From Rufibacter sp. DG15C (GTDB lineage Bacteria > Bacteroidota > Bacteroidia > Cytophagales > Hymenobacteraceae), in the NCBI RefSeq assembly GCF_001577755.1, contig NZ_CP010776.1, forward strand, positions 744,001 through 808,000: a stretch of DNA of 64,000 nt. The letters are read 5' to 3'. Below, piece by piece: positions 1 through 64,000 of the stretch (positions are counted from its first letter, which is position 1; every line of letters begins with the position of its first letter). Made by a program: the position numbers and the translations under genes. The notes beneath the pieces are model-generated. The model made no database searches and was not told the origin of the DNA. It saw only the letters and a program-made list of their open reading frames with translations.

Positions 1-539
1 AAGAACGCCAGCGTAAAGGCGGCAAACACCAGCGCAGAGCCCGTCTCATTCTGTAGGATGATGATAATAGGAGGCAAAAGCGCCAATCCCGCCAGTTTGG
101 CTTGGTCACGCCAGTTCTGCTGTCTTAGGTTAATACCGCTCATGAACTTGGAGACCGCCAGGGCCGTGGCAAACTTGGCAAACTCGGCGGGCTGCAGCCT
201 GACAGAATCCGTAATCACTAGCCAGGACCTGGACCCTTTAATCTCTGAGGCAAAGGCCAAGGTGCCCAGCAACAGCAGAATAAAGAACCAGTAGATCACG
301 TACGCCAAGGAATCATACGCCTTGTAGTCAATGGCAAAGAGCATGACAATGATTACCACTGATGTCCCAATCCAAGCCAATTGTTTTCCTGAGTTCAGGG
401 AAAAGTCAAAGATGTTGGTTACATTCTCAGGGTTGTACACGGCGGCGTAAATATTCATCCAACCCAAAAGCACCATTAAGCCATAGAGGCCAATGGTAAT
501 CCAGTCAACGTTTTTGGTGAGGTTATAAGAGGACCGCAT
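1..539 (-). CDS. rodA: RodA, SEDS peptidoglycan polymerase (partial)
   Basis: Only the first 179 codons lie in the window; the C-terminus runs off the left edge. RodA is an inner-membrane SEDS glycosyltransferase that polymerises lipid II for lateral wall growth together with a class B PBP. The visible part starts at an ATG, has several hydrophobic membrane segments, and carries the family motifs KGSRSWL, QPAEFAKF and QNETGSALVF in the usual order. It starts two bases after the stop of the PBP2 gene, so it is the last visible gene of an mreBCD-mrdAB run and is probably translationally linked to it. Confidence 0.93.
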   Translation of the reverse strand, partial: MRSSYNLTKNVDWITIGLYGLMVLLGWMNIYAAVYNPENVTNIFDFSLNSGKQLAWIGTSVVIIVMLFAIDYKAYDSLAYVIYWFFILLLLGTLAFASEIKGSRSWLVITDSVRLQPAEFAKFATALAVSKFMSGINLRQQNWRDQAKLAGLALLPPIIIILQNETGSALVFAAFTLAF

Positions 540-541
540 GC

Positions 542-2374
542 TTAATCAATTTTGTAGAAACCGCCGTCAATCAACCACTCCTCCCAACGCTTGCGCGGAG
601 CGGTCTTGATGGAGTCTGTGAGATATTTTTCCACCATGAGGCTGGCCATGGGCGCGGCGGCAACACCCCCGCCCCCGGCATTCTCCACGTACACGGCAAT
701 GGCAATCTTGGGATTTTCCTTAGGCGCGAAGGCAATGAACACGGAGTGGTCCTTGCCGTGCGGGTTCTGCACGGTGCCGGTTTTTCCGCAGAGGATCACA
801 CCTATGTGGCTGAGCTTGGCAAACTGGGCCGTACCCGCGTTCACCACGCGCTCCATGCCGTCAATCACCGGGTAGAAATGCTTAGGGGCAACACTGGTAT
901 GGTGCTTCACCGAGTATTCTGGCAGCGGCTTACCTTTTTCCCCTACAGACCTAATCAGGTGAGGCGTATAGTAATAGCCCTTGTTGGCAATGATGGCGGC
1001 AAAGTTGGCCATCTGCAACGGCGTTACCCCCGTCTCCCCCTGCCCGATGGCAATGGAATAAATAGTCGGGAATTTCCAGCCTTTGGGACCGTAGATTTTG
1101 TCATAGAACTTACTGCCCGGCATCAAACCCTTTTTCTCCTGCGGAAAGTCAATTCCCAGCTGTGAGGCAAACCCAAATGAGGTGATATGCTCCCGCCAGG
1201 CATCCAAGCCTAGCTTTGCATCCTGGTACACGTTGGTAGAGCGTCCTTTGCTTACCACCGACCGGAACACCTGATAAAAATAAGGGTTACAGGACTGCTC
1301 AATGGCAATACCCAGATTGGCCGGATACGCATGGCTATGCGAACACCGCACCAATGACTGGTTACAAGGATAACCGGTATCAGCGGTAAGCGTTCCCTCC
1401 TGCATGGCTATCAAGGCCTGGGCCAGTTTAAAGATAGAGCCCGGCGGGTAGGTGGCCATGGTAGGCCGATTGAAGAGCGGTTTGATGGGATCCCGCAGCA
1501 ACTTCATGTAATTGTTGCCCAGCTCCTTGCCCGTCAGCAAGGAAGGGTCATAGTACGGCGCCGAAATCATGGACAGGATCTCGCCGGTCTGCGGTTCAAT
1601 GGCCACAATACTGCCCACCTTGCCCGCCATCAGCTTCTCGCCGTACTTCTGCAGTTCCAGGTCAATGGTGGTGATAAGGTTCTGGCCGGCAATAGAGAGC
1701 GTGTCATACTCGCCGTTCTTAAAAGAGCCTTTCTCAATACCCCGCACGTTCACCATGGTGTATTTCACCCCACGCCGGCCCATGAGGTATTTCTCGTACT
1801 CCTTCTCCAGACCACTCACACCCAGATAGTCACCCGGCATATAGCCTTTGTAAGAAGAATCCTCTAATTGTCTCGGACTGATTTCACCAATATACCCCAA
1901 GGCATGAGACAAGCTCTGGTGCGGATAGCCGCGCACGGTACGCGCACTAATGTAGAACCCCGGAAAGTCAACTAGGTTGTCCTGGATGTGGGCAAACTCC
2001 TCATTGGTAAGGCGCTGTAAAAACGGGGAAGATTTGACGTAAGAATAGGCCTTGGCGGCTTTGATTTTCTCGCGGTACTCTGGCAGCGTGATGCCCATCA
2101 CCTGGCAGAACTTGAGCGTGTCAATGGCTTTGGCCTCTTTGGGCACCACCATCAAGTCATAGACCGGTTTGTTTTCTACCAGCAACTTGCCCTCACGGTC
2201 ATACATGAGTCCCCTGAACGGGTATTGCACCACGCGGCGCATGGCATTGTTTTCAGCAGCCGTTTTGTAGCTGTTGTCTAAAACCTGTATGTAAAAAAGT
2301 TTGATGAGATAAACCGCCCCAATAGCCAGGAAAATGGCTTGGATCACGTATTTGCGGCCTTCTAAGTACTTCAT
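542..2374 (-). CDS. mrdA: Penicillin-binding protein 2 (peptidoglycan transpeptidase)
   Basis: This 610-residue class B PBP cross-links peptidoglycan during cell elongation and partners with RodA. It has an N-terminal membrane anchor (about residues 10-30), a dimerisation domain, and a C-terminal transpeptidase domain. The catalytic motifs are all present: SIFK with the acylated serine at S313, SCN at 361-363 and KTGT from K531. The length is normal for the family. The start ATG overlaps the mreD stop by 4 bp, which indicates translational coupling. Nothing looks broken. Confidence 0.95.
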   Translation of the reverse strand: MKYLEGRKYVIQAIFLAIGAVYLIKLFYIQVLDNSYKTAAENNAMRRVVQYPFRGLMYDREGKLLVENKPVYDLMVVPKEAKAIDTLKFCQVMGITLPEYREKIKAAKAYSYVKSSPFLQRLTNEEFAHIQDNLVDFPGFYISARTVRGYPHQSLSHALGYIGEISPRQLEDSSYKGYMPGDYLGVSGLEKEYEKYLMGRRGVKYTMVNVRGIEKGSFKNGEYDTLSIAGQNLITTIDLELQKYGEKLMAGKVGSIVAIEPQTGEILSMISAPYYDPSLLTGKELGNNYMKLLRDPIKPLFNRPTMATYPPGSIFKLAQALIAMQEGTLTADTGYPCNQSLVRCSHSHAYPANLGIAIEQSCNPYFYQVFRSVVSKGRSTNVYQDAKLGLDAWREHITSFGFASQLGIDFPQEKKGLMPGSKFYDKIYGPKGWKFPTIYSIAIGQGETGVTPLQMANFAAIIANKGYYYTPHLIRSVGEKGKPLPEYSVKHHTSVAPKHFYPVIDGMERVVNAGTAQFAKLSHIGVILCGKTGTVQNPHGKDHSVFIAFAPKENPKIAIAVYVENAGGGGVAAAPMASLMVEKYLTDSIKTAPRKRWEEWLIDGGFYKID

Positions 2375-2895
2375 CTGAAACCCCTAACCCTCCTTGCGAA
2401 AAATAGCATCTGAAAAATAACCAACACCGCTCCTGTGAAAAAAGTGCTGGCAATGATCTTAGCCAATGTAAATCCTATGAGTTTGAAGCCGTTCAGCTCT
2501 AAAAAGAACAAGGTAAAGTGATGGACCAACAGAAGCACAATGCCATAGGTGAGGAACCAGCGCCAGCCCATAGAGGTGAGAGTGGCATTGTCTGAGGTCT
2601 CATACCCGTCTCTGGGCGTCAAGAGCTTGAGCATGAACGGACGAAGATAGCCCACCAGCACCGTGGCCGCGGCATGTACGCCGGCCGTGTCATAGAACAA
2701 GTCTACGGTGAGGCCCGTGAAAAACGCTAAAACTAACAGTAAGACCTTGTCTATCTCAATGGGCAGGAACAAGATAAACCCGATGTAGACAAAGCAGAAC
2801 CCAGTATCAAAGAGCACCAGGTTGCGCATAAGCAAAATTTGCAGAGCCATGAGCACCACAAACTGAATCAAATTGACAAACCTGAAACTACTCAT
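2371..2895 (-). CDS. mreD: Rod shape-determining protein MreD
   Basis: A 174-residue, very hydrophobic protein with about five predicted membrane segments, as expected for MreD, the inner-membrane partner of MreC in the elongasome. Sequence similarity within this family is low, so the call leans on size, hydrophobicity and position between mreC (8 bp overlap) and the PBP2 gene (4 bp overlap). The segment VDLFYDTAGVHAAATVLVGYLRP resembles the better conserved MreD region (quoted here in part: DLFYDTAGVHAAA). Confidence 0.88.
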   Translation of the reverse strand: MSSFRFVNLIQFVVLMALQILLMRNLVLFDTGFCFVYIGFILFLPIEIDKVLLLVLAFFTGLTVDLFYDTAGVHAAATVLVGYLRPFMLKLLTPRDGYETSDNATLTSMGWRWFLTYGIVLLLVHHFTLFFLELNGFKLIGFTLAKIIASTFFTGAVLVIFQMLFFARRVRGFR

Positions 2896-3754
2896 CTTCT
2901 GCCTTTATGCCTGATTGAACTTGCAATGTATCCAGCTCGGCCTGGCCTTTGTTCTCCACCACGTACACGTAGGATAGCTTCTCAAAGTCAACGCCCAACT
3001 TCACCCTGATGGTATAAAAACTCTTGTCCAATTCTTTCATCACGCTTACCACGCGGCCAATGGTGATGCCCTGCGGATAAATGGCATTGAACCCAGACGT
3101 CACCACGGTATCGCCTTTGAACACCTTCTCACTCAACGGGATGTAATGCAACGTGGCAAACTCAGGATTGCCCGTGTCCCACTTGATACTGCCAAAGCTT
3201 TTGTTGCGCTTGAGCTTCACCGAGATAAGGGTTTGGGAATGCAGCAAGGAGGTGACCGTGGCGTAGTGCTTGGAAACCGCCTTCACGCGTCCCACCACGC
3301 CGCTGGACGTCAAAACGCCCATCCCGGCTCTCACGCCTGCATCTGACCCAATATTGAGCGTGAGGTAGTTGTTGAGCCTGCGCACCGAGTTGTTGATGAC
3401 CCGGGCCGGCCTAAACGTGTACAGCGCCGCCGCCACAGAGTCTGCCGCCGCAAACGTAGAATCCCTGACAGTCTCAATGCTGTCATTGAGCTGTAACTCC
3501 TGTTTTTGCGTGAGTTGCGCGCGCAAAAGGGCATTCTCAGCCGCTAGCGTCTGGTTCTGTTCCCGTAACTGGAAATACTCCGTCACCTCGCTCTGAAACT
3601 CCAGCACCTTGCCAACATAGTAGTTAGAGGACTGGTAGAACGCGGCATTGTGGTAGGTGTTGCTCCGGTAAAGCAGGTACAAAGACAGTACCTCAAACAA
3701 GACAAACACCAGAAACGCCCGTATCCGGAAGATAAACTGAAAAAGTTTCCGCAT
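2888..3754 (-). CDS. mreC: Rod shape-determining protein MreC
   Basis: A 288-residue bitopic membrane protein: one N-terminal membrane helix (about residues 10-28), a coiled coil (about 55-90, with LREQNQTLAAENALLRAQL), then the paired beta-barrel domain, with the family pattern of GMGVLTSSGVVGRV and GDTVVTSGFNAIYPQG. MreC links cytoplasmic MreB to the periplasmic PBPs. It lies 12 bp after mreB and overlaps mreD by 8 bp. Confidence 0.93.
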   Translation of the reverse strand: MRKLFQFIFRIRAFLVFVLFEVLSLYLLYRSNTYHNAAFYQSSNYYVGKVLEFQSEVTEYFQLREQNQTLAAENALLRAQLTQKQELQLNDSIETVRDSTFAAADSVAAALYTFRPARVINNSVRRLNNYLTLNIGSDAGVRAGMGVLTSSGVVGRVKAVSKHYATVTSLLHSQTLISVKLKRNKSFGSIKWDTGNPEFATLHYIPLSEKVFKGDTVVTSGFNAIYPQGITIGRVVSVMKELDKSFYTIRVKLGVDFEKLSYVYVVENKGQAELDTLQVQSGIKAEDE

Positions 3755-3766
3755 GGGCGCGTGTTC

Positions 3767-4795
3767 TTAGCTTAGCAGGACGCTACGGAAACCTTCAATA
3801 TTTTTAACGGCCGCCCCGGTTCCACGCACCACGGCGCGCAACGGATCCTCGGCAATATGGATTGGCAGTTTGGTTTTGCTGGCCAGACGCTTATCCAATC
3901 CACGCAACAAGGCACCGCCGCCAGTCAGGTGAATACCGTTGTCGTAGATATCGGCAGACAGTTCTGGTGGGGCAATCTCCAGGGCCTTCAACACCGCTTC
4001 TTCAATCTTAGAAACAGATTTGTCCAACGCGATAGCAATCTCTTGGTAGGTTACTTTGATTACTTTAGGAATACCGGTCATTAAGTCTCTACCGCGTATC
4101 TCAAAGTCAGCTGGTGGGTTTTCTAGGTCGGTTAACGCGGCGCCCACTTCAATCTTGATTTTCTCTGCAGAACGCTCACCAATCAACAGGTTGTGCTGGC
4201 GGCGCATATGGTCCAAAATGTCTTTGTTGAACACGTCACCTGCTACGCGGATAGACTGCTCGCAGACAATACCGGAAAGCGCAATCACGGCAATCTCTGT
4301 AGTACCGCCTCCTACGTCTACAATCATGGTTCCAATGGGCTGCTCTACGTCAATGCCAATCCCTATGGCGGCAGCCATAGGTTCCTGAATCATCCAAACC
4401 TCACGGGCATCGGCGTGCTCACAAGAATCTTTTACCGCGCGTTTCTCCACCTCAGTAATGCCAGAAGGGATACACACCACCATGCGGTAAGACGGCTGAA
4501 AAATGCGTTTTTTGCCTTTGTCAATCATCTTGATCATCCCGCGGATCATCTGCTCTGCTGCGGTAAAGTCAGCGATTACGCCGTCTTTCAACGGACGGAT
4601 GGTCTTGATGTTTTCGTGGGTCTTTTCGTGCATCTGCATTGCCTCACGGCCCACGGCAATCATCTTGTTGGTAGTGCGGTCCATGGCAATGATGGAAGGC
4701 TCGTCTACTACTATTTTATCGTTATGGATGATGAGGGTGTTGGCGGTCCCCAAATCAATCGCTATATCGGCGGTGAAAAAATTAAATAATCCCAT
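3767..4795 (-). CDS. mreB: Actin-like cell shape protein MreB
   Basis: A 342-residue actin-fold ATPase that forms membrane-associated filaments directing elongation. Nucleotide-binding motifs are clear: DIAIDLGTANTLI at the N-terminus, DVGGGTTEIAVI in the middle and LTGGGALLRGL near the C-terminus. The length is normal. It is the first gene of the mre-mrd run and is preceded by a good Bacteroidota promoter at 4869-4900. Confidence 0.97.
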   Translation of the reverse strand: MGLFNFFTADIAIDLGTANTLIIHNDKIVVDEPSIIAMDRTTNKMIAVGREAMQMHEKTHENIKTIRPLKDGVIADFTAAEQMIRGMIKMIDKGKKRIFQPSYRMVVCIPSGITEVEKRAVKDSCEHADAREVWMIQEPMAAAIGIGIDVEQPIGTMIVDVGGGTTEIAVIALSGIVCEQSIRVAGDVFNKDILDHMRRQHNLLIGERSAEKIKIEVGAALTDLENPPADFEIRGRDLMTGIPKVIKVTYQEIAIALDKSVSKIEEAVLKALEIAPPELSADIYDNGIHLTGGGALLRGLDKRLASKTKLPIHIAEDPLRAVVRGTGAAVKNIEGFRSVLLS

Positions 4796-4868
4796 TCGTT
4801 GTCGTTTTGTGTCTCTAGCAGAAACACTATATATGTAGAATATTTTCTTTACAAGGTACTACTTCGCG

Positions 4869-4900
4869 CAAAATTACGTAATTCTGTCATATTATTTCAA
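4869..4900 (-). promoter_or_regulatory. Bacteroidota-type promoter for the mreB operon
   Basis: On the minus strand TTG (4898-4900) is followed after 21 bases by TAATTTTG (4869-4876), matching the TTTG/TAnnTTTG consensus of Bacteroidota housekeeping promoters. It leaves a leader of about 65 nt before mreB. Confidence 0.6.
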
Positions 4901-4919
4901 TCTCATTTCAAAGGCTTTT

Positions 4920-4956
4920 GTTTTTGGCTTATTTTCTGGAAACCAGCCTAAAAACG
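4920..4956. repeat. Dispersed 38-bp palindrome, copy 1
   Basis: Arms GTTTTTGGCT and AGCCTAAAAACG around TTTTCTGGAAA. It lies upstream of the mreB promoter, between mreB and the next gene's terminator. Confidence 0.85.
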
Positions 4957-5009
4957 ACGCTTTTCAAGGTTTTATTCTGAAGGATTAAAGGAGATGACCT
5001 CGTTTTTTT

Positions 5010-5054
5010 ACTAAAACAAAAAAGCCTCTTATACAGAGGCTTTTTTGTTTTAGT
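5010..5054. terminator. Strong bidirectional terminator hairpin
   Basis: A perfect 20-bp stem (5010-5029 with 5035-5054) and a 5-nt loop, with A-rich 5' and T-rich 3' arms, 33 bp past the stop of the 131-residue minus-strand gene. Confidence 0.85.
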
Positions 5055-5087
5055 AATTTTAGGATAGCGGACGTGTCTTTTCTGGGC

Positions 5088-5483
5088 TTAGTTACGCTCA
5101 GACTTGGTTCGGGCAGTGGCTGCTTTTTTGGCTTGCTTGTCAGCGTTCTCACGGGTTCTCTGAGCTTTCTCCTCAGTGCGCACCGCCTGTTTGGCTTGCT
5201 TGGCGGCATCATTGGCTTCCTCGTCAATTCTATCCGCTTCTTTGGCGCGGGCCTTGGCTTCCTTGAAGAGCGCTTGCTGTTCTTTGGCCAAAGACTTGGT
5301 CTGCGCCGCAGATTTCTTGGTATCGGCTTTCAGGGCTTCGGCGTCCTGAAGACGTTGCTTGTCCTGTTGTTCTTTTGCCTTTTGTTCCATCTCTTGCTTG
5401 TTGGTTTCCTGGGCAATGGCATTGGTAGATAATAGTGTTGCACCCCCTAACAAGAAAGCGAAAACAATGGCTTTATTTTTCAT
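5088..5483 (-). CDS. Secreted Ala/Lys/Glu/Gln-rich coiled-coil protein
   Basis: A 131-residue protein of unrecognised family. Residues 1-24 form a signal peptide ending in NAIAQ, and nearly all of the rest (about 25-131) is a highly charged helical region rich in A, K, E and Q, with no Cys and no Trp, so it is probably an extended periplasmic coiled coil. It is monocistronic: a strong terminator follows, and mreB downstream has its own promoter. A wall or envelope role would be a guess from position only. Confidence 0.75.
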   Translation of the reverse strand: MKNKAIVFAFLLGGATLLSTNAIAQETNKQEMEQKAKEQQDKQRLQDAEALKADTKKSAAQTKSLAKEQQALFKEAKARAKEADRIDEEANDAAKQAKQAVRTEEKAQRTRENADKQAKKAATARTKSERN

Positions 5484-5580
5484 TATATTTTATTGATTTA
5501 CAGTTTATTATCTATACGCAACAAAGCCCTTTCGAACTGGAATTAGAGATTTTATATATTCTAGAAGCGCTATAAAATAA

Positions 5581-5630
5581 TTGCTGCGTTTTTGGCCCGT
5601 TTTCCAGAAAGTAAGCCAAAAACGCAGCAA
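5581..5630. repeat. Dispersed palindrome, copy 2, with extended arms
   Basis: The core is flanked by TTGCTG on the left and CAGCAA on the right, so complementarity extends 6 bp beyond the core. It lies between the 131-residue gene and the purH terminator. Confidence 0.88.
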
Positions 5631-5639
5631 CCTACTTTT

Positions 5640-5689
5640 ACCAAACAAAACGGCCAGTTATGCATGCATAACTGGCCGTTTTGTTTGGT
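5640..5689. terminator. Perfect 50-bp palindromic terminator after purH
   Basis: The two 25-base halves (5640-5664 and 5665-5689) are exact reverse complements, with A-rich left and T-rich right ends, 16 bp past the purH stop (minus strand). Confidence 0.85.
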
Positions 5690-5705
5690 TGATAATAATT
5701 TGATT

Positions 5706-7235
5706 CTAGTGCTTGAAGTGACGTACGCCGGTCATGACCATGGCCATGCTGCGCTCATTACAAGCATCAATGGAGTCTTGGTCTTTAATAGAACCACCCG
5801 GCTGCACCACGGCGGTAATACCCGCTTCTGACGCAATGGTCACGCAGTCTGGGAACGGGAAGAACGCGTCTGAGGCCATCACCGCGCCCTGCAAATCAAA
5901 CCCGAAGCTTCTGGCTTTCTCAATAGCTTGGCGCAGAGCATCTACCCGTGACGTTTGCCCCACGCCGCTGGACAACAACTGGTTGCCTTTGGCCAGCACA
6001 ATGGTATTGGACTTGGTGTGTTTACAGACCTTCAAGGCGAATTCCAGTCCTTCTACTTCTTCCTGAGATGGTGCGCGGTTGGTGGCGGTTTTAAAGTCTT
6101 TGGCAGTTTCGGTGGCTAAGTCTTTATCCTGCTCAATCACGCCGTTCAATAATGTCTTGAACAGTTTGGTGGGAAGTTGCACCGGCTTCTGTCTTAGCAA
6201 GATGCGGTTCTTCTTAGAGGAAAGCAACTCCAACGCGTCCTGGTCAAAGGCTGGGGCAATCAAGACCTCAAAGAAGAGCTTGTTCAGTTCCTGAGCCGTG
6301 GCCAGGTCAATGGTCTTATTGGCAATAATCACCCCGCCAAACGCTGACACCGGGTCACAGGCCAGGGCGTTCAAATACGCCTGGCGGATGGTTTCGGCTA
6401 CGGCCACGCCGCAGGCATTGGTGTGCTTCAAGATGGCCACCGCAGGCTGGTCAGCGAACTCGGCCATCAACAGCACGGCGGCGTCAACGTCTACCAGGTT
6501 GTTATAAGAAAGCTCCTTGCCGTTGAGCTTGTCAAACAGTTGGTCCAGGTTGCCATAGAACGTACCGGCTTGGTGTGGATTCTCACCATAACGCAAGGCT
6601 TGGCTGGTGCGCTCACTTTGCTTAAAGGCTGGGGCTAATTCCTGCCCTTGGCTTAGGTGCTGGAAGATGTGGGTGTCATAATGTGAAGACACGTCAAACG
6701 CCCTGGCAGCGAAACGCTTTCTATCTGTCAAATCTGTGCTACCGTTCTTGGCCTGCAACAGCTCTACCACCTCACCGTACTGCTCGCGGTTAGAGACAAT
6801 GAGCACGTCTTGGAAGTTTTTGGCCGCCGCTCTAATCAAGGAAATGCCGCCTATGTCAATCTTCTCAATGATGTCTTCCTCTGCCGCACCAGAGGCCACG
6901 GTTTCTTCAAACGGGTATAAGTCCACAATCACCAGGTCCAAAGCCGGAATCTGGAAGTGGCGCAACTCCTGTTGGTCCTGCTCATGCCCGCGGCGGTGCA
7001 GAATCCCCCCGAAGATTTTTGGGTGCAAAGTCTTCACTCTTCCGCCGAAGATGGACGGATAATCGGTTACGTTTTCTACCGGCACTACCTCTACGCCTAG
7101 CTTCTCCAAAAAGTCTTGGGTGCCACCCGTAGAATAAAATGTCACGCCTTGTTTCTGCAACTCGCGCACCAGTGGCTCCAGGCCGTCTTTGTAGTACACA
7201 GAGATTAAAGCAGATTTGATTTTAACGGTATTCAT
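5706..7235 (-). CDS. purH: Bifunctional AICAR transformylase/IMP cyclohydrolase PurH
   Basis: A 509-residue cytoplasmic enzyme for the last two steps of IMP synthesis: formylation of AICAR with 10-formyl-THF, then ring closure. The N-terminal cyclohydrolase (MGS-like) domain shows STGGTQDFLEKLGVEV and GGRVKTLHPKIFGG. The transformylase domain shows RYGENPHQ and the catalytic KHTNACGVA motif. It is full length. purN, another folate-dependent purine enzyme, lies 219 bp upstream on the same strand; nothing else is recognised in that gap. Confidence 0.97.
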   Translation of the reverse strand: MNTVKIKSALISVYYKDGLEPLVRELQKQGVTFYSTGGTQDFLEKLGVEVVPVENVTDYPSIFGGRVKTLHPKIFGGILHRRGHEQDQQELRHFQIPALDLVIVDLYPFEETVASGAAEEDIIEKIDIGGISLIRAAAKNFQDVLIVSNREQYGEVVELLQAKNGSTDLTDRKRFAARAFDVSSHYDTHIFQHLSQGQELAPAFKQSERTSQALRYGENPHQAGTFYGNLDQLFDKLNGKELSYNNLVDVDAAVLLMAEFADQPAVAILKHTNACGVAVAETIRQAYLNALACDPVSAFGGVIIANKTIDLATAQELNKLFFEVLIAPAFDQDALELLSSKKNRILLRQKPVQLPTKLFKTLLNGVIEQDKDLATETAKDFKTATNRAPSQEEVEGLEFALKVCKHTKSNTIVLAKGNQLLSSGVGQTSRVDALRQAIEKARSFGFDLQGAVMASDAFFPFPDCVTIASEAGITAVVQPGGSIKDQDSIDACNERSMAMVMTGVRHFKH

Positions 7236-7454
7236 ATAAGTTGGGAATGATTGGGTTCAATGAGAAAATTCAAGGCCATACGCTTTAGGACATACGTAGC
7301 CCTCCCAAAATCCAGATGTAGCTGGCTCTGGGAATGCAAACAAGTGTGCCCACTGCAGGTAGCAGGACCTTTAATAAGAAAGCACAAAAAGTTAGAGGCC
7401 AGATGAAGGGAGCAAAACACAGAGGGCTGGAGTAGTCGCTTCATCTTTGGCAGG

Positions 7455-8054
7455 TTAGGCTCTGGGGGTCTGTTTGTCTTGGGTGAGCAACTCCTCAACC
7501 ACGCGCGGCAGGTGTTGGTGCTCCAGGGAAAGCACGCGCGCCGCCAGGGTCTCGCAGGTATCATCTGCGCGGACGGGGCAGGTCTCTTGAAAGATGGGCG
7601 CACCCTCGTCATAGTGCTCATTCACATAATGAATGGTAATCCCGGTCTCTCCTTCGGCCGCATCCAACACCGCTTGGTGTACGTGCTCGCCATGCATGCC
7701 TTTGCCGCCAAACTTAGGCAGCAGCGCCGGATGGATGTTAATGATTCTGTTGTGGAAGGCCTTCACAAACTCGGCGGGCAGCAGCCATAAAAATCCGGCC
7801 AGTACAATCAAATCTGGATGATAGGCTTGCACCTGTTGAGCCACGGTTCCGTCTTTTAGAGAAGCCCGGTCAAAGACCACAGTGGGGACGTTGAAGTTTT
7901 CGGCCCGCTGCAGGGCAAACGCGTTGGCGTTGTTGGAGAAGAGCGCCGCCACCTGGATGGTAGGATGGTGCTCGAAGTGCTCCAGCAGGCGCTGGGCATT
8001 GCTCCCAGAGCCGGAAGCGAAAATAACGATGTTCTTTTTAGAAGAAGTACCCAA
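7455..8054 (-). CDS. purN: Phosphoribosylglycinamide formyltransferase PurN
   Basis: A 199-residue GART that transfers formyl from 10-formyl-THF to GAR in purine synthesis. The N-terminal phosphate loop IVIFASGSGSNAQ, the catalytic INIHPALLPKFGGKGMHGEHVH region and TGITIHYVNEHYDEG are present. No ATG precedes the conserved start in frame: an in-frame TGA lies 4 codons upstream, so TTG at 8054 is the likely start. An out-of-frame ATG at 8067 opens a 9-codon ORF overlapping this start. A -7 element lies at 8081-8088. Confidence 0.93.
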   Translation of the reverse strand: MGTSSKKNIVIFASGSGSNAQRLLEHFEHHPTIQVAALFSNNANAFALQRAENFNVPTVVFDRASLKDGTVAQQVQAYHPDLIVLAGFLWLLPAEFVKAFHNRIINIHPALLPKFGGKGMHGEHVHQAVLDAAEGETGITIHYVNEHYDEGAPIFQETCPVRADDTCETLAARVLSLEHQHLPRVVEELLTQDKQTPRA

Positions 8055-8080
8055 AACAGCTGGTCATGCAGATGGAAGAG

Positions 8081-8088
8081 CAAAGATA
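8081..8088 (-). promoter_or_regulatory. -7 promoter element of purN
   Basis: TATCTTTG on the minus strand, 26 bp upstream of the purN TTG start. It abuts palindrome copy 3, so the -33 region lies inside the repeat, where only a weak CTG match is found. Confidence 0.5.
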
Positions 8089-8089
8089 G

Positions 8090-8127
8090 CGTTTTTGGCC
8101 TCTTTTCCAGAAAACAGGCTAAAAACG
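8090..8127. repeat. Dispersed palindrome, copy 3
   Basis: CGTTTTTGGCC and GGCTAAAAACG arms with the CCAG-type centre (TTTTCCAGAAAA). This copy is in a promoter region rather than after a stop codon. Confidence 0.85.
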
Positions 8128-8188
8128 ATGGATTTGTTTTCTCGCTGTGATTGGGCCGTCAATGAAGTCTATAGTTCTTTACTACCGA

Positions 8189-8495
8189 CGTGCACGGCTT
8201 TGGCTGTTCCTGAGAAGGCTCTTTCTTCCGGTGCCCTTATGCCCTTTCCTTCGCCTTCACCGCTAAGCGCTCACGGCCGCGGGGCCCCGTCTTCCCGCCT
8301 CGCACTGTACCAGCTTGCCTCTTTTGCATATTTACTTCCTTGAATTAGCTGACCGGTATCGCTTTCTAGTGACCGCTGTTCTGTCAGAGGCGGCAACCTG
8401 CTTAGGCGACTCGCCGGAAAGACTGGATCAGGTGCCTGTAGTAGAGGCCTTTGCCAAACGGAGACTCCCCCCTTGAGGGAGCGAAGGGGGGTGTT
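8189..8495. repeat. Long dispersed non-coding repeat, copy A
   Basis: About 270 bp aligns with 23806-24081. The 145-bp part from GGGGCCCCGTCTTCCC to GCCGGAAAGACTGGA (8281-8427) is almost identical between the copies. It ends in a hairpin of the CCCCCTT/AAGGGGG type (about 8466-8492). Frames through it are open only by chance and differ between the copies. Its GTGCACG...TTGGCT part also matches diverged copy C. Confidence 0.8.
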
Positions 8496-8536
8496 AATAT
8501 CAGGAGATGAATTAGCAATCAACAATTAATAATTGC

Positions 8537-8563
8537 TTCGTTTTTAGGCTATTTTCCTAACCT
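8537..8563. repeat. Half copy of the dispersed palindrome
   Basis: Only the left half (CGTTTTTAGGCTATTTTCC) is present, 26 bp before a complete copy; it looks truncated. Confidence 0.5.
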
Positions 8564-8588
8564 TCTTCCTCAGAGAGAAGAGACTGCT

Positions 8589-8626
8589 CGTTTTTGGCCT
8601 CTTTTCCAGAAAACAGGTCAAAAACG
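8589..8626. repeat. Dispersed palindrome, copy 4
   Basis: Complete copy with the CCAG centre, 6 bp past the stop of the DUF4130 gene (minus strand). Confidence 0.87.
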
Positions 8627-8632
8627 AAGGGA

Positions 8633-9466
8633 TTAATTTAACCGGGCCAGCCCCGTGGGCAGTTGCTTGTTCTGGATGGGCTGGTGCGTCTGGATTCTGG
8701 GTTTCTTTTCGGTGAGGTATTTCCAGTAGCGCTTGGGCATGTGCCGCATGTGCAGTTTCTTGTTGCGCCGCTCCGGGATGTTGACGTGGTCAAAGTAAGC
8801 CTGCCATAGCTGTTGGTACAATGGCTCCACGCCAGACAGAATATCCCGTGGCAAATCAATCTTTTGGAAAGCCGGCGCGCCGTCTTCCATAGACACTAAC
8901 TCTACAAACTGGCCATTATAGAAAGCTCCGTACTGCCGCTTCACATCATAGATGAGCCATTGCTGGTCGGCGTAGCGTTTCTCAAAGTGGGTGACAATCA
9001 ATGGCAGCACATTGAAGTCAGGTTGGATGGGCGCTACGTAAAGGCCGTCTTGTGTACACTGGAACCTGACAAAGGCTTCCATGCGGTGCTTTTCCCGAAA
9101 CATCTGTTTGCCCACCTGCGCCATCTTCTGGACGCAGGGTTCCGCGAAGTTCTCTTCTATTCCCTCCTGCTGGCTGGAGAAGACCAGTTGCACAAACTGC
9201 CAGATGAGCATCTCAAAACCGGGTTGTTCCCAGAGATAGGCTTTGTATACATTCTCCCAAGCGGCCTTAGACAGCTTCTTGCCCAAACCTTCCCAAACGC
9301 GCTTGGCCTTGGCCTCATCTGCCGGGATGAAATGGTGCTCCGCGAAAATACCCGGAGGCGTCTCTCCTTCCTTGCCTATCTGGTCTGGCCAGGCCTTGCG
9401 CTCATACGCCTCAAAGATGACCGTAAGCAGTCCCTCAAAGGAGCCGTCATAGGTATAGAAGTGCAT
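8633..9466 (-). CDS. DUF4130 / TIGR03915-type putative DNA repair protein
   Basis: A 277-residue protein of the family found beside the radical SAM protein encoded just upstream. The C-terminal ERRNKKLHMRHMPKRYWKYL segment and the N-terminal YTYDGSFEGLLTVIFEAY are family hallmarks. Some relatives are fused to a uracil-DNA-glycosylase-like domain; this one ends at DUF4130. ATG at 9466 is chosen over a TTG two codons upstream. Biochemistry is not established; a DNA repair or modification role is inferred from its partner. It probably shares a transcript with that gene. Confidence 0.82.
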   Translation of the reverse strand: MHFYTYDGSFEGLLTVIFEAYERKAWPDQIGKEGETPPGIFAEHHFIPADEAKAKRVWEGLGKKLSKAAWENVYKAYLWEQPGFEMLIWQFVQLVFSSQQEGIEENFAEPCVQKMAQVGKQMFREKHRMEAFVRFQCTQDGLYVAPIQPDFNVLPLIVTHFEKRYADQQWLIYDVKRQYGAFYNGQFVELVSMEDGAPAFQKIDLPRDILSGVEPLYQQLWQAYFDHVNIPERRNKKLHMRHMPKRYWKYLTEKKPRIQTHQPIQNKQLPTGLARLN

Positions 9467-9485
9467 AGCCAAAGGATACGCAAGT

Positions 9486-9635
9486 TTAGGAAGCGATGCG
9501 GATGTTGCTCAACGCGGCGTTGGCGGCTTCTTCCTGGCGCTGGGCAGATAGTTGGCGCAGGTACGGCACCAGCGTGCTTAGTTTGCAACGGAAAGAAATA
9601 GGAGCTACGGTTTGGCGGGCAGTGATAGATTGCAT
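9486..9635 (-). CDS. Possible 49-residue small protein
   Basis: An ATG-started ORF in the 249-bp gap between the radical SAM and DUF4130 genes, on their strand. The product starts MQSITARQTVAP and ends NIRIAS, with an amphipathic, Ala/Gln-rich C-terminal half; no family is recognised. It could instead be spacer sequence. Support is position and the gap size only. Confidence 0.3.
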   Translation of the reverse strand: MQSITARQTVAPISFRCKLSTLVPYLRQLSAQRQEEAANAALSNIRIAS

Positions 9636-9715
9636 GGCGGTGTTGGTTTGATGTTTTACAAGTAAGATTTTCTTTGATTTGGAAGCGTTCAGCTTCCCGG
9701 TTCTGGAGCGGCGGT

Positions 9716-10981
9716 TCAGCCGGCCTGCTGAAACAAATCCAACTGGCTTCCCCACAGACCGTTTCGGTCTCCCTTTTCCCCGAAAAGGATTCTTCTTCGG
9801 ATGGCTTCCTCGTCCCATTCTCTCGTCTCCAAACTGCGCCCTCCGCAGGTGATAAAATACTTGGCCCGTTTAATGACCACCCCAATCTGTTTCAGGTTCT
9901 CCCAACTGAGGTAGGCAAAGCGGCGGGCCGCCACTATCTTCTTGGCAGACTTCAAGCCTATGCCCGGCACCCGGACAATCATCTCATAGTCTGCGGTATT
10001 GATTTCTAAAGGAAACACGTGCCGGTTGCGCAGCGCCCAAGCCAACTTGGGGTCAATCTGCAAATCCAGGTTAGGGTTCTGCTCATCCAGCAACTCCTTG
10101 GCATCAAAGCCATACAGGCGCATGAGCCAGTCTGCCTGGTACAACCTGTTCTCTCTGATAATGGGCGGCGTACTGATGATGGGCAGTCGGCTGTCCGTCA
10201 CCACGGGCACGTAACCCGAATAGTAGACCCGCTTCAACTCAAAGTTCTTGTACAAGCCGCTGGACAAGGCCAGAATCTGGCGGTCGCTTTCGGGCGTAGC
10301 GCCTACTATCAACTGCGTACTCTGCCCGGCCGGCGCGAAGGCAGGCGTAGACTTGAACAGCTTCTTCTCCTCTTTCACCAAGACCAACTGGTCTTTGATG
10401 TTGCCCATGGGCGTGAGAATCTCCTTGTAGTTCTTCTCCGGCGCCAGGGTCTGCAGGCTCAGTTCAGAGGGCAGCTCAATGTTCACACTCAATCTATCGG
10501 CGTACTTGCCGGCTTCTTTGATGAGTTCCTCGCTGGCACCAGGTATAGTCTTTAGGTGAATGTACCCGTTGAAGTTGTGCTCCAGGCGCAGTTTCTTGGC
10601 AATGCGCACCAGGCGCTCCATGGTATAGTCAGAGTCCTTGAAAATACCAGAGCTCAGGAACAAGCCTTCAATGTAATTGCGGCGGTAGAAGTTGATGGTC
10701 AAATCCACTACTTCCTGCACCGTAAAGGCCACGCGCTTCACGTCATTGCTCTTTCTAGAGACGCAGTAGGCGCAGTCAAAAATGCAGAAGTTGGTAAGCA
10801 GGATTTTCAGCAGAGACACGCAACGGCCATCCTCAGTGTAGCTGTGGCAAATGCCCATACCTTCGGCGTTACCTAATCCTTTGCCTTCGTTTTTGCGTTT
10901 ACCGCCGCTAGAAGAGCAAGAGACGTCGTACTTAGCCGAATCTGCCAAAATGCTTAGCTTTTCAATGATAGTGTTCTGCAT
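9716..10981 (-). CDS. Radical SAM putative DNA modification/repair protein (TIGR03916-like)
   Basis: A 421-residue protein. The N-terminal EKLSILADSAKYDVSCSSSG block is typical of the family, followed by the 4Fe-4S/SAM motif C66-x3-C70-x2-C73 (NFCIFDCAYC), the radical SAM barrel, and a C-terminal helix-hairpin-helix-like segment (VPGIGLKSAKKIVAARR, about residues 325-340) that suggests DNA contact. ATG at 10981 is chosen because family similarity begins there, although a start 12 codons upstream is possible. It pairs with the DUF4130 protein downstream. The reaction is unknown. Confidence 0.87.
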   Translation of the reverse strand: MQNTIIEKLSILADSAKYDVSCSSSGGKRKNEGKGLGNAEGMGICHSYTEDGRCVSLLKILLTNFCIFDCAYCVSRKSNDVKRVAFTVQEVVDLTINFYRRNYIEGLFLSSGIFKDSDYTMERLVRIAKKLRLEHNFNGYIHLKTIPGASEELIKEAGKYADRLSVNIELPSELSLQTLAPEKNYKEILTPMGNIKDQLVLVKEEKKLFKSTPAFAPAGQSTQLIVGATPESDRQILALSSGLYKNFELKRVYYSGYVPVVTDSRLPIISTPPIIRENRLYQADWLMRLYGFDAKELLDEQNPNLDLQIDPKLAWALRNRHVFPLEINTADYEMIVRVPGIGLKSAKKIVAARRFAYLSWENLKQIGVVIKRAKYFITCGGRSLETREWDEEAIRRRILFGEKGDRNGLWGSQLDLFQQAG

Positions 10982-11172
10982 CTGTGTGGTTTTATGTACT
11001 CCTGAATGCGTTAGCAAGATACTAACAACTCCACTTTATAACTAATACTATTAGCTTTTGTTTTCCACAAGTTGATGTTCAAATGTTTATAACACTAAAA
11101 ATATTAGCATAAAGACGCGTATCACCAGAAATGCATGATTTTTGCGTACTTTAGGAGGATGGATTATTGGGC

Positions 11173-13116
11173 ATGAGCGCTAACAGACCCGGCACAGGTT
11201 CTTTGAAGGCCTTAAAGGTTGCCGTACTCTTACTTCTGCTTTCTTTGTTGTGGCTACATAGCTCACCCATTGCCTGTGCCCAAGTGGTGGTGCCAGACAC
11301 GTCCTTTGTCCCTACTCCCGCCCCAGCGTTAGATACTGCCGCCAGAGACTCTACCCAACAGAAACGGTTCCTAGATTTCCTGCGGCGCATGAGCCAGCGC
11401 AAAACCATTTTTGGGAGGGCCATCCGAGCGTTGGTGGTATTTAAGCCGCGCAAACTGGAAGGCTCAGTAGACGCTGAACTGCTCCCGCAAGACCAGGAGA
11501 AGCACAATTACAAGGTGGTGCGCAACATCCACTTTGTACGCATGGACGCTTTTGGCTACAACATCAATGATACCTTGCAGGTACCAGACAATGCGCTGGA
11601 GAAATTCGGGAACGCTTTACATTCTAGGTCCAAGCCACGGTTGTTGCGCAACAAGCTTTTGTTTCAGAAAGGCAAGTTTCTGGAACCGCTGGCCTTGTCT
11701 GAGTCTGAGCGTTTACTGCGCCAAACGGATTACATAGTAGATGCGCGCATACTGGTCAATGATTCTTCCTCCACCCAGGACAGTGTGGACATCACGGTCA
11801 TCACCAAGGACATTTTCAGTTTGAGTGGCTCGGGGTCTGTGAGTACGTCAGGCACGCGCCTAGCCTTGCGGGACATTAACTTTCTGGGGCTGGGGCACCA
11901 GGTACGCACCGTGGGTAGGTTTGCCACAGATGACCCGCAGGGCTGGCTGTTTCAGGGGAGTTATTTAATTGAGAACATCTACCGGTCCTATATCTCCGCT
12001 GAATTGATCTACCGAAACGAATACACCTACAAGCAGCAGGGCATTTCGTTTCAGAGGGATTTCTACTCTACCAATACCAAATACGCGGGGGGTGCTACCA
12101 TCAACTGGTACCAGACGCTGCAGCCAGATTTTTATGAGCCCGAGGTCTATGACACAGACCCTGTTCCCACACCAGCCCCCATTCTGTACAAGCCCTTGGA
12201 CTACAACGTGCAGGATATTTGGGTGGGCCGCGCCTTCCGGCTCAAGTCCTATGATTTGAGCCATGACAACCCTGGCCGCCTGATTACGGCCTTGCGCGTC
12301 ATGAACGTGCAGTACACCCAAGGCACCGGCCCAACCATCCAGAGCGCGCGCCTGTACCTATCCGGTTTGGGCTACAGCTTCAGAAGATACTATAAGGACC
12401 AGTACCTGTTTGGTTTTGGTAGAACTGAGGATATTCCGGCGGGTAACCTACTGGCCGTCACGGCGGGCTTTGAAGACGGATCCGCTAAAAATCGGTTGTA
12501 CTTTGGCGCAAAGGCTGCCTTTGGCAAGTATAGGCCCAGCTTTGGGTATTTGTACGGAGGCTTGGAGTATGGCAGTTACCGGTACCAGGGTGGTTGGGAG
12601 CAGGGCGTTTTAACCTCAGAGGCCTTGTATTTTACGCCGCTCTATAAATTGAACCGCTGGCGCTGGCGGCATTTCTTGTGGAACAGAACCCAGATTGGCT
12701 TACGAAGACCAGATTTGTTTGCCTTGCACATTAACCAGGAAGACGGCATCAGGGGGTTCAGGTCAGAGGCGGTGCGCGGCTACCGTAAGTTTGTCTTGAA
12801 CTATGAGACCAACTTCTTTGCGCCAGTGACCGTGTTTGGGTTCAGGCTGGCAGTGGTGGGCTTCGCCGATTTGGCCTGGATCACAGAAAAGAAAGACGGG
12901 TCCCCTTTCTCTGAGAAACCCTATACCGGCGTGGGGATGGGTTTCAGGTTCAGGAACGAATACCTGCCCTTTAGCACCATCCAGATTCTGGTAGGCTATT
13001 ACCCACGGGTGCCCATTGACAACCAAACCGATCTCAAGTTTTTCAGGAGTTCCCGCCCCTATTATGACTTCAATGACCTGCGCTTTACCCAGCCGTTGAT
13101 CACCGAGTTCAGGTAA
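11173..13116 (+). CDS. BamA/Omp85-like outer membrane protein
   Basis: A 647-residue protein with a long N-terminal signal (hydrophobic about 12-33), a proline-rich linker, a region compatible with a POTRA domain (about 95-195, with VVRNIHFVRMDAFG), and an Omp85-type beta-barrel, rich in alternating aromatic/polar strands, to the C-terminus. These proteins insert or secrete polypeptides at the outer membrane; with one POTRA-like unit this is not canonical BamA. The start is uncertain: TTG at 11167 has AGGAGG 8 bases upstream, while ATG at 11173 overlaps the stop of a 5-codon ORF starting at 11159. It diverges from the radical SAM gene. Confidence 0.8.
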   Translation: MSANRPGTGSLKALKVAVLLLLLSLLWLHSSPIACAQVVVPDTSFVPTPAPALDTAARDSTQQKRFLDFLRRMSQRKTIFGRAIRALVVFKPRKLEGSVDAELLPQDQEKHNYKVVRNIHFVRMDAFGYNINDTLQVPDNALEKFGNALHSRSKPRLLRNKLLFQKGKFLEPLALSESERLLRQTDYIVDARILVNDSSSTQDSVDITVITKDIFSLSGSGSVSTSGTRLALRDINFLGLGHQVRTVGRFATDDPQGWLFQGSYLIENIYRSYISAELIYRNEYTYKQQGISFQRDFYSTNTKYAGGATINWYQTLQPDFYEPEVYDTDPVPTPAPILYKPLDYNVQDIWVGRAFRLKSYDLSHDNPGRLITALRVMNVQYTQGTGPTIQSARLYLSGLGYSFRRYYKDQYLFGFGRTEDIPAGNLLAVTAGFEDGSAKNRLYFGAKAAFGKYRPSFGYLYGGLEYGSYRYQGGWEQGVLTSEALYFTPLYKLNRWRWRHFLWNRTQIGLRRPDLFALHINQEDGIRGFRSEAVRGYRKFVLNYETNFFAPVTVFGFRLAVVGFADLAWITEKKDGSPFSEKPYTGVGMGFRFRNEYLPFSTIQILVGYYPRVPIDNQTDLKFFRSSRPYYDFNDLRFTQPLITEFR

Positions 13117-13164
13117 CGCCGTTTTTGGCCTGTTTCCTGGAAATAAGGTCAAAAACGGCGTTAC
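13113..13164. repeat. Dispersed palindrome, copy 5, overlapping a stop codon
   Basis: Core plus extended arms GTAACGC and GCGTTAC (7 bp each side). The TAA stop of the preceding gene (13114-13116) is part of the left arm. Confidence 0.9.
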
Positions 13165-13311
13165 TTTCAATACCCACTCACATGGCGTTAAACCGGTAAA
13201 AGGTTGACTTTTAGTGAAAAATCCTTAGCTTTAATTCCCCCTTCTGCCCAGGCAAGTTCTTCAAAGAGAATTGCCTAAGACTATTATTTCCTGCACCTGG
13301 CACCCTACCGT

Positions 13312-16300
13312 ATGGTAACACGTTTACGCTGTCTTACACTTGCGCTCTTCTGCAGTTTCCTGCTTCTTTTCACCAATACCGCTCAGGCCCAAAGCACCTC
13401 TAACAAAGGCCGTGATTTCTGGCTGGGGTACATGGCCCACTTTGAGGGCACTCGGTCCAATATGAACCTGTACGTGACCTCAGACAGAGACGCGCAGGTC
13501 ACGGTGACGGTTGGGCTAAACACTCCTGCTAGCTATGCGGTTCTGGCCAACAAGGTGACAGTGATTCCTATCAGCCCCACGCAAGCGTATGTCAACAGCT
13601 CTGAGGTGATTGAACCCAAGGCCATTCATGTGACCTCAGACGTGCCGGTGGTGGTGTACTCGCATATTTACTTCACCAACAAGTCGGCGGCCACGCTGGT
13701 ACTGCCTACCAACACGTTGGGCCGGTCGTATTATGCCGTTAGTTATGACCAGCTGTATTTTGAGACGGATCCTGGGCGAGCCTCCTCGCAATTGATGGTG
13801 GTGGCCTTGGAAGACAATACTACCATTGAAATCACCCCAACCGTTCCTACGCTAGAAGGGAAACCCGCCGGCGTAGCGTTTTCGCCGGAAAGACCTTTAA
13901 TGAAAGGCGAAGTCTACCAAGTGCGCACTCTGCAGGACCTGACCGGTACCAAGGTAGAGTCCATTGACACCGGAACGGGTTCTTGTAAACGGATAGCCGT
14001 TTTCTCTGGGAGTTCCTGGACGGCTGTGCCTTTGAACTGCCCGGCCATTGTCAGCGGAGACAACTTGTACCAGCAGCTCTACCCCATTAGTGCCTGGGGT
14101 AAGAATTTTGTGACCGCTCCTTTCAAAAGCAGGTTGGCAGGCGACGTGTTTAGAGTATTGGCTTCTGAGGACAATACCACCATCAACATCAACGGCACCT
14201 CGGTTACCAGAAACAAGGGCCAGTTTCATGAGTTTGAAAGCAGCGCGCCCAATTTTGTATCAGCCAACAAACCTATTCTCTTTGCCCAATATGCCAAAAC
14301 CCAATCTTGTGACGGCGTGCAGGCAGACCCCGAAATGACCTTGGTCAACCCCGTAGAGCAGACTTTGAAAGACATTACGCTGTATTCGTCCAGAGACTTT
14401 CAAATCTCCCGCCATTACATTAACGTGACCATGAAGTCACAGGACACGGCCACGTTTTTGATGGACGGCAAGAAAGTCCCGTTTAAGACCATCGCCGCCA
14501 ACCCGCAGTTTGCTTATTCCCAGAACGATGTCTTACAGGGCAACCACTCCCTCAAGGCAGACAGTGGTTTCAACGCGGTGGCCTATGGCTTTGGTCAGGT
14601 AGAATCTTATGGCTACTCGGCGGGAGCCAACGTGAACAACCTGGTGCAGAACATCACGGTGCTGTCAGATTCTATTTGTGATGCGCGTACCATCCGGTTC
14701 AAAGGCTTTGCCATTTACAATCCCTTGGCCTGGAAATGGCATTTTGGTGACGGTACCACTTCTACAGACCAGAATCCTTCGCATACGTTTCCCAAGCCGG
14801 GCACCTATACCGTTTCCCTGGTCACCACCAAATCCAATGGCAACGACTGTGACTCACAGGACTCTACTTACATTGAGGTAGAAGTGCATAACAACCCACA
14901 GGCAGATTTCACCTACAATACCGTCTGTTCTAATGAGGCAACCCAGTTTACAGATGCCAGCAAAGTCACTACCGGCGAGGTACTCAAAGAATGGAAATGG
15001 GACTTTGGCGATGGCACCAAATCTACTGAGCAAAACCCCAAGCATTCCTTCACAACCCCGGGTACTTACACCGTAAAACTACAAGTAGTCACGCAGGCGC
15101 TCTGTGTCAATGAGATCCAGAAAACCATCACTATTTATGCGCCGCCAAAAGCCAAATTCAGCGCCCCGGCTACCTGTGACCAACAAGAGATGGTGTTCCA
15201 GGACCAGAGCACGGTAGCCCAAGGCAGCATTGCCCAGTGGGCCTGGAATTTTGGTGATGGCTCTGCTTTAGCAACTACAGCCTCGCCCAAACATTTGTAC
15301 TCGGCACCAGGCACCTATTTGGTGAAGTTGAAAGTAACCTCCAACAATGGCTGCGTGGATTCTACCCAACTGTCGGTGACTGTCAATCACAAGCCCACCG
15401 CCGAATTCAGCCTGCCCGACATCTGCATCAAGGACGACGCGGTCTTCCAGAACACCTCCAGCATTGCGGCGGGCACGCTCACTTATTTCTGGGAGTTCGG
15501 GGACGGCAAGACCTCTACGCAGCGCCACCCTAGGCACAGGTACGCCTCTGAGGGCATCTACACGGTCAAGCTCACCGTGACCAGTGACAAGGGCTGCACC
15601 GCCACCGGTTCTAATACCTACACCGTGAGCGGCGCGGTGCCAGAACCGGACTTTTCCGCCTCTTCCTTCTGCCAGAAGCAGGGCGTTCAATTTAAAGATG
15701 CCAGCAAGATCGCCTTCGGGAACATCGTGCGCTGGCGCTGGACCTTCGGGGACGGGCAGTTCTCAGATGAGCAGAACCCCTTGCACACCTATACAACCGC
15801 GGGCACCTACCAGGTGAAGCTGCGCGTCTGGTCGGGCATCGTCTGCACCGACTCCGTCACCAAACAGATTACCGTCATCCCCAACCCCGTGGCCGGCTTC
15901 ACCACGGCCAACGTCTGCGAGGGCGAGGCGGCTAAGTTCACCAATACCTCCACGGCCAACGGGAGCGGGGCGCTCAGCTACCTCTGGACCTTCGGGGATG
16001 GCAAGACTTCTATTGAGCAAAGCCCTTCCTATACCTACGCCGCGCCCGGCACTTACACCGTCACGCTGGTCGTGAAGGCGGCTAACTCCTGCGAGGAGAC
16101 TAGTAGCAAAACCATCACAGTCTATCCCAGCCCGCGCGCGGACTTCTCTCCCACGGTAGGCTGTCAGGCGGATGCGGTACGTTTCCAAGACATGACCAGC
16201 TTATCTGGCGGAAGGCTCACCACGTGGGCCTGGGACTTCGGGGACGGTACCAACTCAGCGCAACAGAACCCCAGCCACCAATACACCAAGCCCGGCACAT

Positions 16301-17118
16301 ACAACGTCAAGCTGACTTCTACCTCAGACAAGGGCTGCCCTAGCACCATCACCAAGCAGATTATCATCACGCCCACGCCTGTAGCCACCGCCGGACCGGA
16401 CCAGCTCATCTGCGGCAAGACCTCTGCTGCCATGGCAGCCAATACTACAGCGCCGGCAACCGGCAAGTGGACGGTGACCAGCGGCGCCGGTGGCAGCTTC
16501 TCTGACGAGGCCTCACCGAAGGCCACCTTCACCGGCACCATGGGCGGCACCTACGTACTGCGCTGGACGGCCAGCAACAGCCCCTGCGCCAGCGTCTTTG
16601 ACGAGGTAGAAATTAAGCTGCGGCCCACCCCCAAGGCGGACGCAGGCAAGGACGTAGTACTGGTGGAAGGCGAGAACACTACTTTGACCGGCACCGGCGA
16701 AGGCAGCCTCAGATGGTCCCCCGCCACCGGCCTAAGCAGTGCTACCATCGGTAACCCGGTGGCCACACCCGAGGTCACCACCAAGTACTACCTAAACGTG
16801 ATGTCAGAGGCGGGTTGCCCTAGCGTGGACAGCGTGCTGGTGACGGTGCTCAAGAGACTCAAGATCCCCAAGGCCTTCTCGCCCAACGGCGACGGCGTGA
16901 ACGACACCTGGGAGATCCCTGGCGTGGAAGATTACCCTAACGTCAGTATTGAGATCTACAATCGCTGGGGCGAGGTGGTGTACAACGTCTTCGGGTATAA
17001 GACGCCTTGGGACGGCAGGCGCAACGGTGCAGATCTGCCGGTGGGTGCCTACTACTACATCATCAACCCGCACAACGGCCGTCCTAAGTTCTCGGGCTCA
17101 CTGACCATTCTACGCTGA
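13312..17118 (+). CDS. Large secreted PKD-repeat protein with type B T9SS sorting domain
   Basis: A 1268-residue cell-surface protein: signal peptide (1-27, ending AQAQ), an IgGFc-binding-type domain (about 33-430, starting GRDFWLGYMAHFEG), seven PKD domains each with an FGDG turn, Ig/PKD-like modules, and a C-terminal gliding-motility-associated domain starting IPKAFSPNGDGVNDTW that serves as a type B type IX secretion signal. Its stop TGA overlaps the ATG of the PorP/SprF gene, its expected partner. FGDG is encoded TTTGGyGAyGG in PKD 1-3 but TTCGGGGAyGG in PKD 4-7, so the 3' part seems to have a different history. Adhesion is a likely but unproven role. Confidence 0.92.
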   Translation: MVTRLRCLTLALFCSFLLLFTNTAQAQSTSNKGRDFWLGYMAHFEGTRSNMNLYVTSDRDAQVTVTVGLNTPASYAVLANKVTVIPISPTQAYVNSSEVIEPKAIHVTSDVPVVVYSHIYFTNKSAATLVLPTNTLGRSYYAVSYDQLYFETDPGRASSQLMVVALEDNTTIEITPTVPTLEGKPAGVAFSPERPLMKGEVYQVRTLQDLTGTKVESIDTGTGSCKRIAVFSGSSWTAVPLNCPAIVSGDNLYQQLYPISAWGKNFVTAPFKSRLAGDVFRVLASEDNTTININGTSVTRNKGQFHEFESSAPNFVSANKPILFAQYAKTQSCDGVQADPEMTLVNPVEQTLKDITLYSSRDFQISRHYINVTMKSQDTATFLMDGKKVPFKTIAANPQFAYSQNDVLQGNHSLKADSGFNAVAYGFGQVESYGYSAGANVNNLVQNITVLSDSICDARTIRFKGFAIYNPLAWKWHFGDGTTSTDQNPSHTFPKPGTYTVSLVTTKSNGNDCDSQDSTYIEVEVHNNPQADFTYNTVCSNEATQFTDASKVTTGEVLKEWKWDFGDGTKSTEQNPKHSFTTPGTYTVKLQVVTQALCVNEIQKTITIYAPPKAKFSAPATCDQQEMVFQDQSTVAQGSIAQWAWNFGDGSALATTASPKHLYSAPGTYLVKLKVTSNNGCVDSTQLSVTVNHKPTAEFSLPDICIKDDAVFQNTSSIAAGTLTYFWEFGDGKTSTQRHPRHRYASEGIYTVKLTVTSDKGCTATGSNTYTVSGAVPEPDFSASSFCQKQGVQFKDASKIAFGNIVRWRWTFGDGQFSDEQNPLHTYTTAGTYQVKLRVWSGIVCTDSVTKQITVIPNPVAGFTTANVCEGEAAKFTNTSTANGSGALSYLWTFGDGKTSIEQSPSYTYAAPGTYTVTLVVKAANSCEETSSKTITVYPSPRADFSPTVGCQADAVRFQDMTSLSGGRLTTWAWDFGDGTNSAQQNPSHQYTKPGTYNVKLTSTSDKGCPSTITKQIIITPTPVATAGPDQLICGKTSAAMAANTTAPATGKWTVTSGAGGSFSDEASPKATFTGTMGGTYVLRWTASNSPCASVFDEVEIKLRPTPKADAGKDVVLVEGENTTLTGTGEGSLRWSPATGLSSATIGNPVATPEVTTKYYLNVMSEAGCPSVDSVLVTVLKRLKIPKAFSPNGDGVNDTWEIPGVEDYPNVSIEIYNRWGEVVYNVFGYKTPWDGRRNGADLPVGAYYYIINPHNGRPKFSGSLTILR

Positions 17119-18164
17119 TGAGAAAGCTACTGAAGAAATGCTCGGTATGGGTGGTTTGCGCAGTGATGCTGGCAGGCGCGAACGTGCAGGCCCAGCAGAT
17201 CCCGCACTACAGCCAGTACATGCTCAACCCGCTTTTGCTAAACCCGGCCATCAGCGGCACCGATAACTACCTGGACGTGCGCGCCGGCTACCGCAACCAG
17301 TGGGTGGGGCTGGAAGGTGCGCCTACCTCTTATTATTTAAGCGGGCACATGCCCCTGGGCAAGCTGGACTACAACAGTACGCCCACCACTTTCCGGCCGC
17401 AGTCCTTCTCCAAGAGCAAGAGCCGCGCCCAGTGGAGGCCCCAGCACAAGAGCACTCTGCAAAAGACCCGCGCCCACCACGGCCTGGGCGCGCTCGTCCA
17501 GGTGGATAAGGCCGCCGGCCTCAAGCGCACTGATGCCCAGCTGGTCTACGCCTACCACCTCCCGCTCAACTCCAACATAAAGCTGGCGGCGGGCATCTCG
17601 GCGGGCGTCACGCAGTACGGTCTCAACTGGGAGCACCTCTCCTTCACTAACCCCAGCGACCCGGTGACCGGCGCGCAGGACTACCGCCGCACCCGGCCCA
17701 ACTTGGGCGTGGGCCTGATGGCCTACGACGGGCAATTCTACGCGGGGGTGTCCCTGGCGCAGGTGCTGCCGGCGCCCTTCAGCTTCCGATCCTCCAGCCC
17801 CGAGGTGCCCGCCAGACAACAGCGGCACGTCTTCGCGCACGGCGGGTACCGGTTCGCGGTGGGCCGGCAGTTCAGCGTGCTCCCCTCGGTGGTGGTTAAA
17901 TATGCCAGCCCTAGCCCGCTCGCCTTCGACGTAAACGCCAAGGTCTTCTACCGGGACCAGTTCTGGCTGGGCGGCACCTACCGGCATAATGATGCGGCGG
18001 TGGCATCGGCGGGCTTCCAGCTCAAACAGCGCCTGCACCTTGGCTACGCCTATGACTTCACCACCAGCCAGCTCGGCACCGTGAGCCACGGCAGCCACGA
18101 GATCGTGCTGGGCCTCATGCTCCGCAACACCCGCGGCGTCTTCTCCCCGTCCCAGTACTGGTAG
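17118..18164 (+). CDS. PorP/SprF family type IX secretion outer membrane protein
   Basis: A 348-residue protein with a signal peptide (ends NVQAQQ) and the family start QIPHYSQYMLNPLLLNPAISG, followed by a beta-strand-rich barrel ending in ...GVFSPSQYW. PorP/SprF proteins sit in the outer membrane and help export or anchor proteins with type B sorting domains, like the one encoded immediately upstream (1-bp overlap). Codons are strongly G/C-ending, like the 3' half of that gene and unlike nearby genes. A His/Lys/Gln-rich insertion lies around residues 90-115. Confidence 0.93.
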   Translation: MRKLLKKCSVWVVCAVMLAGANVQAQQIPHYSQYMLNPLLLNPAISGTDNYLDVRAGYRNQWVGLEGAPTSYYLSGHMPLGKLDYNSTPTTFRPQSFSKSKSRAQWRPQHKSTLQKTRAHHGLGALVQVDKAAGLKRTDAQLVYAYHLPLNSNIKLAAGISAGVTQYGLNWEHLSFTNPSDPVTGAQDYRRTRPNLGVGLMAYDGQFYAGVSLAQVLPAPFSFRSSSPEVPARQQRHVFAHGGYRFAVGRQFSVLPSVVVKYASPSPLAFDVNAKVFYRDQFWLGGTYRHNDAAVASAGFQLKQRLHLGYAYDFTTSQLGTVSHGSHEIVLGLMLRNTRGVFSPSQYW

Positions 18165-18166
18165 AC

Positions 18167-18204
18167 CGTTTTCGGGCCGTTTTCGGGAAATCAGGCCAAA
18201 AACG
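18167..18204. repeat. Dispersed palindrome, copy 6
   Basis: CGTTTTCGGGCC variant with GGCCAAAAACG, beginning 3 bp after the PorP/SprF stop. Confidence 0.82.
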
Positions 18205-18256
18205 AAAGCTTTACACAAAGTTGACGCACGCGCACTAAGGTGCCATCTAGAATTTC

Positions 18257-18264
18257 TACCTTTG
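18257..18264 (+). promoter_or_regulatory. -7 promoter element of the S1-domain gene
   Basis: TACCTTTG, 28 bp upstream of the ATG at 18293; no TTG at the usual -33 distance. Confidence 0.45.
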
Positions 18265-18292
18265 TTCAAATATTCATAAACCTTTGGACGGT

Positions 18293-19129
18293 ATGCTACA
18301 CCTAGGCGACTACAACCACCTTGAAATTCTAAGAGAACTGGACCACGGCTTTTATCTGGGCTCTGAGGATGGAGACGTGCTGTTGCCGCGCAAGTACATT
18401 CCAGAAGGCGTGCACGTGGGCGACATGATCACCGTGTTTGTGTACCGTGACTCTGAAGACCGTCTCATTGCCACCACCCTGGAGCCCAAAGCCAAGGTAG
18501 ACCAGTTTGCCTGCCTGCAGGTAAAGGACATCAGCAATTTTGGGGCGTTCATGGAGTGGGGACTGGAGAAGGATTTGTTTGTGCCCTACCAGAACCAGCA
18601 TGAACCCTTGTACATAGGCCAGTGGGCGCTGGTGTACGTATACTTGGATGAATCTTCTGACCGGTTGGTAGGCTCTACCAAACTGGCTCCGTTTCTTAAT
18701 TATGATTCTATGCCTCCTCAAGAGGGAGAGGAAGTGCAGCTTTTAATTGGCCCAGAGAAAGCATTAGGGTACCAGGTGATGGTGAACAACGGCTTCTTGG
18801 GAATGCTCTACCGTAACGAGATTTTCAAACCTCTGCAGCCCGGCGACTACACCCAAGGCTTTGTCAAAAAAGTACGGGAAGACAACCGCCTGGATGTAAG
18901 CCTGCAAAAACAAGGCTATGATGAGGCCCTAGAAGCCGCTGAACAAATTCTTGCCAAGCTAAAGGCTGAAGGCGGCACCCTGCCCCTTACAGATAAAAGC
19001 TCGCCAGAGCTCATCTACAAAACTCTGGGCATGAGCAAGAAGACATTTAAAAAAGCAATTGGGGCATTATATAAAAGAGGTGACGTGCAACTATTGCCAG
19101 ACAGCGTGAGTCTTTCTCCCAAGAACTAG
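18293..19129 (+). CDS. CvfB/YitL-like S1 RNA-binding protein
   Basis: A 278-residue protein with tandem S1-type OB folds (about 1-60, 65-130 and 145-210, the second with VKDISNFGAFMEWGLEKDLFVP) and a C-terminal winged-helix (about 225-278, YKTLGMSKKTFKKAIGALYKRG), the CvfB architecture. CvfB binds RNA and affects virulence gene expression in staphylococci; the role here is inferred as RNA-binding regulator. ATG at 18293 is preferred over a TTG three codons upstream. Confidence 0.88.
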   Translation: MLHLGDYNHLEILRELDHGFYLGSEDGDVLLPRKYIPEGVHVGDMITVFVYRDSEDRLIATTLEPKAKVDQFACLQVKDISNFGAFMEWGLEKDLFVPYQNQHEPLYIGQWALVYVYLDESSDRLVGSTKLAPFLNYDSMPPQEGEEVQLLIGPEKALGYQVMVNNGFLGMLYRNEIFKPLQPGDYTQGFVKKVREDNRLDVSLQKQGYDEALEAAEQILAKLKAEGGTLPLTDKSSPELIYKTLGMSKKTFKKAIGALYKRGDVQLLPDSVSLSPKN

Positions 19130-19165
19130 CGCACCGCCATCACTTATTGCCCATACCATCATCCA

Positions 19166-21667
19166 ATGAAATACGTCTGTCTACTCACTCTGTTTTTCTG
19201 CAGTGCCCTTCTCAGCTATGGGCAAGCGCCCAAGGTCACCAAGAAAATAACTGCCTCCCGCACCCTAACGCCGCCAAAAATGGACGGCACTCCAGATGAG
19301 GAGATCTGGCAGCAGGCAGCCATCGCGACAGATTTCATCCAAAACGTCCCTAACATGGGCTCGCCGTCCAAGCAGCGCACCGAGGTGCGCATGCTCTATG
19401 ACGATGCCGCCGTATACGTGAGTGCGGTGCTCTTTGACGCCGCTCCAGACTCCATCCTTACCCAGTTAAGCCAGCGCGACGGCGGCCAGGTAAACGCAGA
19501 CATGTTTGGCGTATACTTTGACACGTACCTGGACAAGCAGAATGCCTTCGGGTTTGAGGTGGCTACATCTGGGGTGCAGACAGACTTTAAACTGACCAGC
19601 AACGGCGATGACCGCGCCTGGGATGCCGTTTGGCAGAGTGCCGTGGCCAGAAACGACAAAGGCTGGTCGGTAGAGATCAGGATTCCGTATTCGGCCATTC
19701 GTTTCCCGAACAAAGACGTGCAAACTTGGGGTATTAATTTCTGGCGAGGCATACGCCGCTACCGCGAGGACGCCTTCTGGAATTTTGTAGACAACTCGGT
19801 GCAAGGCTTTGTCAACCAGTTTGGCGAAGTAGACGGAATTACCAACATCAAGTCGCCGTTGCGTTTGTCGTTGATGCCCTACATTTCTGGATACGCCAAC
19901 CACTTTCCGTACAATGAAGAAGGCAAAGACAACCTGGACATGACTGTCAACGGGGGCATGGACATCAAATACGGCATCAATGATGCGTTTACGCTAGACA
20001 TGACCTTGATTCCGGATTTTGGGCAGACGCAGTCAGACGCGCAGGTCTTGAACCTTTCTCCTTTTGAGGTGCGCTTCAATGAAAACCGCCCGTTCTTCAC
20101 CGAAGGCACCGAGCTCTTCAACAAAGCCGGGCTTTTCTACTCCAGACGCATTGGCGCCACGCCGCAGGATTACTTTAACCCCAAGTATGACCATGACCGT
20201 TACGGCGAAACGATAGAAATAGTAGAGAACCCAGACAAAACTAGCCTAGTGAACGCTACCAAGGTGTCTGGCCGTACCAACAAGGGTTTGGGCGTGGGAG
20301 TCTTTAATGCCGTCACCAAAAACACGTATGCCACCTTGCGTGACCCCGAGACCGGGGATGAGTTTGAAGTGCTCACAGACCCCATCTCTAATTACAATGT
20401 GGTAGTGTTGGACCAAACCCTGCCCAACAGCTCTTACATCACGTTCACCAACACCAACGTAACCAGAGGCCACGGCTACTATAATGCCAACGTGTCTGGG
20501 GTGCTCGCCAAATTTTCCAACAAAAAGAACAGCTACACCGGTGGTGGACAGTTTAACCTGAGCCAGAAGTACCTTAAAAACACGGAGCCCTCGCAAGAGA
20601 AGGTAGACTTGGGGTATACCTACAATGCCTGGTTTGGCAAGACCAGCGGCAATTTGCAGTTCACGGCAGAGCACAGCCTCAAGAACCACACCTATGACAT
20701 CAATGACCTGGGCTACCTGAGCAACAACAACAGCATTGACAACCGGGCCAACATACGCTACAACATCTACAAACCCTTCTGGAAGTTCAATGACATGTAC
20801 AACGCAGTGGGCATTCAGCACCGCATGCTCTACAAGCCGGCGTCCTTCTCACAGATTGTCTATTTCATTGAGACCAACGCCAAGACCAAGAAATTCCTGG
20901 CTTTCGGGACGACCATTGCCTGGCTGCCCCACAACAACTATGACTACTTTGAGCCTAGGTCTTATGCCAACGGCCTACCCAACCGTAAATGGAGACAGCC
21001 TGGCGGTACAGAATTCAATGCCTACATTTCATCAGATTACAGAAAAAAACTAGCCCTAGACGTAAATGGCGGCATTTTTTACTCTAAAGAATACAACCAG
21101 AAAAGCTACTGGGTGAATGTAAGCCCACGGGTGCGCGTCAATGACCACCTCATGCTCATCTACAGAACCGGCTACAATGAAAGCCTGAACAGTTACGGGT
21201 TTGTTGAAAACGTAGTGTATGACAACGGCCAAAAAGACATCATCTTTGGCCGAAGAACGGTAAAGACCATTGAAAACAGCTTGAATGGTTCTTACATCTT
21301 CAATGCGCGCACGGCCTTAAACATCATCGCCCGCCATTATTTCTCCAATGCCTCTTACCATGAAAAGTTGCTTCTCTTAGAGGACGGGAACATGAGCGCG
21401 CTCACAGATCCGGCAGAAAGCCCATCGGTGTCTAACCGTAACTTCAATGCCTTTAATATTGACTTGGTGTACAGCTGGCGGTTTGCGCCAGGCAGTGAAA
21501 TAAGCGTTGTCTGGAAGAATGCCATCTATGATGACCAGGTGCCGTCGCATACCAGCTATGTGCGCAATTTCAGGAATACCCTGGAGGCTAACCAATTAAA
21601 TAGCTTCTCCGTTAAGCTGTTATATTACCTAGACTACCTGGTGATAAAACAAGCCCTAAAAAAATAA
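19166..21667 (+). CDS. DUF5916 outer membrane protein with N-terminal CBM9-like domain
   Basis: An 833-residue protein. The signal peptide (about 1-20, ending LLSYGQ) is followed by a carbohydrate-binding family 9-like domain (about 30-230, with PKMDGTPDEEIWQQA and GDDRAWDAVWQS) and then a long DUF5916 region (about 240-833) that resembles an outer-membrane barrel, with ENRPFFTEGTELF near its start. This family is abundant in Bacteroidota and functionally uncharacterised; sugar binding is inferred. The next gene starts 8 bp downstream, so they may be cotranscribed. Confidence 0.88.
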   Translation: MKYVCLLTLFFCSALLSYGQAPKVTKKITASRTLTPPKMDGTPDEEIWQQAAIATDFIQNVPNMGSPSKQRTEVRMLYDDAAVYVSAVLFDAAPDSILTQLSQRDGGQVNADMFGVYFDTYLDKQNAFGFEVATSGVQTDFKLTSNGDDRAWDAVWQSAVARNDKGWSVEIRIPYSAIRFPNKDVQTWGINFWRGIRRYREDAFWNFVDNSVQGFVNQFGEVDGITNIKSPLRLSLMPYISGYANHFPYNEEGKDNLDMTVNGGMDIKYGINDAFTLDMTLIPDFGQTQSDAQVLNLSPFEVRFNENRPFFTEGTELFNKAGLFYSRRIGATPQDYFNPKYDHDRYGETIEIVENPDKTSLVNATKVSGRTNKGLGVGVFNAVTKNTYATLRDPETGDEFEVLTDPISNYNVVVLDQTLPNSSYITFTNTNVTRGHGYYNANVSGVLAKFSNKKNSYTGGGQFNLSQKYLKNTEPSQEKVDLGYTYNAWFGKTSGNLQFTAEHSLKNHTYDINDLGYLSNNNSIDNRANIRYNIYKPFWKFNDMYNAVGIQHRMLYKPASFSQIVYFIETNAKTKKFLAFGTTIAWLPHNNYDYFEPRSYANGLPNRKWRQPGGTEFNAYISSDYRKKLALDVNGGIFYSKEYNQKSYWVNVSPRVRVNDHLMLIYRTGYNESLNSYGFVENVVYDNGQKDIIFGRRTVKTIENSLNGSYIFNARTALNIIARHYFSNASYHEKLLLLEDGNMSALTDPAESPSVSNRNFNAFNIDLVYSWRFAPGSEISVVWKNAIYDDQVPSHTSYVRNFRNTLEANQLNSFSVKLLYYLDYLVIKQALKK

Positions 21668-21675
21668 CGGACTCT

Positions 21676-22338
21676 ATGGAATCTGCCAAAACTGCCCTCA
21701 TTGCGGGTGCCAGTGGGTTGGTAGGCAGTCATTGCCTGCAACTCTTACTGGACGACCCCAGATACAGCAAAGTCATTTCTATTGGAAGGCGCCCCCTGCA
21801 TCTGGATCACCCCAAACTCAAGCAGCTGGTGGTAGATTTCAATGACTTGGGCAAGCACCAGCAGAGCCTGGTGGCAGATGACATTTACTGCTGCCTGGGT
21901 ACCACCATCAAGAAAGCCGGCTCTAAGGAGAACTTTAGAAAAGTAGACTTGCACTATGTGGTCAACTTGGCCAAGATTACGTCCAAGAACTTTGCCACGC
22001 AGTTCCTGGTGGTTTCTGCCCTGGGCGCCGACCCGGAGTCCCACATCTTCTACAACCACACCAAAGGCGAAATGGAGCAGGCCGTCAAAGCGCTTCCGTT
22101 CACGGCCGTGCATATTTTCCAGCCGAGCCTGCTTTTAGGCAACCGCCAGGAGAAACGGAAGGGCGAGTCTATCGCTGCCACGGCCATGCGTTGGTTTGGT
22201 TTCTTGCTGCGTGGGCCATTGCGCAAGTACCGTCCCATCCAAGCCAAGACCGTAGCCAAGGCCATGCTGGAGGCTGCCAAACAAGATGGCGGCGGGATAT
22301 TGGTGCACCACTCAGAGCAGATGCAGCAGTACGCTTAA
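21676..22338 (+). CDS. NAD(P)H-binding short-chain oxidoreductase (TIP30/HTATIP2-like)
   Basis: A 220-residue Rossmann protein. The dinucleotide motif AGASGLVGSHCLQLLL is at residues 11-26, and YNHTKGEMEQAVKAL supplies the atypical-SDR YxxxK pair (about Y128, K132). It resembles atypical SDRs of the TIP30 group; substrate unknown. It sits 8 bp behind the DUF5916 gene and ends before a perfect 52-bp palindrome that should act as terminator. Confidence 0.85.
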   Translation: MESAKTALIAGASGLVGSHCLQLLLDDPRYSKVISIGRRPLHLDHPKLKQLVVDFNDLGKHQQSLVADDIYCCLGTTIKKAGSKENFRKVDLHYVVNLAKITSKNFATQFLVVSALGADPESHIFYNHTKGEMEQAVKALPFTAVHIFQPSLLLGNRQEKRKGESIAATAMRWFGFLLRGPLRKYRPIQAKTVAKAMLEAAKQDGGGILVHHSEQMQQYA

Positions 22339-22351
22339 TTACCTATCATTG

Positions 22352-22403
22352 AAAGAATCGTTTTTGGTTTGTTTTCTAGAAAACAAACCAAAAACGATTC
22401 TTT
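22352..22403. repeat. Dispersed palindrome, copy 7, a perfect 52-bp palindrome and likely terminator
   Basis: Both 26-base halves are exact reverse complements. The core carries GGTTTG/CAAACC instead of GGCCTG/CAGGCC, a paired change, and the flanks AAAGAAT/ATTCTTT add 7 bp. A T-run follows on the plus strand, so here the element can terminate the upstream gene. Confidence 0.92.
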
Positions 22404-22509
22404 TTTACACCATGTACATTTCTGTTACTAGCAGATCCCTTTTGACAACCCGGCGCCCTGAATGGAGTATTATGGAATCATTGATTTCTACTTCTTACTT
22501 CTCCACTTT

Positions 22510-23295
22510 ATGGCGTCGCCTGAGCATCACTTAAAACATCTTTTCCCGCGAAGCGTCCAATATGATCCGCATTGGGTGCGCGAGCATTCCATGGGCGAGA
22601 ACGTGCTCTTTAACTTGGAGAGCATCACCTCAAAAATTCCGCTTAAGAAAGGCATGCGCGTACTGGATTTGGGTTGCGGTAAAGCCATCAGTTCCATCTT
22701 TCTGGCCAAGGAGTTTGGCTTACAGGTATGGGCCGTAGATGAGGCTATTTCGGCTACGGATAATTACCAGCGCATCTTAGACGAGAACCTGGAAAACCAA
22801 GTGTTTCCACTTCAGGTAGATGCCAGGTCCCTGCCCTTCCCGAAGGAGTTTTTTGACGTGGTTTTGGTGATAGATTCTTACACCTACTTTGGCACCGATG
22901 ACAAATACCTGCCCTATATCTGCAAGTTCCTGAAGCCCGATGGCTACATAGGCGTGGTGGACGTGTGCTTTCTGGAGGAGATTGAAACACTGGACCAGGT
23001 GCCCGACTTTCTGCAGGAAGACTACCAGGACTACTGGTACTACATCCATTCCATTCCCTGGTGGCAGAAACTTTGGGAGAAAACCGGCTTGGTCAAAGTC
23101 ACCACCGCGGAGGTGTTGCCCGCCGCTGAACTCATACGCGAGCAGTATGTGAAGGACTTTGAGGAGCATGGACAAAAAAAAGACCCGTTTGCACGAGCCC
23201 TTAAAAAAGATAAGCACCAAACAATCAGTTTCTTCCGGATTGTAGGCCAACGCACCGACAAAAATGCCTATCTGCAGTCTTACAAAAAAAGTTAA
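22510..23295 (+). CDS. Class I SAM-dependent methyltransferase
   Basis: A 261-residue protein with the SAM-binding motif I VLDLGCGKAISSIFLA (about residues 48-63), the acidic motif II end AVDE, and a motif-III-like region FDVVLVIDSYTYFG. The substrate is unknown; it is closest in feel to the cyclopropane-synthase/UbiE-like small-molecule methyltransferases. ATG at 22510 (MASPEHHLKHLFP) is chosen; a longer frame opens at 22462 but its extra 16 residues look non-coding. Confidence 0.85.
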   Translation: MASPEHHLKHLFPRSVQYDPHWVREHSMGENVLFNLESITSKIPLKKGMRVLDLGCGKAISSIFLAKEFGLQVWAVDEAISATDNYQRILDENLENQVFPLQVDARSLPFPKEFFDVVLVIDSYTYFGTDDKYLPYICKFLKPDGYIGVVDVCFLEEIETLDQVPDFLQEDYQDYWYYIHSIPWWQKLWEKTGLVKVTTAEVLPAAELIREQYVKDFEEHGQKKDPFARALKKDKHQTISFFRIVGQRTDKNAYLQSYKKS

Positions 23296-23432
23296 CTTGC
23301 AGTCGCAAAAGTCATCTCAAACGGAGCAGACCCTGTTTTTGTCAATATTTTCTCTGTTATAGAGTAAAATAAAAAAGTGATTTTAACGCTTAATAGTTGA
23401 TTGCCTACCAACGGTAGGGATAGACGATATTG

Positions 23433-23440
23433 TAGGTTTG
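23433..23440 (+). promoter_or_regulatory. Possible -7 element in front of a structured RNA
   Basis: TAGGTTTG matches TAnnTTTG. A small hairpin CCTACC-AAC-GGTAGG (23405-23419) lies just upstream. No clear -33 TTG. Confidence 0.35.
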
Positions 23441-23445
23441 GAATA

Positions 23446-23609
23446 TCACATAGCGGAAATTCTTGTTACTGGCAGCCATCAATTTATGCCATTTTTGGAT
23501 GTCTACCGGGACGGTTTTTTCTTGTTTCCTGACGGCGCACTAACCGTGAGGCACATCAACTGATGCTTCCCCGAACCTACTTGAAAAGCCTGCCTCGCGC
23601 AGGCTTTTT
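23446..23609 (+). ncRNA. Candidate structured small RNA ending in an intrinsic terminator
   Basis: There is no ORF here, but nested pairings in rod-like order can be drawn: GGcAGCcATCA (23471-23481) with TGATGCTtCC, TGCC with GGCA inside it, and ACGGTT (23511-23516) with AACCGT (23542-23547) innermost. A -7 promoter element precedes it and an intrinsic terminator closes it (23584-23609). It could instead be a long 3' UTR of the methyltransferase gene. No Rfam family is recognised. Confidence 0.33.
23584..23609 (+). terminator. Intrinsic terminator
   Basis: AAAAGCCTGC, a 5-nt loop and GCAGGCTTTTT; the only terminator after the methyltransferase gene and after the candidate RNA. Confidence 0.8.
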
Positions 23610-23625
23610 CATTTTCTAAGATTTT

Positions 23626-23662
23626 CATTTTTGGGCTGTTTTCTGGGAATTAGGCGGAAAAC
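23626..23662. repeat. Dispersed palindrome, copy 8 (degenerate)
   Basis: CATTTTTGGGCTGTTTTCTG with a decayed right arm GGCGGAAAACGG. Confidence 0.6.
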
Positions 23663-23715
23663 GGTTTTGATTGTCGATTGCTGGTTGTTGGTTGATGTCT
23701 CCCTCTGCTGAATCC

Positions 23716-24081
23716 CGCAGTTGTTGGTGTTATCGCCAACGACCCAGACTGCCTCTCCTCCTGTATACCTTATGGACTTCCGTTGGCTATGCCTGAGCAA
23801 TGCCGCTTCATCCGGTGCCCTTATGCCCTTCGTTGCATCATATCCGCCAAGCGCTCGCGGCCGCGGGGCCCCGTCTTCCCACCTCGCGCTGTACCAGCTT
23901 GCCTCTTTTGCATATTTACTTCCTTGAATTAGCTGACCGGTATCGCTTTCTAGTGACCGCTGTTCGGTTCAGAGGCGGCAACCTGCTTAGGCGACTCGCC
24001 GGAAAGACTGGAATGGGTGCCAGTAGTAGAAGCCTTTGCTAGTAGTGATTCCCCCCTTGAGGGGGGCGAAGGGGGGTGTTT
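23716..24081. repeat. Long dispersed non-coding repeat, copy B
   Basis: From 23806 it aligns to copy A (8223-8495). It continues upstream with a module holding the hairpin GTTGGTG-TTAT-CGCCAAC (23723-23740), shared with pieces C and D. It ends in the CCCCCTT/AAGGGGG hairpin. No conserved reading frame. Confidence 0.8.
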
Positions 24082-24164
24082 ACACGAGCAGAGAAAATCC
24101 TCCTAAGCCAATACACAAGACCTCCCAATGTGCAGAACTCTTCCGAGTAGCACTACGCAAAGTT

Positions 24165-24202
24165 CATTTTTAGCCCCTTTTCCAGAAAACAGCCCAAAAA
24201 CG
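24165..24202. repeat. Dispersed palindrome, copy 9
   Basis: CATTTTTAGCCCC left arm, CCAG-type centre, GCCCAAAAACG right arm; about 50 bp upstream of the metH promoter. Confidence 0.75.
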
Positions 24203-24249
24203 AAAATCCCCAACTCAAGACTCAGGACTCTCGACTCAGTATATACTAT

Positions 24250-24280
24250 TTGGAGAATGCGCGTTTGCAGACTACCTTTG
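24250..24280 (+). promoter_or_regulatory. Bacteroidota promoter of metH-metF
   Basis: TTG (24250-24252, within TTTG), 20 bases, then TACCTTTG (24273-24280). Expected transcription start is near 24285, exactly where the riboswitch begins. Confidence 0.75.
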
Positions 24281-24284
24281 TAGC

Positions 24285-24391
24285 ACTTATCCAGAAAGAC
24301 GGAGGGATTAGGCCCTGTGATGTCTTAGCAACCCAATTCAGTTGGGTGCTACTTCCTACCCAGTTCGCGTAGCGTGCTGGGGGAGATGAGT
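24285..24391 (+). promoter_or_regulatory. SAM-I (S-box) riboswitch controlling metH
   Basis: The S-box core is readable: CTTATC, GGAGGGATTAGGCCC, GATGTCTTAGCAACCC and the P3-type hairpin ACCCAATTCAGTTGGGT. P1 forms between ACTTATC (24285-24291) and GATGAGT (24385-24391), with one G-U pair. It sits in the 190-nt leader of metH, so high SAM should lower methionine synthase expression. A covariance-model search with the Rfam SAM model would settle the class. Confidence 0.85.
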
Positions 24392-24475
24392 GACGGAATT
24401 TCCTGCACGCCTGCCCGCCACTTTTCCTCTGCCCTTTCTGTATACGTAACCATACCCAGGTGAACCCAGAAAGCC

Positions 24476-27400
24476 ATGACGCGCATAGAGGAAGAAGTAC
24501 AAAAACGAATTTTAGTCTTAGACGGTGCCATGGGCACCATGATTCAACGCTATAACCTCCAAGAAGAGGATTACCGCGGCGAGCGCTTTAAAAACCACCC
24601 TACCGATGTGAAGGGCAACAACGATTTGCTCTCCCTCACGCAGCCGCACATCATCAAAGAAATCCATAGCCAGTACTTTGAGGCCGGCGCAGACATTGCC
24701 GAGACCAACACCTTCAGCGGCACCTCCATTGCCATGGCCGATTACCAGATGGAGGATTTGGTCTATGAACTAAATTTCGAATCTGCGCGCATCGCCCGCG
24801 AGGCTGCCGATGAGTGGACCGCCAAGACGCCAGACAAACCGCGCTTCGTGGCCGGGGCCATGGGCCCCACCAACCGTACCGCCTCTCTCTCGCCTGATGT
24901 GAACAACCCAGGATTTAGAGCTATTACTTTTGATGAATTGGTAGACGCCTACACCGAGCAGATTAAAGGCTTGGTAGACGGCGGCGTGGATGTGCTGTTG
25001 GTGGAAACCATCTTTGACACACTCAACGCCAAGGCAGCTTTGTTCGCCATTGACCAATATAGCCAGCAGACGGGCAAGCGCCTGCCTATTATGGTATCCG
25101 GCACTATTACAGACGCCAGCGGCCGAACCTTGTCGGGGCAGACGGTAGAGGCGTTCTTGTACTCGGTGTCGCACATGACATTGTTGAGCGTTGGCTTTAA
25201 CTGTGCCCTGGGCGCGAAGCAGTTGCGCCCGCATTTGCAGTCTTTGGATAAGGCCTCTAAGTTCAGAATAAGCGCGTACCCGAATGCCGGTTTGCCAAAC
25301 GCTTTTGGCGCCTATGACGAGACGCCTGAGCAGATGGGTGAGCATATACGGGATTATTTAGAGAACAACTTCGTGAACATTGTGGGTGGTTGTTGTGGCA
25401 CTACGCCGCCGCACATCAAAGTCATTGCCCAGATTGCCCAGGAATTCTATCCGCGTCCCCTCCCAGAATTACCGGCCGTTCCTACCTATTCCGGCCTTGA
25501 GCCACTAACGGTGTTTGAAGGCTCCAACTTCGTCAACATCGGTGAGCGCACCAACGTCACCGGCTCCAAGAAATTCGCCCGCCTCATTTTAAATGGGGAG
25601 TTTGAAGAAGCCCTGGCCATTGCCCGCCAACAGGTAGAGAACGGTGCCCAAATCATAGACGTGAACATGGACGAAGGCCTGCTGGACTCAGAAGCCGCCA
25701 TGACCACCTTCCTCAACCTCATCGCCTCAGAACCAGACATTGCGCGCGTGCCCATCATGATTGACTCCTCTAAATGGAGCGTGATTGAGGCTGGTTTGAA
25801 GTGTGTGCAGGGTAAGGCTATTGTCAACTCCATCTCCCTTAAAGAAGGCGAAGAGAAATTCAAGGAAGTGGCCCGCAAGGTGCGCAGTTACGGAGCCGCG
25901 GTGGTGGTGATGGCGTTTGACGAACAAGGCCAGGCCGACAACTACGAGCGTCGCATCCAAATCTGCCAACGTGCTTATAACATCCTGACCAAAGAAGTAG
26001 GCTTCCCGCCCCAGGACATCATCTTTGACCCCAACATCTTGACGGTGGCCACGGGCATGGAAGAGCACAACAACTACGCCGTAGACTTCATCAATGCCAC
26101 CCGCTGGATTAAAGAAAACCTACCGGGCTGTAAAGTGAGCGGCGGCGTGAGTAACATCTCCTTCTCGTTCAGGGGCAATGACCCCGTGCGTGAGGCCATG
26201 CACTCTGTCTTCCTGTACCACGCCATCAAGGCCGGTCTGGACATGGGCATTGTGAATGCGGGTATGCTGGAGGTCTACGAGGAAATCCCGAAGGACCTGT
26301 TAGAGCGCGTTGAGGATGTATTGTTGAATAGAAGACCAGATGCTACGGAGCGTCTGGTGGAATTCGCTGAAACCGTCAAAAACAAAGGCAAAGAGATAGT
26401 CCGTGATGAGGCCTGGCGCAACGAGCCGGTGCAGAAGCGTTTGACGCACGCGCTGGTGAAAGGCTTGGTGGAATACATTGACCAGGACGTGGAAGAAGCC
26501 CGCCACTTGTACACTAAACCGCTAGAAGTCATTGAAGGCCCGCTCATGGATGGTATGAACGTGGTAGGCGACCTGTTTGGTGAAGGCAAGATGTTCCTGC
26601 CGCAGGTGGTGAAAAGTGCCCGCGTAATGAAGAAAGCCGTGGCTTACTTACTGCCGTTCATTGAGCAGGAGAAAGAACGCGCCGCCGCCGCCGGTGATAC
26701 CTCTACCCGCCAGACCAACGGTAAAATCCTCCTTGCCACCGTGAAAGGCGATGTGCACGACATAGGCAAAAACATTGTGGGCGTGGTCTTGGCCTGCAAT
26801 AACTATGAAGTGATTGACTTGGGCGTGATGACACCCATTGATAAAATATTAGAGACCGCCCGCCAGGAGAACGTGGACGTGATTGGCCTGAGTGGCTTGA
26901 TTACGCCGTCTCTGGATGAAATGGTGTCGGTGGCCCGGGAGATGGAACGCCAGAACTTTCACGTGCCGTTGTTGATTGGTGGTGCTACCACCTCTCGCGC
27001 GCATACTGCCGTGAAGATTGCTCCGGCTTACAAAGGCACGGTGGTGCACGTGTTGGATGCTTCGCGCAGTGTACCGGTGGTTGGTTCTTTGCTGAGCCCC
27101 GATAACCGCGAGAAGTTTGCTCAAGACATGAAGGCCGAGTACGATGAGATGCGCGAAGGTTATTTGAGCCGCCAGAAGGAGAAGAAATACCTGACTTTGC
27201 CAGCCGCACGCGCTAATAAATTACCCATTGACTGGAAAGCCGAGGACATTTATCAACCCGCTAAAACCGGCGTGACCGTATTCAAAGGCTTCCCGCTGAA
27301 GGAACTAGTGCCCTACATTGATTGGACGCCGTTCTTCCAGACCTGGGAGTTGCACGGCCGTTTCCCTAAACTGCTGGAAGACCCGCTCATTGGGTCAGAA

Positions 27401-28165
27401 GCCACCAAGCTATACGCAGATGCTCAGGCCTTACTAAAGCGCATTGTAGACCAGAAACTGCTCACCGCCAACGGCATTGTGGGTCTGTTCCCGGCCAACA
27501 GCATCGGGGAAGATGACATTGAGGTCTATGCCAACCAGGACCGTTCAGAAGTGTTGACCACCTTCCGTTCGCTTCGTCAACAAGGACAGAAAGGACCGGG
27601 CATTCCCAACCTGGCACTGGCAGACTTTGTGGCTCCCAAAGAAACCGCTTTACCAGATTACGTAGGCGGCTTTGCCGTCACCACGGGCCATGGCTTAGAA
27701 GAACTGCTCCAAGAATTCGCCGCTGACCATGACGACTACCACAGCATCATGGCCAAAGCTTTGGCAGACCGTTTGGCAGAGGCGTTCGCCGAGAAACTGC
27801 ATGAGATTGTGCGCAAGGAACTGTGGGCCTACGAGCCAGAGGAAAGCCTGAGCAACGAGGAACTCATCAAGGAGAAATACCAAGGCATCCGTCCGGCTCC
27901 GGGCTACCCGGCCTGCCCAGACCACACCGAGAAAACCATGCTGTTCCAGTTGCTGGACGTGGAGAAACACACCGGCATCACCTTGACCGAGAGCCTGGCC
28001 ATGTACCCTACCGCGGCGGTGTCTGGTCTGTACTTCGCGCATAAGCAATCTAGGTATTTTGGCTTGGGCAAGATTGAGAAAGACCAGGTGACAGACTACG
28101 CCAAGCGCAAAGGCATGACCGTAGAGGAAACCGAGCGCTGGCTATCACCAAATTTGAATTACTAA
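24476..28165 (+). CDS. metH: Cobalamin-dependent methionine synthase
   Basis: A 1229-residue full-length MetH, which transfers methyl from 5-methyl-THF to homocysteine through cobalamin. In order: homocysteine domain (1-330) with the zinc cysteines in GFNCALGA and [10 protein letters not shown] (about 302-311); pterin domain (about 350-610) with [15 protein letters not shown]12 cap and binding domains (about 650-900) with the DxHxxG motif DVHDIGKN at 759-766; and the SAM-dependent reactivation domain, with [12 protein letters not shown] near 1138. A SAM-I riboswitch precedes it; metF follows. Confidence 0.98.
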
Positions 28166-28169
28166 GCAC

Positions 28170-28213
28170 TTCCGTTTTTGGCCTGTTTTCTGAAAAACAG
28201 GCCAAAAACGGAA
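28170..28213. repeat. Dispersed palindrome, copy 10
   Basis: A nearly perfect hairpin, GGCCTGTTTTC with CAGGCC, with flanks TTC/GAA; begins 4 bp after the metH stop and is followed by a T-run at 28219-28224. Confidence 0.9.
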
Positions 28214-28248
28214 AAAGCTTTTTTATAATCAGGGTTTCCTTCTCTTCT

Positions 28249-28336
28249 GTCATCCTGAAAGGAACTTGTGAGCAAACTAAATAAGCGCCTGAGTAAACGC
28301 TATTACAACTTGCCCACAAGTTCCTTTCAGGATGAC
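28249..28336. repeat. MITE-like 88-bp element with 22-bp inverted ends
   Basis: Left end 28249-28270 (GTCATCCTGAAAGGAACTTG plus TG) is an exact reverse complement of 28315-28336; 44 bp lie between. A one-mismatch copy of one end occurs at 61578-61599. No ORF; possibly a miniature mobile element or mobile hairpin between metH and metF. Confidence 0.7.
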
Positions 28337-28463
28337 AAAGGGGGTTAAGGAAATTGAGGAAACTACATTAGAGGCAAAACCTCTTAAAGACATCCTTTAC
28401 ATCGCCTAGGGCGAACAGAAACGACTAATCGCCAACAGGCAAAAAATACCCGACACTACGTCA

Positions 28464-29417
28464 ATGAAAGTAACAGAGCATTTACAGAACGCCACTTCTA
28501 CCCTTTTCTCTTTTGAGATTCTGCCTCCTGTAAAAGGGAAAAGCATCCAGTCCATTTATGAAGGCATTGACCCTTTGATGGAGTTCAACCCGCCGTTTAT
28601 CAACGTGACCTACCACCGCGAGGAGTACGTATTCAAAGAGCGTGGCAACGGGTTGCTGGAGAAAATCACCATCCGGAAGCGGCCTGGTACGGTAGGGATT
28701 TGTTCGGCTATTATGAACAAGTACAAGGTAGACACGGTGCCGCACATCATCTGTGGGGGCTTCAGTAAAGAGGACACCGAGAACGCCTTGATGGACCTCA
28801 ACTTCCTGGGTATTGACAACGTGCTCTTGCTGCGCGGCGATGCCGTGAAAACGGAGGCCCATTTCCGTCCGCACACAGATGGGCACGCCCACGCTTCTGA
28901 CCTTATCCAGCAGGTAGTGCAACTCAACCACGGCCAGTACCTGGACGAGGAAATGGAAAACCCCACGCCCACGGACTTCTGCATTGGTGTGGCCGGTTAC
29001 CCAGAAAAGCACGTAGAAGCGCCAAACCTAGCCACCGACCTCAAGTACCTCAAGCAGAAGGTAGATTTAGGTGCCCAGTACATCATCACGCAGATGTTTT
29101 TTGACAACAAGAAGTTCTGTGACTTTGTGACCGCCTGCCGTGAAGCTGGGATTACGGTTCCTATCATTCCGGGGCTGAAGCCTTTGACCACGCGCAACCA
29201 GCTCACTGTGTTACCACGCTTCTTCAACATTGACTTGCCCGAGGATTTGGTGAACGCCGTAGATGCTTGCAAAACGCCGCAAGATGTGAAACAGGTGGGC
29301 ATTGAGTGGACCATTCAACAGTGCAAGGAGTTGGTAAACTTTGGCGTACCATGCCTGCACTTCTACACCATGAGTAAGTCTGAGGCAACTGCTGCCGTAG
29401 CCAGAGCCATTTTCTAA
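28464..29417 (+). CDS. metF: 5,10-methylenetetrahydrofolate reductase
   Basis: A 317-residue TIM-barrel flavoenzyme that makes the 5-methyl-THF used by MetH. Family signatures are FSFEILPPVKGKSI near the N-terminus, NVTYHREEY, LLLRGD, and AQYIITQMFFDNKKFCDFV (about 206-224). It lies 298 bp behind metH, separated by a palindrome copy and a MITE-like element, so it may be read through from metH or have its own start. Confidence 0.96.
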   Translation: MKVTEHLQNATSTLFSFEILPPVKGKSIQSIYEGIDPLMEFNPPFINVTYHREEYVFKERGNGLLEKITIRKRPGTVGICSAIMNKYKVDTVPHIICGGFSKEDTENALMDLNFLGIDNVLLLRGDAVKTEAHFRPHTDGHAHASDLIQQVVQLNHGQYLDEEMENPTPTDFCIGVAGYPEKHVEAPNLATDLKYLKQKVDLGAQYIITQMFFDNKKFCDFVTACREAGITVPIIPGLKPLTTRNQLTVLPRFFNIDLPEDLVNAVDACKTPQDVKQVGIEWTIQQCKELVNFGVPCLHFYTMSKSEATAAVARAIF

Positions 29418-29420
29418 AAC

Positions 29421-29459
29421 TCGCTTTTGGCCTGTTTCCTAGAAAACAACCTAAAAACG
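29421..29459. repeat. Dispersed palindrome, copy 11
   Basis: CGCTTTTGGCCTGTTTCCTAG left half, CCTAAAAACG right arm; 3 bp past the metF stop and fused to the terminator that follows. Confidence 0.78.
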
Positions 29460-29498
29460 AAAGAGGCGAGACTATCATAGTCTCGCCTCTTTCGTTTT
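29454..29498. terminator. Bidirectional terminator between convergent genes
   Basis: A 21-bp perfect stem (29454-29474 with 29478-29498) with a 3-nt loop, A-rich left and T-rich right, serving metF (+) and the aspartoacylase-like gene (-). Confidence 0.88.
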
Positions 29499-29515
29499 AC
29501 AAACACTAGGTTTGC

Positions 29516-30454
29516 TTAGTAGCCAATATGCAGAATGGCATCTCCTTGGTTCACAACGGGCATATTGTTGAGGCCAATAACGAAACCGCTCACCGGGGAG
29601 ATGATGGGGTGACTAGCAAAACCATATGGGTCTGCCAGCGTGCCAATCTGCTGCCCGTGGTTAATCACTTGGCCATTCTTCACAAAGCTCCTGAACAAGC
29701 CTGCCAGCGGCGCCCGTACCCACGTATCTTTCTGACAGACAATAGGCGGCTGCGACACAGGTGTGGACGTATGGATGATGCCCAAATGGTGCATGACCCG
29801 GTGTGTGCCCTCAATGGCAATATCAATGCCGGCTTCATCAAAGCGCAGAGACTCACCGGTCTCATACACAATAATGGACTTACCCATCTGCGAGGCCTCT
29901 TTGCGAAGCGACCCTAGCCTTAGGTTGGAGTTTAGGATGTACGGCGCCCCAAAGGCATGGGCTAGGCGGGCGTTGGTTTCCTCTTCCAGCACACAGCGTA
30001 TCTGCGGAAAGTTGGACCGGCTGGCCCCGCCCGTATGGAAGTCAATCCCATAATCTACCAGCGGTAGTATCTCTTTGGTGAACCTATGTGCCACGCGGCT
30101 GGCAAGAGAGCCGTTGGCATTCCCCGGGAAACTCCGGTTCACGTCCTTGCCGTCTGGCACCTCACGGGAGAAGTTCAGGAAGCCATAGATGTTGAGCACC
30201 GGAATGGCAATGACAGAGCCCCGCTCGGGCTGTAGCATGTTCCTTCTAATCATGCGCCGGATAATCTCAATGCCGTTCACCTCATCGCCGTGCATACCGG
30301 CCATGAGCAACAATACCGGCCCTGGCTCCTTCGCCCGGAAGACGTGCACGGGAATGTCAATCTCGGTACCGCTGGGTAGCCTGGAAATCGCTAACCTGAT
30401 TAAGATGTTTTCGCCGGGCTGAATGGCTATCTCATTGATGATCATCTCCGCCAT
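29516..30454 (-). CDS. Succinylglutamate desuccinylase/aspartoacylase family hydrolase (M14-like)
   Basis: A 312-residue zinc carboxypeptidase-fold protein. Zn ligands lie in [14 protein letters not shown] (H and E, about residues 55-68) and in [10 protein letters not shown] (about 135-145). The C-terminal third resembles the beta-barrel of bacterial AstE/AspA relatives. It is the last gene of a RimB-like/RimK/M14-like set and overlaps rimK by 23 bp. An attractive inference is that it acts on glutamyl or acylated amino acid products linked to RimK; the substrate is unknown. A second ATG lies 3 codons in. Confidence 0.87.
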
Positions 30455-31367
30455 CGCCGGTGGTTTTCTTTTTGGTGGTTTTAGTGGCTTTCTTGTTGAC
30501 CAGCAACTCTGTAAACTCTATGATTTTACCGGCAATGTCTTTCTGGGTAGCTCTCTCAATGCCCTCCAGACCTGGAGATGAGTTTACCTCCAGAATTAAG
30601 GGGCCGCGTTTGGATTGCAGCATGTCTACGCCGGCCACATCCAGGCCCAATGATTTGGCGGCCATGAGGGCGGCGGCTTTCTCGGCGCGGGAAAGTTTGA
30701 TGAGCGTGGCGCTGCCGCCGCGGTGCAGGTTAGACCTGAACTCACCTTCCTTGCCCTGCCGTTTCATGGCACCTACTACTTCGCCGTTTACTACAAACAC
30801 ACGTATGTCGGCGCCTTTACTTTCGGCTATGAACTCCTGCACAATGATACGCGCTTTTAAGTTATGGAAGGCTTCAATCACAGATTCGGCGGCTTTGCCG
30901 GTCTCTGCCAGTACCACGCCCAGGCCTTGGGTGCCTTCCAGCAGTTTAATCACCAGGGGAGCACCGCCTACTTCCTCTATCAGCTGCTTAACTTCTTTGG
31001 AGTAGTTGGTGAAGGCGGTTTTGGGCATACCCAGCCCAGCGCGGGCCATAATCTGCAAGGAGCGCAGTTTGTCTCTTGAGCGCACAATGGACTGGCTGGC
31101 CACCACGCTTTTTACTTTCATCATCTCAAACTGGCGCACCACGGCCGTGCCGTAGAACGTGACAGAGGCGCCAATGCGCGGAATGATGGCGTCAATACCA
31201 GTGAGCAGTTCGCCTTTGTAAAGGATGTGGGGCGCGCCTTTTTCCATGACCAAGTCACAGCGCAGGTGGTCCAGCACCACGGTTTCGTGGCCGCGTTGCT
31301 GCGCAGCTTCTACTAACCGGCGGGTAGAGTACAGCCGGGCATTACGCGAGAGGATCGCTATCTTCAT
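30432..31367 (-). CDS. rimK: RimK-type alpha-L-glutamate ligase (ATP-grasp)
   Basis: A 311-residue ATP-grasp ligase; RimK adds glutamates to the C-terminus of ribosomal protein S6 in E. coli. Visible: N-terminal [35 protein letters not shown], the ATP-grasp loop [18 protein letters not shown], and the metal site region [15 protein letters not shown]. It has a Lys-rich C-terminal tail ([13 protein letters not shown]), as does the RimB-like protein beside it. It overlaps that gene by 4 bp and the hydrolase gene by 23 bp. Confidence 0.93.
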
Positions 31368-31864
31368 GAGGTCTGGTCTTTTTTCTTGGGTACTCTTTTG
31401 GCCTTGGTGGCTTTCTTGTTTTTGGCTTTGAGCGACAGGTTCTTTTTAGAAACGTCTACCACAAACCGGCGCCGCAACAGCGTACGGCCCAACAGCACAG
31501 GGTATTTCAAGTCGCTTCTGTCAGAGAGGGAGAACTCGGTCTCAATCTCCTGTCCGTGCACTACAATGCTAGTACGAATGATGTAGCGTTCCTGTACATC
31601 GCCAAACGAACTTTTTACATTGCGCAGCGTGAAGTCATTGAACTCAAAGGCTTTGTGGTTGTAGGCCGGGTGCGAAGGGTCCAGCAACTCAAAGTGAATG
31701 GCCTTGCGTCCGTCTGCCTGCGTCACTTCTCTAATGTTGTTGCAATGGATGGACGAGGTAAACGCCCCAGTGTCAATCTTGGCTTCTACCTCAAACAACT
31801 CCAGCCCGGGAAAGTCCACCATCTCCCGTCTGCCAATGATTTTTTTCTCAAGACTCTCTGTCAT
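31364..31864 (-). CDS. RimB-like retropepsin-fold aspartic protease (ATP-dependent zinc protease family)
   Basis: A 166-residue protein of the DUF785/RimB family. The single catalytic D31-T-G motif ([11 protein letters not shown]), the [16 protein letters not shown] segment and the domain length fit retropepsin-like proteases that work as dimers. In Pseudomonas RimB modulates RimK activity; here it is first in the cluster, with an ATGA overlap with rimK. The C-terminus is Lys-rich (about 148-166). Confidence 0.85.
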
Positions 31865-31893
31865 ACTGCTAAAAGCTAAGGGTCTGTGCGTGT

Positions 31894-31931
31894 CGTTTCT
31901 CGGCTAATTTCTGAAAAACAGGCCAAAAACG
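31894..31931. repeat. Dispersed palindrome, copy 12
   Basis: Left arm decayed (CGTTTCTCGGC), right arm GGCCAAAAACG intact; between the rimB-like start and the 32010-32588 gene stop. Confidence 0.7.
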
Positions 31932-32009
31932 GTTGTCTCTTTTACGTGTTGCTGGTAACATGGAGAGGTTCAGGGGGAAAGAATTTGAGTTGGAAGTGTT
32001 AGGACTTAC

Positions 32010-32588
32010 TCATGAACTACTTCTCTCAAAAATGATAGTTGCTTTATCCTTTAGGAAAGCGACTTTAAACCATTGCTTTTTAATATTGGAATAAACGATT
32101 TCTATATCCGCTTCATTTATATGCTTAGTTAAATTTCTGTACTCTCTAGTGACTCCAATTTTCTGGCTGGTGGTATCAACCTTGAAATCACTCTGCATAG
32201 ATATTAGTCTCTTAATAGAATTGAAATCGCCCTCTTCTAACTTAATGACAGCAGATGCCCAATAGTCACCATGTAAGTCAGGGTATTCAGAAGCTTTAGC
32301 TGTGATGGTTCCAGATATAGGGAATTCTATTCCAGTATTGTGACTGAACTCATCTTTGTAAAAACTGTCAAGAGGGAAAATTGCAATCCATGTGGTAATT
32401 AGAGCTGTTAATAAAATTAGGCTAATGTAAGCCCTGTTTATTTGTCCACTAGCTTTTCGGGTTAGCTTCCCACTCTTAAACAACCATTTCTTGAGAGGTA
32501 AGTACCCAACGTATAGAAGTCCGCCTACAAGACCAAATCCTATACTAAACACAATAAATAGAATCACACCAATTATAATCGGTCCCAT
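32010..32588 (-). CDS. Hypothetical membrane protein, low GC
   Basis: A 192-residue protein of no recognised family. Two membrane helices (about 4-27 and 51-70) are separated by a positively charged loop (KKWLFKSGKLTRKASG), followed by a soluble domain of about 120 residues that should be outside the cytoplasm. It is more A/T-rich than its neighbours, which may mean recent acquisition. A terminator after the next upstream gene isolates it. Confidence 0.65.
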   Translation of the reverse strand: MGPIIIGVILFIVFSIGFGLVGGLLYVGYLPLKKWLFKSGKLTRKASGQINRAYISLILLTALITTWIAIFPLDSFYKDEFSHNTGIEFPISGTITAKASEYPDLHGDYWASAVIKLEEGDFNSIKRLISMQSDFKVDTTSQKIGVTREYRNLTKHINEADIEIVYSNIKKQWFKVAFLKDKATIIFERSSS

Positions 32589-32622
32589 CTGATATTAATT
32601 AAACCCGAGACCAATATAAAAA

Positions 32623-32658
32623 GAAAAGGAGCCGTACGTTCAAGCACGGCTCCTTTTC
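32623..32658. terminator. Intrinsic terminator
   Basis: 13-bp stem GAAAAGGAGCCGT/ACGGCTCCTTTTC with a 10-nt loop, 21 bp past the stop of the sorbosone dehydrogenase-like gene. Confidence 0.85.
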
Positions 32659-32679
32659 ATAAATCAATTTTCTTACAGC

Positions 32680-33888
32680 TTACTTTCCGCTGTAGGTGAT
32701 GCGGTAGATGGCGTCGTTCATATCATCAGAAACCAATAGAGAGCCGTCTGGCATTACTTCTACATCTACGGGGCGTCCCCATTCTTTGCCTTCCTGCAAC
32801 CAACCAGCCGCGAAGGGTGAGAACGTGGTTTTGCCTTGCGCATCTGTTCGTACCAAGCTCACCCGGTAACCAATTTTCTCGGTTCGGTTCCAAGAGCCGT
32901 GCTCGGCTATGAAGATTTGCTTGCGGTAGTTTTCTGGGAACATGGTGCCGGTGTAGAACTCCATGCCCAGCGTTCCGCCGTGCGGGTTTAGTTTCTGCAC
33001 AGGAGCAGTGTAGTCAGCGCAGTTCTTGCCTTTGCCAAACTCAGGGTCCAGCACATCGCCGGCGTGGCAGAACGGGTACCCGAAGTGCATGCCCTTTTTA
33101 GGCGCTTTGTTCAGTTCATCTGCGGGCGTGTTGTCGCCCATCAGATCACGGCCATTGTCAGTGAACCAGAGTTCTTTGGTGTCTGGGTGCCAGTCAAAAC
33201 CCACGGTGTTGCGCACGCCGTTGGCAAAGACTTCCAGGCCAGAGCCGTCTGGGTTCATGCGGTTAATGGCGGCGTACACGGGCTTCTCAGAAAGGCAGAT
33301 GTTACACGGCGCACCCACCGGCACGTACAGTTTATCATCTGGCCCGAAGGCGATGTACTTCCAGCCGTGGTGCTCCTCTGTGGGGAATTTGTCATAGACC
33401 ACCACCGGCTTAGGCGGGTTCTTGAGGTTGGCTTCAATGTTGTCATAGCGCAGGATGCGGTGAATCTCGGCTACGTACAGAGAGCCGTTTCTAAAAGCCA
33501 CGCCGTTGGGCATTCTCAGGCCGGTGGCAATGGTAATGACCTCATCAGCTTTGTTGTCTTTGTTGCGGTCCACAATGGCGTACACACTGCCTTTGTCGCG
33601 GGTACCCACAAACAGGGTGCCGTTGGGCGTGAGCGTCATAGAGCGGGCATTCACCACTTTCTGGGCGTAGTAGCTGATTTTAAAGCCGTCTGGCATCACA
33701 ATCTTGGCCAGGTTGCCTTCGGTGGCGGGTTCTTCGGTGACGTTCTCAGAGAGGGTGTCCTGGGCTTCAGTGGAAGGCTTCTCCCCTTCGGCGTTGGCGT
33801 TGGGTTTGTTGCTGTCTGAGGAACAGCTCATCTGGAACGCCAGGGCCAGGCCCAACACGCTCCATTTAACGGTAGAAAGTCTTTTCAT
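32680..33888 (-). CDS. Sorbosone/glucose dehydrogenase-like lipoprotein (beta-propeller)
   Basis: A 402-residue predicted lipoprotein: signal with FQMSC (Cys about 22), an acidic linker to about residue 60, then a six-bladed beta-propeller of the GSDH family. Typical segments are SLYVAEIHRILRYDN, HHGWKYIAFGPDDKLYVPVGAPCN and LWFTDNGRDLMGDN, and GSWNRTEKIGYRVS. Family members are PQQ- and calcium-dependent sugar dehydrogenases in the periplasm or at the membrane; activity here is inferred. Confidence 0.88.
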   Translation of the reverse strand: MKRLSTVKWSVLGLALAFQMSCSSDSNKPNANAEGEKPSTEAQDTLSENVTEEPATEGNLAKIVMPDGFKISYYAQKVVNARSMTLTPNGTLFVGTRDKGSVYAIVDRNKDNKADEVITIATGLRMPNGVAFRNGSLYVAEIHRILRYDNIEANLKNPPKPVVVYDKFPTEEHHGWKYIAFGPDDKLYVPVGAPCNICLSEKPVYAAINRMNPDGSGLEVFANGVRNTVGFDWHPDTKELWFTDNGRDLMGDNTPADELNKAPKKGMHFGYPFCHAGDVLDPEFGKGKNCADYTAPVQKLNPHGGTLGMEFYTGTMFPENYRKQIFIAEHGSWNRTEKIGYRVSLVRTDAQGKTTFSPFAAGWLQEGKEWGRPVDVEVMPDGSLLVSDDMNDAIYRITYSGK

Positions 33889-33950
33889 AGATTCGTGAGT
33901 GGTTATTCGTTGTTCGTTAATCGAAGGTAAAATGAAGTATTACCCATTTC

Positions 33951-33988
33951 CGTTTTCAGGCTATTTTCTGGAAAACAGGCCAAAAACG
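33951..33988. repeat. Dispersed palindrome, copy 13
   Basis: CGTTTTCAGGC with GGCCAAAAACG around TTTTCTGGAAAA; 38 bp past the alpha/beta hydrolase stop (minus strand). Confidence 0.82.
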
Positions 33989-34026
33989 CAACAAGGTAAA
34001 TAGGAATTAGTTTGGGTGTACGCGCC

Positions 34027-34842
34027 CTACAGATTCTTGGCCGAGCGGCGGTGGTTCTTCAGCCAGGAGGCCACATCATAGAGCAGGTGCGTATGCCCAG
34101 CGTTCAAAATCACCAAGTTGTGTTTGCGCAGGGCTTTCAGGAACACCTCCAGCCGTTTAGGCGAAATAATCTGGTCATACTTGCCCAGAAAAACGGTCAC
34201 TTCCATGTCACTTTGGTTCAGTAGTTTTACCACGTTCCTGATGTCAAAGGTGAGGTTTCTAAAGGCGGTCCAACTGCGGTACACGCGCAGGCGCTTTTCC
34301 TGGGAGTTCATCTGCCAGTTGGCAAACTTCACCAGTCCCGAGTCCACCACCCGCTTGCGCTCCAGCCAACCCAATGTCTGGAAGAACCGCGTGGGCCGTA
34401 GCACGATGCGTTTGAACAAGCCCTGCAACCACCCCGGGTAGGTGGCAATGTTGTAGAGCAGATGCGTCTTGATGCCGTCGGGCGCAATGAGGTAGAGCTC
34501 GTCCATCTGCCCATGGAACTTCTCCAGCGTAGCCAGCGCGAACTTCCCTCCCATACTGAACGCCATTACAGAGAACCGTTCCACTTTTTCCTTTTCCAGC
34601 AAAGCCTGCACAAACTCCTGCAGTCGGGCTTTGGTGAGCGGTTGATCAGTCTTACTCAAGGTACTGCCCCCATGGAAGAATAAATCCACGGCGTACACGG
34701 TGTAGTCTGGGTGCAAGGTGCGCGCCATCACGTCAAAGTAATGTCCCTCCTGCCCATACCCATGAAACGCCAAGAGCGCCTTGGGGCCGTGGCCTAACTT
34801 TCGGTAGTGGAGCTTAGAGGTTTGCAGTCTGATGATGGACAC
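34027..34842 (-). CDS. Alpha/beta-fold hydrolase
   Basis: A 271-residue hydrolase with the oxyanion-region motif LAFHGYGQEGHYFD, nucleophile elbow AFSMGG (Ser about 95), the acid in LGKYDQI and the catalytic His in NAGHTHLL near the C-terminus. Substrate unknown. There is no ATG at the right place: GTG at 34842 gives MSIIRLQTSKLHYRK, and a TTG lies three codons further upstream. Confidence 0.85.
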   Translation of the reverse strand: MSIIRLQTSKLHYRKLGHGPKALLAFHGYGQEGHYFDVMARTLHPDYTVYAVDLFFHGGSTLSKTDQPLTKARLQEFVQALLEKEKVERFSVMAFSMGGKFALATLEKFHGQMDELYLIAPDGIKTHLLYNIATYPGWLQGLFKRIVLRPTRFFQTLGWLERKRVVDSGLVKFANWQMNSQEKRLRVYRSWTAFRNLTFDIRNVVKLLNQSDMEVTVFLGKYDQIISPKRLEVFLKALRKHNLVILNAGHTHLLYDVASWLKNHRRSAKNL

Positions 34843-34884
34843 TGGAAGCAATTTTGGTGATTTTCTCTATACGAGAGGTGCTGG

Positions 34885-34922
34885 CGTTTTTAGCTTGTTT
34901 TGGTGAAAAGAGGCGGAAAATG
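34885..34922. repeat. Dispersed palindrome, copy 14 (GGTG-centre subtype)
   Basis: CGTTTTTAGCTTGTTTTGGTG followed by a decayed right arm. The TTTTGGTGAAA centre is shared only with copy 15. It ends 4 bp past the stop of the 34927-35589 gene. Confidence 0.7.
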
Positions 34923-34926
34923 AGAT

Positions 34927-35589
34927 TTACTCAAAATCTTCTTTCACTTTCGATTTGTGCACCGTTGCTCCTTTCAATGTAGTAATTGCCCAACTATGCG
35001 TATCAAGTTCTGAATCGTAGAACCTAAAGTCATTGTTGTCACAACAAGGTCTTACAACAGTTTTAAAGTGGATTTTACTGTTCTTCTTCTCTAAAAATTC
35101 TGCATTGATTAGATATCCAGGAAAGCGATGGAGTTGATAAACACCATTCTTGTTTTGGAAGATATATACTGCGTTTATATCCCAATTGACATATTGGTCT
35201 ATCGCTGATGAATAGATAATATCTAAATCTTCATCATTATCCAAATCAATCAAATAGAAATCACTCAGCCTGCACGCTAATCCATTCCCAATAGATGCAG
35301 GACTACTGGTTTTACTGTCCCATCTGTAGCAGTCATTCTCAAGAAACACAAAAGCATTTTCTTGCATTGCGCTTTTGACCGCTTTGTCCACCATGTGCAT
35401 CTTTTCAGCTTTAGTGAAAACAGCTTCAAATGGCTTCAAATCAAATAGTCTGATGCTAGTAATTTTAGCGGTATCGACTTGGGGCACAGCACTTCCATCT
35501 GAATAAGAACTCTTAACTATTTGAGTCTCCTTCAGAGTGCAAAATTGAAATATCAAGGCGAGTAAGAAAACCAGAGATATATCTCTCAT
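34927..35589 (-). CDS. Hypothetical secreted or lipid-linked protein, low GC
   Basis: A 220-residue protein of no recognised family. The N-terminal hydrophobic segment (about 4-17, followed by Cys17) looks like a signal, although the lipobox (FQFC) is poor. YLIDLDNDEDLDII (about 130-143) resembles a calcium-binding FG-GAP/VCBS-type loop. It is lower in GC than its neighbours and is bracketed by two palindromes of the same rare subtype (copies 14 and 15). Confidence 0.62.
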   Translation of the reverse strand: MRDISLVFLLALIFQFCTLKETQIVKSSYSDGSAVPQVDTAKITSIRLFDLKPFEAVFTKAEKMHMVDKAVKSAMQENAFVFLENDCYRWDSKTSSPASIGNGLACRLSDFYLIDLDNDEDLDIIYSSAIDQYVNWDINAVYIFQNKNGVYQLHRFPGYLINAEFLEKKNSKIHFKTVVRPCCDNNDFRFYDSELDTHSWAITTLKGATVHKSKVKEDFE

Positions 35590-35639
35590 TTTTTACAATT
35601 CAATTCCAGACAGGTATTTAACTACTAAGTGAACCTAGG

Positions 35640-35677
35640 CGTTTTTAGCTTATTTTGGTGAAATGAGGCAAAAAATG
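35640..35677. repeat. Dispersed palindrome, copy 15 (GGTG-centre subtype)
   Basis: CGTTTTTAGCTTATTTTGGTG left half nearly identical to copy 14, in the same orientation, 718-755 bp away from it. Confidence 0.7.
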
Positions 35678-35704
35678 GGAGTTAATCAATCTCTTAGAAT
35701 TAAT

Positions 35705-36298
35705 TCATTTAGAAGTTGTAGTATCACGACTAATTCTAATTGTATTAATAGACTTCAAGAAAAGGACACTATTTTTTGGCTTTAGATTATTACCTGAAAA
35801 TCTCAATTGAATATTCCCAATTGGGCCATTTCCTAAGCTATCAAAGTAAACGCCGGTTATTCCTGTGCCAGGCTTTTTAGGAGTCATTATACTAGCCCTA
35901 AATCCATCAATTATTTTATTCTCCAACCTTTGTTTTCTATAAGGCTCTAAATCAGAACTTGATACAATTTCTTTATCTAAAAAAATAAAGCCCGTAGTAT
36001 CTCTACCTCTTTCTATGAAAATCTTCCTCAAGTTAGCGGGATAAACTTTTAGGCTTTCTTCTTCCAAAGCACCTGAGTAAAAGCCATAATCAAATTGCAA
36101 AGTATCTCCATCCTCAGTAACTATCGCTTTAATATGAGAATCAATCCCTTTCAAATCTACCACTCTCCAAGTTTTGGATAAGTCAACTTGAAATGCTTCA
36201 AAATCTACAGTTTGAAATTCGTGATTCTCATTTTTCCGGCATGAGGCACAAATTATTAACAAGATTATTAGAGATAGAAGGTTCGGCTTAAAAGTCAT
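35705..36298 (-). CDS. Hypothetical lipoprotein, low GC
   Basis: A 197-residue predicted lipoprotein: hydrophobic signal with lipobox ICASC (Cys20), then a globular domain containing LSKTWRVVDLKGIDSHIKA and no family I recognise. The gene is A/T-rich compared with the hexosaminidase gene upstream of it. It could belong to the same acquired patch as the 34927-35589 gene. Confidence 0.62.
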   Translation of the reverse strand: MTFKPNLLSLIILLIICASCRKNENHEFQTVDFEAFQVDLSKTWRVVDLKGIDSHIKAIVTEDGDTLQFDYGFYSGALEEESLKVYPANLRKIFIERGRDTTGFIFLDKEIVSSSDLEPYRKQRLENKIIDGFRASIMTPKKPGTGITGVYFDSLGNGPIGNIQLRFSGNNLKPKNSVLFLKSINTIRISRDTTTSK

Positions 36299-36336
36299 TC
36301 CAATTGTAATAAAGATTCTAATTTCTTTTAACCGAA

Positions 36337-38913
36337 TTATCTATTATCCACTGCTATCACCCTGCTTCCTCTGCCAGTCACATCAAATACTCTTAGCTTA
36401 ACTGTTCCCTTCTCTGTGATTGGTCCTAAATATACCTTGCTTTGAGCGGTAGGTTCTGAACCATCTACGGTGTATCTAATCACCATACCCGGCAACTGCA
36501 CATTAGCCACCACTTTACCGTTTTCTACCACGGCGCCGGCGGTAGGTATGCGGTATTGGAAGCCGTTATGGAAGTAGTTGAGACGGGGCAGTTCACGCTT
36601 GCCAAGGGTGTTTACAAACTGGGACCAGGCCGTGGTGTAGAGGGCTTCGCTTTTGGCGGAGTTGGATTCAGTGGCCCAGGTAGGGTCTGGCGCCCAGGCG
36701 CGTTCGGCTAAGCCTAATAGTTTAGGCAAGAGCATATATTCCTGGCGCTCGGGGCTGAGGATTCTTTCGCTCCAGAGCGGGGCCTGCAAACCCACGATGT
36801 TGGCTTTGCCTTTGGCGGTGAGTTGCTCTTTTCCGGCGAAGGCACCTGGTTTGATGGGGTTATTGCTCTCGTCCACTTTCATGTTCTTCATGTAGTTGAG
36901 CGGAATGAAATAGAAGGGCTTGTCCAAGTCCACGAAGCCACCCCAGTAGAGACCGGGCTCCTCGTAAGCTTTCTGGTAGGCTAGGTCTAAGTACAGGTTG
37001 GTCACGTTGGTGAGCACCACTTTGTAGCCGGCGTTGGCCATGCGGTAGGCCAGGTCGCTGTTGGCGCCAATGTTGTTCCAGACGTCTACATGCACGTTCT
37101 CCTTGGCCAGTACCGGATTGGCCACATAGCTCAGTTTGCCGTTCTCGCGAACCTTGCGCAGACCCACTTCCTCCCAACCCGATAGGTACAGCTTGCGGGC
37201 CTTTACCATAGCGTTGAGCTTATTGAAGAAGTAGTACCACAGGTCATCAATCTCTTTGATGGACGCATCTTTCTTCATCAAGGCCTGCACCGACGGGGAT
37301 TTCTCCCAGACGCCTTTGGGCACCTCGTCGCCCCCGAAATGGATGGTTTGAATGGGTGCGCCGGCTTCTTTGTACATGGCCAGCACTTCATCCGTCACCT
37401 TCTCCAAAAACCGATAGGTAGACGGCATAGACACGTCCATCACGTTGTCGTTCCAGTACTGCACCGAGCGGTAAACGGATTTGTCGTTCAGGTCCCGAAG
37501 CAAGTACTGCTCAGCCTCGGTTTTCTTGCCTTCTTTGAGCAGACGGTAGTAGCGGGCGTCCATGGCCTTGATGGCCGCGCGCGCGTGGCCGGGCGTCTCA
37601 ATCTCAGGAATGACTTTGATGTGGCGCGCCTTGGCGTATTTAAGAATCTCAATGAAGTCTGCCTTAGTGTAATGACCGCTACCGGTGGTATTGTTCACGT
37701 CTGGGCCAGAGGCGTAGGCAGCTTGCAAGAACTCCAGGTTATCCAGCGTGTGTCCGCGTCTTCCTCCTACTTGCGTAAGTTCTGGCAAACCGGCAATCTC
37801 CAGGCGCCAGCCTTCGTCGTCGTTCAAATGGAAGTGCAGGACGTTGAGTTTATACAGCGCCATCAAATCCAGCACCTTGAGCACCTGCTCCTTCTGCTGG
37901 AAGTTTCTGGCCACGTCCATCATAAAAGCACGGTGCGGAAACCTAGGAGCATCTTTTACCTGCACACCGTCAATGGTGACTGAGGTCTGCTTTTTAGCCA
38001 GCAGCAGGGGCGGCATCAAAGTTTTCAAAGACTGAATGCCATAGAACATACCAGCCGGTGAAGTGGCTGAAATGACAATTCCCGATGAGGCAACCTGCAA
38101 CTCATAGCCTTCGGCACCCAAGCCCGCTTTCTTTTTCAGTTGAATGGAAGGAGCACTTGCTTCACGTGTCTGCGTTGTGTTCGGCTTCCCGAAGACCATT
38201 TGCAGATACGCTTCCAAGTGCTGCTGTTCATTGGCAAATTCTTTTTCAGAAGTAATTTTAGTGGCGGGTGTTAAGGTCAAAGAACTGCCAGTTTTAGTGT
38301 ATTGCGCAGGCGTAGGAAATACCTTAGTCAGCTTGTCTTCCGGGATGTCTTGAATGACTTGGTTCTGGCGGTAGATGTCCTGCGCCTCTATCCAGCCCAC
38401 TGCGTTTTTGGTGGGCTTCACGTAGTGCGTGCTGAGCGAGTAGCCTTTGGCTGGCTCCTGATCCCAAACCAGGTAAAAGCCATAAGGCGCCCGTGAGTCG
38501 TTGATGATTTGCCCGGCTGAGACCAGTTCAATGCTGATGGAGTCACCAGCGGCCACGGCTTTAAAATTCTCCGTTGGCACCAGACGCAACAAATCTCCGT
38601 TGATGGCCTCCACTTTTACCAGCCCGTTATTGTCCTTGGCTTTGAAAGACGGCGAACCATTGAAGTAGATGGTCCAGCCAGTGGCGGGCAAAGGAGCGTT
38701 GCCGGTGTTTTTGAAGGTCAGCGAGGAGAGCGACTGCGTTTTGCCCAGGTACTTTTCTTCCAAGACCTGAAAGGTAAGCTGAAGGTTGGCTTTGGCATTG
38801 AGTGAAGCAGAGGCAGTCTCCACCTTCTCCTGTTTTTGGGGACTGGGCTGTCCGCAACTCACCGTCCACACAGAAAAGAAACAACCCAGAAAACCAATCC
38901 AATACTTTGCCAT
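36337..38913 (-). CDS. Beta-N-acetylhexosaminidase, GH20, lipoprotein
   Basis: An 858-residue chitobiase-type enzyme that removes terminal GlcNAc/GalNAc. It has a lipoprotein signal (SVWTVSCG, Cys about 20), an N-terminal CHB_HEX carbohydrate-binding domain (about 45-190), a GH20b domain (about 205-330), the GH20 barrel (about 330-740) with FHLNDDEGWRLE and the catalytic pair D529-E530 in HFGGDEVPKG, and a C-terminal beta domain. It probably acts at the cell surface on chitin oligomers or glycans. No susCD-type partner is nearby. Confidence 0.95.
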   Translation of the reverse strand: MAKYWIGFLGCFFSVWTVSCGQPSPQKQEKVETASASLNAKANLQLTFQVLEEKYLGKTQSLSSLTFKNTGNAPLPATGWTIYFNGSPSFKAKDNNGLVKVEAINGDLLRLVPTENFKAVAAGDSISIELVSAGQIINDSRAPYGFYLVWDQEPAKGYSLSTHYVKPTKNAVGWIEAQDIYRQNQVIQDIPEDKLTKVFPTPAQYTKTGSSLTLTPATKITSEKEFANEQQHLEAYLQMVFGKPNTTQTREASAPSIQLKKKAGLGAEGYELQVASSGIVISATSPAGMFYGIQSLKTLMPPLLLAKKQTSVTIDGVQVKDAPRFPHRAFMMDVARNFQQKEQVLKVLDLMALYKLNVLHFHLNDDEGWRLEIAGLPELTQVGGRRGHTLDNLEFLQAAYASGPDVNNTTGSGHYTKADFIEILKYAKARHIKVIPEIETPGHARAAIKAMDARYYRLLKEGKKTEAEQYLLRDLNDKSVYRSVQYWNDNVMDVSMPSTYRFLEKVTDEVLAMYKEAGAPIQTIHFGGDEVPKGVWEKSPSVQALMKKDASIKEIDDLWYYFFNKLNAMVKARKLYLSGWEEVGLRKVRENGKLSYVANPVLAKENVHVDVWNNIGANSDLAYRMANAGYKVVLTNVTNLYLDLAYQKAYEEPGLYWGGFVDLDKPFYFIPLNYMKNMKVDESNNPIKPGAFAGKEQLTAKGKANIVGLQAPLWSERILSPERQEYMLLPKLLGLAERAWAPDPTWATESNSAKSEALYTTAWSQFVNTLGKRELPRLNYFHNGFQYRIPTAGAVVENGKVVANVQLPGMVIRYTVDGSEPTAQSKVYLGPITEKGTVKLRVFDVTGRGSRVIAVDNR

Positions 38914-38953
38914 GCCGTCTATCTTTTAGGGGGAAGAATAGGTAAAACTAGCA

Positions 38954-38997
38954 GTCCGTTTTTGGCCTGTTTCTCAGAAATCAAGCCAAAAACGGAC
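38954..38997. repeat. Dispersed palindrome, copy 16
   Basis: CTCAG-type centre (TTTCTCAGAAA, shared with copy 19), flanks GTC/GAC complementary; 25 bp past the DUF502 stop. Confidence 0.87.
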
Positions 38998-39022
38998 CAT
39001 TACAAAAATCTTGCTGCTACTT

Positions 39023-39565
39023 CTATAGTTTAGAAACGCCGCCAGAGACTACAAATTTCATCACCTCGCTGCTTGGTATTTCCAGAAACGTCACGCTTTC
39101 ACGCGGCACCAGGAACAACTCACCCGAGAAGTTGTAAGAGTGCGGAAAGTAGACGGCCACCTTGTCTGGTAAATGCAGGGCGTCCATGGAAGTCTGGGTG
39201 ATAAAGCCCAGTTTCAAGACATCCTGGAACTGCGTCATCTTCACCAGGACCGGCTGGTTGAACTTCTGGTTCTCGCCTACAAAGGCGTCAAACAAGTCTT
39301 TGAGTGAGGAGTAAATCATGCTCACCAGCGGCAGGCGGTTCATGATGCGCTCGGTGAGCACAAAGAACGGTTTGACCAAGAAAGACGAGCCGATGAAGCC
39401 CACCAAGGTGATGAGGAAAATCATGATGAACAGTCCCAGTCCCGGGTAATACAGCAGGAAGAGGTTGTCCAGCCAGTTCACAATGGCTACAATGATGTAG
39501 ATGGTGAGGCTAATGGGCGCTACAATCAGGAAACCGTTGAGAAAGTATTTGAGTAATTTTTTCAT
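39023..39565 (-). CDS. DUF502 family membrane protein
   Basis: A 180-residue protein with two N-terminal membrane helices (about 9-32 and 42-63) separated by a short loop, then the conserved GSSFLVKPFFVLTERIMNRLPLVSMIY and GELFLVPRESVTFLEIP regions of DUF502. Function unknown. It follows ispH on the same strand after a terminator. Confidence 0.88.
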   Translation of the reverse strand: MKKLLKYFLNGFLIVAPISLTIYIIVAIVNWLDNLFLLYYPGLGLFIMIFLITLVGFIGSSFLVKPFFVLTERIMNRLPLVSMIYSSLKDLFDAFVGENQKFNQPVLVKMTQFQDVLKLGFITQTSMDALHLPDKVAVYFPHSYNFSGELFLVPRESVTFLEIPSSEVMKFVVSGGVSKL

Positions 39566-39586
39566 GCTACAGGAAAGGTAAAGAAA

Positions 39587-39607
39587 AAGCCCCGACGAGC
39601 GGGGCTT
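39587..39607 (-). terminator. Terminator after ispH
   Basis: AAGCCCC, 7-nt loop, GGGGCTT; on the minus strand the stem is followed by T-rich sequence. Confidence 0.75.
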
Positions 39608-39641
39608 AAAAATAGGGATAATCTATTATATTGTTTCGTTC

Positions 39642-40535
39642 TTATACGGCTACGGCCTCCTGTGCCTGAATAGCGTCTTTTACTTCCTGCATCAGCCACA
39701 TGGGCGTAGACGTGGCCCCGCAGATACCCACCGAGGCGGCCTCCTTGAACCAGTCCATGTCCAGTTCCTGGGCGTTCTCCACAAAATAACTCTGCGGATT
39801 TACGCGCTGGCAAACGGCGTAGAGCGCCTTGCCGTTGGAGCTTTTCTTACCGCTCACAAAGATGACCACGTCATGCAAAGCGGCGAACTTCTCTAGCTGC
39901 GGTTCGCGGTTAGACACCTGGCGGCAGATGCTGTCATTGGCATCCAATGCTTCTACTTGAACACCAGAGGCTTGAGCGGCGGCTACCCGTTGCTCAATCA
40001 GCTCCTTCATGTGGTAAAAGCCCTTGGTACTTTTGGTAGTCTGGCTGAACAAGGTGATGGGGCGGCTGTAATCCAACTGGTCCAAATCCTCCTCAGTAGT
40101 AATGACAATGGCCTCGTTGCCGGTCTGACCGGCCAAACCAATCACCTCGGCGTGGCCTTGCTGCCCGTAGAGCACAATCTGACCGTTCATGGCCTTGTTG
40201 GAGTCATAGGCATGCTTGACGCGGTTCTGCAACTTGAGCACCACCGGACAAGAGGCGTCAATTAGCTCCAGGTTATTCTGCAAGGCCGTTTGATACGTTT
40301 CTGGCGGCTCGCCGTGCGCTCTAATCAAGACTTTGCAGTCCCGCAGTTCCTTGAGCTGGTCGCGGTCAATGATGCGCAGGCCCTTGTTGTACAAACGCTG
40401 CACCTCCATGCTGTTGTGCACAATGTCGCCTAAACAATAGAGCTCGGTTACTTCCTCTAGTTCGTCCTCTGCCATCTGTATGGCAAACTCCACCCCAAAG
40501 CAATAGCCCGAATTCTGATCTATGGTTACGTTCAT
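39642..40535 (-). CDS. ispH: 4-hydroxy-3-methylbut-2-enyl diphosphate reductase
   Basis: A 297-residue 4Fe-4S enzyme for the last step of the MEP isoprenoid pathway, producing IPP and DMAPP. The cluster cysteines are visible in SGYCFGV, DASCPVVLKLQ and GICGATSTP, together with the RAHGEPPE block and DSICRQVSNREPQLEK. ATG at 40535 (MNVTIDQNSGYC) is preferred over a start 10 codons upstream because similarity begins there. The 189 bp between it and cmk hold nothing recognised. Confidence 0.95.
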   Translation of the reverse strand: MNVTIDQNSGYCFGVEFAIQMAEDELEEVTELYCLGDIVHNSMEVQRLYNKGLRIIDRDQLKELRDCKVLIRAHGEPPETYQTALQNNLELIDASCPVVLKLQNRVKHAYDSNKAMNGQIVLYGQQGHAEVIGLAGQTGNEAIVITTEEDLDQLDYSRPITLFSQTTKSTKGFYHMKELIEQRVAAAQASGVQVEALDANDSICRQVSNREPQLEKFAALHDVVIFVSGKKSSNGKALYAVCQRVNPQSYFVENAQELDMDWFKEAASVGICGATSTPMWLMQEVKDAIQAQEAVAV

Positions 40536-40724
40536 CCTTACAATGATTAATGGACAATGATTCATGATTAAAAACCAGAAACAATTGACTTATTGGAACG
40601 GAAGATACGCTACTTACGCTGTACCTTTCTTTCAGTTAACTAACCTAATTTGCCTCTATTAAATTCCGGCTGGACTAATGATTAGTGAGTAATGACCAAT
40701 GATGAATAATTGTCTTATTTACTA

Positions 40725-41423
40725 TCATTCATTAGTCACTGATAAGTGTGCCAGTTTAGAGTCTACCAGGCGCATGACAAACTCCACCTGCTCATCAATG
40801 GTGATGTGCGAGGTGTCCAGTAGATGCGCGTCCTCGGCTTGGCGCAACGGGCTGTCCTCACGGGTAGAGTCTATGTGGTCGCGCTTCTTCAGGTTCTCCA
40901 CAATCTCGTCAAAGGGCACCAACTGGTCTTTCTCAAAGAGCTCCTCCTGCCGGCGCTTGGCGCGGGTCTCCACATCGGCGGTCATAAATACTTTCACCTC
41001 GGCGTCTGGAAAGACTACGGTGCCAATGTCACGGCCGTCCATCACCACGCCGCGGCGCTTGCCCATCTTCTGCTGCTCGGCTACCATGGCGCGGCGCACG
41101 GCCGGTATCACGCTCACCTCGCTCACCATGTTAGATACGTACATGGTCCTAATCTCATCCTCCACGTTGAGGCCATTCAAGAAGACCTCGTTGCGGTGGG
41201 TTTTGGGGTTTCTATGGAAGGTGACCTCTATGTGGGCCAAGGCATCCTGTACTTTTTTGGGGTTGGTGAGGTCAATGTAATGCTCCAGAAAATAAAGCGT
41301 TACCGCCCGGTACATGGCCCCGGTGTCAATGTAGGCATAGCCCAGTTCTTTCGCCACCTGCTTAGCGGTGGTACTTTTACCGCAGGAAGAGTGCCCGTCC
41401 AGGGCTACTACAATCTTCTTCAT
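40725..41423 (-). CDS. cmk: Cytidylate kinase
   Basis: A 232-residue (d)CMP kinase with the P-loop GHSSCGKSTTAKQ at the N-terminus, YIDTGAMYRAVTLYF, and VVMDGRDIGTVVFPDAEVKVFM. It phosphorylates CMP and dCMP for nucleic acid synthesis. The length is normal. A tiny lipoprotein gene lies 30 bp upstream on the same strand. Confidence 0.96.
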   Translation of the reverse strand: MKKIVVALDGHSSCGKSTTAKQVAKELGYAYIDTGAMYRAVTLYFLEHYIDLTNPKKVQDALAHIEVTFHRNPKTHRNEVFLNGLNVEDEIRTMYVSNMVSEVSVIPAVRRAMVAEQQKMGKRRGVVMDGRDIGTVVFPDAEVKVFMTADVETRAKRRQEELFEKDQLVPFDEIVENLKKRDHIDSTREDSPLRQAEDAHLLDTSHITIDEQVEFVMRLVDSKLAHLSVTNE

Positions 41424-41453
41424 ACCAGTGCCTTGTCTACTAAAAAAAGGAAA

Positions 41454-41618
41454 TTAACAATCTTTTGTGGGGCAGGGAATGGCCTTGCCCGAGCGTTGAT
41501 GGCGCTGGTAGCTTTTCGTTTTCTTGCTTAGGGACGTCTTGCGCGTGCAGGCGGGGCTTACCGCTCCCAACAGCAGGCACCAGATTAAACCAAGCGAAAA
41601 TATCTTTTTCAAAACCAT
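41454..41618 (-). CDS. Small 54-residue lipoprotein
   Basis: ATG at 41618 to TAA at 41454. Start MVLKKIFSLGLIWCLLLG, lipobox VSPAC (Cys24), then a basic 30-residue mature part ending KAIPCPTKDC with two cysteines. Its size and signal are convincing and a -7 promoter element (TATCTTTG) lies 12 bp upstream. The function is unknown; it is divergent from ade and just upstream of cmk, possibly cotranscribed with cmk. Confidence 0.68.
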   Translation of the reverse strand: MVLKKIFSLGLIWCLLLGAVSPACTRKTSLSKKTKSYQRHQRSGKAIPCPTKDC

Positions 41619-41626
41619 TAACTTTG
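41619..41626 (+). promoter_or_regulatory. Possible -7 element for ade
   Basis: TAACTTTG on the plus strand, back-to-back with the -7 element of the small lipoprotein gene; no -33 match. A hairpin (41646-41695) with a following T-run would lie in the ade leader. Confidence 0.3.
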
Positions 41627-41630
41627 ACTG

Positions 41631-41638
41631 CAAAGATA
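41631..41638 (-). promoter_or_regulatory. -7 element for the small lipoprotein gene
   Basis: TATCTTTG on the minus strand; 20 bases upstream is TTC, one base from the TTG consensus. Confidence 0.5.
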
Positions 41639-41727
41639 CACGTTAAAGCCAGAACCACGAACCTTACATTTTTTATGTGGGTCCGATTCTGGCTTGTTTT
41701 TCCTAAAACTCCTCTAAACTGAAGGCT

Positions 41728-43374
41728 ATGAGCACACGTCGTTTTTTCAAGGTAAGCGGGCACATTGTAGATGTGCTGCGCCAGGAAATCTACCAAGGCA
41801 CCCTGGAAATCATGGACGGCACCATCACAGCCATCACCCGCGAATCCGTCTCTGAAACGCACTACATCTTGCCCGGGTTCATAGACGCCCACGTACACGT
41901 GGAGAGCTCCATGCTGGTGCCCTCAGAGTTTGCGCGCCTGGCCGTGCCGCACGGCACCGTGGCCACCGTCTCTGACCCGCATGAGATTGGCAACGTACTG
42001 GGCCTCAAAGGCGTGGAGTACATGTTGGACAACGGAAAGAAAGTACCCTTCAAGTTTTTCTTCGGGGCGCCGTCCTGCGTGCCGGCCACTCCGTTTGAGA
42101 CCGCCGGCGCAGAGATAACGCCCGAAGACATTGAGGAATTGTTCCTGCGCCCCGAGGTGAAGTACTTAGCCGAGATGATGAACTGGCCGGGCGTCCTGAA
42201 CGGCGATGACCTGGTGATGCAGAAAATAACCCTGGCCCAGAAGTTCGACAAGCAGGTAGACGGCCACGCGCCCGGCCTGCGCGGAGAACAGGCCGCCGCC
42301 TACGCCGCCGCCGGCATGACCACCGACCATGAGTGCTTTACCGCCGAGGAGGCCCTGGACAAACTGGCCGTGGGGATGAAAATTTTGATACGTGAAGGAA
42401 GCGCCGCCAAGAACTTTGACGCCCTTATTCCCTTGCTCAAAGACCACGCAGCCAGCATCATGTTCTGCTCAGATGACAAACACCCAGACAACCTGGTGGA
42501 AGGCCATATCAACGAGCTGGTCAAACGCGCCTTGGCGCAAGGCCATGACTTATTCCACGTACTGCAGGCCGCCTGCGTGAATCCCGTACAGCATTACAAA
42601 TTGGAAGTAGGCCTGCTCCAAAAGAAAGAACCCGCCGACTTTATCATCGTCAACAACCTAGAGGACTTCACCATTCAACAGACCTACATCAACGGACAGC
42701 TGGTAGCCGAAAACGGCAAGACCAAGATTGACTTCACGCCCAGCGACATCATTAATAACTTCCACGCTCAGGCCAAGATGGTTGAGCAGTTCAAACTACC
42801 TGCGCAGCAAGCAACCAGAGTGAAAGTCATTGAGCCGTATGACGGGCAGCTAATAACAGGCTTGCTCACTGCTCAGGCCAAGATTGAGAACGGCAATATT
42901 GTCTCTGACGTGGCCAATGACGTGCTCAAGATGACCGTGGTGAACCGCTATGAGAACGCCGAGCCGGCCATTGCCTTCATCAAGAATTTCGGGCTGAAAC
43001 GCGGGGCCATTGCGTCTAGCGTGGGGCATGACTCACACAACATCATTGCCGTGGGTTGTGATGATGAGAGTCTGTGCCGCGCGGTGAACCTGGTCATTGA
43101 GGCCAAAGGCGGAATATCGGCTGTTTCTGGGGAATCAGAGGAAATCCTGCCCTTGCCGGTGGCCGGCATCATGTCTGCGGAGGACGGCTATTGGGTAGCT
43201 GAACAGTATGCCAAGCTGGACCGCATCGCCAAGGAGATGGGCAGCACCTTGAACTCGCCGTACATGACCCTTAGCTTTATGGCCCTGCTGGTGATTCCGG
43301 CGTTGAAACTGAGCGACAAGGGCCTGTTTGACGGGCAGAAGTTTGCCTTTGTAGACGTTCTGGAGCAGAGCTAG
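41728..43374 (+). CDS. ade: Adenine deaminase
   Basis: A 548-residue amidohydrolase converting adenine to hypoxanthine. Metal-binding and catalytic motifs are PGFIDAHVHVESSML, HGTVATVSDPHEIGNV, DGHAPGLRG and MFCSDDKHPDNL, and the C-terminal adenine deaminase domain contains GHDSHNIIAVGCDD. Size and order fit the bacterial Ade family. A terminator follows at 43417-43444. Confidence 0.96.
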   Translation: MSTRRFFKVSGHIVDVLRQEIYQGTLEIMDGTITAITRESVSETHYILPGFIDAHVHVESSMLVPSEFARLAVPHGTVATVSDPHEIGNVLGLKGVEYMLDNGKKVPFKFFFGAPSCVPATPFETAGAEITPEDIEELFLRPEVKYLAEMMNWPGVLNGDDLVMQKITLAQKFDKQVDGHAPGLRGEQAAAYAAAGMTTDHECFTAEEALDKLAVGMKILIREGSAAKNFDALIPLLKDHAASIMFCSDDKHPDNLVEGHINELVKRALAQGHDLFHVLQAACVNPVQHYKLEVGLLQKKEPADFIIVNNLEDFTIQQTYINGQLVAENGKTKIDFTPSDIINNFHAQAKMVEQFKLPAQQATRVKVIEPYDGQLITGLLTAQAKIENGNIVSDVANDVLKMTVVNRYENAEPAIAFIKNFGLKRGAIASSVGHDSHNIIAVGCDDESLCRAVNLVIEAKGGISAVSGESEEILPLPVAGIMSAEDGYWVAEQYAKLDRIAKEMGSTLNSPYMTLSFMALLVIPALKLSDKGLFDGQKFAFVDVLEQS

Positions 43375-43416
43375 CCAATTCAACAACTATTCTTTTGATA
43401 GGCAGTAAGCTAAAGG

Positions 43417-43444
43417 AGAGCTGGTAAGACATCAGCTCTTTTTT
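43417..43444 (+). terminator. Terminator after ade
   Basis: AGAGCTG, 9-nt loop, CAGCTCT then a T-run. Confidence 0.83.
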
Positions 43445-43464
43445 AGTGGATAAACGGTACAGAA

Positions 43465-44301
43465 TTGGTCACAGAGATTCTCCTTTTCATAGTGGGCGTT
43501 TTGGTCAGCGCGTTCGGCACCCTCATTGGGTTTGGCGGCGGCGTGTTTCTGGTACCCATCCTCATCATCTTCTTCCAGTTTCCCATTGAGGTGGCCATTG
43601 GCAGTGCCATGTGCTCTTTGCTCCCGGCGGCGCTCATCACCTCCTTTTTTAGTTACAGAGAAAAGAACATTGACTACGTGGTGGCCTCGCTCATTCAACC
43701 ATTTGCCATGCTGGGCACGGTATTAGGGGCTTTTCTGGTAGCCTACATTCCAGTGCTCCACATGCAGGCCTTGTTTGCCCTCTTCGTCTCAGTGACGGGT
43801 GTCTACATGCTGGTGTCGCATGTGCAGGCCAAGGCTAGAAAACAGGGCGTACTGTACCGCATCAACCGCATGCCCACCTCTTTCATCCGGAAGAACCACC
43901 AAAAGCACATTGCCTACCGCCTCAACGGAAGCCTGGTGTCCTTTTTTGGGTTGTGCACCGGCACCATGGCAGGTCTGTTTGGGATTGGCGGCGGATTTCT
44001 GCAGACGCCCATCATGATCAAGGTCTTCAAGATTCCTCCCCAGATTGCCATCTCCACGTCGCTGTTTCTGTTGGTCATCACCAGCCTCACGGGTATCTCG
44101 TCGCATTACTGGCTGGGGAACGTGGACTGGGTCAAAAGCGCGCCCTTGATGCTGGCCTTTGCTGTAGGAGCGGTGCTGGGCCGCATCCTCAAAAAGCAGA
44201 ACCGCTTGCACCACCCAGAACGCATGATTGGGATAGGCTTATTGCTGGCGGGCGCCAGCGTCATTGCCCACATCTTCCTCAAGTACGAATTCAACTGGTA
44301 A
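43465..44301 (+). CDS. TauE/SafE family sulfite/organosulfur exporter-like permease
   Basis: A 278-residue inner-membrane protein with about eight hydrophobic helices. The two family repeats show as GFGGGVFLVPILIIFFQFP (N-terminal) and GIGGGFLQTPIMIKVFKIP (central). Substrate unknown; family members export sulfite, sulfoacetate and similar anions. The only start compatible with the complete first helix is TTG at 43465, since an in-frame stop lies seven codons upstream. Confidence 0.9.
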   Translation: MVTEILLFIVGVLVSAFGTLIGFGGGVFLVPILIIFFQFPIEVAIGSAMCSLLPAALITSFFSYREKNIDYVVASLIQPFAMLGTVLGAFLVAYIPVLHMQALFALFVSVTGVYMLVSHVQAKARKQGVLYRINRMPTSFIRKNHQKHIAYRLNGSLVSFFGLCTGTMAGLFGIGGGFLQTPIMIKVFKIPPQIAISTSLFLLVITSLTGISSHYWLGNVDWVKSAPLMLAFAVGAVLGRILKKQNRLHHPERMIGIGLLLAGASVIAHIFLKYEFNW

Positions 44302-44306
44302 CCCTA

Positions 44307-44356
44307 AAAAGCCGTTTTTGGGCTGATTCTGTCAAAACAGGCCAAAAACGGCTTTT
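44307..44356. repeat. Dispersed palindrome, copy 17, between convergent genes
   Basis: Flanks AAAAGC/GCTTTT extend the palindrome by 6 bp. It starts 5 bp after the exporter stop (+) and ends 7 bp before the response regulator stop (-). Confidence 0.9.
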
Positions 44357-44363
44357 CTAATCT

Positions 44364-44798
44364 CTACTGCTGTTGCTCTGCCGGAAAGTACGCCTGCAGC
44401 ACTTCTTCCATTTTCTCTGTGGTCAAGGGCTTGGTGAGGTAGGCAATGTTGCTGGCGGCGGCGCGCTCCGTGTCCTGCTTATGCTCTGAGGTGGTCAGGA
44501 TGGCCAGCACAATATCTTTGGTGAACTCGGGGTCCAGCTTCTGAAACATCTGCAAAAACTCAAACCCGTCCATCACGGGCATGTTGATGTCCAGCAGGAT
44601 GAGGGACGGCTTTACGTACTCAGGAGAGTTGGCGTCCACAATGCCCTGACTGATGGCGTACAAATAATCAAAGGCTTGCTTGCCGTTTCTGAACTCCCGT
44701 ATCTGGTCTGTAACGTCCATTCGCGAGAGTAAACGGTTGTTCAGGAAATTGTTGGTGTCGTCGTCGTCTATTAGCAGAATGCCCTGTAACTTTTTCAT
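44364..44798 (-). CDS. Single-domain response regulator
   Basis: A 144-residue receiver domain without an output domain. Acidic pocket LLIDDDDTNNF, phosphorylatable Asp in LILLDINMPVMDG, the Thr/Ser in ILTTSEH and the Lys in YLTKPL are intact. Its start overlaps the stop of the sensor kinase gene by 4 bp, so the two are a coupled pair. It resembles the Bacteroidota CheY-like/Rcp1-type regulators. Confidence 0.92.
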   Translation of the reverse strand: MKKLQGILLIDDDDTNNFLNNRLLSRMDVTDQIREFRNGKQAFDYLYAISQGIVDANSPEYVKPSLILLDINMPVMDGFEFLQMFQKLDPEFTKDIVLAILTTSEHKQDTERAAASNIAYLTKPLTTEKMEEVLQAYFPAEQQQ

Positions 44799-46093
44799 AC
44801 GCGTGCTGCGGTGGTTTCTGATGGTGATGATGTTGGTGCTGTATTGATAAAGGAAAGATAGAAGGTGGTGCCTTCGCCCACGGTGCTTTTCACTTCTACC
44901 TTGCCTCGGTGATTGTCCATGATGCGCTTGATGATGTAGAGGCCAATGCCGCTGCCCTCCACGTGGTCATGGAACCGCCTGAACAAGGAGAAGATCTTGC
45001 CCTCATACTGCGTGGTCTCCATGCCAAGCCCGTTGTCTTTGACCATGAGCCGTATAAACCTGTCTTGTTGGTCTGAGGACACTAGAATATGCAAAGGCCT
45101 GGACGGATCCCGGTACTTGATGGAATTGGTGAGCAAGTGAAAGAGCAGGCTGTGCAGGTTCTCCCTGGAAATGTATACTTCTGGGGCTGAGGAAAAGTCT
45201 GTCTCAATGGTATGCTGCACTTCTTTTAAGCGCTCGTCCAGGGTTTGCCGCACCTCGTCAAAAACCTCCTGAAATGACACTTTGCTTTGCTGGGCCTGCT
45301 CTGCGGGGCGTTGGATTCTGCTTACCTCAGAGAGGTTGTTAAGCTTGCGGTTAATCTGCTCCACTGAGTTATCCAGCCGGGAGAAAAGATTGGCCAGCAC
45401 CTCATTGTTGGGGGGTAGTTCTTCCTTGATGGCGGCCACCAGACCCGCTACGTTGAGCACCGGTCCCTTTATGTCTCTGGAGGCGTAATAGACAAAATCA
45501 TCTAAGTCTGCATTGGTGCGCACCAGCTCATAGTTTTTGGCGATGAGTTGTTTCTCGGCGCTTTTGCGGCTCTCCATCTCGCGTTCCATGTCGCGGTTGG
45601 CGGTGATGAGCTGGGCCGTGCGCTGCTGTACGCGTTGCTCCAGCTCCTGCTGAGTCTCGCGCAAGGCAACCTCGGCACGCTCCCTTTCCTGTATCTGATC
45701 ACGAAGTTCTTGGTTAGATTTCTCTAGACGCTCTGGACTGGGAATGGCCAGCAGGTTGGGAATAGCCTTATACAGGGCCACCGCCGTCAGGATGGAGAAC
45801 ACGCCAATCACAAACCGGATGATCTGCACCGTCAGGAACCAGTCGCCGCTTCCCCACAAATTGAGGAAATGCACCCCGGCACCCAGTGCACCCAGCACCC
45901 CGAAGAGCATGAGCACCATCTTGCGCTGTTGGTCGTCTCGTTTTATGGCCAGGTAAAAAAGGATGCCGGCCACCACCAGGTAAGCGGTACCAGACAGGAT
46001 TTCGCCAATAAGGAAAAGCCACTCATATTGGGGTGGGACAGCGGGCCGAACCTGCGCCAATGTGGGCAACGGCAGAAAGAGCAGTGAATCCAT
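44795..46093 (-). CDS. Histidine kinase-like sensor lacking the conserved H-box histidine
   Basis: A 432-residue membrane protein. About four hydrophobic helices (about 20-115) lead into a coiled coil (about 120-190), a dimerisation helix and an HATPase domain. The ATPase boxes are intact: N box HLLTNSIKYRDP, G1 VKDNGLGM and G2 GSGIGLYII. In the dimerisation helix, where relatives have SHDLK, the sequence reads ASRDIKGPVLN, with Arg206 (AGA, 45476-45478) at the phospho-acceptor position. Either another residue is used or it acts as a pseudokinase or phosphatase on the response regulator encoded next. Confidence 0.88.
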   Translation of the reverse strand: MDSLLFLPLPTLAQVRPAVPPQYEWLFLIGEILSGTAYLVVAGILFYLAIKRDDQQRKMVLMLFGVLGALGAGVHFLNLWGSGDWFLTVQIIRFVIGVFSILTAVALYKAIPNLLAIPSPERLEKSNQELRDQIQERERAEVALRETQQELEQRVQQRTAQLITANRDMEREMESRKSAEKQLIAKNYELVRTNADLDDFVYYASRDIKGPVLNVAGLVAAIKEELPPNNEVLANLFSRLDNSVEQINRKLNNLSEVSRIQRPAEQAQQSKVSFQEVFDEVRQTLDERLKEVQHTIETDFSSAPEVYISRENLHSLLFHLLTNSIKYRDPSRPLHILVSSDQQDRFIRLMVKDNGLGMETTQYEGKIFSLFRRFHDHVEGSGIGLYIIKRIMDNHRGKVEVKSTVGEGTTFYLSFINTAPTSSPSETTAARV

Positions 46094-46180
46094 CTGGTTT
46101 ACAATGTAGGATAAGAACGGCTAGCGTCAAAAGAAAGTTATGCTCCCTTCTTAGAAACAGACATTTGACCGCTAACATAA

Positions 46181-46221
46181 AAAAACAGGCTGACACGTGT
46201 AAACCGCATCAGCCTGTTTTT
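46181..46221. terminator. Terminator after the PLP enzyme gene
   Basis: AAAAACAGGCTGA, 15-nt loop, TCAGCCTGTTTTT (13-bp stem), sharing its T-run with palindrome copy 18. Confidence 0.83.
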
Positions 46222-46251
46222 GAGGTATTTTCAAGAAATTAGGCCAAAAAC
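46216..46251. repeat. Dispersed palindrome, copy 18
   Basis: GTTTTTGAGG left arm (diverged), GGCCAAAAAC right arm; its left end is inside the terminator stem. Confidence 0.68.
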
Positions 46252-46266
46252 GGCCTTTATGAATTC

Positions 46267-47247
46267 TTAGTCAAGGTAGCCTTGCTCCTTCATCCAGTCG
46301 TCATTGTAGATTTTGGCCAGGTAGCGCGTGCCGTGGTCTGGCAACACAATCACCATGGTGTCATTCTCCGTTAAATGCTCCTTGGCGTACTCCAAGGCGC
46401 CAAACACGGCAGAACCGCAAGACCAACCCACAAACAGACCTTCCTCCTTGGCCAGTCTCCTGGTCATGAGGGCAGCATCCTTATCGGTTACCTTGATGAA
46501 GGTGTCAATGAGAGAGAAGTCCACGTTCTTAGGCAGGATGTCCTCGCCAATACCCTCGGTGGCATAGGCGTAGATTTCGTTCTCGTCAAAGATGCCGGTC
46601 TCTTTGTATTTCTTGAACACAGAACCATAAGTATCTAAGCCGATGGCCTGGATGGCTGCGTTCTGCTCTTTTAGGTACTTAGAAATACCGCAGATGGTAC
46701 CGCCCGTGCCCACGCCCGCCGCGAAGTGCGTGATCTTGCCTTCGGTCTGTTTCCAGATCTCTGGACCGCTGGTCTCATAGTGCGCCGCGGTGTTGGACAG
46801 GTTGTCGTACTGGTTAGGGTAGAACGAGTTGGGAATCTCCTGGTTCAGGCGCTTGGCCACAGAGTAATAAGAGTCTGGATGGTCTGGGGACACGTTGGTA
46901 GGGCAGACCAATACTTCGGCGCCCACGGCACGTAAGATGTCCATTTTCTCCTTGCTCTGCTTGTCAGACATAGTGAAGATGCACTTGTAGCCTTTGGCGA
47001 TGGCGGCCAAGGCCAAGCCCATGCCGGTGTTGCCCGACGTGCCTTCAATGATGGTGCCGCCCGGCTTCAAGATGCCCGCCTTCTCGGCGTCCTCTACCAT
47101 GCGCAGGGCCATGCGGTCCTTTACAGAGTTGCCCGGGTTAAAATATTCTACTTTGGCCAGAATGGTGCCTTTGATACCGTCTGTTACGCTGTTCAGCTTT
47201 ACCAGCGGCGTGTTGCCAATGGCCTCTATAATGTTGTTTAAATACAT
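46267..47247 (-). CDS. Cysteine synthase/cystathionine beta-synthase family PLP enzyme
   Basis: A 326-residue fold-type II PLP enzyme. The PLP lysine lies in NPGNSVKDRMA (about residue 41), the substrate loop is EGTSGNTGMGLA, and the phosphate-binding loop is GVGTGGTICG. The segment EGIGEDILP is more like cystathionine beta-synthase than O-acetylserine sulfhydrylase, so either Cys synthesis or transsulfuration is possible. ATG at 47247 (MYLNNIIEAIGNTPLVKL) is chosen over a start 13 codons upstream. A -7 element lies 37 bp upstream. Confidence 0.9.
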   Translation of the reverse strand: MYLNNIIEAIGNTPLVKLNSVTDGIKGTILAKVEYFNPGNSVKDRMALRMVEDAEKAGILKPGGTIIEGTSGNTGMGLALAAIAKGYKCIFTMSDKQSKEKMDILRAVGAEVLVCPTNVSPDHPDSYYSVAKRLNQEIPNSFYPNQYDNLSNTAAHYETSGPEIWKQTEGKITHFAAGVGTGGTICGISKYLKEQNAAIQAIGLDTYGSVFKKYKETGIFDENEIYAYATEGIGEDILPKNVDFSLIDTFIKVTDKDAALMTRRLAKEEGLFVGWSCGSAVFGALEYAKEHLTENDTMVIVLPDHGTRYLAKIYNDDWMKEQGYLD

Positions 47248-47283
47248 ACAATTGCGTTTTGTGCAGATTCTTAGAACCTGACA

Positions 47284-47291
47284 CAAAGATA
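47284..47291 (-). promoter_or_regulatory. -7 element of the PLP enzyme gene
   Basis: TATCTTTG on the minus strand, 36 bp before the chosen ATG. This also argues against the longer start at 47286, which would overlap it. Confidence 0.5.
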
Positions 47292-47324
47292 ACCAAAAAA
47301 TCCAGAAGGGTCAGAAAGGAGCGC

Positions 47325-48029
47325 TTACCAGCGCGGGTAGAAACTCACGGTGTCCCTAAAGAAACGGTTGTAACGCAGGCGCGCCTGTCTAATGGAGTCT
47401 TTCCTGAGGTTGTCGCGCTCAATGGCTTTCTGCAGTTCTTGTTCCTCTAATAGCAAGGCCACGCGGCGGCGCTGCTTGCCGTCTTTGGAAAACTGCTCAT
47501 AGAAATAACTGAGCGGACTAGTCAAGAGCATGAGTGGGGACGGAGGCGCAGAGCTCAACGGCTTGGGCGGAATGATGACGCGCGGCACCATGGGGTTCAT
47601 GCGGGGTTTGGGCGCGGCGGCGCGGGGCTTCATGTTTCTTAGCACACGGTCTACTTTCTCTGGCGTGGCCACGGGGCCTACCTGCACCTCTTTGAGCTGC
47701 ACGCTTTCTTCCTGCAAAAGGATGTTCACGCGCAGTTCAGTTACGCTGCGCAAGGCCGGCACGTACAGTTTCTCCCGATAGCCCAGCGCCCTGAATACCA
47801 AGGTGTCTGTAGAGGCAATTTGCACCCTAAACCTGCCGGCCCCATCAGAAGAAGTGCCCAGCCCGCTCCTTTTCGTGAAGACAGAAACGCCGGCAATGGG
47901 CGTCTTGTCCACTTGCTTTAATACCTGGCCGCTTACCCACACGTAATGGTCCTGGGTTTGCGCAGACAGGGGGCTAACCGCCCACAGAGAAAAGCAGAAG
48001 AAAAAGAGAAGACGTAAATACTGGTTCAT
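47325..48029 (-). CDS. Secreted carboxypeptidase-like regulatory domain protein
   Basis: A 234-residue protein with a signal peptide (about 1-23, ending PLSAQ) and an N-terminal CarboxypepD_reg-like beta-sandwich (about 30-115), with VSGQVLKQVDKTPIAGVSVF and GTSSDGAGRFRV, as at the start of TonB-dependent receptors. The C-terminal half is Pro/Arg/Met-rich and then helical, with no barrel. It may be a periplasmic or surface accessory protein. ATG at 48029 is preferred over one 9 codons upstream, where the sequence is not signal-like. Confidence 0.8.
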   Translation of the reverse strand: MNQYLRLLFFFCFSLWAVSPLSAQTQDHYVWVSGQVLKQVDKTPIAGVSVFTKRSGLGTSSDGAGRFRVQIASTDTLVFRALGYREKLYVPALRSVTELRVNILLQEESVQLKEVQVGPVATPEKVDRVLRNMKPRAAAPKPRMNPMVPRVIIPPKPLSSAPPSPLMLLTSPLSYFYEQFSKDGKQRRRVALLLEEQELQKAIERDNLRKDSIRQARLRYNRFFRDTVSFYPRW

Positions 48030-48067
48030 GCGGTGGAAAAGGTACAAAGGCGGCACCCTACATAGAA

Positions 48068-48096
48068 AAAGGCCTGCCTTTTACGGGCAAGCCTTT
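48068..48096. terminator. Terminator after the repeat-bearing lipoprotein gene
   Basis: AAAGGCCTGCC with GGGCAAGCCTTT, one mismatch, 20 bp past the stop. Confidence 0.7.
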
Positions 48097-48116
48097 CAAA
48101 GATAGTAACAGAACGG

Positions 48117-48851
48117 TTACTCCTCTATCTTTATTTTACTGTCATCTGTCTTGACTTTGGTTTCATTGCCCTCTTTCTTGATTTTGGTGTCACCGGCTTT
48201 GATTTTGGCTTCATCACCTTCGCGTTTGGCTTTGGTATCACCTACTTTTAATTTGGCCTCGTCGCCGTCAATCTTCATCTTGTCACCGTCAGAGGTCTCA
48301 TACTTGATGTCCTCTTTGTAGTATTTCTGGCGGTTGGTTTGGTAAGCCTTGAACTGCTCTGGCGTCAGAAAGCCTTTCAGCTCCAAGTCCACGTTGCTGT
48401 TAATGGTCTCCAGTTCTGTATAATATGCTTTGGGATGATCCGCTGGGTAGCCTTCTACGTCCTCCTCACTACTCATCATGGAGTCATCCCCAATGGTAGT
48501 GTCATAGGCCAGACCGGCGCTTACGTTTCTGCTGGAATAGGTACGCTCCAGCTCATCTACTTGGCGGGCTCGGTTGTAGTACACGGTTTTGACCCGTTCC
48601 TGGGTGGCAGGATCTAAGTGTAAATCTTCAGTGACTTGACGGGCCAGGCGGGTGGCGCGCTCGCGGTACTCGGCGTCATAGTTGTAGTTGGCGGCAGTGG
48701 TGCTGGTAGAATCCTCTCTGGTGGAGCCAGAGGCGGCGTCTGGGGTATCGCTATCGTTGGTGTTGGTCTCAGTAGACGTACCAGAATCCTCACGGCAGGC
48801 AGTAAAGGTCAGTGCCCCCGCTGCCAGGCATAGTAACATCAGTTTTTTCAT
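48117..48851 (-). CDS. Lipoprotein with C-terminal GDxxKxK octapeptide repeats
   Basis: A 244-residue predicted lipoprotein: lipobox LTFTAC (Cys19), a Ser/Thr/Asp-rich low-complexity linker (about 22-58), a helical middle (about 60-185), and about seven 8-residue repeats at the end (about 188-242) of the form xGDxxKxK, for example DGDEAKLK and VGDTKAKR. The alternating acidic/basic pattern suggests a charged beta-structure or polyampholyte tail. No family is recognised. Confidence 0.75.
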   Translation of the reverse strand: MKKLMLLCLAAGALTFTACREDSGTSTETNTNDSDTPDAASGSTREDSTSTTAANYNYDAEYRERATRLARQVTEDLHLDPATQERVKTVYYNRARQVDELERTYSSRNVSAGLAYDTTIGDDSMMSSEEDVEGYPADHPKAYYTELETINSNVDLELKGFLTPEQFKAYQTNRQKYYKEDIKYETSDGDKMKIDGDEAKLKVGDTKAKREGDEAKIKAGDTKIKKEGNETKVKTDDSKIKIEE

Positions 48852-49018
48852 GGTAGTAGCATTAAGTTGATGATGAGAGACTTGCCTACAGCAACCCCCA
48901 CACCCTCCATACGAAACGCCCAGCCCATAGGTTAAATCACAATTGCACTCTCCTAAGGCGTGCCCACCAAAATAAGCATCACTTAAAACACTCTAACCGT
49001 CAAAACAATAAAGACAAC

Positions 49019-49064
49019 AATCCGTTTTTGGCCTTATTTCTCAGAAACAGGCTAAAAACAGATT
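49019..49064. repeat. Dispersed palindrome, copy 19
   Basis: CTCAG-type centre like copy 16, flanks AATC/GATT complementary; 19 bp past the metallophosphoesterase stop. Confidence 0.83.
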
Positions 49065-49083
49065 ATTGAACTTTGTCCATATA

Positions 49084-50313
49084 TTAACCTCGCTTAAATT
49101 CAAAGACGGTAATCTCTGGCAAGAAACCCACGCGCCCATGGTAGCCCAAGAAGCCCAGGCCCACGTTCACGTACAGGTACTGCTTTCCTTTCTGGTACAG
49201 GCCTGACCACTGCTTGTAGACGTATTGCACCGGGCTCCATTTAAAACCAGGTATGTTCACCCCAAATTGCATGCCGTGGGTATGGCCCGAAAGCATCAAA
49301 TCAATGTCCTGGTATTTTTGGTTCACCTCGCCGTCCCAGTGAGAGGGATCATGCGAAAGCAAAATCTTCACCGGATATTCCTGCGTGCCTTCATAGGCCT
49401 TGGACATAATACCGTACTTAGGAAAATTCATGCGGTGCCCCCAGTTCTCTACGCCCAGCAAGGCTATTTTCTGACCGTCGCGCTCCAGGACGCGGTGCTC
49501 ATTCAACAACAGATCCCAGCCCATGCGCTTGTGAGCGTTCTTGAGGTCGGCTAGGTTCTGTACCTTCTGCGCGGCGGTTTCCCATTGCATGTAATCGCCG
49601 TAGTCATGGTTGCCCAGAATGGAGAAGACCCCAGATTTGGCTTTGATTTGGCCGAGGGTGTCTACGTGCGGCTCTACCTCAGTGGCTACGTTGTTCACTA
49701 GGTCACCGGTAAACACCACCACGTCACATTCTTGCTGGTTGATGAGTTGCACGGCTTTTTGCAGCGGCTCCCCAGAATGAAAACTGCCCGTGTGCAAATC
49801 CGTGATCTGCAATAGCCTAAATCCTTCAAAGGCCGGCGGAAGGTTAGGAAACTTGAGCGTCACCTTCTTGATCTGGTAATCATAGGCTCCCTTCACCATG
49901 CCCCACACCAAGGTGCCCAGCGGAATAGCGCCCATCATCAAGGCCATCTGGCTCAGAAACTTATGTCTTCCTAGGTTAAACTTAGGGCTTTCTGGGCCTC
50001 TCACGGTGTTAGAGATAAGCTGCGTGAGCCGCACCAAATCATCCACTAATAAAAACAGCACAATGACCGCCTTGGAGATGAAGAAGATGAACAGGATGTT
50101 GGCCACCTGCATGCGCATGGGATTGGGCGCCGTACCCCGGGTGAACATGGCCAGCAAAACCGTTCCTAGCGTGAAAAGGCTCAAGGCCCAGTATATGAAG
50201 TAGGCGCTTTTCTTGAGCAGAGGAGTTGAACCCATCATCACCGTTCTCACCGCCTGAAAGACATACACGTCAATCAAGAGGATTAGGATGAGGGTTATAA
50301 TTAATCGGGTCAT
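49084..50313 (-). CDS. Membrane-anchored calcineurin-like metallophosphoesterase
   Basis: A 409-residue protein. Four or five N-terminal membrane helices (about 1-150) precede a metallophosphoesterase domain with all metal motifs in order: ITDLHTGSFH, VVFTGDLVNN, LGNHDYGDY, LLSHDPSHWD and LSGHTHGMQFG. Related proteins (YkuE-type) hydrolyse phosphoesters, often at the membrane surface. Substrate unknown. Confidence 0.92.
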   Translation of the reverse strand: MTRLIITLILILLIDVYVFQAVRTVMMGSTPLLKKSAYFIYWALSLFTLGTVLLAMFTRGTAPNPMRMQVANILFIFFISKAVIVLFLLVDDLVRLTQLISNTVRGPESPKFNLGRHKFLSQMALMMGAIPLGTLVWGMVKGAYDYQIKKVTLKFPNLPPAFEGFRLLQITDLHTGSFHSGEPLQKAVQLINQQECDVVVFTGDLVNNVATEVEPHVDTLGQIKAKSGVFSILGNHDYGDYMQWETAAQKVQNLADLKNAHKRMGWDLLLNEHRVLERDGQKIALLGVENWGHRMNFPKYGIMSKAYEGTQEYPVKILLSHDPSHWDGEVNQKYQDIDLMLSGHTHGMQFGVNIPGFKWSPVQYVYKQWSGLYQKGKQYLYVNVGLGFLGYHGRVGFLPEITVFEFKRG

Positions 50314-50463
50314 AGAGAGTTTTAAATGAACAAGATAGCCTCTTTAAACGGCCACCCGCGTTCTGGTACGCGAAAAGAATACTGACGGTGAACTATTTCT
50401 AAGGCTCAACGCTTGATAGGACAATTTTAGCCTGATTTTTCTGCAAAAATAACCAGAAACCTT

Positions 50464-51168
50464 ATGTCTACCGCCTACGCGCCTGCCCCGCTCACCATTA
50501 AATCTTGGGCCGAAGAAGACCGCCCACGCGAAAAACTCCTTTTAAAAGGCCGAGCCGCGCTTTCAGACACAGAACTGATTGGCATCTTAATCGGGTCGGG
50601 CACGCCAAGCCTAAGTGCCGTAGACGTGGCCAAGTTAATCTTGAAGGCCGTTGACCATGACTTAAACGCCCTGGCTAAACTCACCGTCAACGAGCTTAAA
50701 AAACACAAAGGCATCGGCGAAGCCAAGGCCATCACCATTGTGAGCGCCTTAGAACTGGGCCGAAGACGCAAGGAAGCTGCCGCCGTTCAGCTCACCAAAA
50801 TCACCTGCTCCACCGACATCTACAACTACATGCGCCCGCATCTGCTGGACCTGCCCCATGAGGAATTCTGGATCATCCTGCTCAACCGCGCCAACGCCAT
50901 TATGAAAAAGGTACAGATTAGCAGCGGCGGCGTGGCTGGCACCGTGGCCGACCCAAAAATCATCTTCAAGCATGCCCTGGAGAACCTGGCCAGCGCCATG
51001 ATTCTGGTGCACAACCACCCCTCGGGCCAACTCAAACCCAGCGCCGCCGACATCTCCCTCACCAAAAAACTACAGGAGGCCGGAAAGGTTTTGGACCTGC
51101 CCATCCTAGACCACCTCATCTTCACGGATAGCAGCTACTACAGCTTCGCGGACGAGGACATGCTTTAA
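50464..51168 (+). CDS. radC: RadC family JAB-domain protein
   Basis: A 234-residue RadC-like protein: an N-terminal helix-hairpin-helix part (about 20-100, with HKGIGEAKAITIVSALELGRR) and a C-terminal JAB/MPN domain with the metal motif HNHPSGQLKPSAAD (about 180-193). Despite the name, a direct DNA repair role is doubtful in the family. It is full length and ends before a terminator. Confidence 0.94.
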   Translation: MSTAYAPAPLTIKSWAEEDRPREKLLLKGRAALSDTELIGILIGSGTPSLSAVDVAKLILKAVDHDLNALAKLTVNELKKHKGIGEAKAITIVSALELGRRRKEAAAVQLTKITCSTDIYNYMRPHLLDLPHEEFWIILLNRANAIMKKVQISSGGVAGTVADPKIIFKHALENLASAMILVHNHPSGQLKPSAADISLTKKLQEAGKVLDLPILDHLIFTDSSYYSFADEDML

Positions 51169-51207
51169 ATTACTTGTTGTTTGTTAATTGTTGATTGCTG
51201 GATATTG

Positions 51208-51241
51208 AAAGCGGCGGCCTTTGCACAAGGTCGCCGCTTTT
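51208..51241 (+). terminator. Terminator after radC
   Basis: AAAGCGGCGGCCTT with AAGGTCGCCGCTTT, followed by T; about 40 bp past the stop. Confidence 0.8.
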
Positions 51242-51279
51242 CGTTTTTAGCCTGTTTCTTTGAAAACAGGCCAAAAACG
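51242..51279. repeat. Dispersed palindrome, copy 20
   Basis: CGTTTTTAGCCTG with CAGGCCAAAAACG, directly abutting the radC terminator. Confidence 0.88.
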
Positions 51280-51306
51280 ATGCTTTTGCAAAAAGTCTGG
51301 CATTGG

Positions 51307-51339
51307 TTGCCGTGATACGTGCGTCTGGTTCTACCTTTG
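51307..51339 (+). promoter_or_regulatory. Promoter of the DUF1684 gene
   Basis: TTG (51307-51309), 22 bases, TACCTTTG (51332-51339); 24 bp before the ATG. Confidence 0.55.
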
Positions 51340-51363
51340 CGACTATATTCTATTTGACTGTAT

Positions 51364-51966
51364 ATGAAAGGTTTTAAATACATTATCCTAGTGGGCGTTA
51401 TAGCCATTGTGGGCTATTTGATGAGCGACTTGTTTTTCAACGACGAAAGCTACAACCAGGCCGTGGCCAAGTTCAGGGAGAACAAGGACCTCACGTTTAG
51501 AAGCCTGAGCGCCTCTCCCCTCTCAGATTCGTTGCGCCGCAAGTTCAACAAGCTGGACTACTTTGCCCCCAACCGCGACTATGAGATCACCGCTGACTTT
51601 ACCCCCGAAGAGCGCGCAGAGCCCATCGCCATGGCCATGACTGGCGGCACCAAAGAGCCTTACCATGTGAAAGGCAAGGCCACCTTTGAGCTGGACGGCA
51701 AAGAGCACACCCTCACGCTGTACCAGAAAGCCGGCGCCACCTCAGACTCCCTCTTCATCCCCTTCACCGACCAGACCAACGGCTTTGACACCTACGGCGG
51801 TGGCCGCTATTTGGACGCTATTCCCAACGGCAGCAATATCGTCCTGGACTTCAACCGCGCCTACAACCCCTTCTGCGCCTACAACCCCGAGTTCGTCTGC
51901 CCCATGCCCCCCGCAGAAAACCGCCTAAAAGTCAAAATCCCCGCCGGCGAGAAAAACTTTAAATAG
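51364..51966 (+). CDS. DUF1684 family protein with N-terminal membrane anchor
   Basis: A 200-residue protein: one hydrophobic helix (about 5-22), probably a signal anchor, then a DUF1684 domain recognisable by GGGRYLDAIP and FNRAYNPFCAYNPEFVCPMPPAENRL (quoted here in parts), including the paired Cys residues. Family function unknown. Monocistronic with its own promoter. Confidence 0.9.
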   Translation: MKGFKYIILVGVIAIVGYLMSDLFFNDESYNQAVAKFRENKDLTFRSLSASPLSDSLRRKFNKLDYFAPNRDYEITADFTPEERAEPIAMAMTGGTKEPYHVKGKATFELDGKEHTLTLYQKAGATSDSLFIPFTDQTNGFDTYGGGRYLDAIPNGSNIVLDFNRAYNPFCAYNPEFVCPMPPAENRLKVKIPAGEKNFK

Positions 51967-52200
51967 AGTCGCGAGTTCTGAGTCTTGAGTCGCGAGTCAA
52001 AAACACATTTTTATTTTCCCCGCCCGTAGGGCGATGAAGGCATTGCAACTTCTCAACCAGCAACCCGCCGGCCCTTGACCGAGGGAAAAGAGACTGGTCA
52101 ATTTAAGTCTCTTTCCCTGAGGGAGAAAGTAGCGGCCTGTCACTTGGCAGTGGCGTAAGTCTGCCATGAAACAGACAGCGTTAGCCAGGTGCACCTCTGT

Positions 52201-52242
52201 GAAGAAAAGACTGTCCGAGCGTTCAGCGAGTTTCTTTTCTTC
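52201..52242. repeat. Inverted-repeat hairpin
   Basis: GAAGAAAAG (52201-52209) pairs with CTTTTCTTC (52234-52242); the 24-bp interior has weaker CGAGCG...CAGCGAG pairing. Confidence 0.55.
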
Positions 52243-52254
52243 TTGATTCTTTTG

Positions 52255-52284
52255 GTTACTTTTCTCATCAAGGAGAAAAGTGAC
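52255..52284. repeat. Inverted-repeat hairpin
   Basis: GTTACTTTTCTC, 6-nt loop, GAGAAAAGTGAC; 12-bp stem with one wobble or mismatch, next to the previous hairpin. Confidence 0.6.
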
Positions 52285-52454
52285 AAACCCAGGCAGGAAG
52301 TAAGAATAGAACTAGTTGGGAAGACGGTGTTGGGAGGCAGAGGCAGTATGAATTTTATCAGCTTAAGTAAACACCTCTCTTCACTCCCCTCAAGGGGAGA
52401 ATCTGCGCTTGGCATAGGGAGTTAAGGGATGAATCAACACTATTCAAATATAGC

Positions 52455-52536
52455 CCTCGTTCCCTACCCCCTTTAAAGGAGGACTAAGCAGATTGAACTG
52501 CAGTCTGGGTTGTTGGTGATAAAACCAACAATGACG
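52455..52536. repeat. Piece D of the long dispersed repeat
   Basis: Shares GCAGTCTGGGTTGTTGGTG, up to base changes, with the reverse complement of copy B at 23723-23755, including hairpin TGTTGGT-GATAAA-ACCAACA (52511-52530). Confidence 0.55.
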
Positions 52537-52700
52537 GATGAAAATCTCTCTTTGACTCAAGACTCTCGCCTCTAAACTAGCAACCAATAAAAAATCCATC
52601 CCATCTTCCCCAGTTTTTGGTAATTTTGAAAATTGTAGCCGGCAAACGGCAATTCGTGCAGAGCACCGCACCTATAATACCCTGAGACACAAACAACACC

Positions 52701-55115
52701 ATGCGCATATCATTTGACTGGCTGAAGCAACTTTTCCCCACTGACAAACCCGCCCAAGAGATTGGCCAATTCCTGACAGACGCTGGTCTGGAAGTAGAAG
52801 GCATTGAGACCTTTGAGGTAGTGCCCGGCGGTTTGCAGGGAATCGTGATTGGAGAAGTGCTCACCTGCGCCAAGCACCCAGACGCCGACAAGCTGAGCGT
52901 AACCACGGTAGACGTAGGCGACGGCGAGCCCAAGCACATTGTCTGCGGTGCGCCCAACGTGGCGGCCGGTCAGAAAGTAGTCATTGCCACCGTGGGTGCC
53001 ACCTTATACCCAGCCGGAGGCGAGCCATTCCAAATCAAGAAATCAAAGATTCGCGGAGCCGTGTCAGAAGGCATGATTTGCGCCGAGGATGAGATTGGCC
53101 TGGGTTCTTCACACGCCGGCATCATGGTACTGGACACAGATTTACCGAACGGCACACCCGCCGCTCAGTACTTTGGCTTAGCGTCGGATGACGTGTTTGA
53201 GATTGGCCTGACGCCTAACCGCGCCGATGCCGCCTCTCACCTAGGTGTGGCCCGCGACCTACAAGCATTACTAAACGCACCGTACCAATTGCCAGATGTA
53301 AGCGGTTTTGCTGTGTCCAATACGTCTCTGCCTATCTCGGTAGAAGTACAAAATACAGAAGCCTGTCCACGCTATGCAGGCGTCACTATCTCAGGCGTGA
53401 CCGTGCAGGACTCTCCGGCGTGGTTGCAACGCAGACTGCGCGCCATCGGCCTGTCGCCTATCAACAACGTGGTGGACGCCACCAACTATGTATTGCATGA
53501 GTTGGGTCAACCTCTACATGCCTTTGACGCCGCTAAAATCAAAGGAGGTAAAATCGTCGTGAAGAACGCTTCTGAAGGCGCCAAATTCACCACGCTGGAC
53601 AGCATAGAACGTACTTTGCGCGCTGAAGATTTGACCATCAGCAACGCCGAAGAGCCGATGGTGCTGGCGGGCGTGTTCGGAGGATTGCAAGCGGGTGTGA
53701 CCACAGAGACGCAGAACATCTTCCTGGAGAGCGCTTACTTCTCACCAGCAGGCATCCGGAAAACTTCGCAGGTGCACGGCATCAAAACCGACTCCTCGTT
53801 CCGTTTCGAGCGCGGCACCGACCCTGACATGGTCATCCTGGCCTTGAAACGCGCGGCCCTGTTGATTCAAGAAATCGCCGGTGGCGTGATTTCCTCAGAA
53901 ATTGTGGACGTATATCCGCAGCCTATCCAACCTCAGCAAATCACCTTGCGCTACAGCCGTGTCCAACAGCTCATTGGCCAGTACATTGAGCCCGCGCACA
54001 TCAAAGCCATCTTGACCAACCTGGGCATTGAAATCACCAGCGAGAACGAGGAGCAGTTGGCCTTGTACATTCCGGCGTATAAAGTAGACGTGACCCGCGA
54101 GGCCGATGTGGTAGAGGAAATCCTCAGAATCTATGGCTACAACAACATCATCCTGAGTGAGAACCTGGCCGCCGACTTCCTAGCCAAGTTCCCGAACCCG
54201 GACCCGGAGATTATCACCAGCCGCGTGGCCGATGCGTTGGCCGCCAATGGCTACCTGGAGATGTTCACCAACTCACTCACCAACTCCAACTACTACAAAG
54301 ACGCAGAAGGCAACGTGCCAGCCGAACTGGTGCCCATCCTCAACTACAACTCAGAGGACCTGGACGCTATGCGCCTGACCCTGGTGTATTCTGGTCTGGA
54401 AGTACTAAGACATAACATCAACCGCCGCCAGCGCGACCTCAAAGTATTTGAGCTGGGCAAGGTGTACCGCAAAGACGGCGAGAAGTACAAAGAAAACAAC
54501 TACCTGGTGCTTTTCATGACGGGCAACAAGGCCGCAGAAAGCTGGCAACAGGCCAGCGCCAAAGCCTCTTTCCATGACTTGGCCACGCAGGTACAGCAGA
54601 CGCTCACCCTTTGCCGACAGACCAATTTCACCACCAAGCCCACCGAGCACCCGTATCTGGCCGGCGGTGTGACCTACCACAAAGGCGACATCACCCTGGC
54701 GCACGTGGGTCTGATAAAGGACAGAGTGTGCAAACAGGCAGACGTAAAAGAGCAAGTGTGGTACGCCGAACTCAACTGGGATTACCTGTTGCGCAACTAC
54801 AAAGACAAATTGGTATTTGAGGAGCTGTCCAAGTTCCCGGAGGTGCGCCGAGATTTATCTCTGGTTGTGGATAAAGCCGTTACCTTTGAGCAGATTAAGC
54901 AAGTGGCCCAGCGCGTGGAGCGCAAGCTGTTGCAGGACGTGAACGCCTTTGACGTCTATGAGGGCGAAAAGATTGAGAGCGGCAAGAAGGCCATTGCGGT
55001 GAGCTTTACCCTGCAGGACAAGCAGCAGACCTTGACTGACAAAGTCATTGACTCTACCATGAGCCGTTTAATGCAGCAGTTTGAACACCAATTGGGCGCC
55101 GTCATCCGGAAGTAA
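52701..55115 (+). CDS. pheT: Phenylalanine-tRNA ligase beta subunit
   Basis: An 804-residue full-length PheT. In order: N-terminal EMAP/tRNA-binding OB fold (about 40-150) with VIGEVLTCAKHPDADKLSV, B3/4 editing domain (about 210-385), B5 domain (about 405-480), the catalytic-like core, and the C-terminal anticodon-binding ferredoxin fold (about 710-804) with FPEVRRDLSLVVD and ISFTLQ-type ending. The alpha subunit gene is not in the window, as is common in Bacteroidota. Confidence 0.97.
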   Translation: MRISFDWLKQLFPTDKPAQEIGQFLTDAGLEVEGIETFEVVPGGLQGIVIGEVLTCAKHPDADKLSVTTVDVGDGEPKHIVCGAPNVAAGQKVVIATVGATLYPAGGEPFQIKKSKIRGAVSEGMICAEDEIGLGSSHAGIMVLDTDLPNGTPAAQYFGLASDDVFEIGLTPNRADAASHLGVARDLQALLNAPYQLPDVSGFAVSNTSLPISVEVQNTEACPRYAGVTISGVTVQDSPAWLQRRLRAIGLSPINNVVDATNYVLHELGQPLHAFDAAKIKGGKIVVKNASEGAKFTTLDSIERTLRAEDLTISNAEEPMVLAGVFGGLQAGVTTETQNIFLESAYFSPAGIRKTSQVHGIKTDSSFRFERGTDPDMVILALKRAALLIQEIAGGVISSEIVDVYPQPIQPQQITLRYSRVQQLIGQYIEPAHIKAILTNLGIEITSENEEQLALYIPAYKVDVTREADVVEEILRIYGYNNIILSENLAADFLAKFPNPDPEIITSRVADALAANGYLEMFTNSLTNSNYYKDAEGNVPAELVPILNYNSEDLDAMRLTLVYSGLEVLRHNINRRQRDLKVFELGKVYRKDGEKYKENNYLVLFMTGNKAAESWQQASAKASFHDLATQVQQTLTLCRQTNFTTKPTEHPYLAGGVTYHKGDITLAHVGLIKDRVCKQADVKEQVWYAELNWDYLLRNYKDKLVFEELSKFPEVRRDLSLVVDKAVTFEQIKQVAQRVERKLLQDVNAFDVYEGEKIESGKKAIAVSFTLQDKQQTLTDKVIDSTMSRLMQQFEHQLGAVIRK

Positions 55116-55116
55116 T

Positions 55117-55413
55117 ATGAAAGCGAGCAGCTATCTTCATCAAATCCAGAACATTGAGGCCAAAGTCCATGCGTTGGTGGAGCAATACCAGGCCGGGCAG
55201 GACAGATTACAGGCCGCCCACCAGGAAATTGCGCGTCTGCAGCAAGTGATACAGGAAAAAGAGACTGAGATAAAAAATTTTCAGAATCAAGATAATATTA
55301 GTAAAATTGTACAAACCATAGCAGTAGACACTGCCAGTTCCACAGAGCTGAAGCTGAAGATAAACGAGTACCTGCGAGAGATTGACAAGTGCATCGCGTA
55401 TCTAAGAGAATAA
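55117..55413 (+). CDS. Small coiled-coil protein downstream of pheT
   Basis: A 98-residue protein starting 1 bp after the pheT stop at ATG 55117 (MKASSYLHQIQNIEAKV). Residues about 5-60 form a heptad-rich coiled coil (AAHQEIARLQQVIQEKETEI); the rest is a short helical domain (TELKLKINEYLREIDKCIAYL). The size, coil and neighbouring zapA make a ZapB-like or cell-division role plausible, but no direct similarity is claimed. Confidence 0.85.
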   Translation: MKASSYLHQIQNIEAKVHALVEQYQAGQDRLQAAHQEIARLQQVIQEKETEIKNFQNQDNISKIVQTIAVDTASSTELKLKINEYLREIDKCIAYLRE

Positions 55414-55414
55414 C

Positions 55415-55562
55415 CCAAGTGTCTGGACGCGGTTTGTTGATGTCCATTTTAGACTTCGTGCCCCGTGCACGTTCCCTTTAGATTATAGAGTACCAGAGAG
55501 ATTAGGACCTTTTACAGCACATGATTTCTCTTTTAGACATAACAAAACGCGCAGGCACTTTA
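55415..55562 (+). ncRNA. ssrS: Structured RNA upstream of zapA, 6S RNA candidate
   Basis: No ORF in this 163-bp gap, but a long terminal helix forms: 55417-55444 pairs with 55536-55560 over about 24 bp, with only a GA bulge, one mismatch and a bulged A. Inside are CGTGC-CCCGT-GCACG (55457-55471) and AGAGA/TCTCT pairings (about 55496 and 55526). Length (about 145 nt), rod-like closing stem and location beside zapA, as for ssrS in many bacteria, suggest 6S RNA. No intrinsic terminator follows; zapA starts 14 bp later. It could instead be a zapA leader structure. Confidence 0.5.
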
Positions 55563-55576
55563 GAAAGCATCAGGAG

Positions 55577-55867
55577 ATGAGTGAGTTATCTATAAAGATA
55601 AAGATAGCAGACCGCGAGTATCCGATGCGGGTAAGCGAGGAAGAAGAAGAACGACTGCGTTTGGCGGGCAAATACCTGAATGAGCGCATTAAGATGTTCA
55701 GGGACCAGTTTGGCATCCATGACAAGCAAGATTTGCTGGCCATGATAGCCTTGGAGACCGCCGCAGATAAGATTAAAACCGAAGACGCCGCACAGCAAGA
55801 CCAGATGGGTCTGGAGCAACAGCTGTCGTCTTTGAATGATTTGCTTTCCTCCCTCAAGCTCGGGTAG
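55577..55867 (+). CDS. zapA: Cell division protein ZapA
   Basis: A 96-residue ZapA, which binds and bundles FtsZ filaments. The N-terminal beta-beta-alpha head has IKIKIADREYPMRVSEEEEERLRLAGKYLNE and the rest is the dimerising coiled coil (DLLAMIALETAADKIKTE and onward), as usual. It lies between the structured RNA and rny, an order common in Bacteroidota. Confidence 0.92.
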   Translation: MSELSIKIKIADREYPMRVSEEEEERLRLAGKYLNERIKMFRDQFGIHDKQDLLAMIALETAADKIKTEDAAQQDQMGLEQQLSSLNDLLSSLKLG

Positions 55868-55936
55868 AGCGCTTTCTCTGTGAGGCCTAGGGCCAATGTC
55901 TAATGCTATACTTTTAACCATAAAAGCTATAGCCAC

Positions 55937-57535
55937 ATGTCTACCATCGTTTATATTCTAATCACGGCCGTTGTCTGTCTGGGCATCGGTTTCTACATTG
56001 GCCGCGTGTTGCTGGTCAAGCTGTTCCAGGACCAGGAAACCCAGGCCAAGCAACGCGCCCAGCAAATCATCCGGGACGCAGAGGCCCGCGCCGAAAGCCA
56101 GAAGAAGGAGAAGATGCTGGAAGCCAAGGAGCACTTCTTAAAGCTGAAAGCCGAGCACGAAGAGCAGGCCAACCACAAGAAAAACATCATCATCCAGAAC
56201 GAGGCCAAGGTAAAGCAGCGCGAAGTGCTGGTGACCAAGCAACTGGAAGACCTCAAGAAAAAAGAGCAGGAAACTGATGCCGTCCGTGAAAAGCTGAACA
56301 AGCAACTAGAGGGCATTGACCAGCGCAAAGAGGAACTGGAGGCCCAGTACCGCGAGAAGCAAAACAAGGTAGACAAAGACCACCACGAGATTCTGAGCAA
56401 ACTGGAGCGCATCGCCAACCTGTCTGCCGAGGAAGCCCGCGAGCAACTAGTAGAAAGCCTGAAATCAGAAGCCTCTACCCGCGCCTCTTCTTACATCAAA
56501 GACATTGTAGCCGAGGCCAAGCTCACCGCTACCAAAGAAGCCAAGAAGGTGGTGATTGAGACTATCCAGCGCACCGCCGCCGAGCACGCCATTGAGAACT
56601 GCGTCTCTATCTTCAACATTGAGTCAGATGACATCAAAGGTAAAATCATCGGGCGTGAAGGACGTAACATTAGAGCCTTAGAAGCTGCCACGGGCGTAGA
56701 AATCATCGTTGACGACACGCCAGAGGCCATCATCATCTCTGGTTTTGACCCGGTAAGACGTGAGATCGCCCGCCTGGCCCTACACCGCCTGGTAGCCGAC
56801 GGACGTATTCACCCAGCCCGTATTGAGGAGGTGGTGGCCAAGACCAAGAAAGGCATTGAAGAGGAGATTGTGGAGATTGGCGAGCGTACCGCCATTGACC
56901 TAGGCATCCACGGTCTGCATCCAGAGTTGATTAGAATGGTGGGCCGCATGCGCTTCCGTTCTTCTTACGGTCAGAACCTGTTACAGCACTCCAGAGAAGT
57001 AGCCAACCTGTGTGCCACCATGGCTGCCGAACTAGGCTTGAACGTGAAGCTAGCCAAACGCGCCGGTCTGTTGCATGACATTGGAAAAGTAACACCAGAG
57101 GAGCCAGAATTGCCGCACGCTATCATTGGTATGCAGTTGGCCCAGAAGTACAAGGAGCATCCAGATGTGTGCAACGCCATTGGTGCTCACCACGACGAGA
57201 TTGAGATGACCGCTATGATTTCGCCTATCATCCAGGCTTGTGATGCCATATCTGGATCCCGCCCAGGTGCTCGCCGCGAGATCATGGAGTCCTATATCAA
57301 GCGTCTGAAAGAACTGGAAGAAACCGCTCACTCCTTTGAAGGCGTGAACCAGTGCTACGCCATCCAGGCCGGCCGTGAACTGCGCGTGATGGTAGACGCT
57401 GAGAACGTAACCGATGAGCGTGCCCAGGAGCTTTCCTTTGACATCTCGCAGAAAATTGAGAAAGAGATGCAGTACCCAGGCCAGATTAAAATCACGGTCA
57501 TCCGGGAAATGCGCTCTGTATCCTACGCTAAGTAA
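55937..57535 (+). CDS. rny: Ribonuclease Y
   Basis: A 532-residue membrane-anchored endoribonuclease that starts mRNA decay. It has an N-terminal membrane helix (about 4-25), a long coiled coil (about 30-200), a KH domain (about 215-280) with [19 protein letters not shown], and an HD domain with [11 protein letters not shown] and [10 protein letters not shown] (about 345-385), followed by the C-terminal region. A bidirectional terminator follows. Confidence 0.97.
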
Positions 57536-57570
57536 GATTTTAGATACTAGGCGCTAGACCTTAGACATTT

Positions 57571-57608
57571 CGTTTTGGGGCTGGTTTCTGGGAAATAAGC
57601 GAAAAACG
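57571..57608. repeat. Dispersed palindrome, copy 21
   Basis: CGTTTTGGGGCTGG left arm, decayed right arm ending GAAAAACG, which is shared with the start of the following terminator. Confidence 0.7.
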
Positions 57609-57638
57609 CCCGTTGCTACTTTAGCAACGGGCGTTTTT
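57602..57638. terminator. Bidirectional terminator between rny and dps
   Basis: 17-bp perfect stem (57602-57618 with 57622-57638), 3-nt loop, A-run then T-run. Confidence 0.9.
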
Positions 57639-57692
57639 GTTTTGCCCTAAGGCGAAGGTGAAAATTAAAGCTAGGCCTTTACCCATAAGGGA

Positions 57693-58169
57693 TTATCGTG
57701 CTTGGAAGGCGTTCAGCATCCAGAGGGTTTTCTCCAGGGCGTTCAAGTCATCACTGATTAAGCCTTGCGTGCCCTCGTCCTCCAATTCAGAGGCCATAGC
57801 CAGGACTTCGCGCTCTAAGTGGATGATCTGCCCGATATTCTCTACGGTGGCTTCCACGGTGTCTACATCGGTGGTGAGGCCTTTGCGTTCCTGTACTCTG
57901 GACGTTGCCAGGTAATCTGAGAAGCTGTGCATGGGCGTGTGGCGGAGGGTTAGGATGCGCTCGGCAATCTCGTCAATGGTCTCAAAGGCGGCGGTGTACA
58001 GTTCTTCAAATTTGGCGTGAAGGGAAAAGAAGTTTCCGCCCCGTATGTTCCAGTGGAAGGCGCGCAGGTTTTGGTAGTACACGTGGTAGTTGGCCAGCAG
58101 CTCATTCAATTTTACGGCTAGGTCCTTGGTGTCTCTGCGTGCTAAGCCTAGTTCATTATGTGATTCCAT
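57693..58169 (-). CDS. dps: Dps ferritin-like DNA protection protein
   Basis: A 158-residue mini-ferritin that oxidises and stores iron with peroxide and shields DNA. The ferroxidase residues are in AFHWNIRGGNFFSLHAKFEELY and FETIDEIAERI, the Dps signature. ATG at 58169 is chosen over a TTG two codons upstream. It is divergent from an OxyR gene, which fits peroxide induction. The upstream A/T-rich segment (58240-58290) may hold its promoter; no certain operator is named. Confidence 0.94.
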   Translation of the reverse strand: MESHNELGLARRDTKDLAVKLNELLANYHVYYQNLRAFHWNIRGGNFFSLHAKFEELYTAAFETIDEIAERILTLRHTPMHSFSDYLATSRVQERKGLTTDVDTVEATVENIGQIIHLEREVLAMASELEDEGTQGLISDDLNALEKTLWMLNAFQAR

Positions 58170-58482
58170 AGTCAAGTATGTTCTAATTAGGTTTGTGTTG
58201 GTGCATACGGGAAAACGCCGACTTATGATGTCATCGCATAAATTGATTATGCCACTTTCATTATAGAGAAAAACTATTATATTAGCAGAGGAAATCGTTT
58301 TTGGCTTCTTTTCTGGAAATCAGCCCAAAAACGGGAAATGCTTTGGACCGTCGTGCCCTGGTACTTATGCCACGGGCGCCCGCTACAGGGGACTGCGCTC
58401 ACAGTGATTACTGCGCCCGCTTTCTCTTGTCAATCCCTGACGCCGCCTTGCCTTTGTAACCGCTAGCCCATCCCCTTATTGC
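58170..58482. other. dps-oxyR divergent regulatory region
   Basis: The 313 bp hold the A/T-rich upstream part of dps (58240-58290), palindrome copy 22, and a weak -7 match (TGCCTTTG, 58449-58456) for oxyR. No ORF is credible. Confidence 0.5.
58296..58333. repeat. Dispersed palindrome, copy 22
   Basis: CGTTTTTGGCTTC with GCCCAAAAACG around TTTTCTGGAAAT. One of few copies located between divergent promoters. Confidence 0.82.
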
Positions 58483-59418
58483 ATGACCCTTACCCAATTG
58501 GAGTACCTGCTGGCCGTGGACACCTACCGTCACTTTGCCACCGCCGCCGAGAAATGTTTTGTGACCCAGCCCACCCTGAGCATGCAGTTGCAGAAGCTAG
58601 AAGACGAGCTGGGCGTACAATTGTTTGACCGCAGTCGCGTGCCCGTTCGGCCCACCGAGCTGGGCAAGGATGTCATTGAGCAGGCCCGCGTCACGGTGTC
58701 TGAGTTCAAGAAAATACAGGAGATTGTGCAGGCCCAGCGCACCGGCATCACCGGCGAGCTGCGCATTGGCGTCATCCCCACGCTGGCCCCCTACCTTATC
58801 CCACTGTTCATCACCGACTTCATTCAGAAATACCCCAAGGTGCACGTGATAGTCCATGAGATGGTCACGGATACCATTATTGAGAAGCTACGGCTGGAGA
58901 TGCTGGACGTGGGTCTGTTGGTGACGCCTCTACAGGAGAAGACCATTGTGGAGATTCCGCTGTTCTATGAGGCCTTTGTGGGCTACCTGCACCCCAAACA
59001 CCCGCTCTTTGCTGAAAAGGAAATCACGCCCGGCGCCATTGACAACGAGGACCTATGGCTCATGAACGAGGGCCACTGCTTTAGAAGTCAGGTGCTGCAG
59101 ATTTGCAACCGGACCAAAGCACCCCGCAACGTGCATTTGGACTATGAGAGCGGCTCTCTGGAAACCCTCAAGCGCATTGTGGAGACCCAGAGCGGCATGA
59201 CCCTCTTGCCAGAGCTATCCGTGATGGACCTGCCCGAAGACAAAAAGGCGATGGTCCGTCCGTTCACAGACCCCGCCCCCTTACGCGAGGTAAGCCTGGT
59301 AGTGCACAAAAGCTTCCTGAAAAAACGCATGATTGAAGCCCTGCGGGAAACCATTTTAGCTCACATCCCCGCAGACCTCAAGACCAGAAACCCGGTGCGC
59401 GTAGTTAAAATAAAATAA
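58483..59418 (+). CDS. oxyR: OxyR-type LysR peroxide sensor
   Basis: A 311-residue LysR regulator: N-terminal winged HTH (ATAAEKCFVTQPTLSMQLQKLE, about 20-41) and a substrate-binding-type sensor domain. It has both peroxide-sensing cysteines, Cys199 (EGHCFRSQ) and Cys208 (LQICN), at the same numbers as in E. coli OxyR, so disulfide activation is likely. The adjacent divergent dps gene is a standard OxyR target. Confidence 0.94.
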   Translation: MTLTQLEYLLAVDTYRHFATAAEKCFVTQPTLSMQLQKLEDELGVQLFDRSRVPVRPTELGKDVIEQARVTVSEFKKIQEIVQAQRTGITGELRIGVIPTLAPYLIPLFITDFIQKYPKVHVIVHEMVTDTIIEKLRLEMLDVGLLVTPLQEKTIVEIPLFYEAFVGYLHPKHPLFAEKEITPGAIDNEDLWLMNEGHCFRSQVLQICNRTKAPRNVHLDYESGSLETLKRIVETQSGMTLLPELSVMDLPEDKKAMVRPFTDPAPLREVSLVVHKSFLKKRMIEALRETILAHIPADLKTRNPVRVVKIK

Positions 59419-59419
59419 A

Positions 59420-59459
59420 CCGTTTTCGGCCCGATTTCCAGAAAATGAGCCAAAAACGG
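59420..59459. repeat. Dispersed palindrome, copy 23
   Basis: CCGTTTTCGGCCC with GAGCCAAAAACGG, beginning 1 bp past the oxyR stop. Confidence 0.85.
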
Positions 59460-59494
59460 ATCCTTCTTTACAGCTTCCCCTTTATTAAGCATTC

Positions 59495-61078
59495 ATGGAA
59501 GAAAGCCAGCCATTCGTCTTTAACCGAGAGCATTTTCTGCGGAAGGTGCAGGAAGAGACTGTTTGGGACGTGGTGGTGATTGGCGGCGGGGCCACCGGCT
59601 TGGGCATTGCCGTGGACGCAGCCTCCCGCGGGTACAAAACGTTGTTGCTGGAGCAGGCGGACTTTGCCAAGGGCACTTCCAGCAGGAGTACCAAACTGGT
59701 CCACGGCGGCGTACGCTACCTGGCCCTGGGCCATATAAAACTGGTCCTGGAGGCCTTGCGGGAACGGGGACGTTTGCTCCAAAACGCCCCGCACCTGGTC
59801 ACCATCCAATCCTTCATCATCCCTACCTTCTCTTGGTGGGACAAGCTAGTCTACGGCCTAGGCTTGACGCTCTATGATCTGATGGCCGGCAGACTTCGCC
59901 TTCGCCGCACCGCCTTTCTCTCTGCCCAGGAAACCGCTCAACAGCTCCCCAACATTAAAACCAAAGGCCTAACCGGCGGCGTGCAGTATTTTGATGGACA
60001 GTTTGATGATACCCGACTGGCCATCAATCTGGCCCAGACCTGCGCCGAGCAAGGCGGCCTCTTGCTGAATTACATGCCGGTGGTCAATCTGTTGAAAGAC
60101 GCTAGGGGAAAAGTTATTGGTGTAACCGCCCAAGATATTGAGTTTGGTCAGGAGTATGTCATCCAAGCCAAGACAGTAATTAATGCCACGGGCGTTTTTG
60201 TCAACAGCATCCTACACATGGACGCGCCCGCGCAGCAGCCCTTGGTACGGCCCAGTCAGGGCGTGCATGTGGTGCTGGACCAGTCCTTCCTGAAAGGCGA
60301 GAATGCCCTAATGATTCCGAAGACCTCTGACGGACGCGTGCTCTTTATGGTGCCGTGGCATGGGTATCTGCTGGTAGGCACCACGGATACGCTGGTCAAT
60401 GAAACCAGCCTGGAGCCGAAGCCGCAGGAACAGGAGATTGATTTTATCCTGGAGACGGCCAGCCACTACCTGGCGCGCAAACCCACCCGGGCAGACGTGC
60501 TGAGCGTCTTTGCCGGACAGCGTCCTTTGGCGGCCCCCACCATCCACACCCATAAGACCAAAGAGATTTCACGCAGCCACAGCCTGTTGGTAGCGCCGTC
60601 TGGCCTCATCACGGTCACAGGCGGCAAGTGGACCACCTACCGCCAAATGGCCGAGGATGCGATTGATTTGGCCATTACCAAAGGTTTTTTACTTCCTCTT
60701 GATTGTCAAACAGCCCAGTTGAAAATTCATGGCTATACAGTAGAGGAAAACCCAGCAGACCCACTGGCCATCTATGGCACAGACAAAGTAGGAATCTTAG
60801 CCTTGGTTCAGCAATTCCCAGACTTGGGCATTCCACTTCATCCAAACTTTTCTCACATCGCCGCTGAAGTAGTTTGGGCCGCGCAATATGAAATGGCGAG
60901 AACCGTGGAGGATGTCTTGGCTAGAAGGCTTCGGGTGCTGTTTCTGGATGCCCGAGCGGCACTGGAGATGGCTCCAAAGGTGGCTCAATTAATGGCGGTT
61001 GCCTTACATAAAGATGCGGCTTGGGAAGAAAATCAAATTCATCAGTTCACGCAATTGGCAAGCCAGTATATTTTGTAG
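59495..61078 (+). CDS. glpD: FAD-dependent glycerol-3-phosphate dehydrogenase/oxidase
   Basis: A 527-residue flavoprotein that oxidises glycerol-3-phosphate to DHAP, feeding electrons to quinone (dehydrogenase) or oxygen. FAD-binding VVVIGGGATGLGIAVDAASRG (quoted here in part: VIGGGATGLGIA) is at about 25-45, followed by TSSRSTKLVHGGVRYL, VPWHGYLLVGTTDT and the C-terminal DAO_C domain. No glpK or glpF is adjacent. Confidence 0.95.
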   Translation: MEESQPFVFNREHFLRKVQEETVWDVVVIGGGATGLGIAVDAASRGYKTLLLEQADFAKGTSSRSTKLVHGGVRYLALGHIKLVLEALRERGRLLQNAPHLVTIQSFIIPTFSWWDKLVYGLGLTLYDLMAGRLRLRRTAFLSAQETAQQLPNIKTKGLTGGVQYFDGQFDDTRLAINLAQTCAEQGGLLLNYMPVVNLLKDARGKVIGVTAQDIEFGQEYVIQAKTVINATGVFVNSILHMDAPAQQPLVRPSQGVHVVLDQSFLKGENALMIPKTSDGRVLFMVPWHGYLLVGTTDTLVNETSLEPKPQEQEIDFILETASHYLARKPTRADVLSVFAGQRPLAAPTIHTHKTKEISRSHSLLVAPSGLITVTGGKWTTYRQMAEDAIDLAITKGFLLPLDCQTAQLKIHGYTVEENPADPLAIYGTDKVGILALVQQFPDLGIPLHPNFSHIAAEVVWAAQYEMARTVEDVLARRLRVLFLDARAALEMAPKVAQLMAVALHKDAAWEENQIHQFTQLASQYIL

Positions 61079-61320
61079 TCATCCACAATCATTCTTCATC
61101 CCTAAAAGTGTCCCAAGCCTGCTGCTTGGGACAGTCCCGTGCTAGTAGATAAAGAAAACCGTGCGCAGCACGCATGCCTCTGCAGCGACAGAGACTGCCA
61201 TTATCTTCCATCAGCCAATCAACCATCCAGCTTATACAGAATTGGAACCAGAACCAGTCTTGGTCCTGAGCACCTCTGTTGTTTCGTCGCCTGAAAGGCG
61301 GGGCCAAAAGCCCAGAGTAC

Positions 61321-61500
61321 AACAGCAGTGCGAAGGGCCAAGACGAGGCCTCGCGGCCGTGAGCGCTAACCGGAGGCTATGGAACAAGGCAGTGGGTGCG
61401 CACCGGTAAGGGCGGTCTTACGCAGGGATAGCCAAATGCGTGCACAAACAAATACTGGAGGAGAATCAGTCTTGTTTGTTGGTGATAACAATAACTACGG
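61321..61500 (-). repeat. Long dispersed repeat, diverged piece C (inverted)
   Basis: Read as reverse complement it matches copy A/B in patches: AGCGCTCACGGCCGCG (61346-61362 region), the CACCGG step, GTGCACGCATTTGGCTATCC and the GATTCTCCTCCAGTA/GGTGATAAC module near 61455-61490. It suggests an old copy of the same element. Confidence 0.6.
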
Positions 61501-61577
61501 CAGAAACTTTAAAGAAGTCAGAGACAGAGAAAGAATTTACTGGAAGTCTTTTCATGGATGGGCCTCTCTAGTTCGCC

Positions 61578-61599
61578 CACAAGATCCTTTCAGGATGAC
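61578..61599. repeat. Single end of the MITE-like element
   Basis: CACAAGATCCTTTCAGGATG plus AC differs at one base from 28315-28336. The bases that follow (61640-61680) resemble the 44-bp spacer of that element, so modules are in a different order. Confidence 0.55.
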
Positions 61600-61693
61600 A
61601 AAGAGAGGAAGGATAAGAGTGACACATCTAAAGTAGTAAATAGAGCCTTAACAAAACGCCTTTGAGTAGACGAAACTCCTACAATTACCTATT

Positions 61694-61735
61694 TTCGTTT
61701 TTAGCTTGATTTCCAGAAAATAAGCTGAAAACGAA
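61694..61735. repeat. Dispersed palindrome, copy 24
   Basis: TTCGTTTTTAGCTT with AAGCTGAAAACGAA; both arms carry the AGCTT/AAGCT variant, a paired change. Confidence 0.85.
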
Positions 61736-61742
61736 GGCAAAC

Positions 61743-61774
61743 AAAAAGGCCGCTCTTTGCAGAGCGGCCTTTTT
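61743..61774. terminator. Terminator after sucD
   Basis: AAAAAGGCCGCTCT, TTGC loop, AGAGCGGCCTTTTT (14-bp stem). Confidence 0.9.
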
Positions 61775-61792
61775 TATAGGTAAAAGAAAAGC

Positions 61793-62683
61793 TTACGCGT
61801 TGGCAAGCTCGCCTTTCAAGGCTTTCAACATAGTGTCGCCAATCTCTGCCGGAGAATCCACCACAAAGATGCCGTTCTCACGCATGATGCGCATTTTAGC
61901 GGCGGCGGTATCATCAGCACCACCAATGATAGCACCGGCGTGGCCCATTCTACGACCAGCAGGAGCCGTCTGGCCTGCAATAAAACCAACTACTGGCTTC
62001 TTATTACCGGTAGAACGGATGTACTCAGCGGCCATTGCCTCATAGTTACCACCAATCTCACCAATCATCACAATAGCGTCGGTCTCTGGATCTTCCATCA
62101 ACAACTCCACTGCGTTTTTAGTAGGTGTTCCAATGATAGGGTCACCACCAATCCCGATGGCGGTAGAGATACCCAAACCAGCTTTCACAATCTGGTCGGC
62201 GGCCTCATAGGTCAACGTACCAGACTTAGACACAATGCCAATTCTACCTGGCTTGAACACGAAACCTGGCATGATACCAACTTTGGCTTCGCCTGGCGTG
62301 ATCACACCTGGGCAGTTTGGTCCAATTAGAGTAACTGCTTTGTTCTTGATGTAGTTTTTAGCGGCTACCATGTCCTTCACCGGAATACCCTCGGTGATAC
62401 AAACAATCACTTCAATGCCGGCATCGGCGGCTTCCATGATGGCGTCAGCAGCAAAGGCCGGTGGCACGAAGATGATAGACACGTTGGCTTGCGCTTTCTG
62501 CACGGCCTCAGCCACAGTGTTGAATACCGGACGGTCCAAGTGAACAGAACCACCTTTACCCGGGGTTACGCCACCAACCACGTTGGTACCATACTCAATC
62601 ATCTGCTGTGCGTGGAAAGAACCTTCTGAGCCGGTGAAGCCCTGCACAATCACCTTGGAATCTTTATTTACTAAAACACTCAT
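61793..62683 (-). CDS. sucD: Succinyl-CoA synthetase alpha subunit
   Basis: A 296-residue TCA-cycle enzyme subunit (succinyl-CoA + NDP + Pi to succinate + NTP). N-terminal CoA-binding Rossmann part with [21 protein letters not shown] and [20 protein letters not shown]; the phosphorylated active-site His is in [12 protein letters not shown] (about 255). The beta subunit gene is not adjacent, as is usual in Bacteroidota. It has its own good promoter. Confidence 0.97.
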
Positions 62684-62731
62684 GTGTAGTGGATTATGTG
62701 ATAGATGTACGCTCTGTTTTCAAACTGTACG

Positions 62732-62761
62732 CAAAAATAGGCTTTTTTGGCGCGCATCCAA
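62732..62761 (-). promoter_or_regulatory. Bacteroidota promoter of sucD
   Basis: TTG (62759-62761 on the minus strand, within TTTG), 19 bases, TATTTTTG (62732-62739); leader of about 40 nt. Confidence 0.65.
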
Positions 62762-62800
62762 ACTAAGACTCCGCATTAAACCGCTTACCTCCGCACCTGT

Positions 62801-62838
62801 CGTTTTCGGGCTGCTTTCCAGGAAACACGTCAAAAACG
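62801..62838. repeat. Dispersed palindrome, copy 25
   Basis: CGTTTTCGGGCTGC with a decayed right arm CGTCAAAAACG; between the divergent sucD and uvsE genes. Confidence 0.75.
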
Positions 62839-62968
62839 GAAAATCACCCCATCCGCTTACTGGTTTTGCTAGCAGGCACAAGCAAAACACTCCCTCCCGC
62901 CATCCGTTTACAAGAATTCTAAACATCTGCCCTTGGTAGCGGTTATTAGGCCCAAAACCCACCGTAAC

Positions 62969-63862
62969 ATGAAAATAGGATACCCGTGCGTGAATGAGTC
63001 TCTGGACTGCAGTACCTCTACCACCTTCAGGCTGGCGTCTTATAGTGAGGAGCGGTTGGTGCAGAACGTGGAGAAGAACCTGGCCTGCCTGCGCCGCATT
63101 CTGGAATACAACCTGGAGCATGGGTTTCTGTTCTTTAGGATGAGTTCTGGGTTAGTGCCTTTTGCCAGCCATGCCGTGTGCACCTACAACTGGCAGCAGC
63201 ACTTCCAGATGACGTTCAAGCGGCTGGGCGACTTTATCAAGAAGCACGGCATGCGCATCTCCATGCACCCAGACCAGTTTGTGGTGTTGAACTCGCCAGA
63301 CGAGCGCATTGTGCGCAACAGTATTGCAGAGTTGGTGTACCAAGGCAGTGTCATGGACTTGATGGGGCTGGACTCCACGGCCAAGCTGCAGATACACGCC
63401 GGCGGCGTCTACGGCGACAAGCCAGCGGCCCTCCAACGCTTCATCCACACCTACCATACCATGCTGCCCGAGGAAGTGAAGGCCCGGCTGGTGGTGGAGA
63501 ACGATGACCGCCTTTACAGCCTTCGGGATTGTTTAGAGTTACACGGCGAAACCGGAATTCCCATCCTGTTTGACAACTTCCACCATGAATGCCTGAACAA
63601 CGGAGAGCCCATGGCCGAGGCCCTGCAACTGGCTGCCGGTACTTGGCACCCGCACACCGACGGCGTGCTCATGATGGACTACAGTTCGCAGTCTCAGGGG
63701 GAGCGCAAGGGCAAGCACACCAACAGCATGGACGTAGAGCTATTCCGGGAATTTTTGACGCACCTGAACGGTCTGGACGTGGACATCATGCTGGAAATCA
63801 AAGACAAGGAAGCCAGCTGTCTGCGCGCGCGCCAAGTCTTAGAGGAACTGGCCTTGGTGTAA
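62969..63862 (+). CDS. uvsE: UV DNA damage endonuclease UvsE/UvdE
   Basis: A 297-residue TIM-barrel endonuclease that nicks 5' of UV photoproducts and other lesions. Family motifs: KIGYPCVNESL at the start, FRMSSGLVPFASH, RISMHPDQFVVLNSP, QIHAGGVYGDK, LVVENDDRLYSL and ILFDNFHHECLN, carrying the His/Glu/Asp metal ligands. ATG at 62969 is preferred over a start 12 codons upstream, where similarity is lost. Confidence 0.95.
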   Translation: MKIGYPCVNESLDCSTSTTFRLASYSEERLVQNVEKNLACLRRILEYNLEHGFLFFRMSSGLVPFASHAVCTYNWQQHFQMTFKRLGDFIKKHGMRISMHPDQFVVLNSPDERIVRNSIAELVYQGSVMDLMGLDSTAKLQIHAGGVYGDKPAALQRFIHTYHTMLPEEVKARLVVENDDRLYSLRDCLELHGETGIPILFDNFHHECLNNGEPMAEALQLAAGTWHPHTDGVLMMDYSSQSQGERKGKHTNSMDVELFREFLTHLNGLDVDIMLEIKDKEASCLRARQVLEELALV

Positions 63863-63892
63863 ACTCCCGTTCAATCATTAAATTATCAGCAC

Positions 63893-63934
63893 CTCGTTTT
63901 TGGCCTATTTTCTGAAAAAGAGGCCAAAAACGAA
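63893..63934. repeat. Dispersed palindrome, copy 26
   Basis: CGTTTTTGGCC with GGCCAAAAACG, both arms intact around TATTTTCTGAAAAAGA; 30 bp past the uvsE stop. Confidence 0.9.
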
Positions 63935-64000
63935 GCTCTTCTTGGGCGCACCTCGTACTGAGGGTGGTATGAAAAGGATTACTCCATCTCTGATTTATAG

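Follow-up and report, generated by a model that had tools for sequence, protein, structure and literature searches.

A genus-restricted 38-bp intergenic palindrome in Rufibacter and its possible role as a protein-binding site at transcription-unit boundaries

The genome of Rufibacter sp. DG15C (G000; all other G numbers denote comparison genomes) contains a 38-bp palindrome that lies almost wholly between genes, usually singly in a spacer and most densely between convergent genes. Judged from sequence and distribution, this core may be a double-stranded DNA site for a putative symmetric protein, with the marking of transcription-unit boundaries as its likeliest role, a reading that we favour tentatively and hold to be almost as probable as its opposite. 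In the window, which is the whole analysed stretch of 64,000 nucleotides, a 38-bp weight matrix (PWM) detected 26 copies of at least 39 bits between positions 4919 and 63932, and a doubtful 12-bit match at 41684. A 464 kb sample consisting of the window and 20 stretches of 20 kb each contained 182 copies of at least 20 bits and none when the sequence was reversed, which extrapolates to approximately 1,600 copies for the 4.14 Mb genome. The pattern TTTTTGGCC-N10-18-GGCCAAAAA had 205 matches in the genome, compared with none when it was read backwards. The first-pass annotation, which had described a 38-bp palindrome at 26 or more sites, is thus confirmed with small corrections. Rfam matches at the gathering score in the window and the 20 stretches were restricted to a SAM riboswitch, two tRNAs, and RNase P, and the core matched no described RNA family. 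The window copies, to which no strand is assigned, are listed with their PWM scores:

4919..4956, core in a tandem spacer, 51 bits
5587..5624, core within a 6-bp outer stem (TTGCTG/CAGCAA), 53 bits
8090..8127, core abutting a conserved gcaaagatag, 60 bits; a core or decayed core is present here in all seven aligned relatives (G013, G005, G006, G012, G008, G004, G003)
8589..8626, core 6 bp beyond a minus-strand stop, 58 bits
13120..13157, core within a 7-bp outer stem (GTAACGC/GCGTTAC), 3 bp beyond a stop, 53 bits
18167..18204, core 2 bp beyond the PorP/SprF stop, spacer occupied in 8/8 aligned relatives, 51 bits
22359..22396, core in the outer stem AAAGAAT/ATTCTTT followed by a T-run (composite terminator), 53 bits
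23626..23663, core 3' of an ordinary terminator, 46 bits (flank read)
24165..24202, core upstream of the metH SAM riboswitch, 51 bits
28173..28210, core 7 bp beyond the metH stop, 61 bits
29422..29459, core 4 bp beyond metF (MTHFR), convergent genes, 53 bits
31894..31931, core, orthologous place in G013 identical, 47 bits
33951..33988, core 38 bp beyond a stop, 56 bits
34885..34922, weaker core 4 bp beyond a stop, 40 bits
35640..35677, weaker core, 40 bits
38957..38994, core 28 bp beyond a stop, 56 bits
44313..44350, core in the outer stem AAAAGC/GCTTTT, convergent genes, missing in G013, 48 bits
46215..46252, core 14 bp beyond a stop, 46 bits
49023..49060, core with a 4-bp outer stem, 47 bits
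51242..51279, core with a T-run that extends the T-run of an ordinary terminator, 56 bits (flank read)
57571..57608, core between convergent genes, 43 bits
58296..58333, core between divergent genes, 57 bits
59421..59458, core 2 bp beyond the stop of a LysR-type (oxyR-like) gene, 47 bits
61696..61733, core between convergent genes, 50 bits
62801..62838, core between divergent genes, 45 bits
63895..63932, core 32 bp beyond the stop of a UvdE-family gene, 58 bits

The core is built from four YGTTTT boxes, two in each arm at a spacing of 11 bp, with the arms facing each other across the centre, and its consensus begins and finishes with CG. In G000, T4-6 and T15-16 are conserved at 97-100% and the remaining positions are variable; the central dinucleotide is CA or TG in 94 of 183 copies, where 57 would be expected from the columns. 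Apart from neighbours and the centre, the columns are nearly independent of one another, and no two of the 182 G000 cores are identical. The information content in G000 amounts to 48 bits, far above the roughly 11 bits that 1,600 sites would arithmetically need, an excess that counts against a DNA site.

An indication of a site read as double-stranded DNA comes from the relationship of the two arms. Pairing in G000 was 13.93 per site as opposed to 13.89 after shuffling (n = 181), the pooled tandem sites of the six high-information genomes had 4408 pairs (4413 expected), and the difference between GU and AC in these genomes was also at expectation (z = -0.1). The quality of the left arm was uncorrelated with that of the right arm (r = 0.04), and the motif showed no asymmetry with respect to gene direction (p = 0.20, n = 113). 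With independent arms and no orientation relative to transcription, the palindrome of the well-conserved dialects behaves as the binding site of a symmetric protein, unlike a hairpin in RNA or a mobile element spread by copying. The earlier reader was right to consider a nucleoid-protein site possible. Independent half-sites with symmetrically conserved positions, as in DNA-binding sites, were found in G000 and to a weaker degree in the low-information species. An early impression of covariation within the core arose because the strict pattern selects perfect copies; it vanished in the unselected G000 copies and was weak in the low-information species. Likewise, an excess of GU over AC, taken as an RNA signal in G014 and G004, held against shuffled arms only in G004 (z = 3.1). 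A pairing excess was also seen in the high-information genome G001 (223 vs. 208, z = 2.8), and perfect palindromes exceeded the numbers obtained by arm shuffling in five of six well-sampled genomes (6 vs. 1.1 in G000); both findings, like the weak pairing excess of the low-information species, count against a DNA site. The corresponding figures for G013 (n = 146) contain two overlapping fetched stretches, and the identical-core count for this genome was discarded because the overlap inflates it; the column-dependence, spacer-occupancy, and multi-genome pairing counts are free of this overlap.

The location of the copies is consistent with a function at the borders of transcription units. The previous statement that the palindrome never occurs inside a gene is nearly but not strictly correct: any overlap of the 26 window copies with a called gene is at most 6 bp, and in the whole sample 12 of 182 copies overlap a called ORF; of five such copies inspected, two were start-call errors and three lay inside long ORFs with Pfam hits. 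Positions within 40 bp past a stop codon are common, as had been noted, but by the gene calls of the present analysis comprise 15 of the 26 copies and not about two thirds. The distances of 1-6 bp given for individual genes were reproduced for metF (4 bp), PorP/SprF (2 bp), and the oxyR-like gene (2 bp), but not for metH (7 bp), and the copy said to overlap the stop at 13114-13116 has a core that begins 3 bp past it, with the extended outer arm alone covering the TAA. Among spacers of at least 60 bp, summed over six species, 129 of 151 convergent, 363 of 637 tandem, and 61 of 159 divergent spacers were occupied. TAnnTTTG boxes were most frequent 40-60 bp downstream of the core, a peak partly made up of orthologues of one locus. 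A fixed distance between core and promoter was rejected, as the peak at 52-53 bp largely represented one locus in several species, and only the broad 40-60 bp placement was kept. The core is usually located between the upstream stop and the next promoter-like box. It was also found within 80 bp downstream of tRNA ends at 4 of 20 loci, a number too small for a judgement.

All 16 Rufibacter-group genomes searched contain the palindrome, with 51 to 1,559 matches each, whereas five of 188 other genomes of the family had one or two matches and exact matches were absent from 383 other genomes of the order. Each species spells the palindrome in its own dialect, and the dialects differ at the same places. 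Between G000 and G013, 35 of 39 orthologous spacers retain a core, at a flank identity of 66% (15 spacers). A de novo dyad search of one 34-40 kb stretch in each of five sister genera yielded nothing comparable; as this search also missed the cores of the genus member G008, it would miss a diffuse dyad. A separate hit in G020 consisted of a dyad of ATGCT with a gap of 11 in 5 copies. The genus restriction, the dialects, the location between stop and promoter-like box, and the terminator-built copies described below go beyond the first-pass annotation. Two features of G012 count against a DNA site: 22 identical copies, compared with 8.6 expected after arm shuffling, and the presence of a pair of cores in 24 of the 88 spacers that are occupied.

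If the core is a protein-binding site, its putative reader would be either a dimer in which each subunit contacts the DNA twice or a tetramer, usually with one site per spacer between transcription units. The bound and probably bent site would organise the chromosome and would shield each unit from the transcription or supercoiling of its neighbour. A minority of cores have in addition been incorporated into intrinsic terminators via a locus-specific outer stem and a T-rich tail. A strict barrier role is awkward given the proximity of certain cores to start codons; one, for example, precedes a RuvX-family gene by 6 bp. The 16 divergent cores in the G000 sample are flanked by 30 distinct genes; in Pfam scans of 20 of these, three DNA-binding families were detected (cold-shock, MerR, and LysR), none of which was singled out as the reader. 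The broader proposal of a genus-wide insulator, in which a dedicated, fast-evolving dimeric protein would mark most boundaries at ~1,600 sites and would have coevolved with them into dialects, appears doubtful to us.

An RNA hairpin at mRNA 3' ends, in which the folded core would terminate, protect, or process the transcript, is unlikely but retains several arguments. There is a strong 3' bias: of 107 tandem copies, 53 fall within the first fifth of their spacer. Moreover, an additional locus-specific outer stem occurs in 8-26% of cores depending on the species, above chance in all six species, and in 23 of 113 tandem copies in G000 (3.9 expected). In gene sense, this subset is followed by T-rich and not preceded by A-rich DNA in 6/6 species (in G000, T at 4.45 of 8 positions after and A at 2.35 of 8 before); T-rich DNA follows 16 of the 23 outer-stem copies but 21 of the 90 other tandem copies in G000. 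The outer stem was present in both species in six of eight orthologous pairs, in four of these with both sides changed in letters. With the outer stem and the on average T-rich DNA after it, these copies double as terminators. In the core itself, the chance-level pairing, the symmetry to transcription, and the T-run on the 5' arm argue against a hairpin, and a stem followed by a T-run is not a property of most copies, as the T-rich tail is confined to those with an outer stem. Ordinary terminators are neither avoided nor replaced: they co-occur with the core 67 times (64.6 expected), and the idea that the core replaces them was dropped in the absence of any depletion. This independence and the symmetry uphold the earlier view that the palindrome is not simply a terminator, whereas the mRNA 3'-end protector then proposed is unsupported in G000 because arm pairing equals chance. 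The five low-information genomes showed a weak pairing excess (1858 vs. 1773, z = 4.8) and fewer A-C mismatches than expected (220 vs. 254), so an RNA role may exist in these dialects.

Spread of the palindrome as a REP/BIME-like mobile hairpin by a RAYT (Y1) transposase or another enzyme seems less probable still. The core is a REP in the loose sense (high copy number, extragenic, palindromic), and proliferation limited to the genus, the excess of information and of perfect palindromes, the duplicates in G012, and a larger mosaic repeat that in part of its copies ends in a core are compatible with mobility. REPs associated with RAYTs are defined to include an unpaired GTAG or CGTC tag at one end (PMC3733652); neither tag was found in the flanks of 113 tandem copies, and arms kept as a paired structure were not observed, with no core covariation in G000 or the six pooled high-information genomes. 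A RAYT-driven REP had first been suspected from three Y1 genes near strict palindromes. No Y1 gene (IS200/RAYT-type, PF01797) was detected in G000 at E <= 1e-3 despite its many cores, while each of 15 relatives searched carries one to six. In the relatives, 20 fetched stretches together with L105 and L106 gave 22 Y1 loci (core cut-off at least 20 bits); 8 of the 22 Y1 genes were flanked by a core at each end, compared with 9 of 39 other genes at the same loci, a difference too small to count; the value for G000 genes was 69 of 344. The palindrome-flanked RAYT-like gene sought by the first-pass annotation was thus not found in G000, and the mobile hairpin it proposed is poorly supported in view of the non-identical cores and shared orthologous spacers. 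In a stretch of 40% GC that was probably acquired, 1 of 11 spacers has a core, which counts against a mobile hairpin and also against the protein-binding site.

Gene conversion or template switching could keep functionless palindromes alike, and dialects that differ at the same places, perfect palindromes in excess, and outward extension would fit; we consider this improbable, since copying of whole tracts would not give such unequal conservation of positions with nearly independent columns, and the T-rich side tracks gene direction. An uptake-type or other molecular-drive sequence with a dialect set by its receptor is the most improbable alternative, because its resemblance to uptake sequences in copy number, dialects, and terminator overlap (PMC3630211, PMC2397512) is opposed by the nearly complete restriction to spacers, the 48 bits, the retention in place, and the almost invariable full 38-bp dyad (12 lone half-sites vs. 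3 in a reversed control).

A site of 48 bits at ~1,600 places that does not occur in comparable numbers outside its genus, and that stays in place while its spelling changes from species to species, raises the question of what reads the palindrome and how site and reader change together. Bacteria are not known to separate most adjacent transcription units by a boundary encoded in the sequence. Like REP/BIME elements (GTAG- or CGTC-tagged), whose CGTC-tagged families are reported from Bacteroidetes (PMC3733652), the core is a short, intergenic palindrome of high copy number that is often located just past stops; it differs by the missing tag, its usually single occurrence per spacer, its non-clonal copies, the lack of a detected RAYT in G000, and its conservation in place between species. 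With the DNA uptake sequences of Neisseriaceae and Pasteurellaceae it shares copy number, species dialects, and a part that acts as terminators. Uptake sequences are short, many lie inside genes, and some inverted pairs serve as terminators, whereas the core occurs almost only as the full dyad between genes. The subset with outer stem and T-rich tail, in which the core forms the apex, resembles bidirectional intrinsic terminators, from which the core differs in that the T-run lies on its 5' arm and that pairing is not maintained in high-information species. The nucleoid-associated or macrodomain sites matS and parS are palindromic double-strand chromosomal sites read by dimers (MatP and ParB, respectively). 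The core would be analogous to them as a palindromic double-strand chromosomal site with a putative reader, but is distinguished by its extrapolated ~1,600 copies, its length of 38 bp, and its position at transcription-unit boundaries.

The window (positions 744,001-808,000) lies on a single contig of 4,143,738 bases from Rufibacter, which is placed in the Hymenobacteraceae. For one protein of the window, the five top named relatives come from Rufibacter and Sabulibacter. With a symmetric 38-bp matrix, 182 copies of the dispersed palindrome (the core) scoring at least 20 bits were detected in 464 kb of this genome (G000), versus none in the same 464 kb read reversed, and raising the cut-off from 8 to 24 bits lowered the count merely from 189 to 181. 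Scaled up from this sample, the genome holds about 1,600 copies. The strict pattern TTTTTGGCC-N10-18-GGCCAAAAA has 205 matches in the G000 genome; its spelling is absent from 5 of the 16 Rufibacter sensu lato genomes (hereafter, the genus), and a few matches in relatives are one base longer or shorter. The G000 consensus is CGTTTTTGGCCTGTTTTC-centre-GAAAACAGGCCAAAAACG, with 97-100% conservation at T4-6, T15-16 and the mirrored A's and the greatest variability at positions 8, 10, 13, 14, and 19. Because GTTTT is directly repeated in each arm at a spacing of 11 bp, every core carries four boxes. The columns are nearly independent except for neighbours and the centre, where the two middle bases read CA or TG in 94 of 183 copies, against 57 predicted from the column frequencies, with no clear preference for either orientation relative to the gene (34 vs. 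28). The total information amounts to 48 bits, whereas by our own arithmetic about 11 bits would suffice to mark 1,600 places.

The count across relatives proposed in the first-pass annotation found the core in all 16 searched genomes of the genus (51 to 1,559 matches each to a one-mismatch pattern). Outside the genus, 5 of 188 genomes of the same family had one or two such matches and 183 had none, and none of 383 genomes from elsewhere in the order matched the exact pattern. Matrix searches of sampled stretches gave densities of 0.38 to 0.55 copies per kb in ten genus members, and no core of at least 16 bits in 34-40 kb stretches of five sister genera. In the sister genus represented by genome G020 (stretches L185-L186), a different dyad, ATGCT with a gap of 11, occurs five times in 40 kb versus 0.04 expected. 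The spelling of the core is species-specific (CGTTTTTGGCCTGTTTTC in G000, CGTTTTCGGGCTCATTTC in G012 and CGTTTAGGGGCTGTTTTT in G005, the latter two being relatives) and differs at the same places too. The spacer following the PorP/SprF gene contains at least one core in all eight aligned relatives; other aligned sites are empty in some. When G000 is compared with the genus member G013, a core is present in at least one species at 39 orthologous spacers and in both at 35 (a first tally gave 33 shared, four G000-only and two G013-only, but two of the four were gene-call artefacts). The orthologous cores agree at 30.5 of 38 positions versus 29.1 for random pairs, which together with the shared spacers indicates that the place is kept while the free positions are nearly randomised. 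Core flanks are 66% identical between the two species (15 spacers). No two of the 182 G000 copies are identical; G012 is an exception, with 22 identical copies versus 8.6 expected.

Placement in G000 was counted with our own gene caller. The claim that copies never lie inside genes holds for the great majority, 166 of 182 being located between two called genes, with 4 at stretch edges and 12 overlapping a called ORF; among five of these 12 that were inspected, two reflected start errors, but three lie in long ORFs with Pfam hits. Among spacers of 60 bp or longer, summed over six species, a core is present in 129 of 151 between convergent genes, 363 of 637 between tandem genes and 61 of 159 between divergent genes. 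Occupied G000 spacers hold a single copy in 148 cases and two in nine; two-copy spacers are commoner in other species (24 of 88 in G012). Within tandem spacers of G000, copies gather at the end nearest the upstream stop, with 53 of 107 in the first fifth. TAnnTTTG boxes, a promoter motif of Bacteroidota, are scarce ahead of the core and reach their highest frequency 40-60 bp past it. Only 1 of 11 spacers is occupied in a 20-kb G000 stretch of 40% GC (L005, 100,001-120,000), which is probably acquired DNA. Two individual sites were also recorded:

L014:14350-14387, core ending 6 bp before a RuvX-family gene begins
Window 24284-24392, SAM riboswitch preceding metH

If the core were a hairpin under selection, its arms would be expected to covary. 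In G000, 13.93 Watson-Crick pairs per site were counted versus 13.89 with arms shuffled among sites (p 0.33), and tandem sites pooled from six genomes with a well-conserved core dialect gave 4408 pairs versus 4413 expected, with GU minus AC at expectation (z -0.1). When sites are oriented by the sense of the gene, both arms show equal composition (p 0.20). From these arm statistics, the core in G000 is best interpreted as a DNA site rather than an RNA hairpin. A small pairing excess was found in five pooled genomes with a poorly conserved dialect (1858 vs. 1773, z 4.8) and, among the well-conserved ones, only in G001 (223 vs. 208, z 2.8); GU exceeds AC solely in G004 (z 3.1). Perfect palindromes outnumber expectation in five of six well-sampled genomes: 6 versus 1.1 in G000, 3 versus 0.2 in G006, 11 versus 5.6 in G012, 1 versus 0.01 in G014 and 11 versus 2.1 in G013 (part of whose sites are counted twice), with 0 versus 0 in G004. 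The core may have a structural role in species other than G000.

Core and ordinary terminator occur independently in G000: of 257 3' ends, 96 have a terminator, 173 a core and 67 both (64.6 expected). The five sister genera that lack the core carry a terminator at 26 of 119 3' ends. A perfect stem of at least 4 bp extends 26 of 166 G000 copies outward (2.8 expected), and the 20 such copies in tandem spacers are T-rich after the stem (4.45 T of 8) but not A-rich before it (2.35 of 8). Five other species show the same pattern (5 to 19 tandem copies each), weakest in G012 (29 of 112 extended vs. 14.7 expected; T 3.32 vs. A 2.11). Outer stems were present in one or both species in 8 of 28 orthologous G000/G013 pairs; two are the same, two were lost in G013 and four persist in both species with base changes on each side of the stem:

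L017 1729, outer stem kept
L019 5212, outer stem kept
L023 17412, outer stem kept
Window 49023, outer stem kept, only 4 bp and perhaps chance

On this evidence, the outer stem behaves as RNA would; the core does not.

A mobile origin through a RAYT-type gene flanked by the palindrome is poorly supported. The Y1 transposase family (PF01797) was detected in 15 of 16 genus genomes, G000 being the one where it was not, and a G013 Y1 protein had no match in G000 (the PF01797 search of the genus serving as positive control). Cores of at least 20 bits flank 8 of 22 Y1 genes of relatives on both sides versus 9 of 39 other genes at the same loci:

L105, L107, L108, L109, L113, L115, L119, L125, core-flanked Y1 genes of relatives

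Another, larger repeat, a dispersed mosaic about 90-250 bp long, has at least 10 copies (e.g., L019:15660-15915, from G000 2,915,660 on), some of which have the 38-bp core at their end. One core was found in a viral contig collection (L244:1275-1310, an IMG/VR contig classed as viral), its T-run continuing that of an ordinary terminator. Among the open-access papers listed on intergenic palindromes in Bacteroidetes, Rufibacter, Hymenobacteraceae, REP/RAYT, dialects, and uptake sequences, none has a title or abstract opening that deals with the core; two papers mention both Rufibacter and palindromes, each term once. The core is real: it is a DNA dyad specific to the genus, sits at transcription-unit boundaries, and looks to be under selection.
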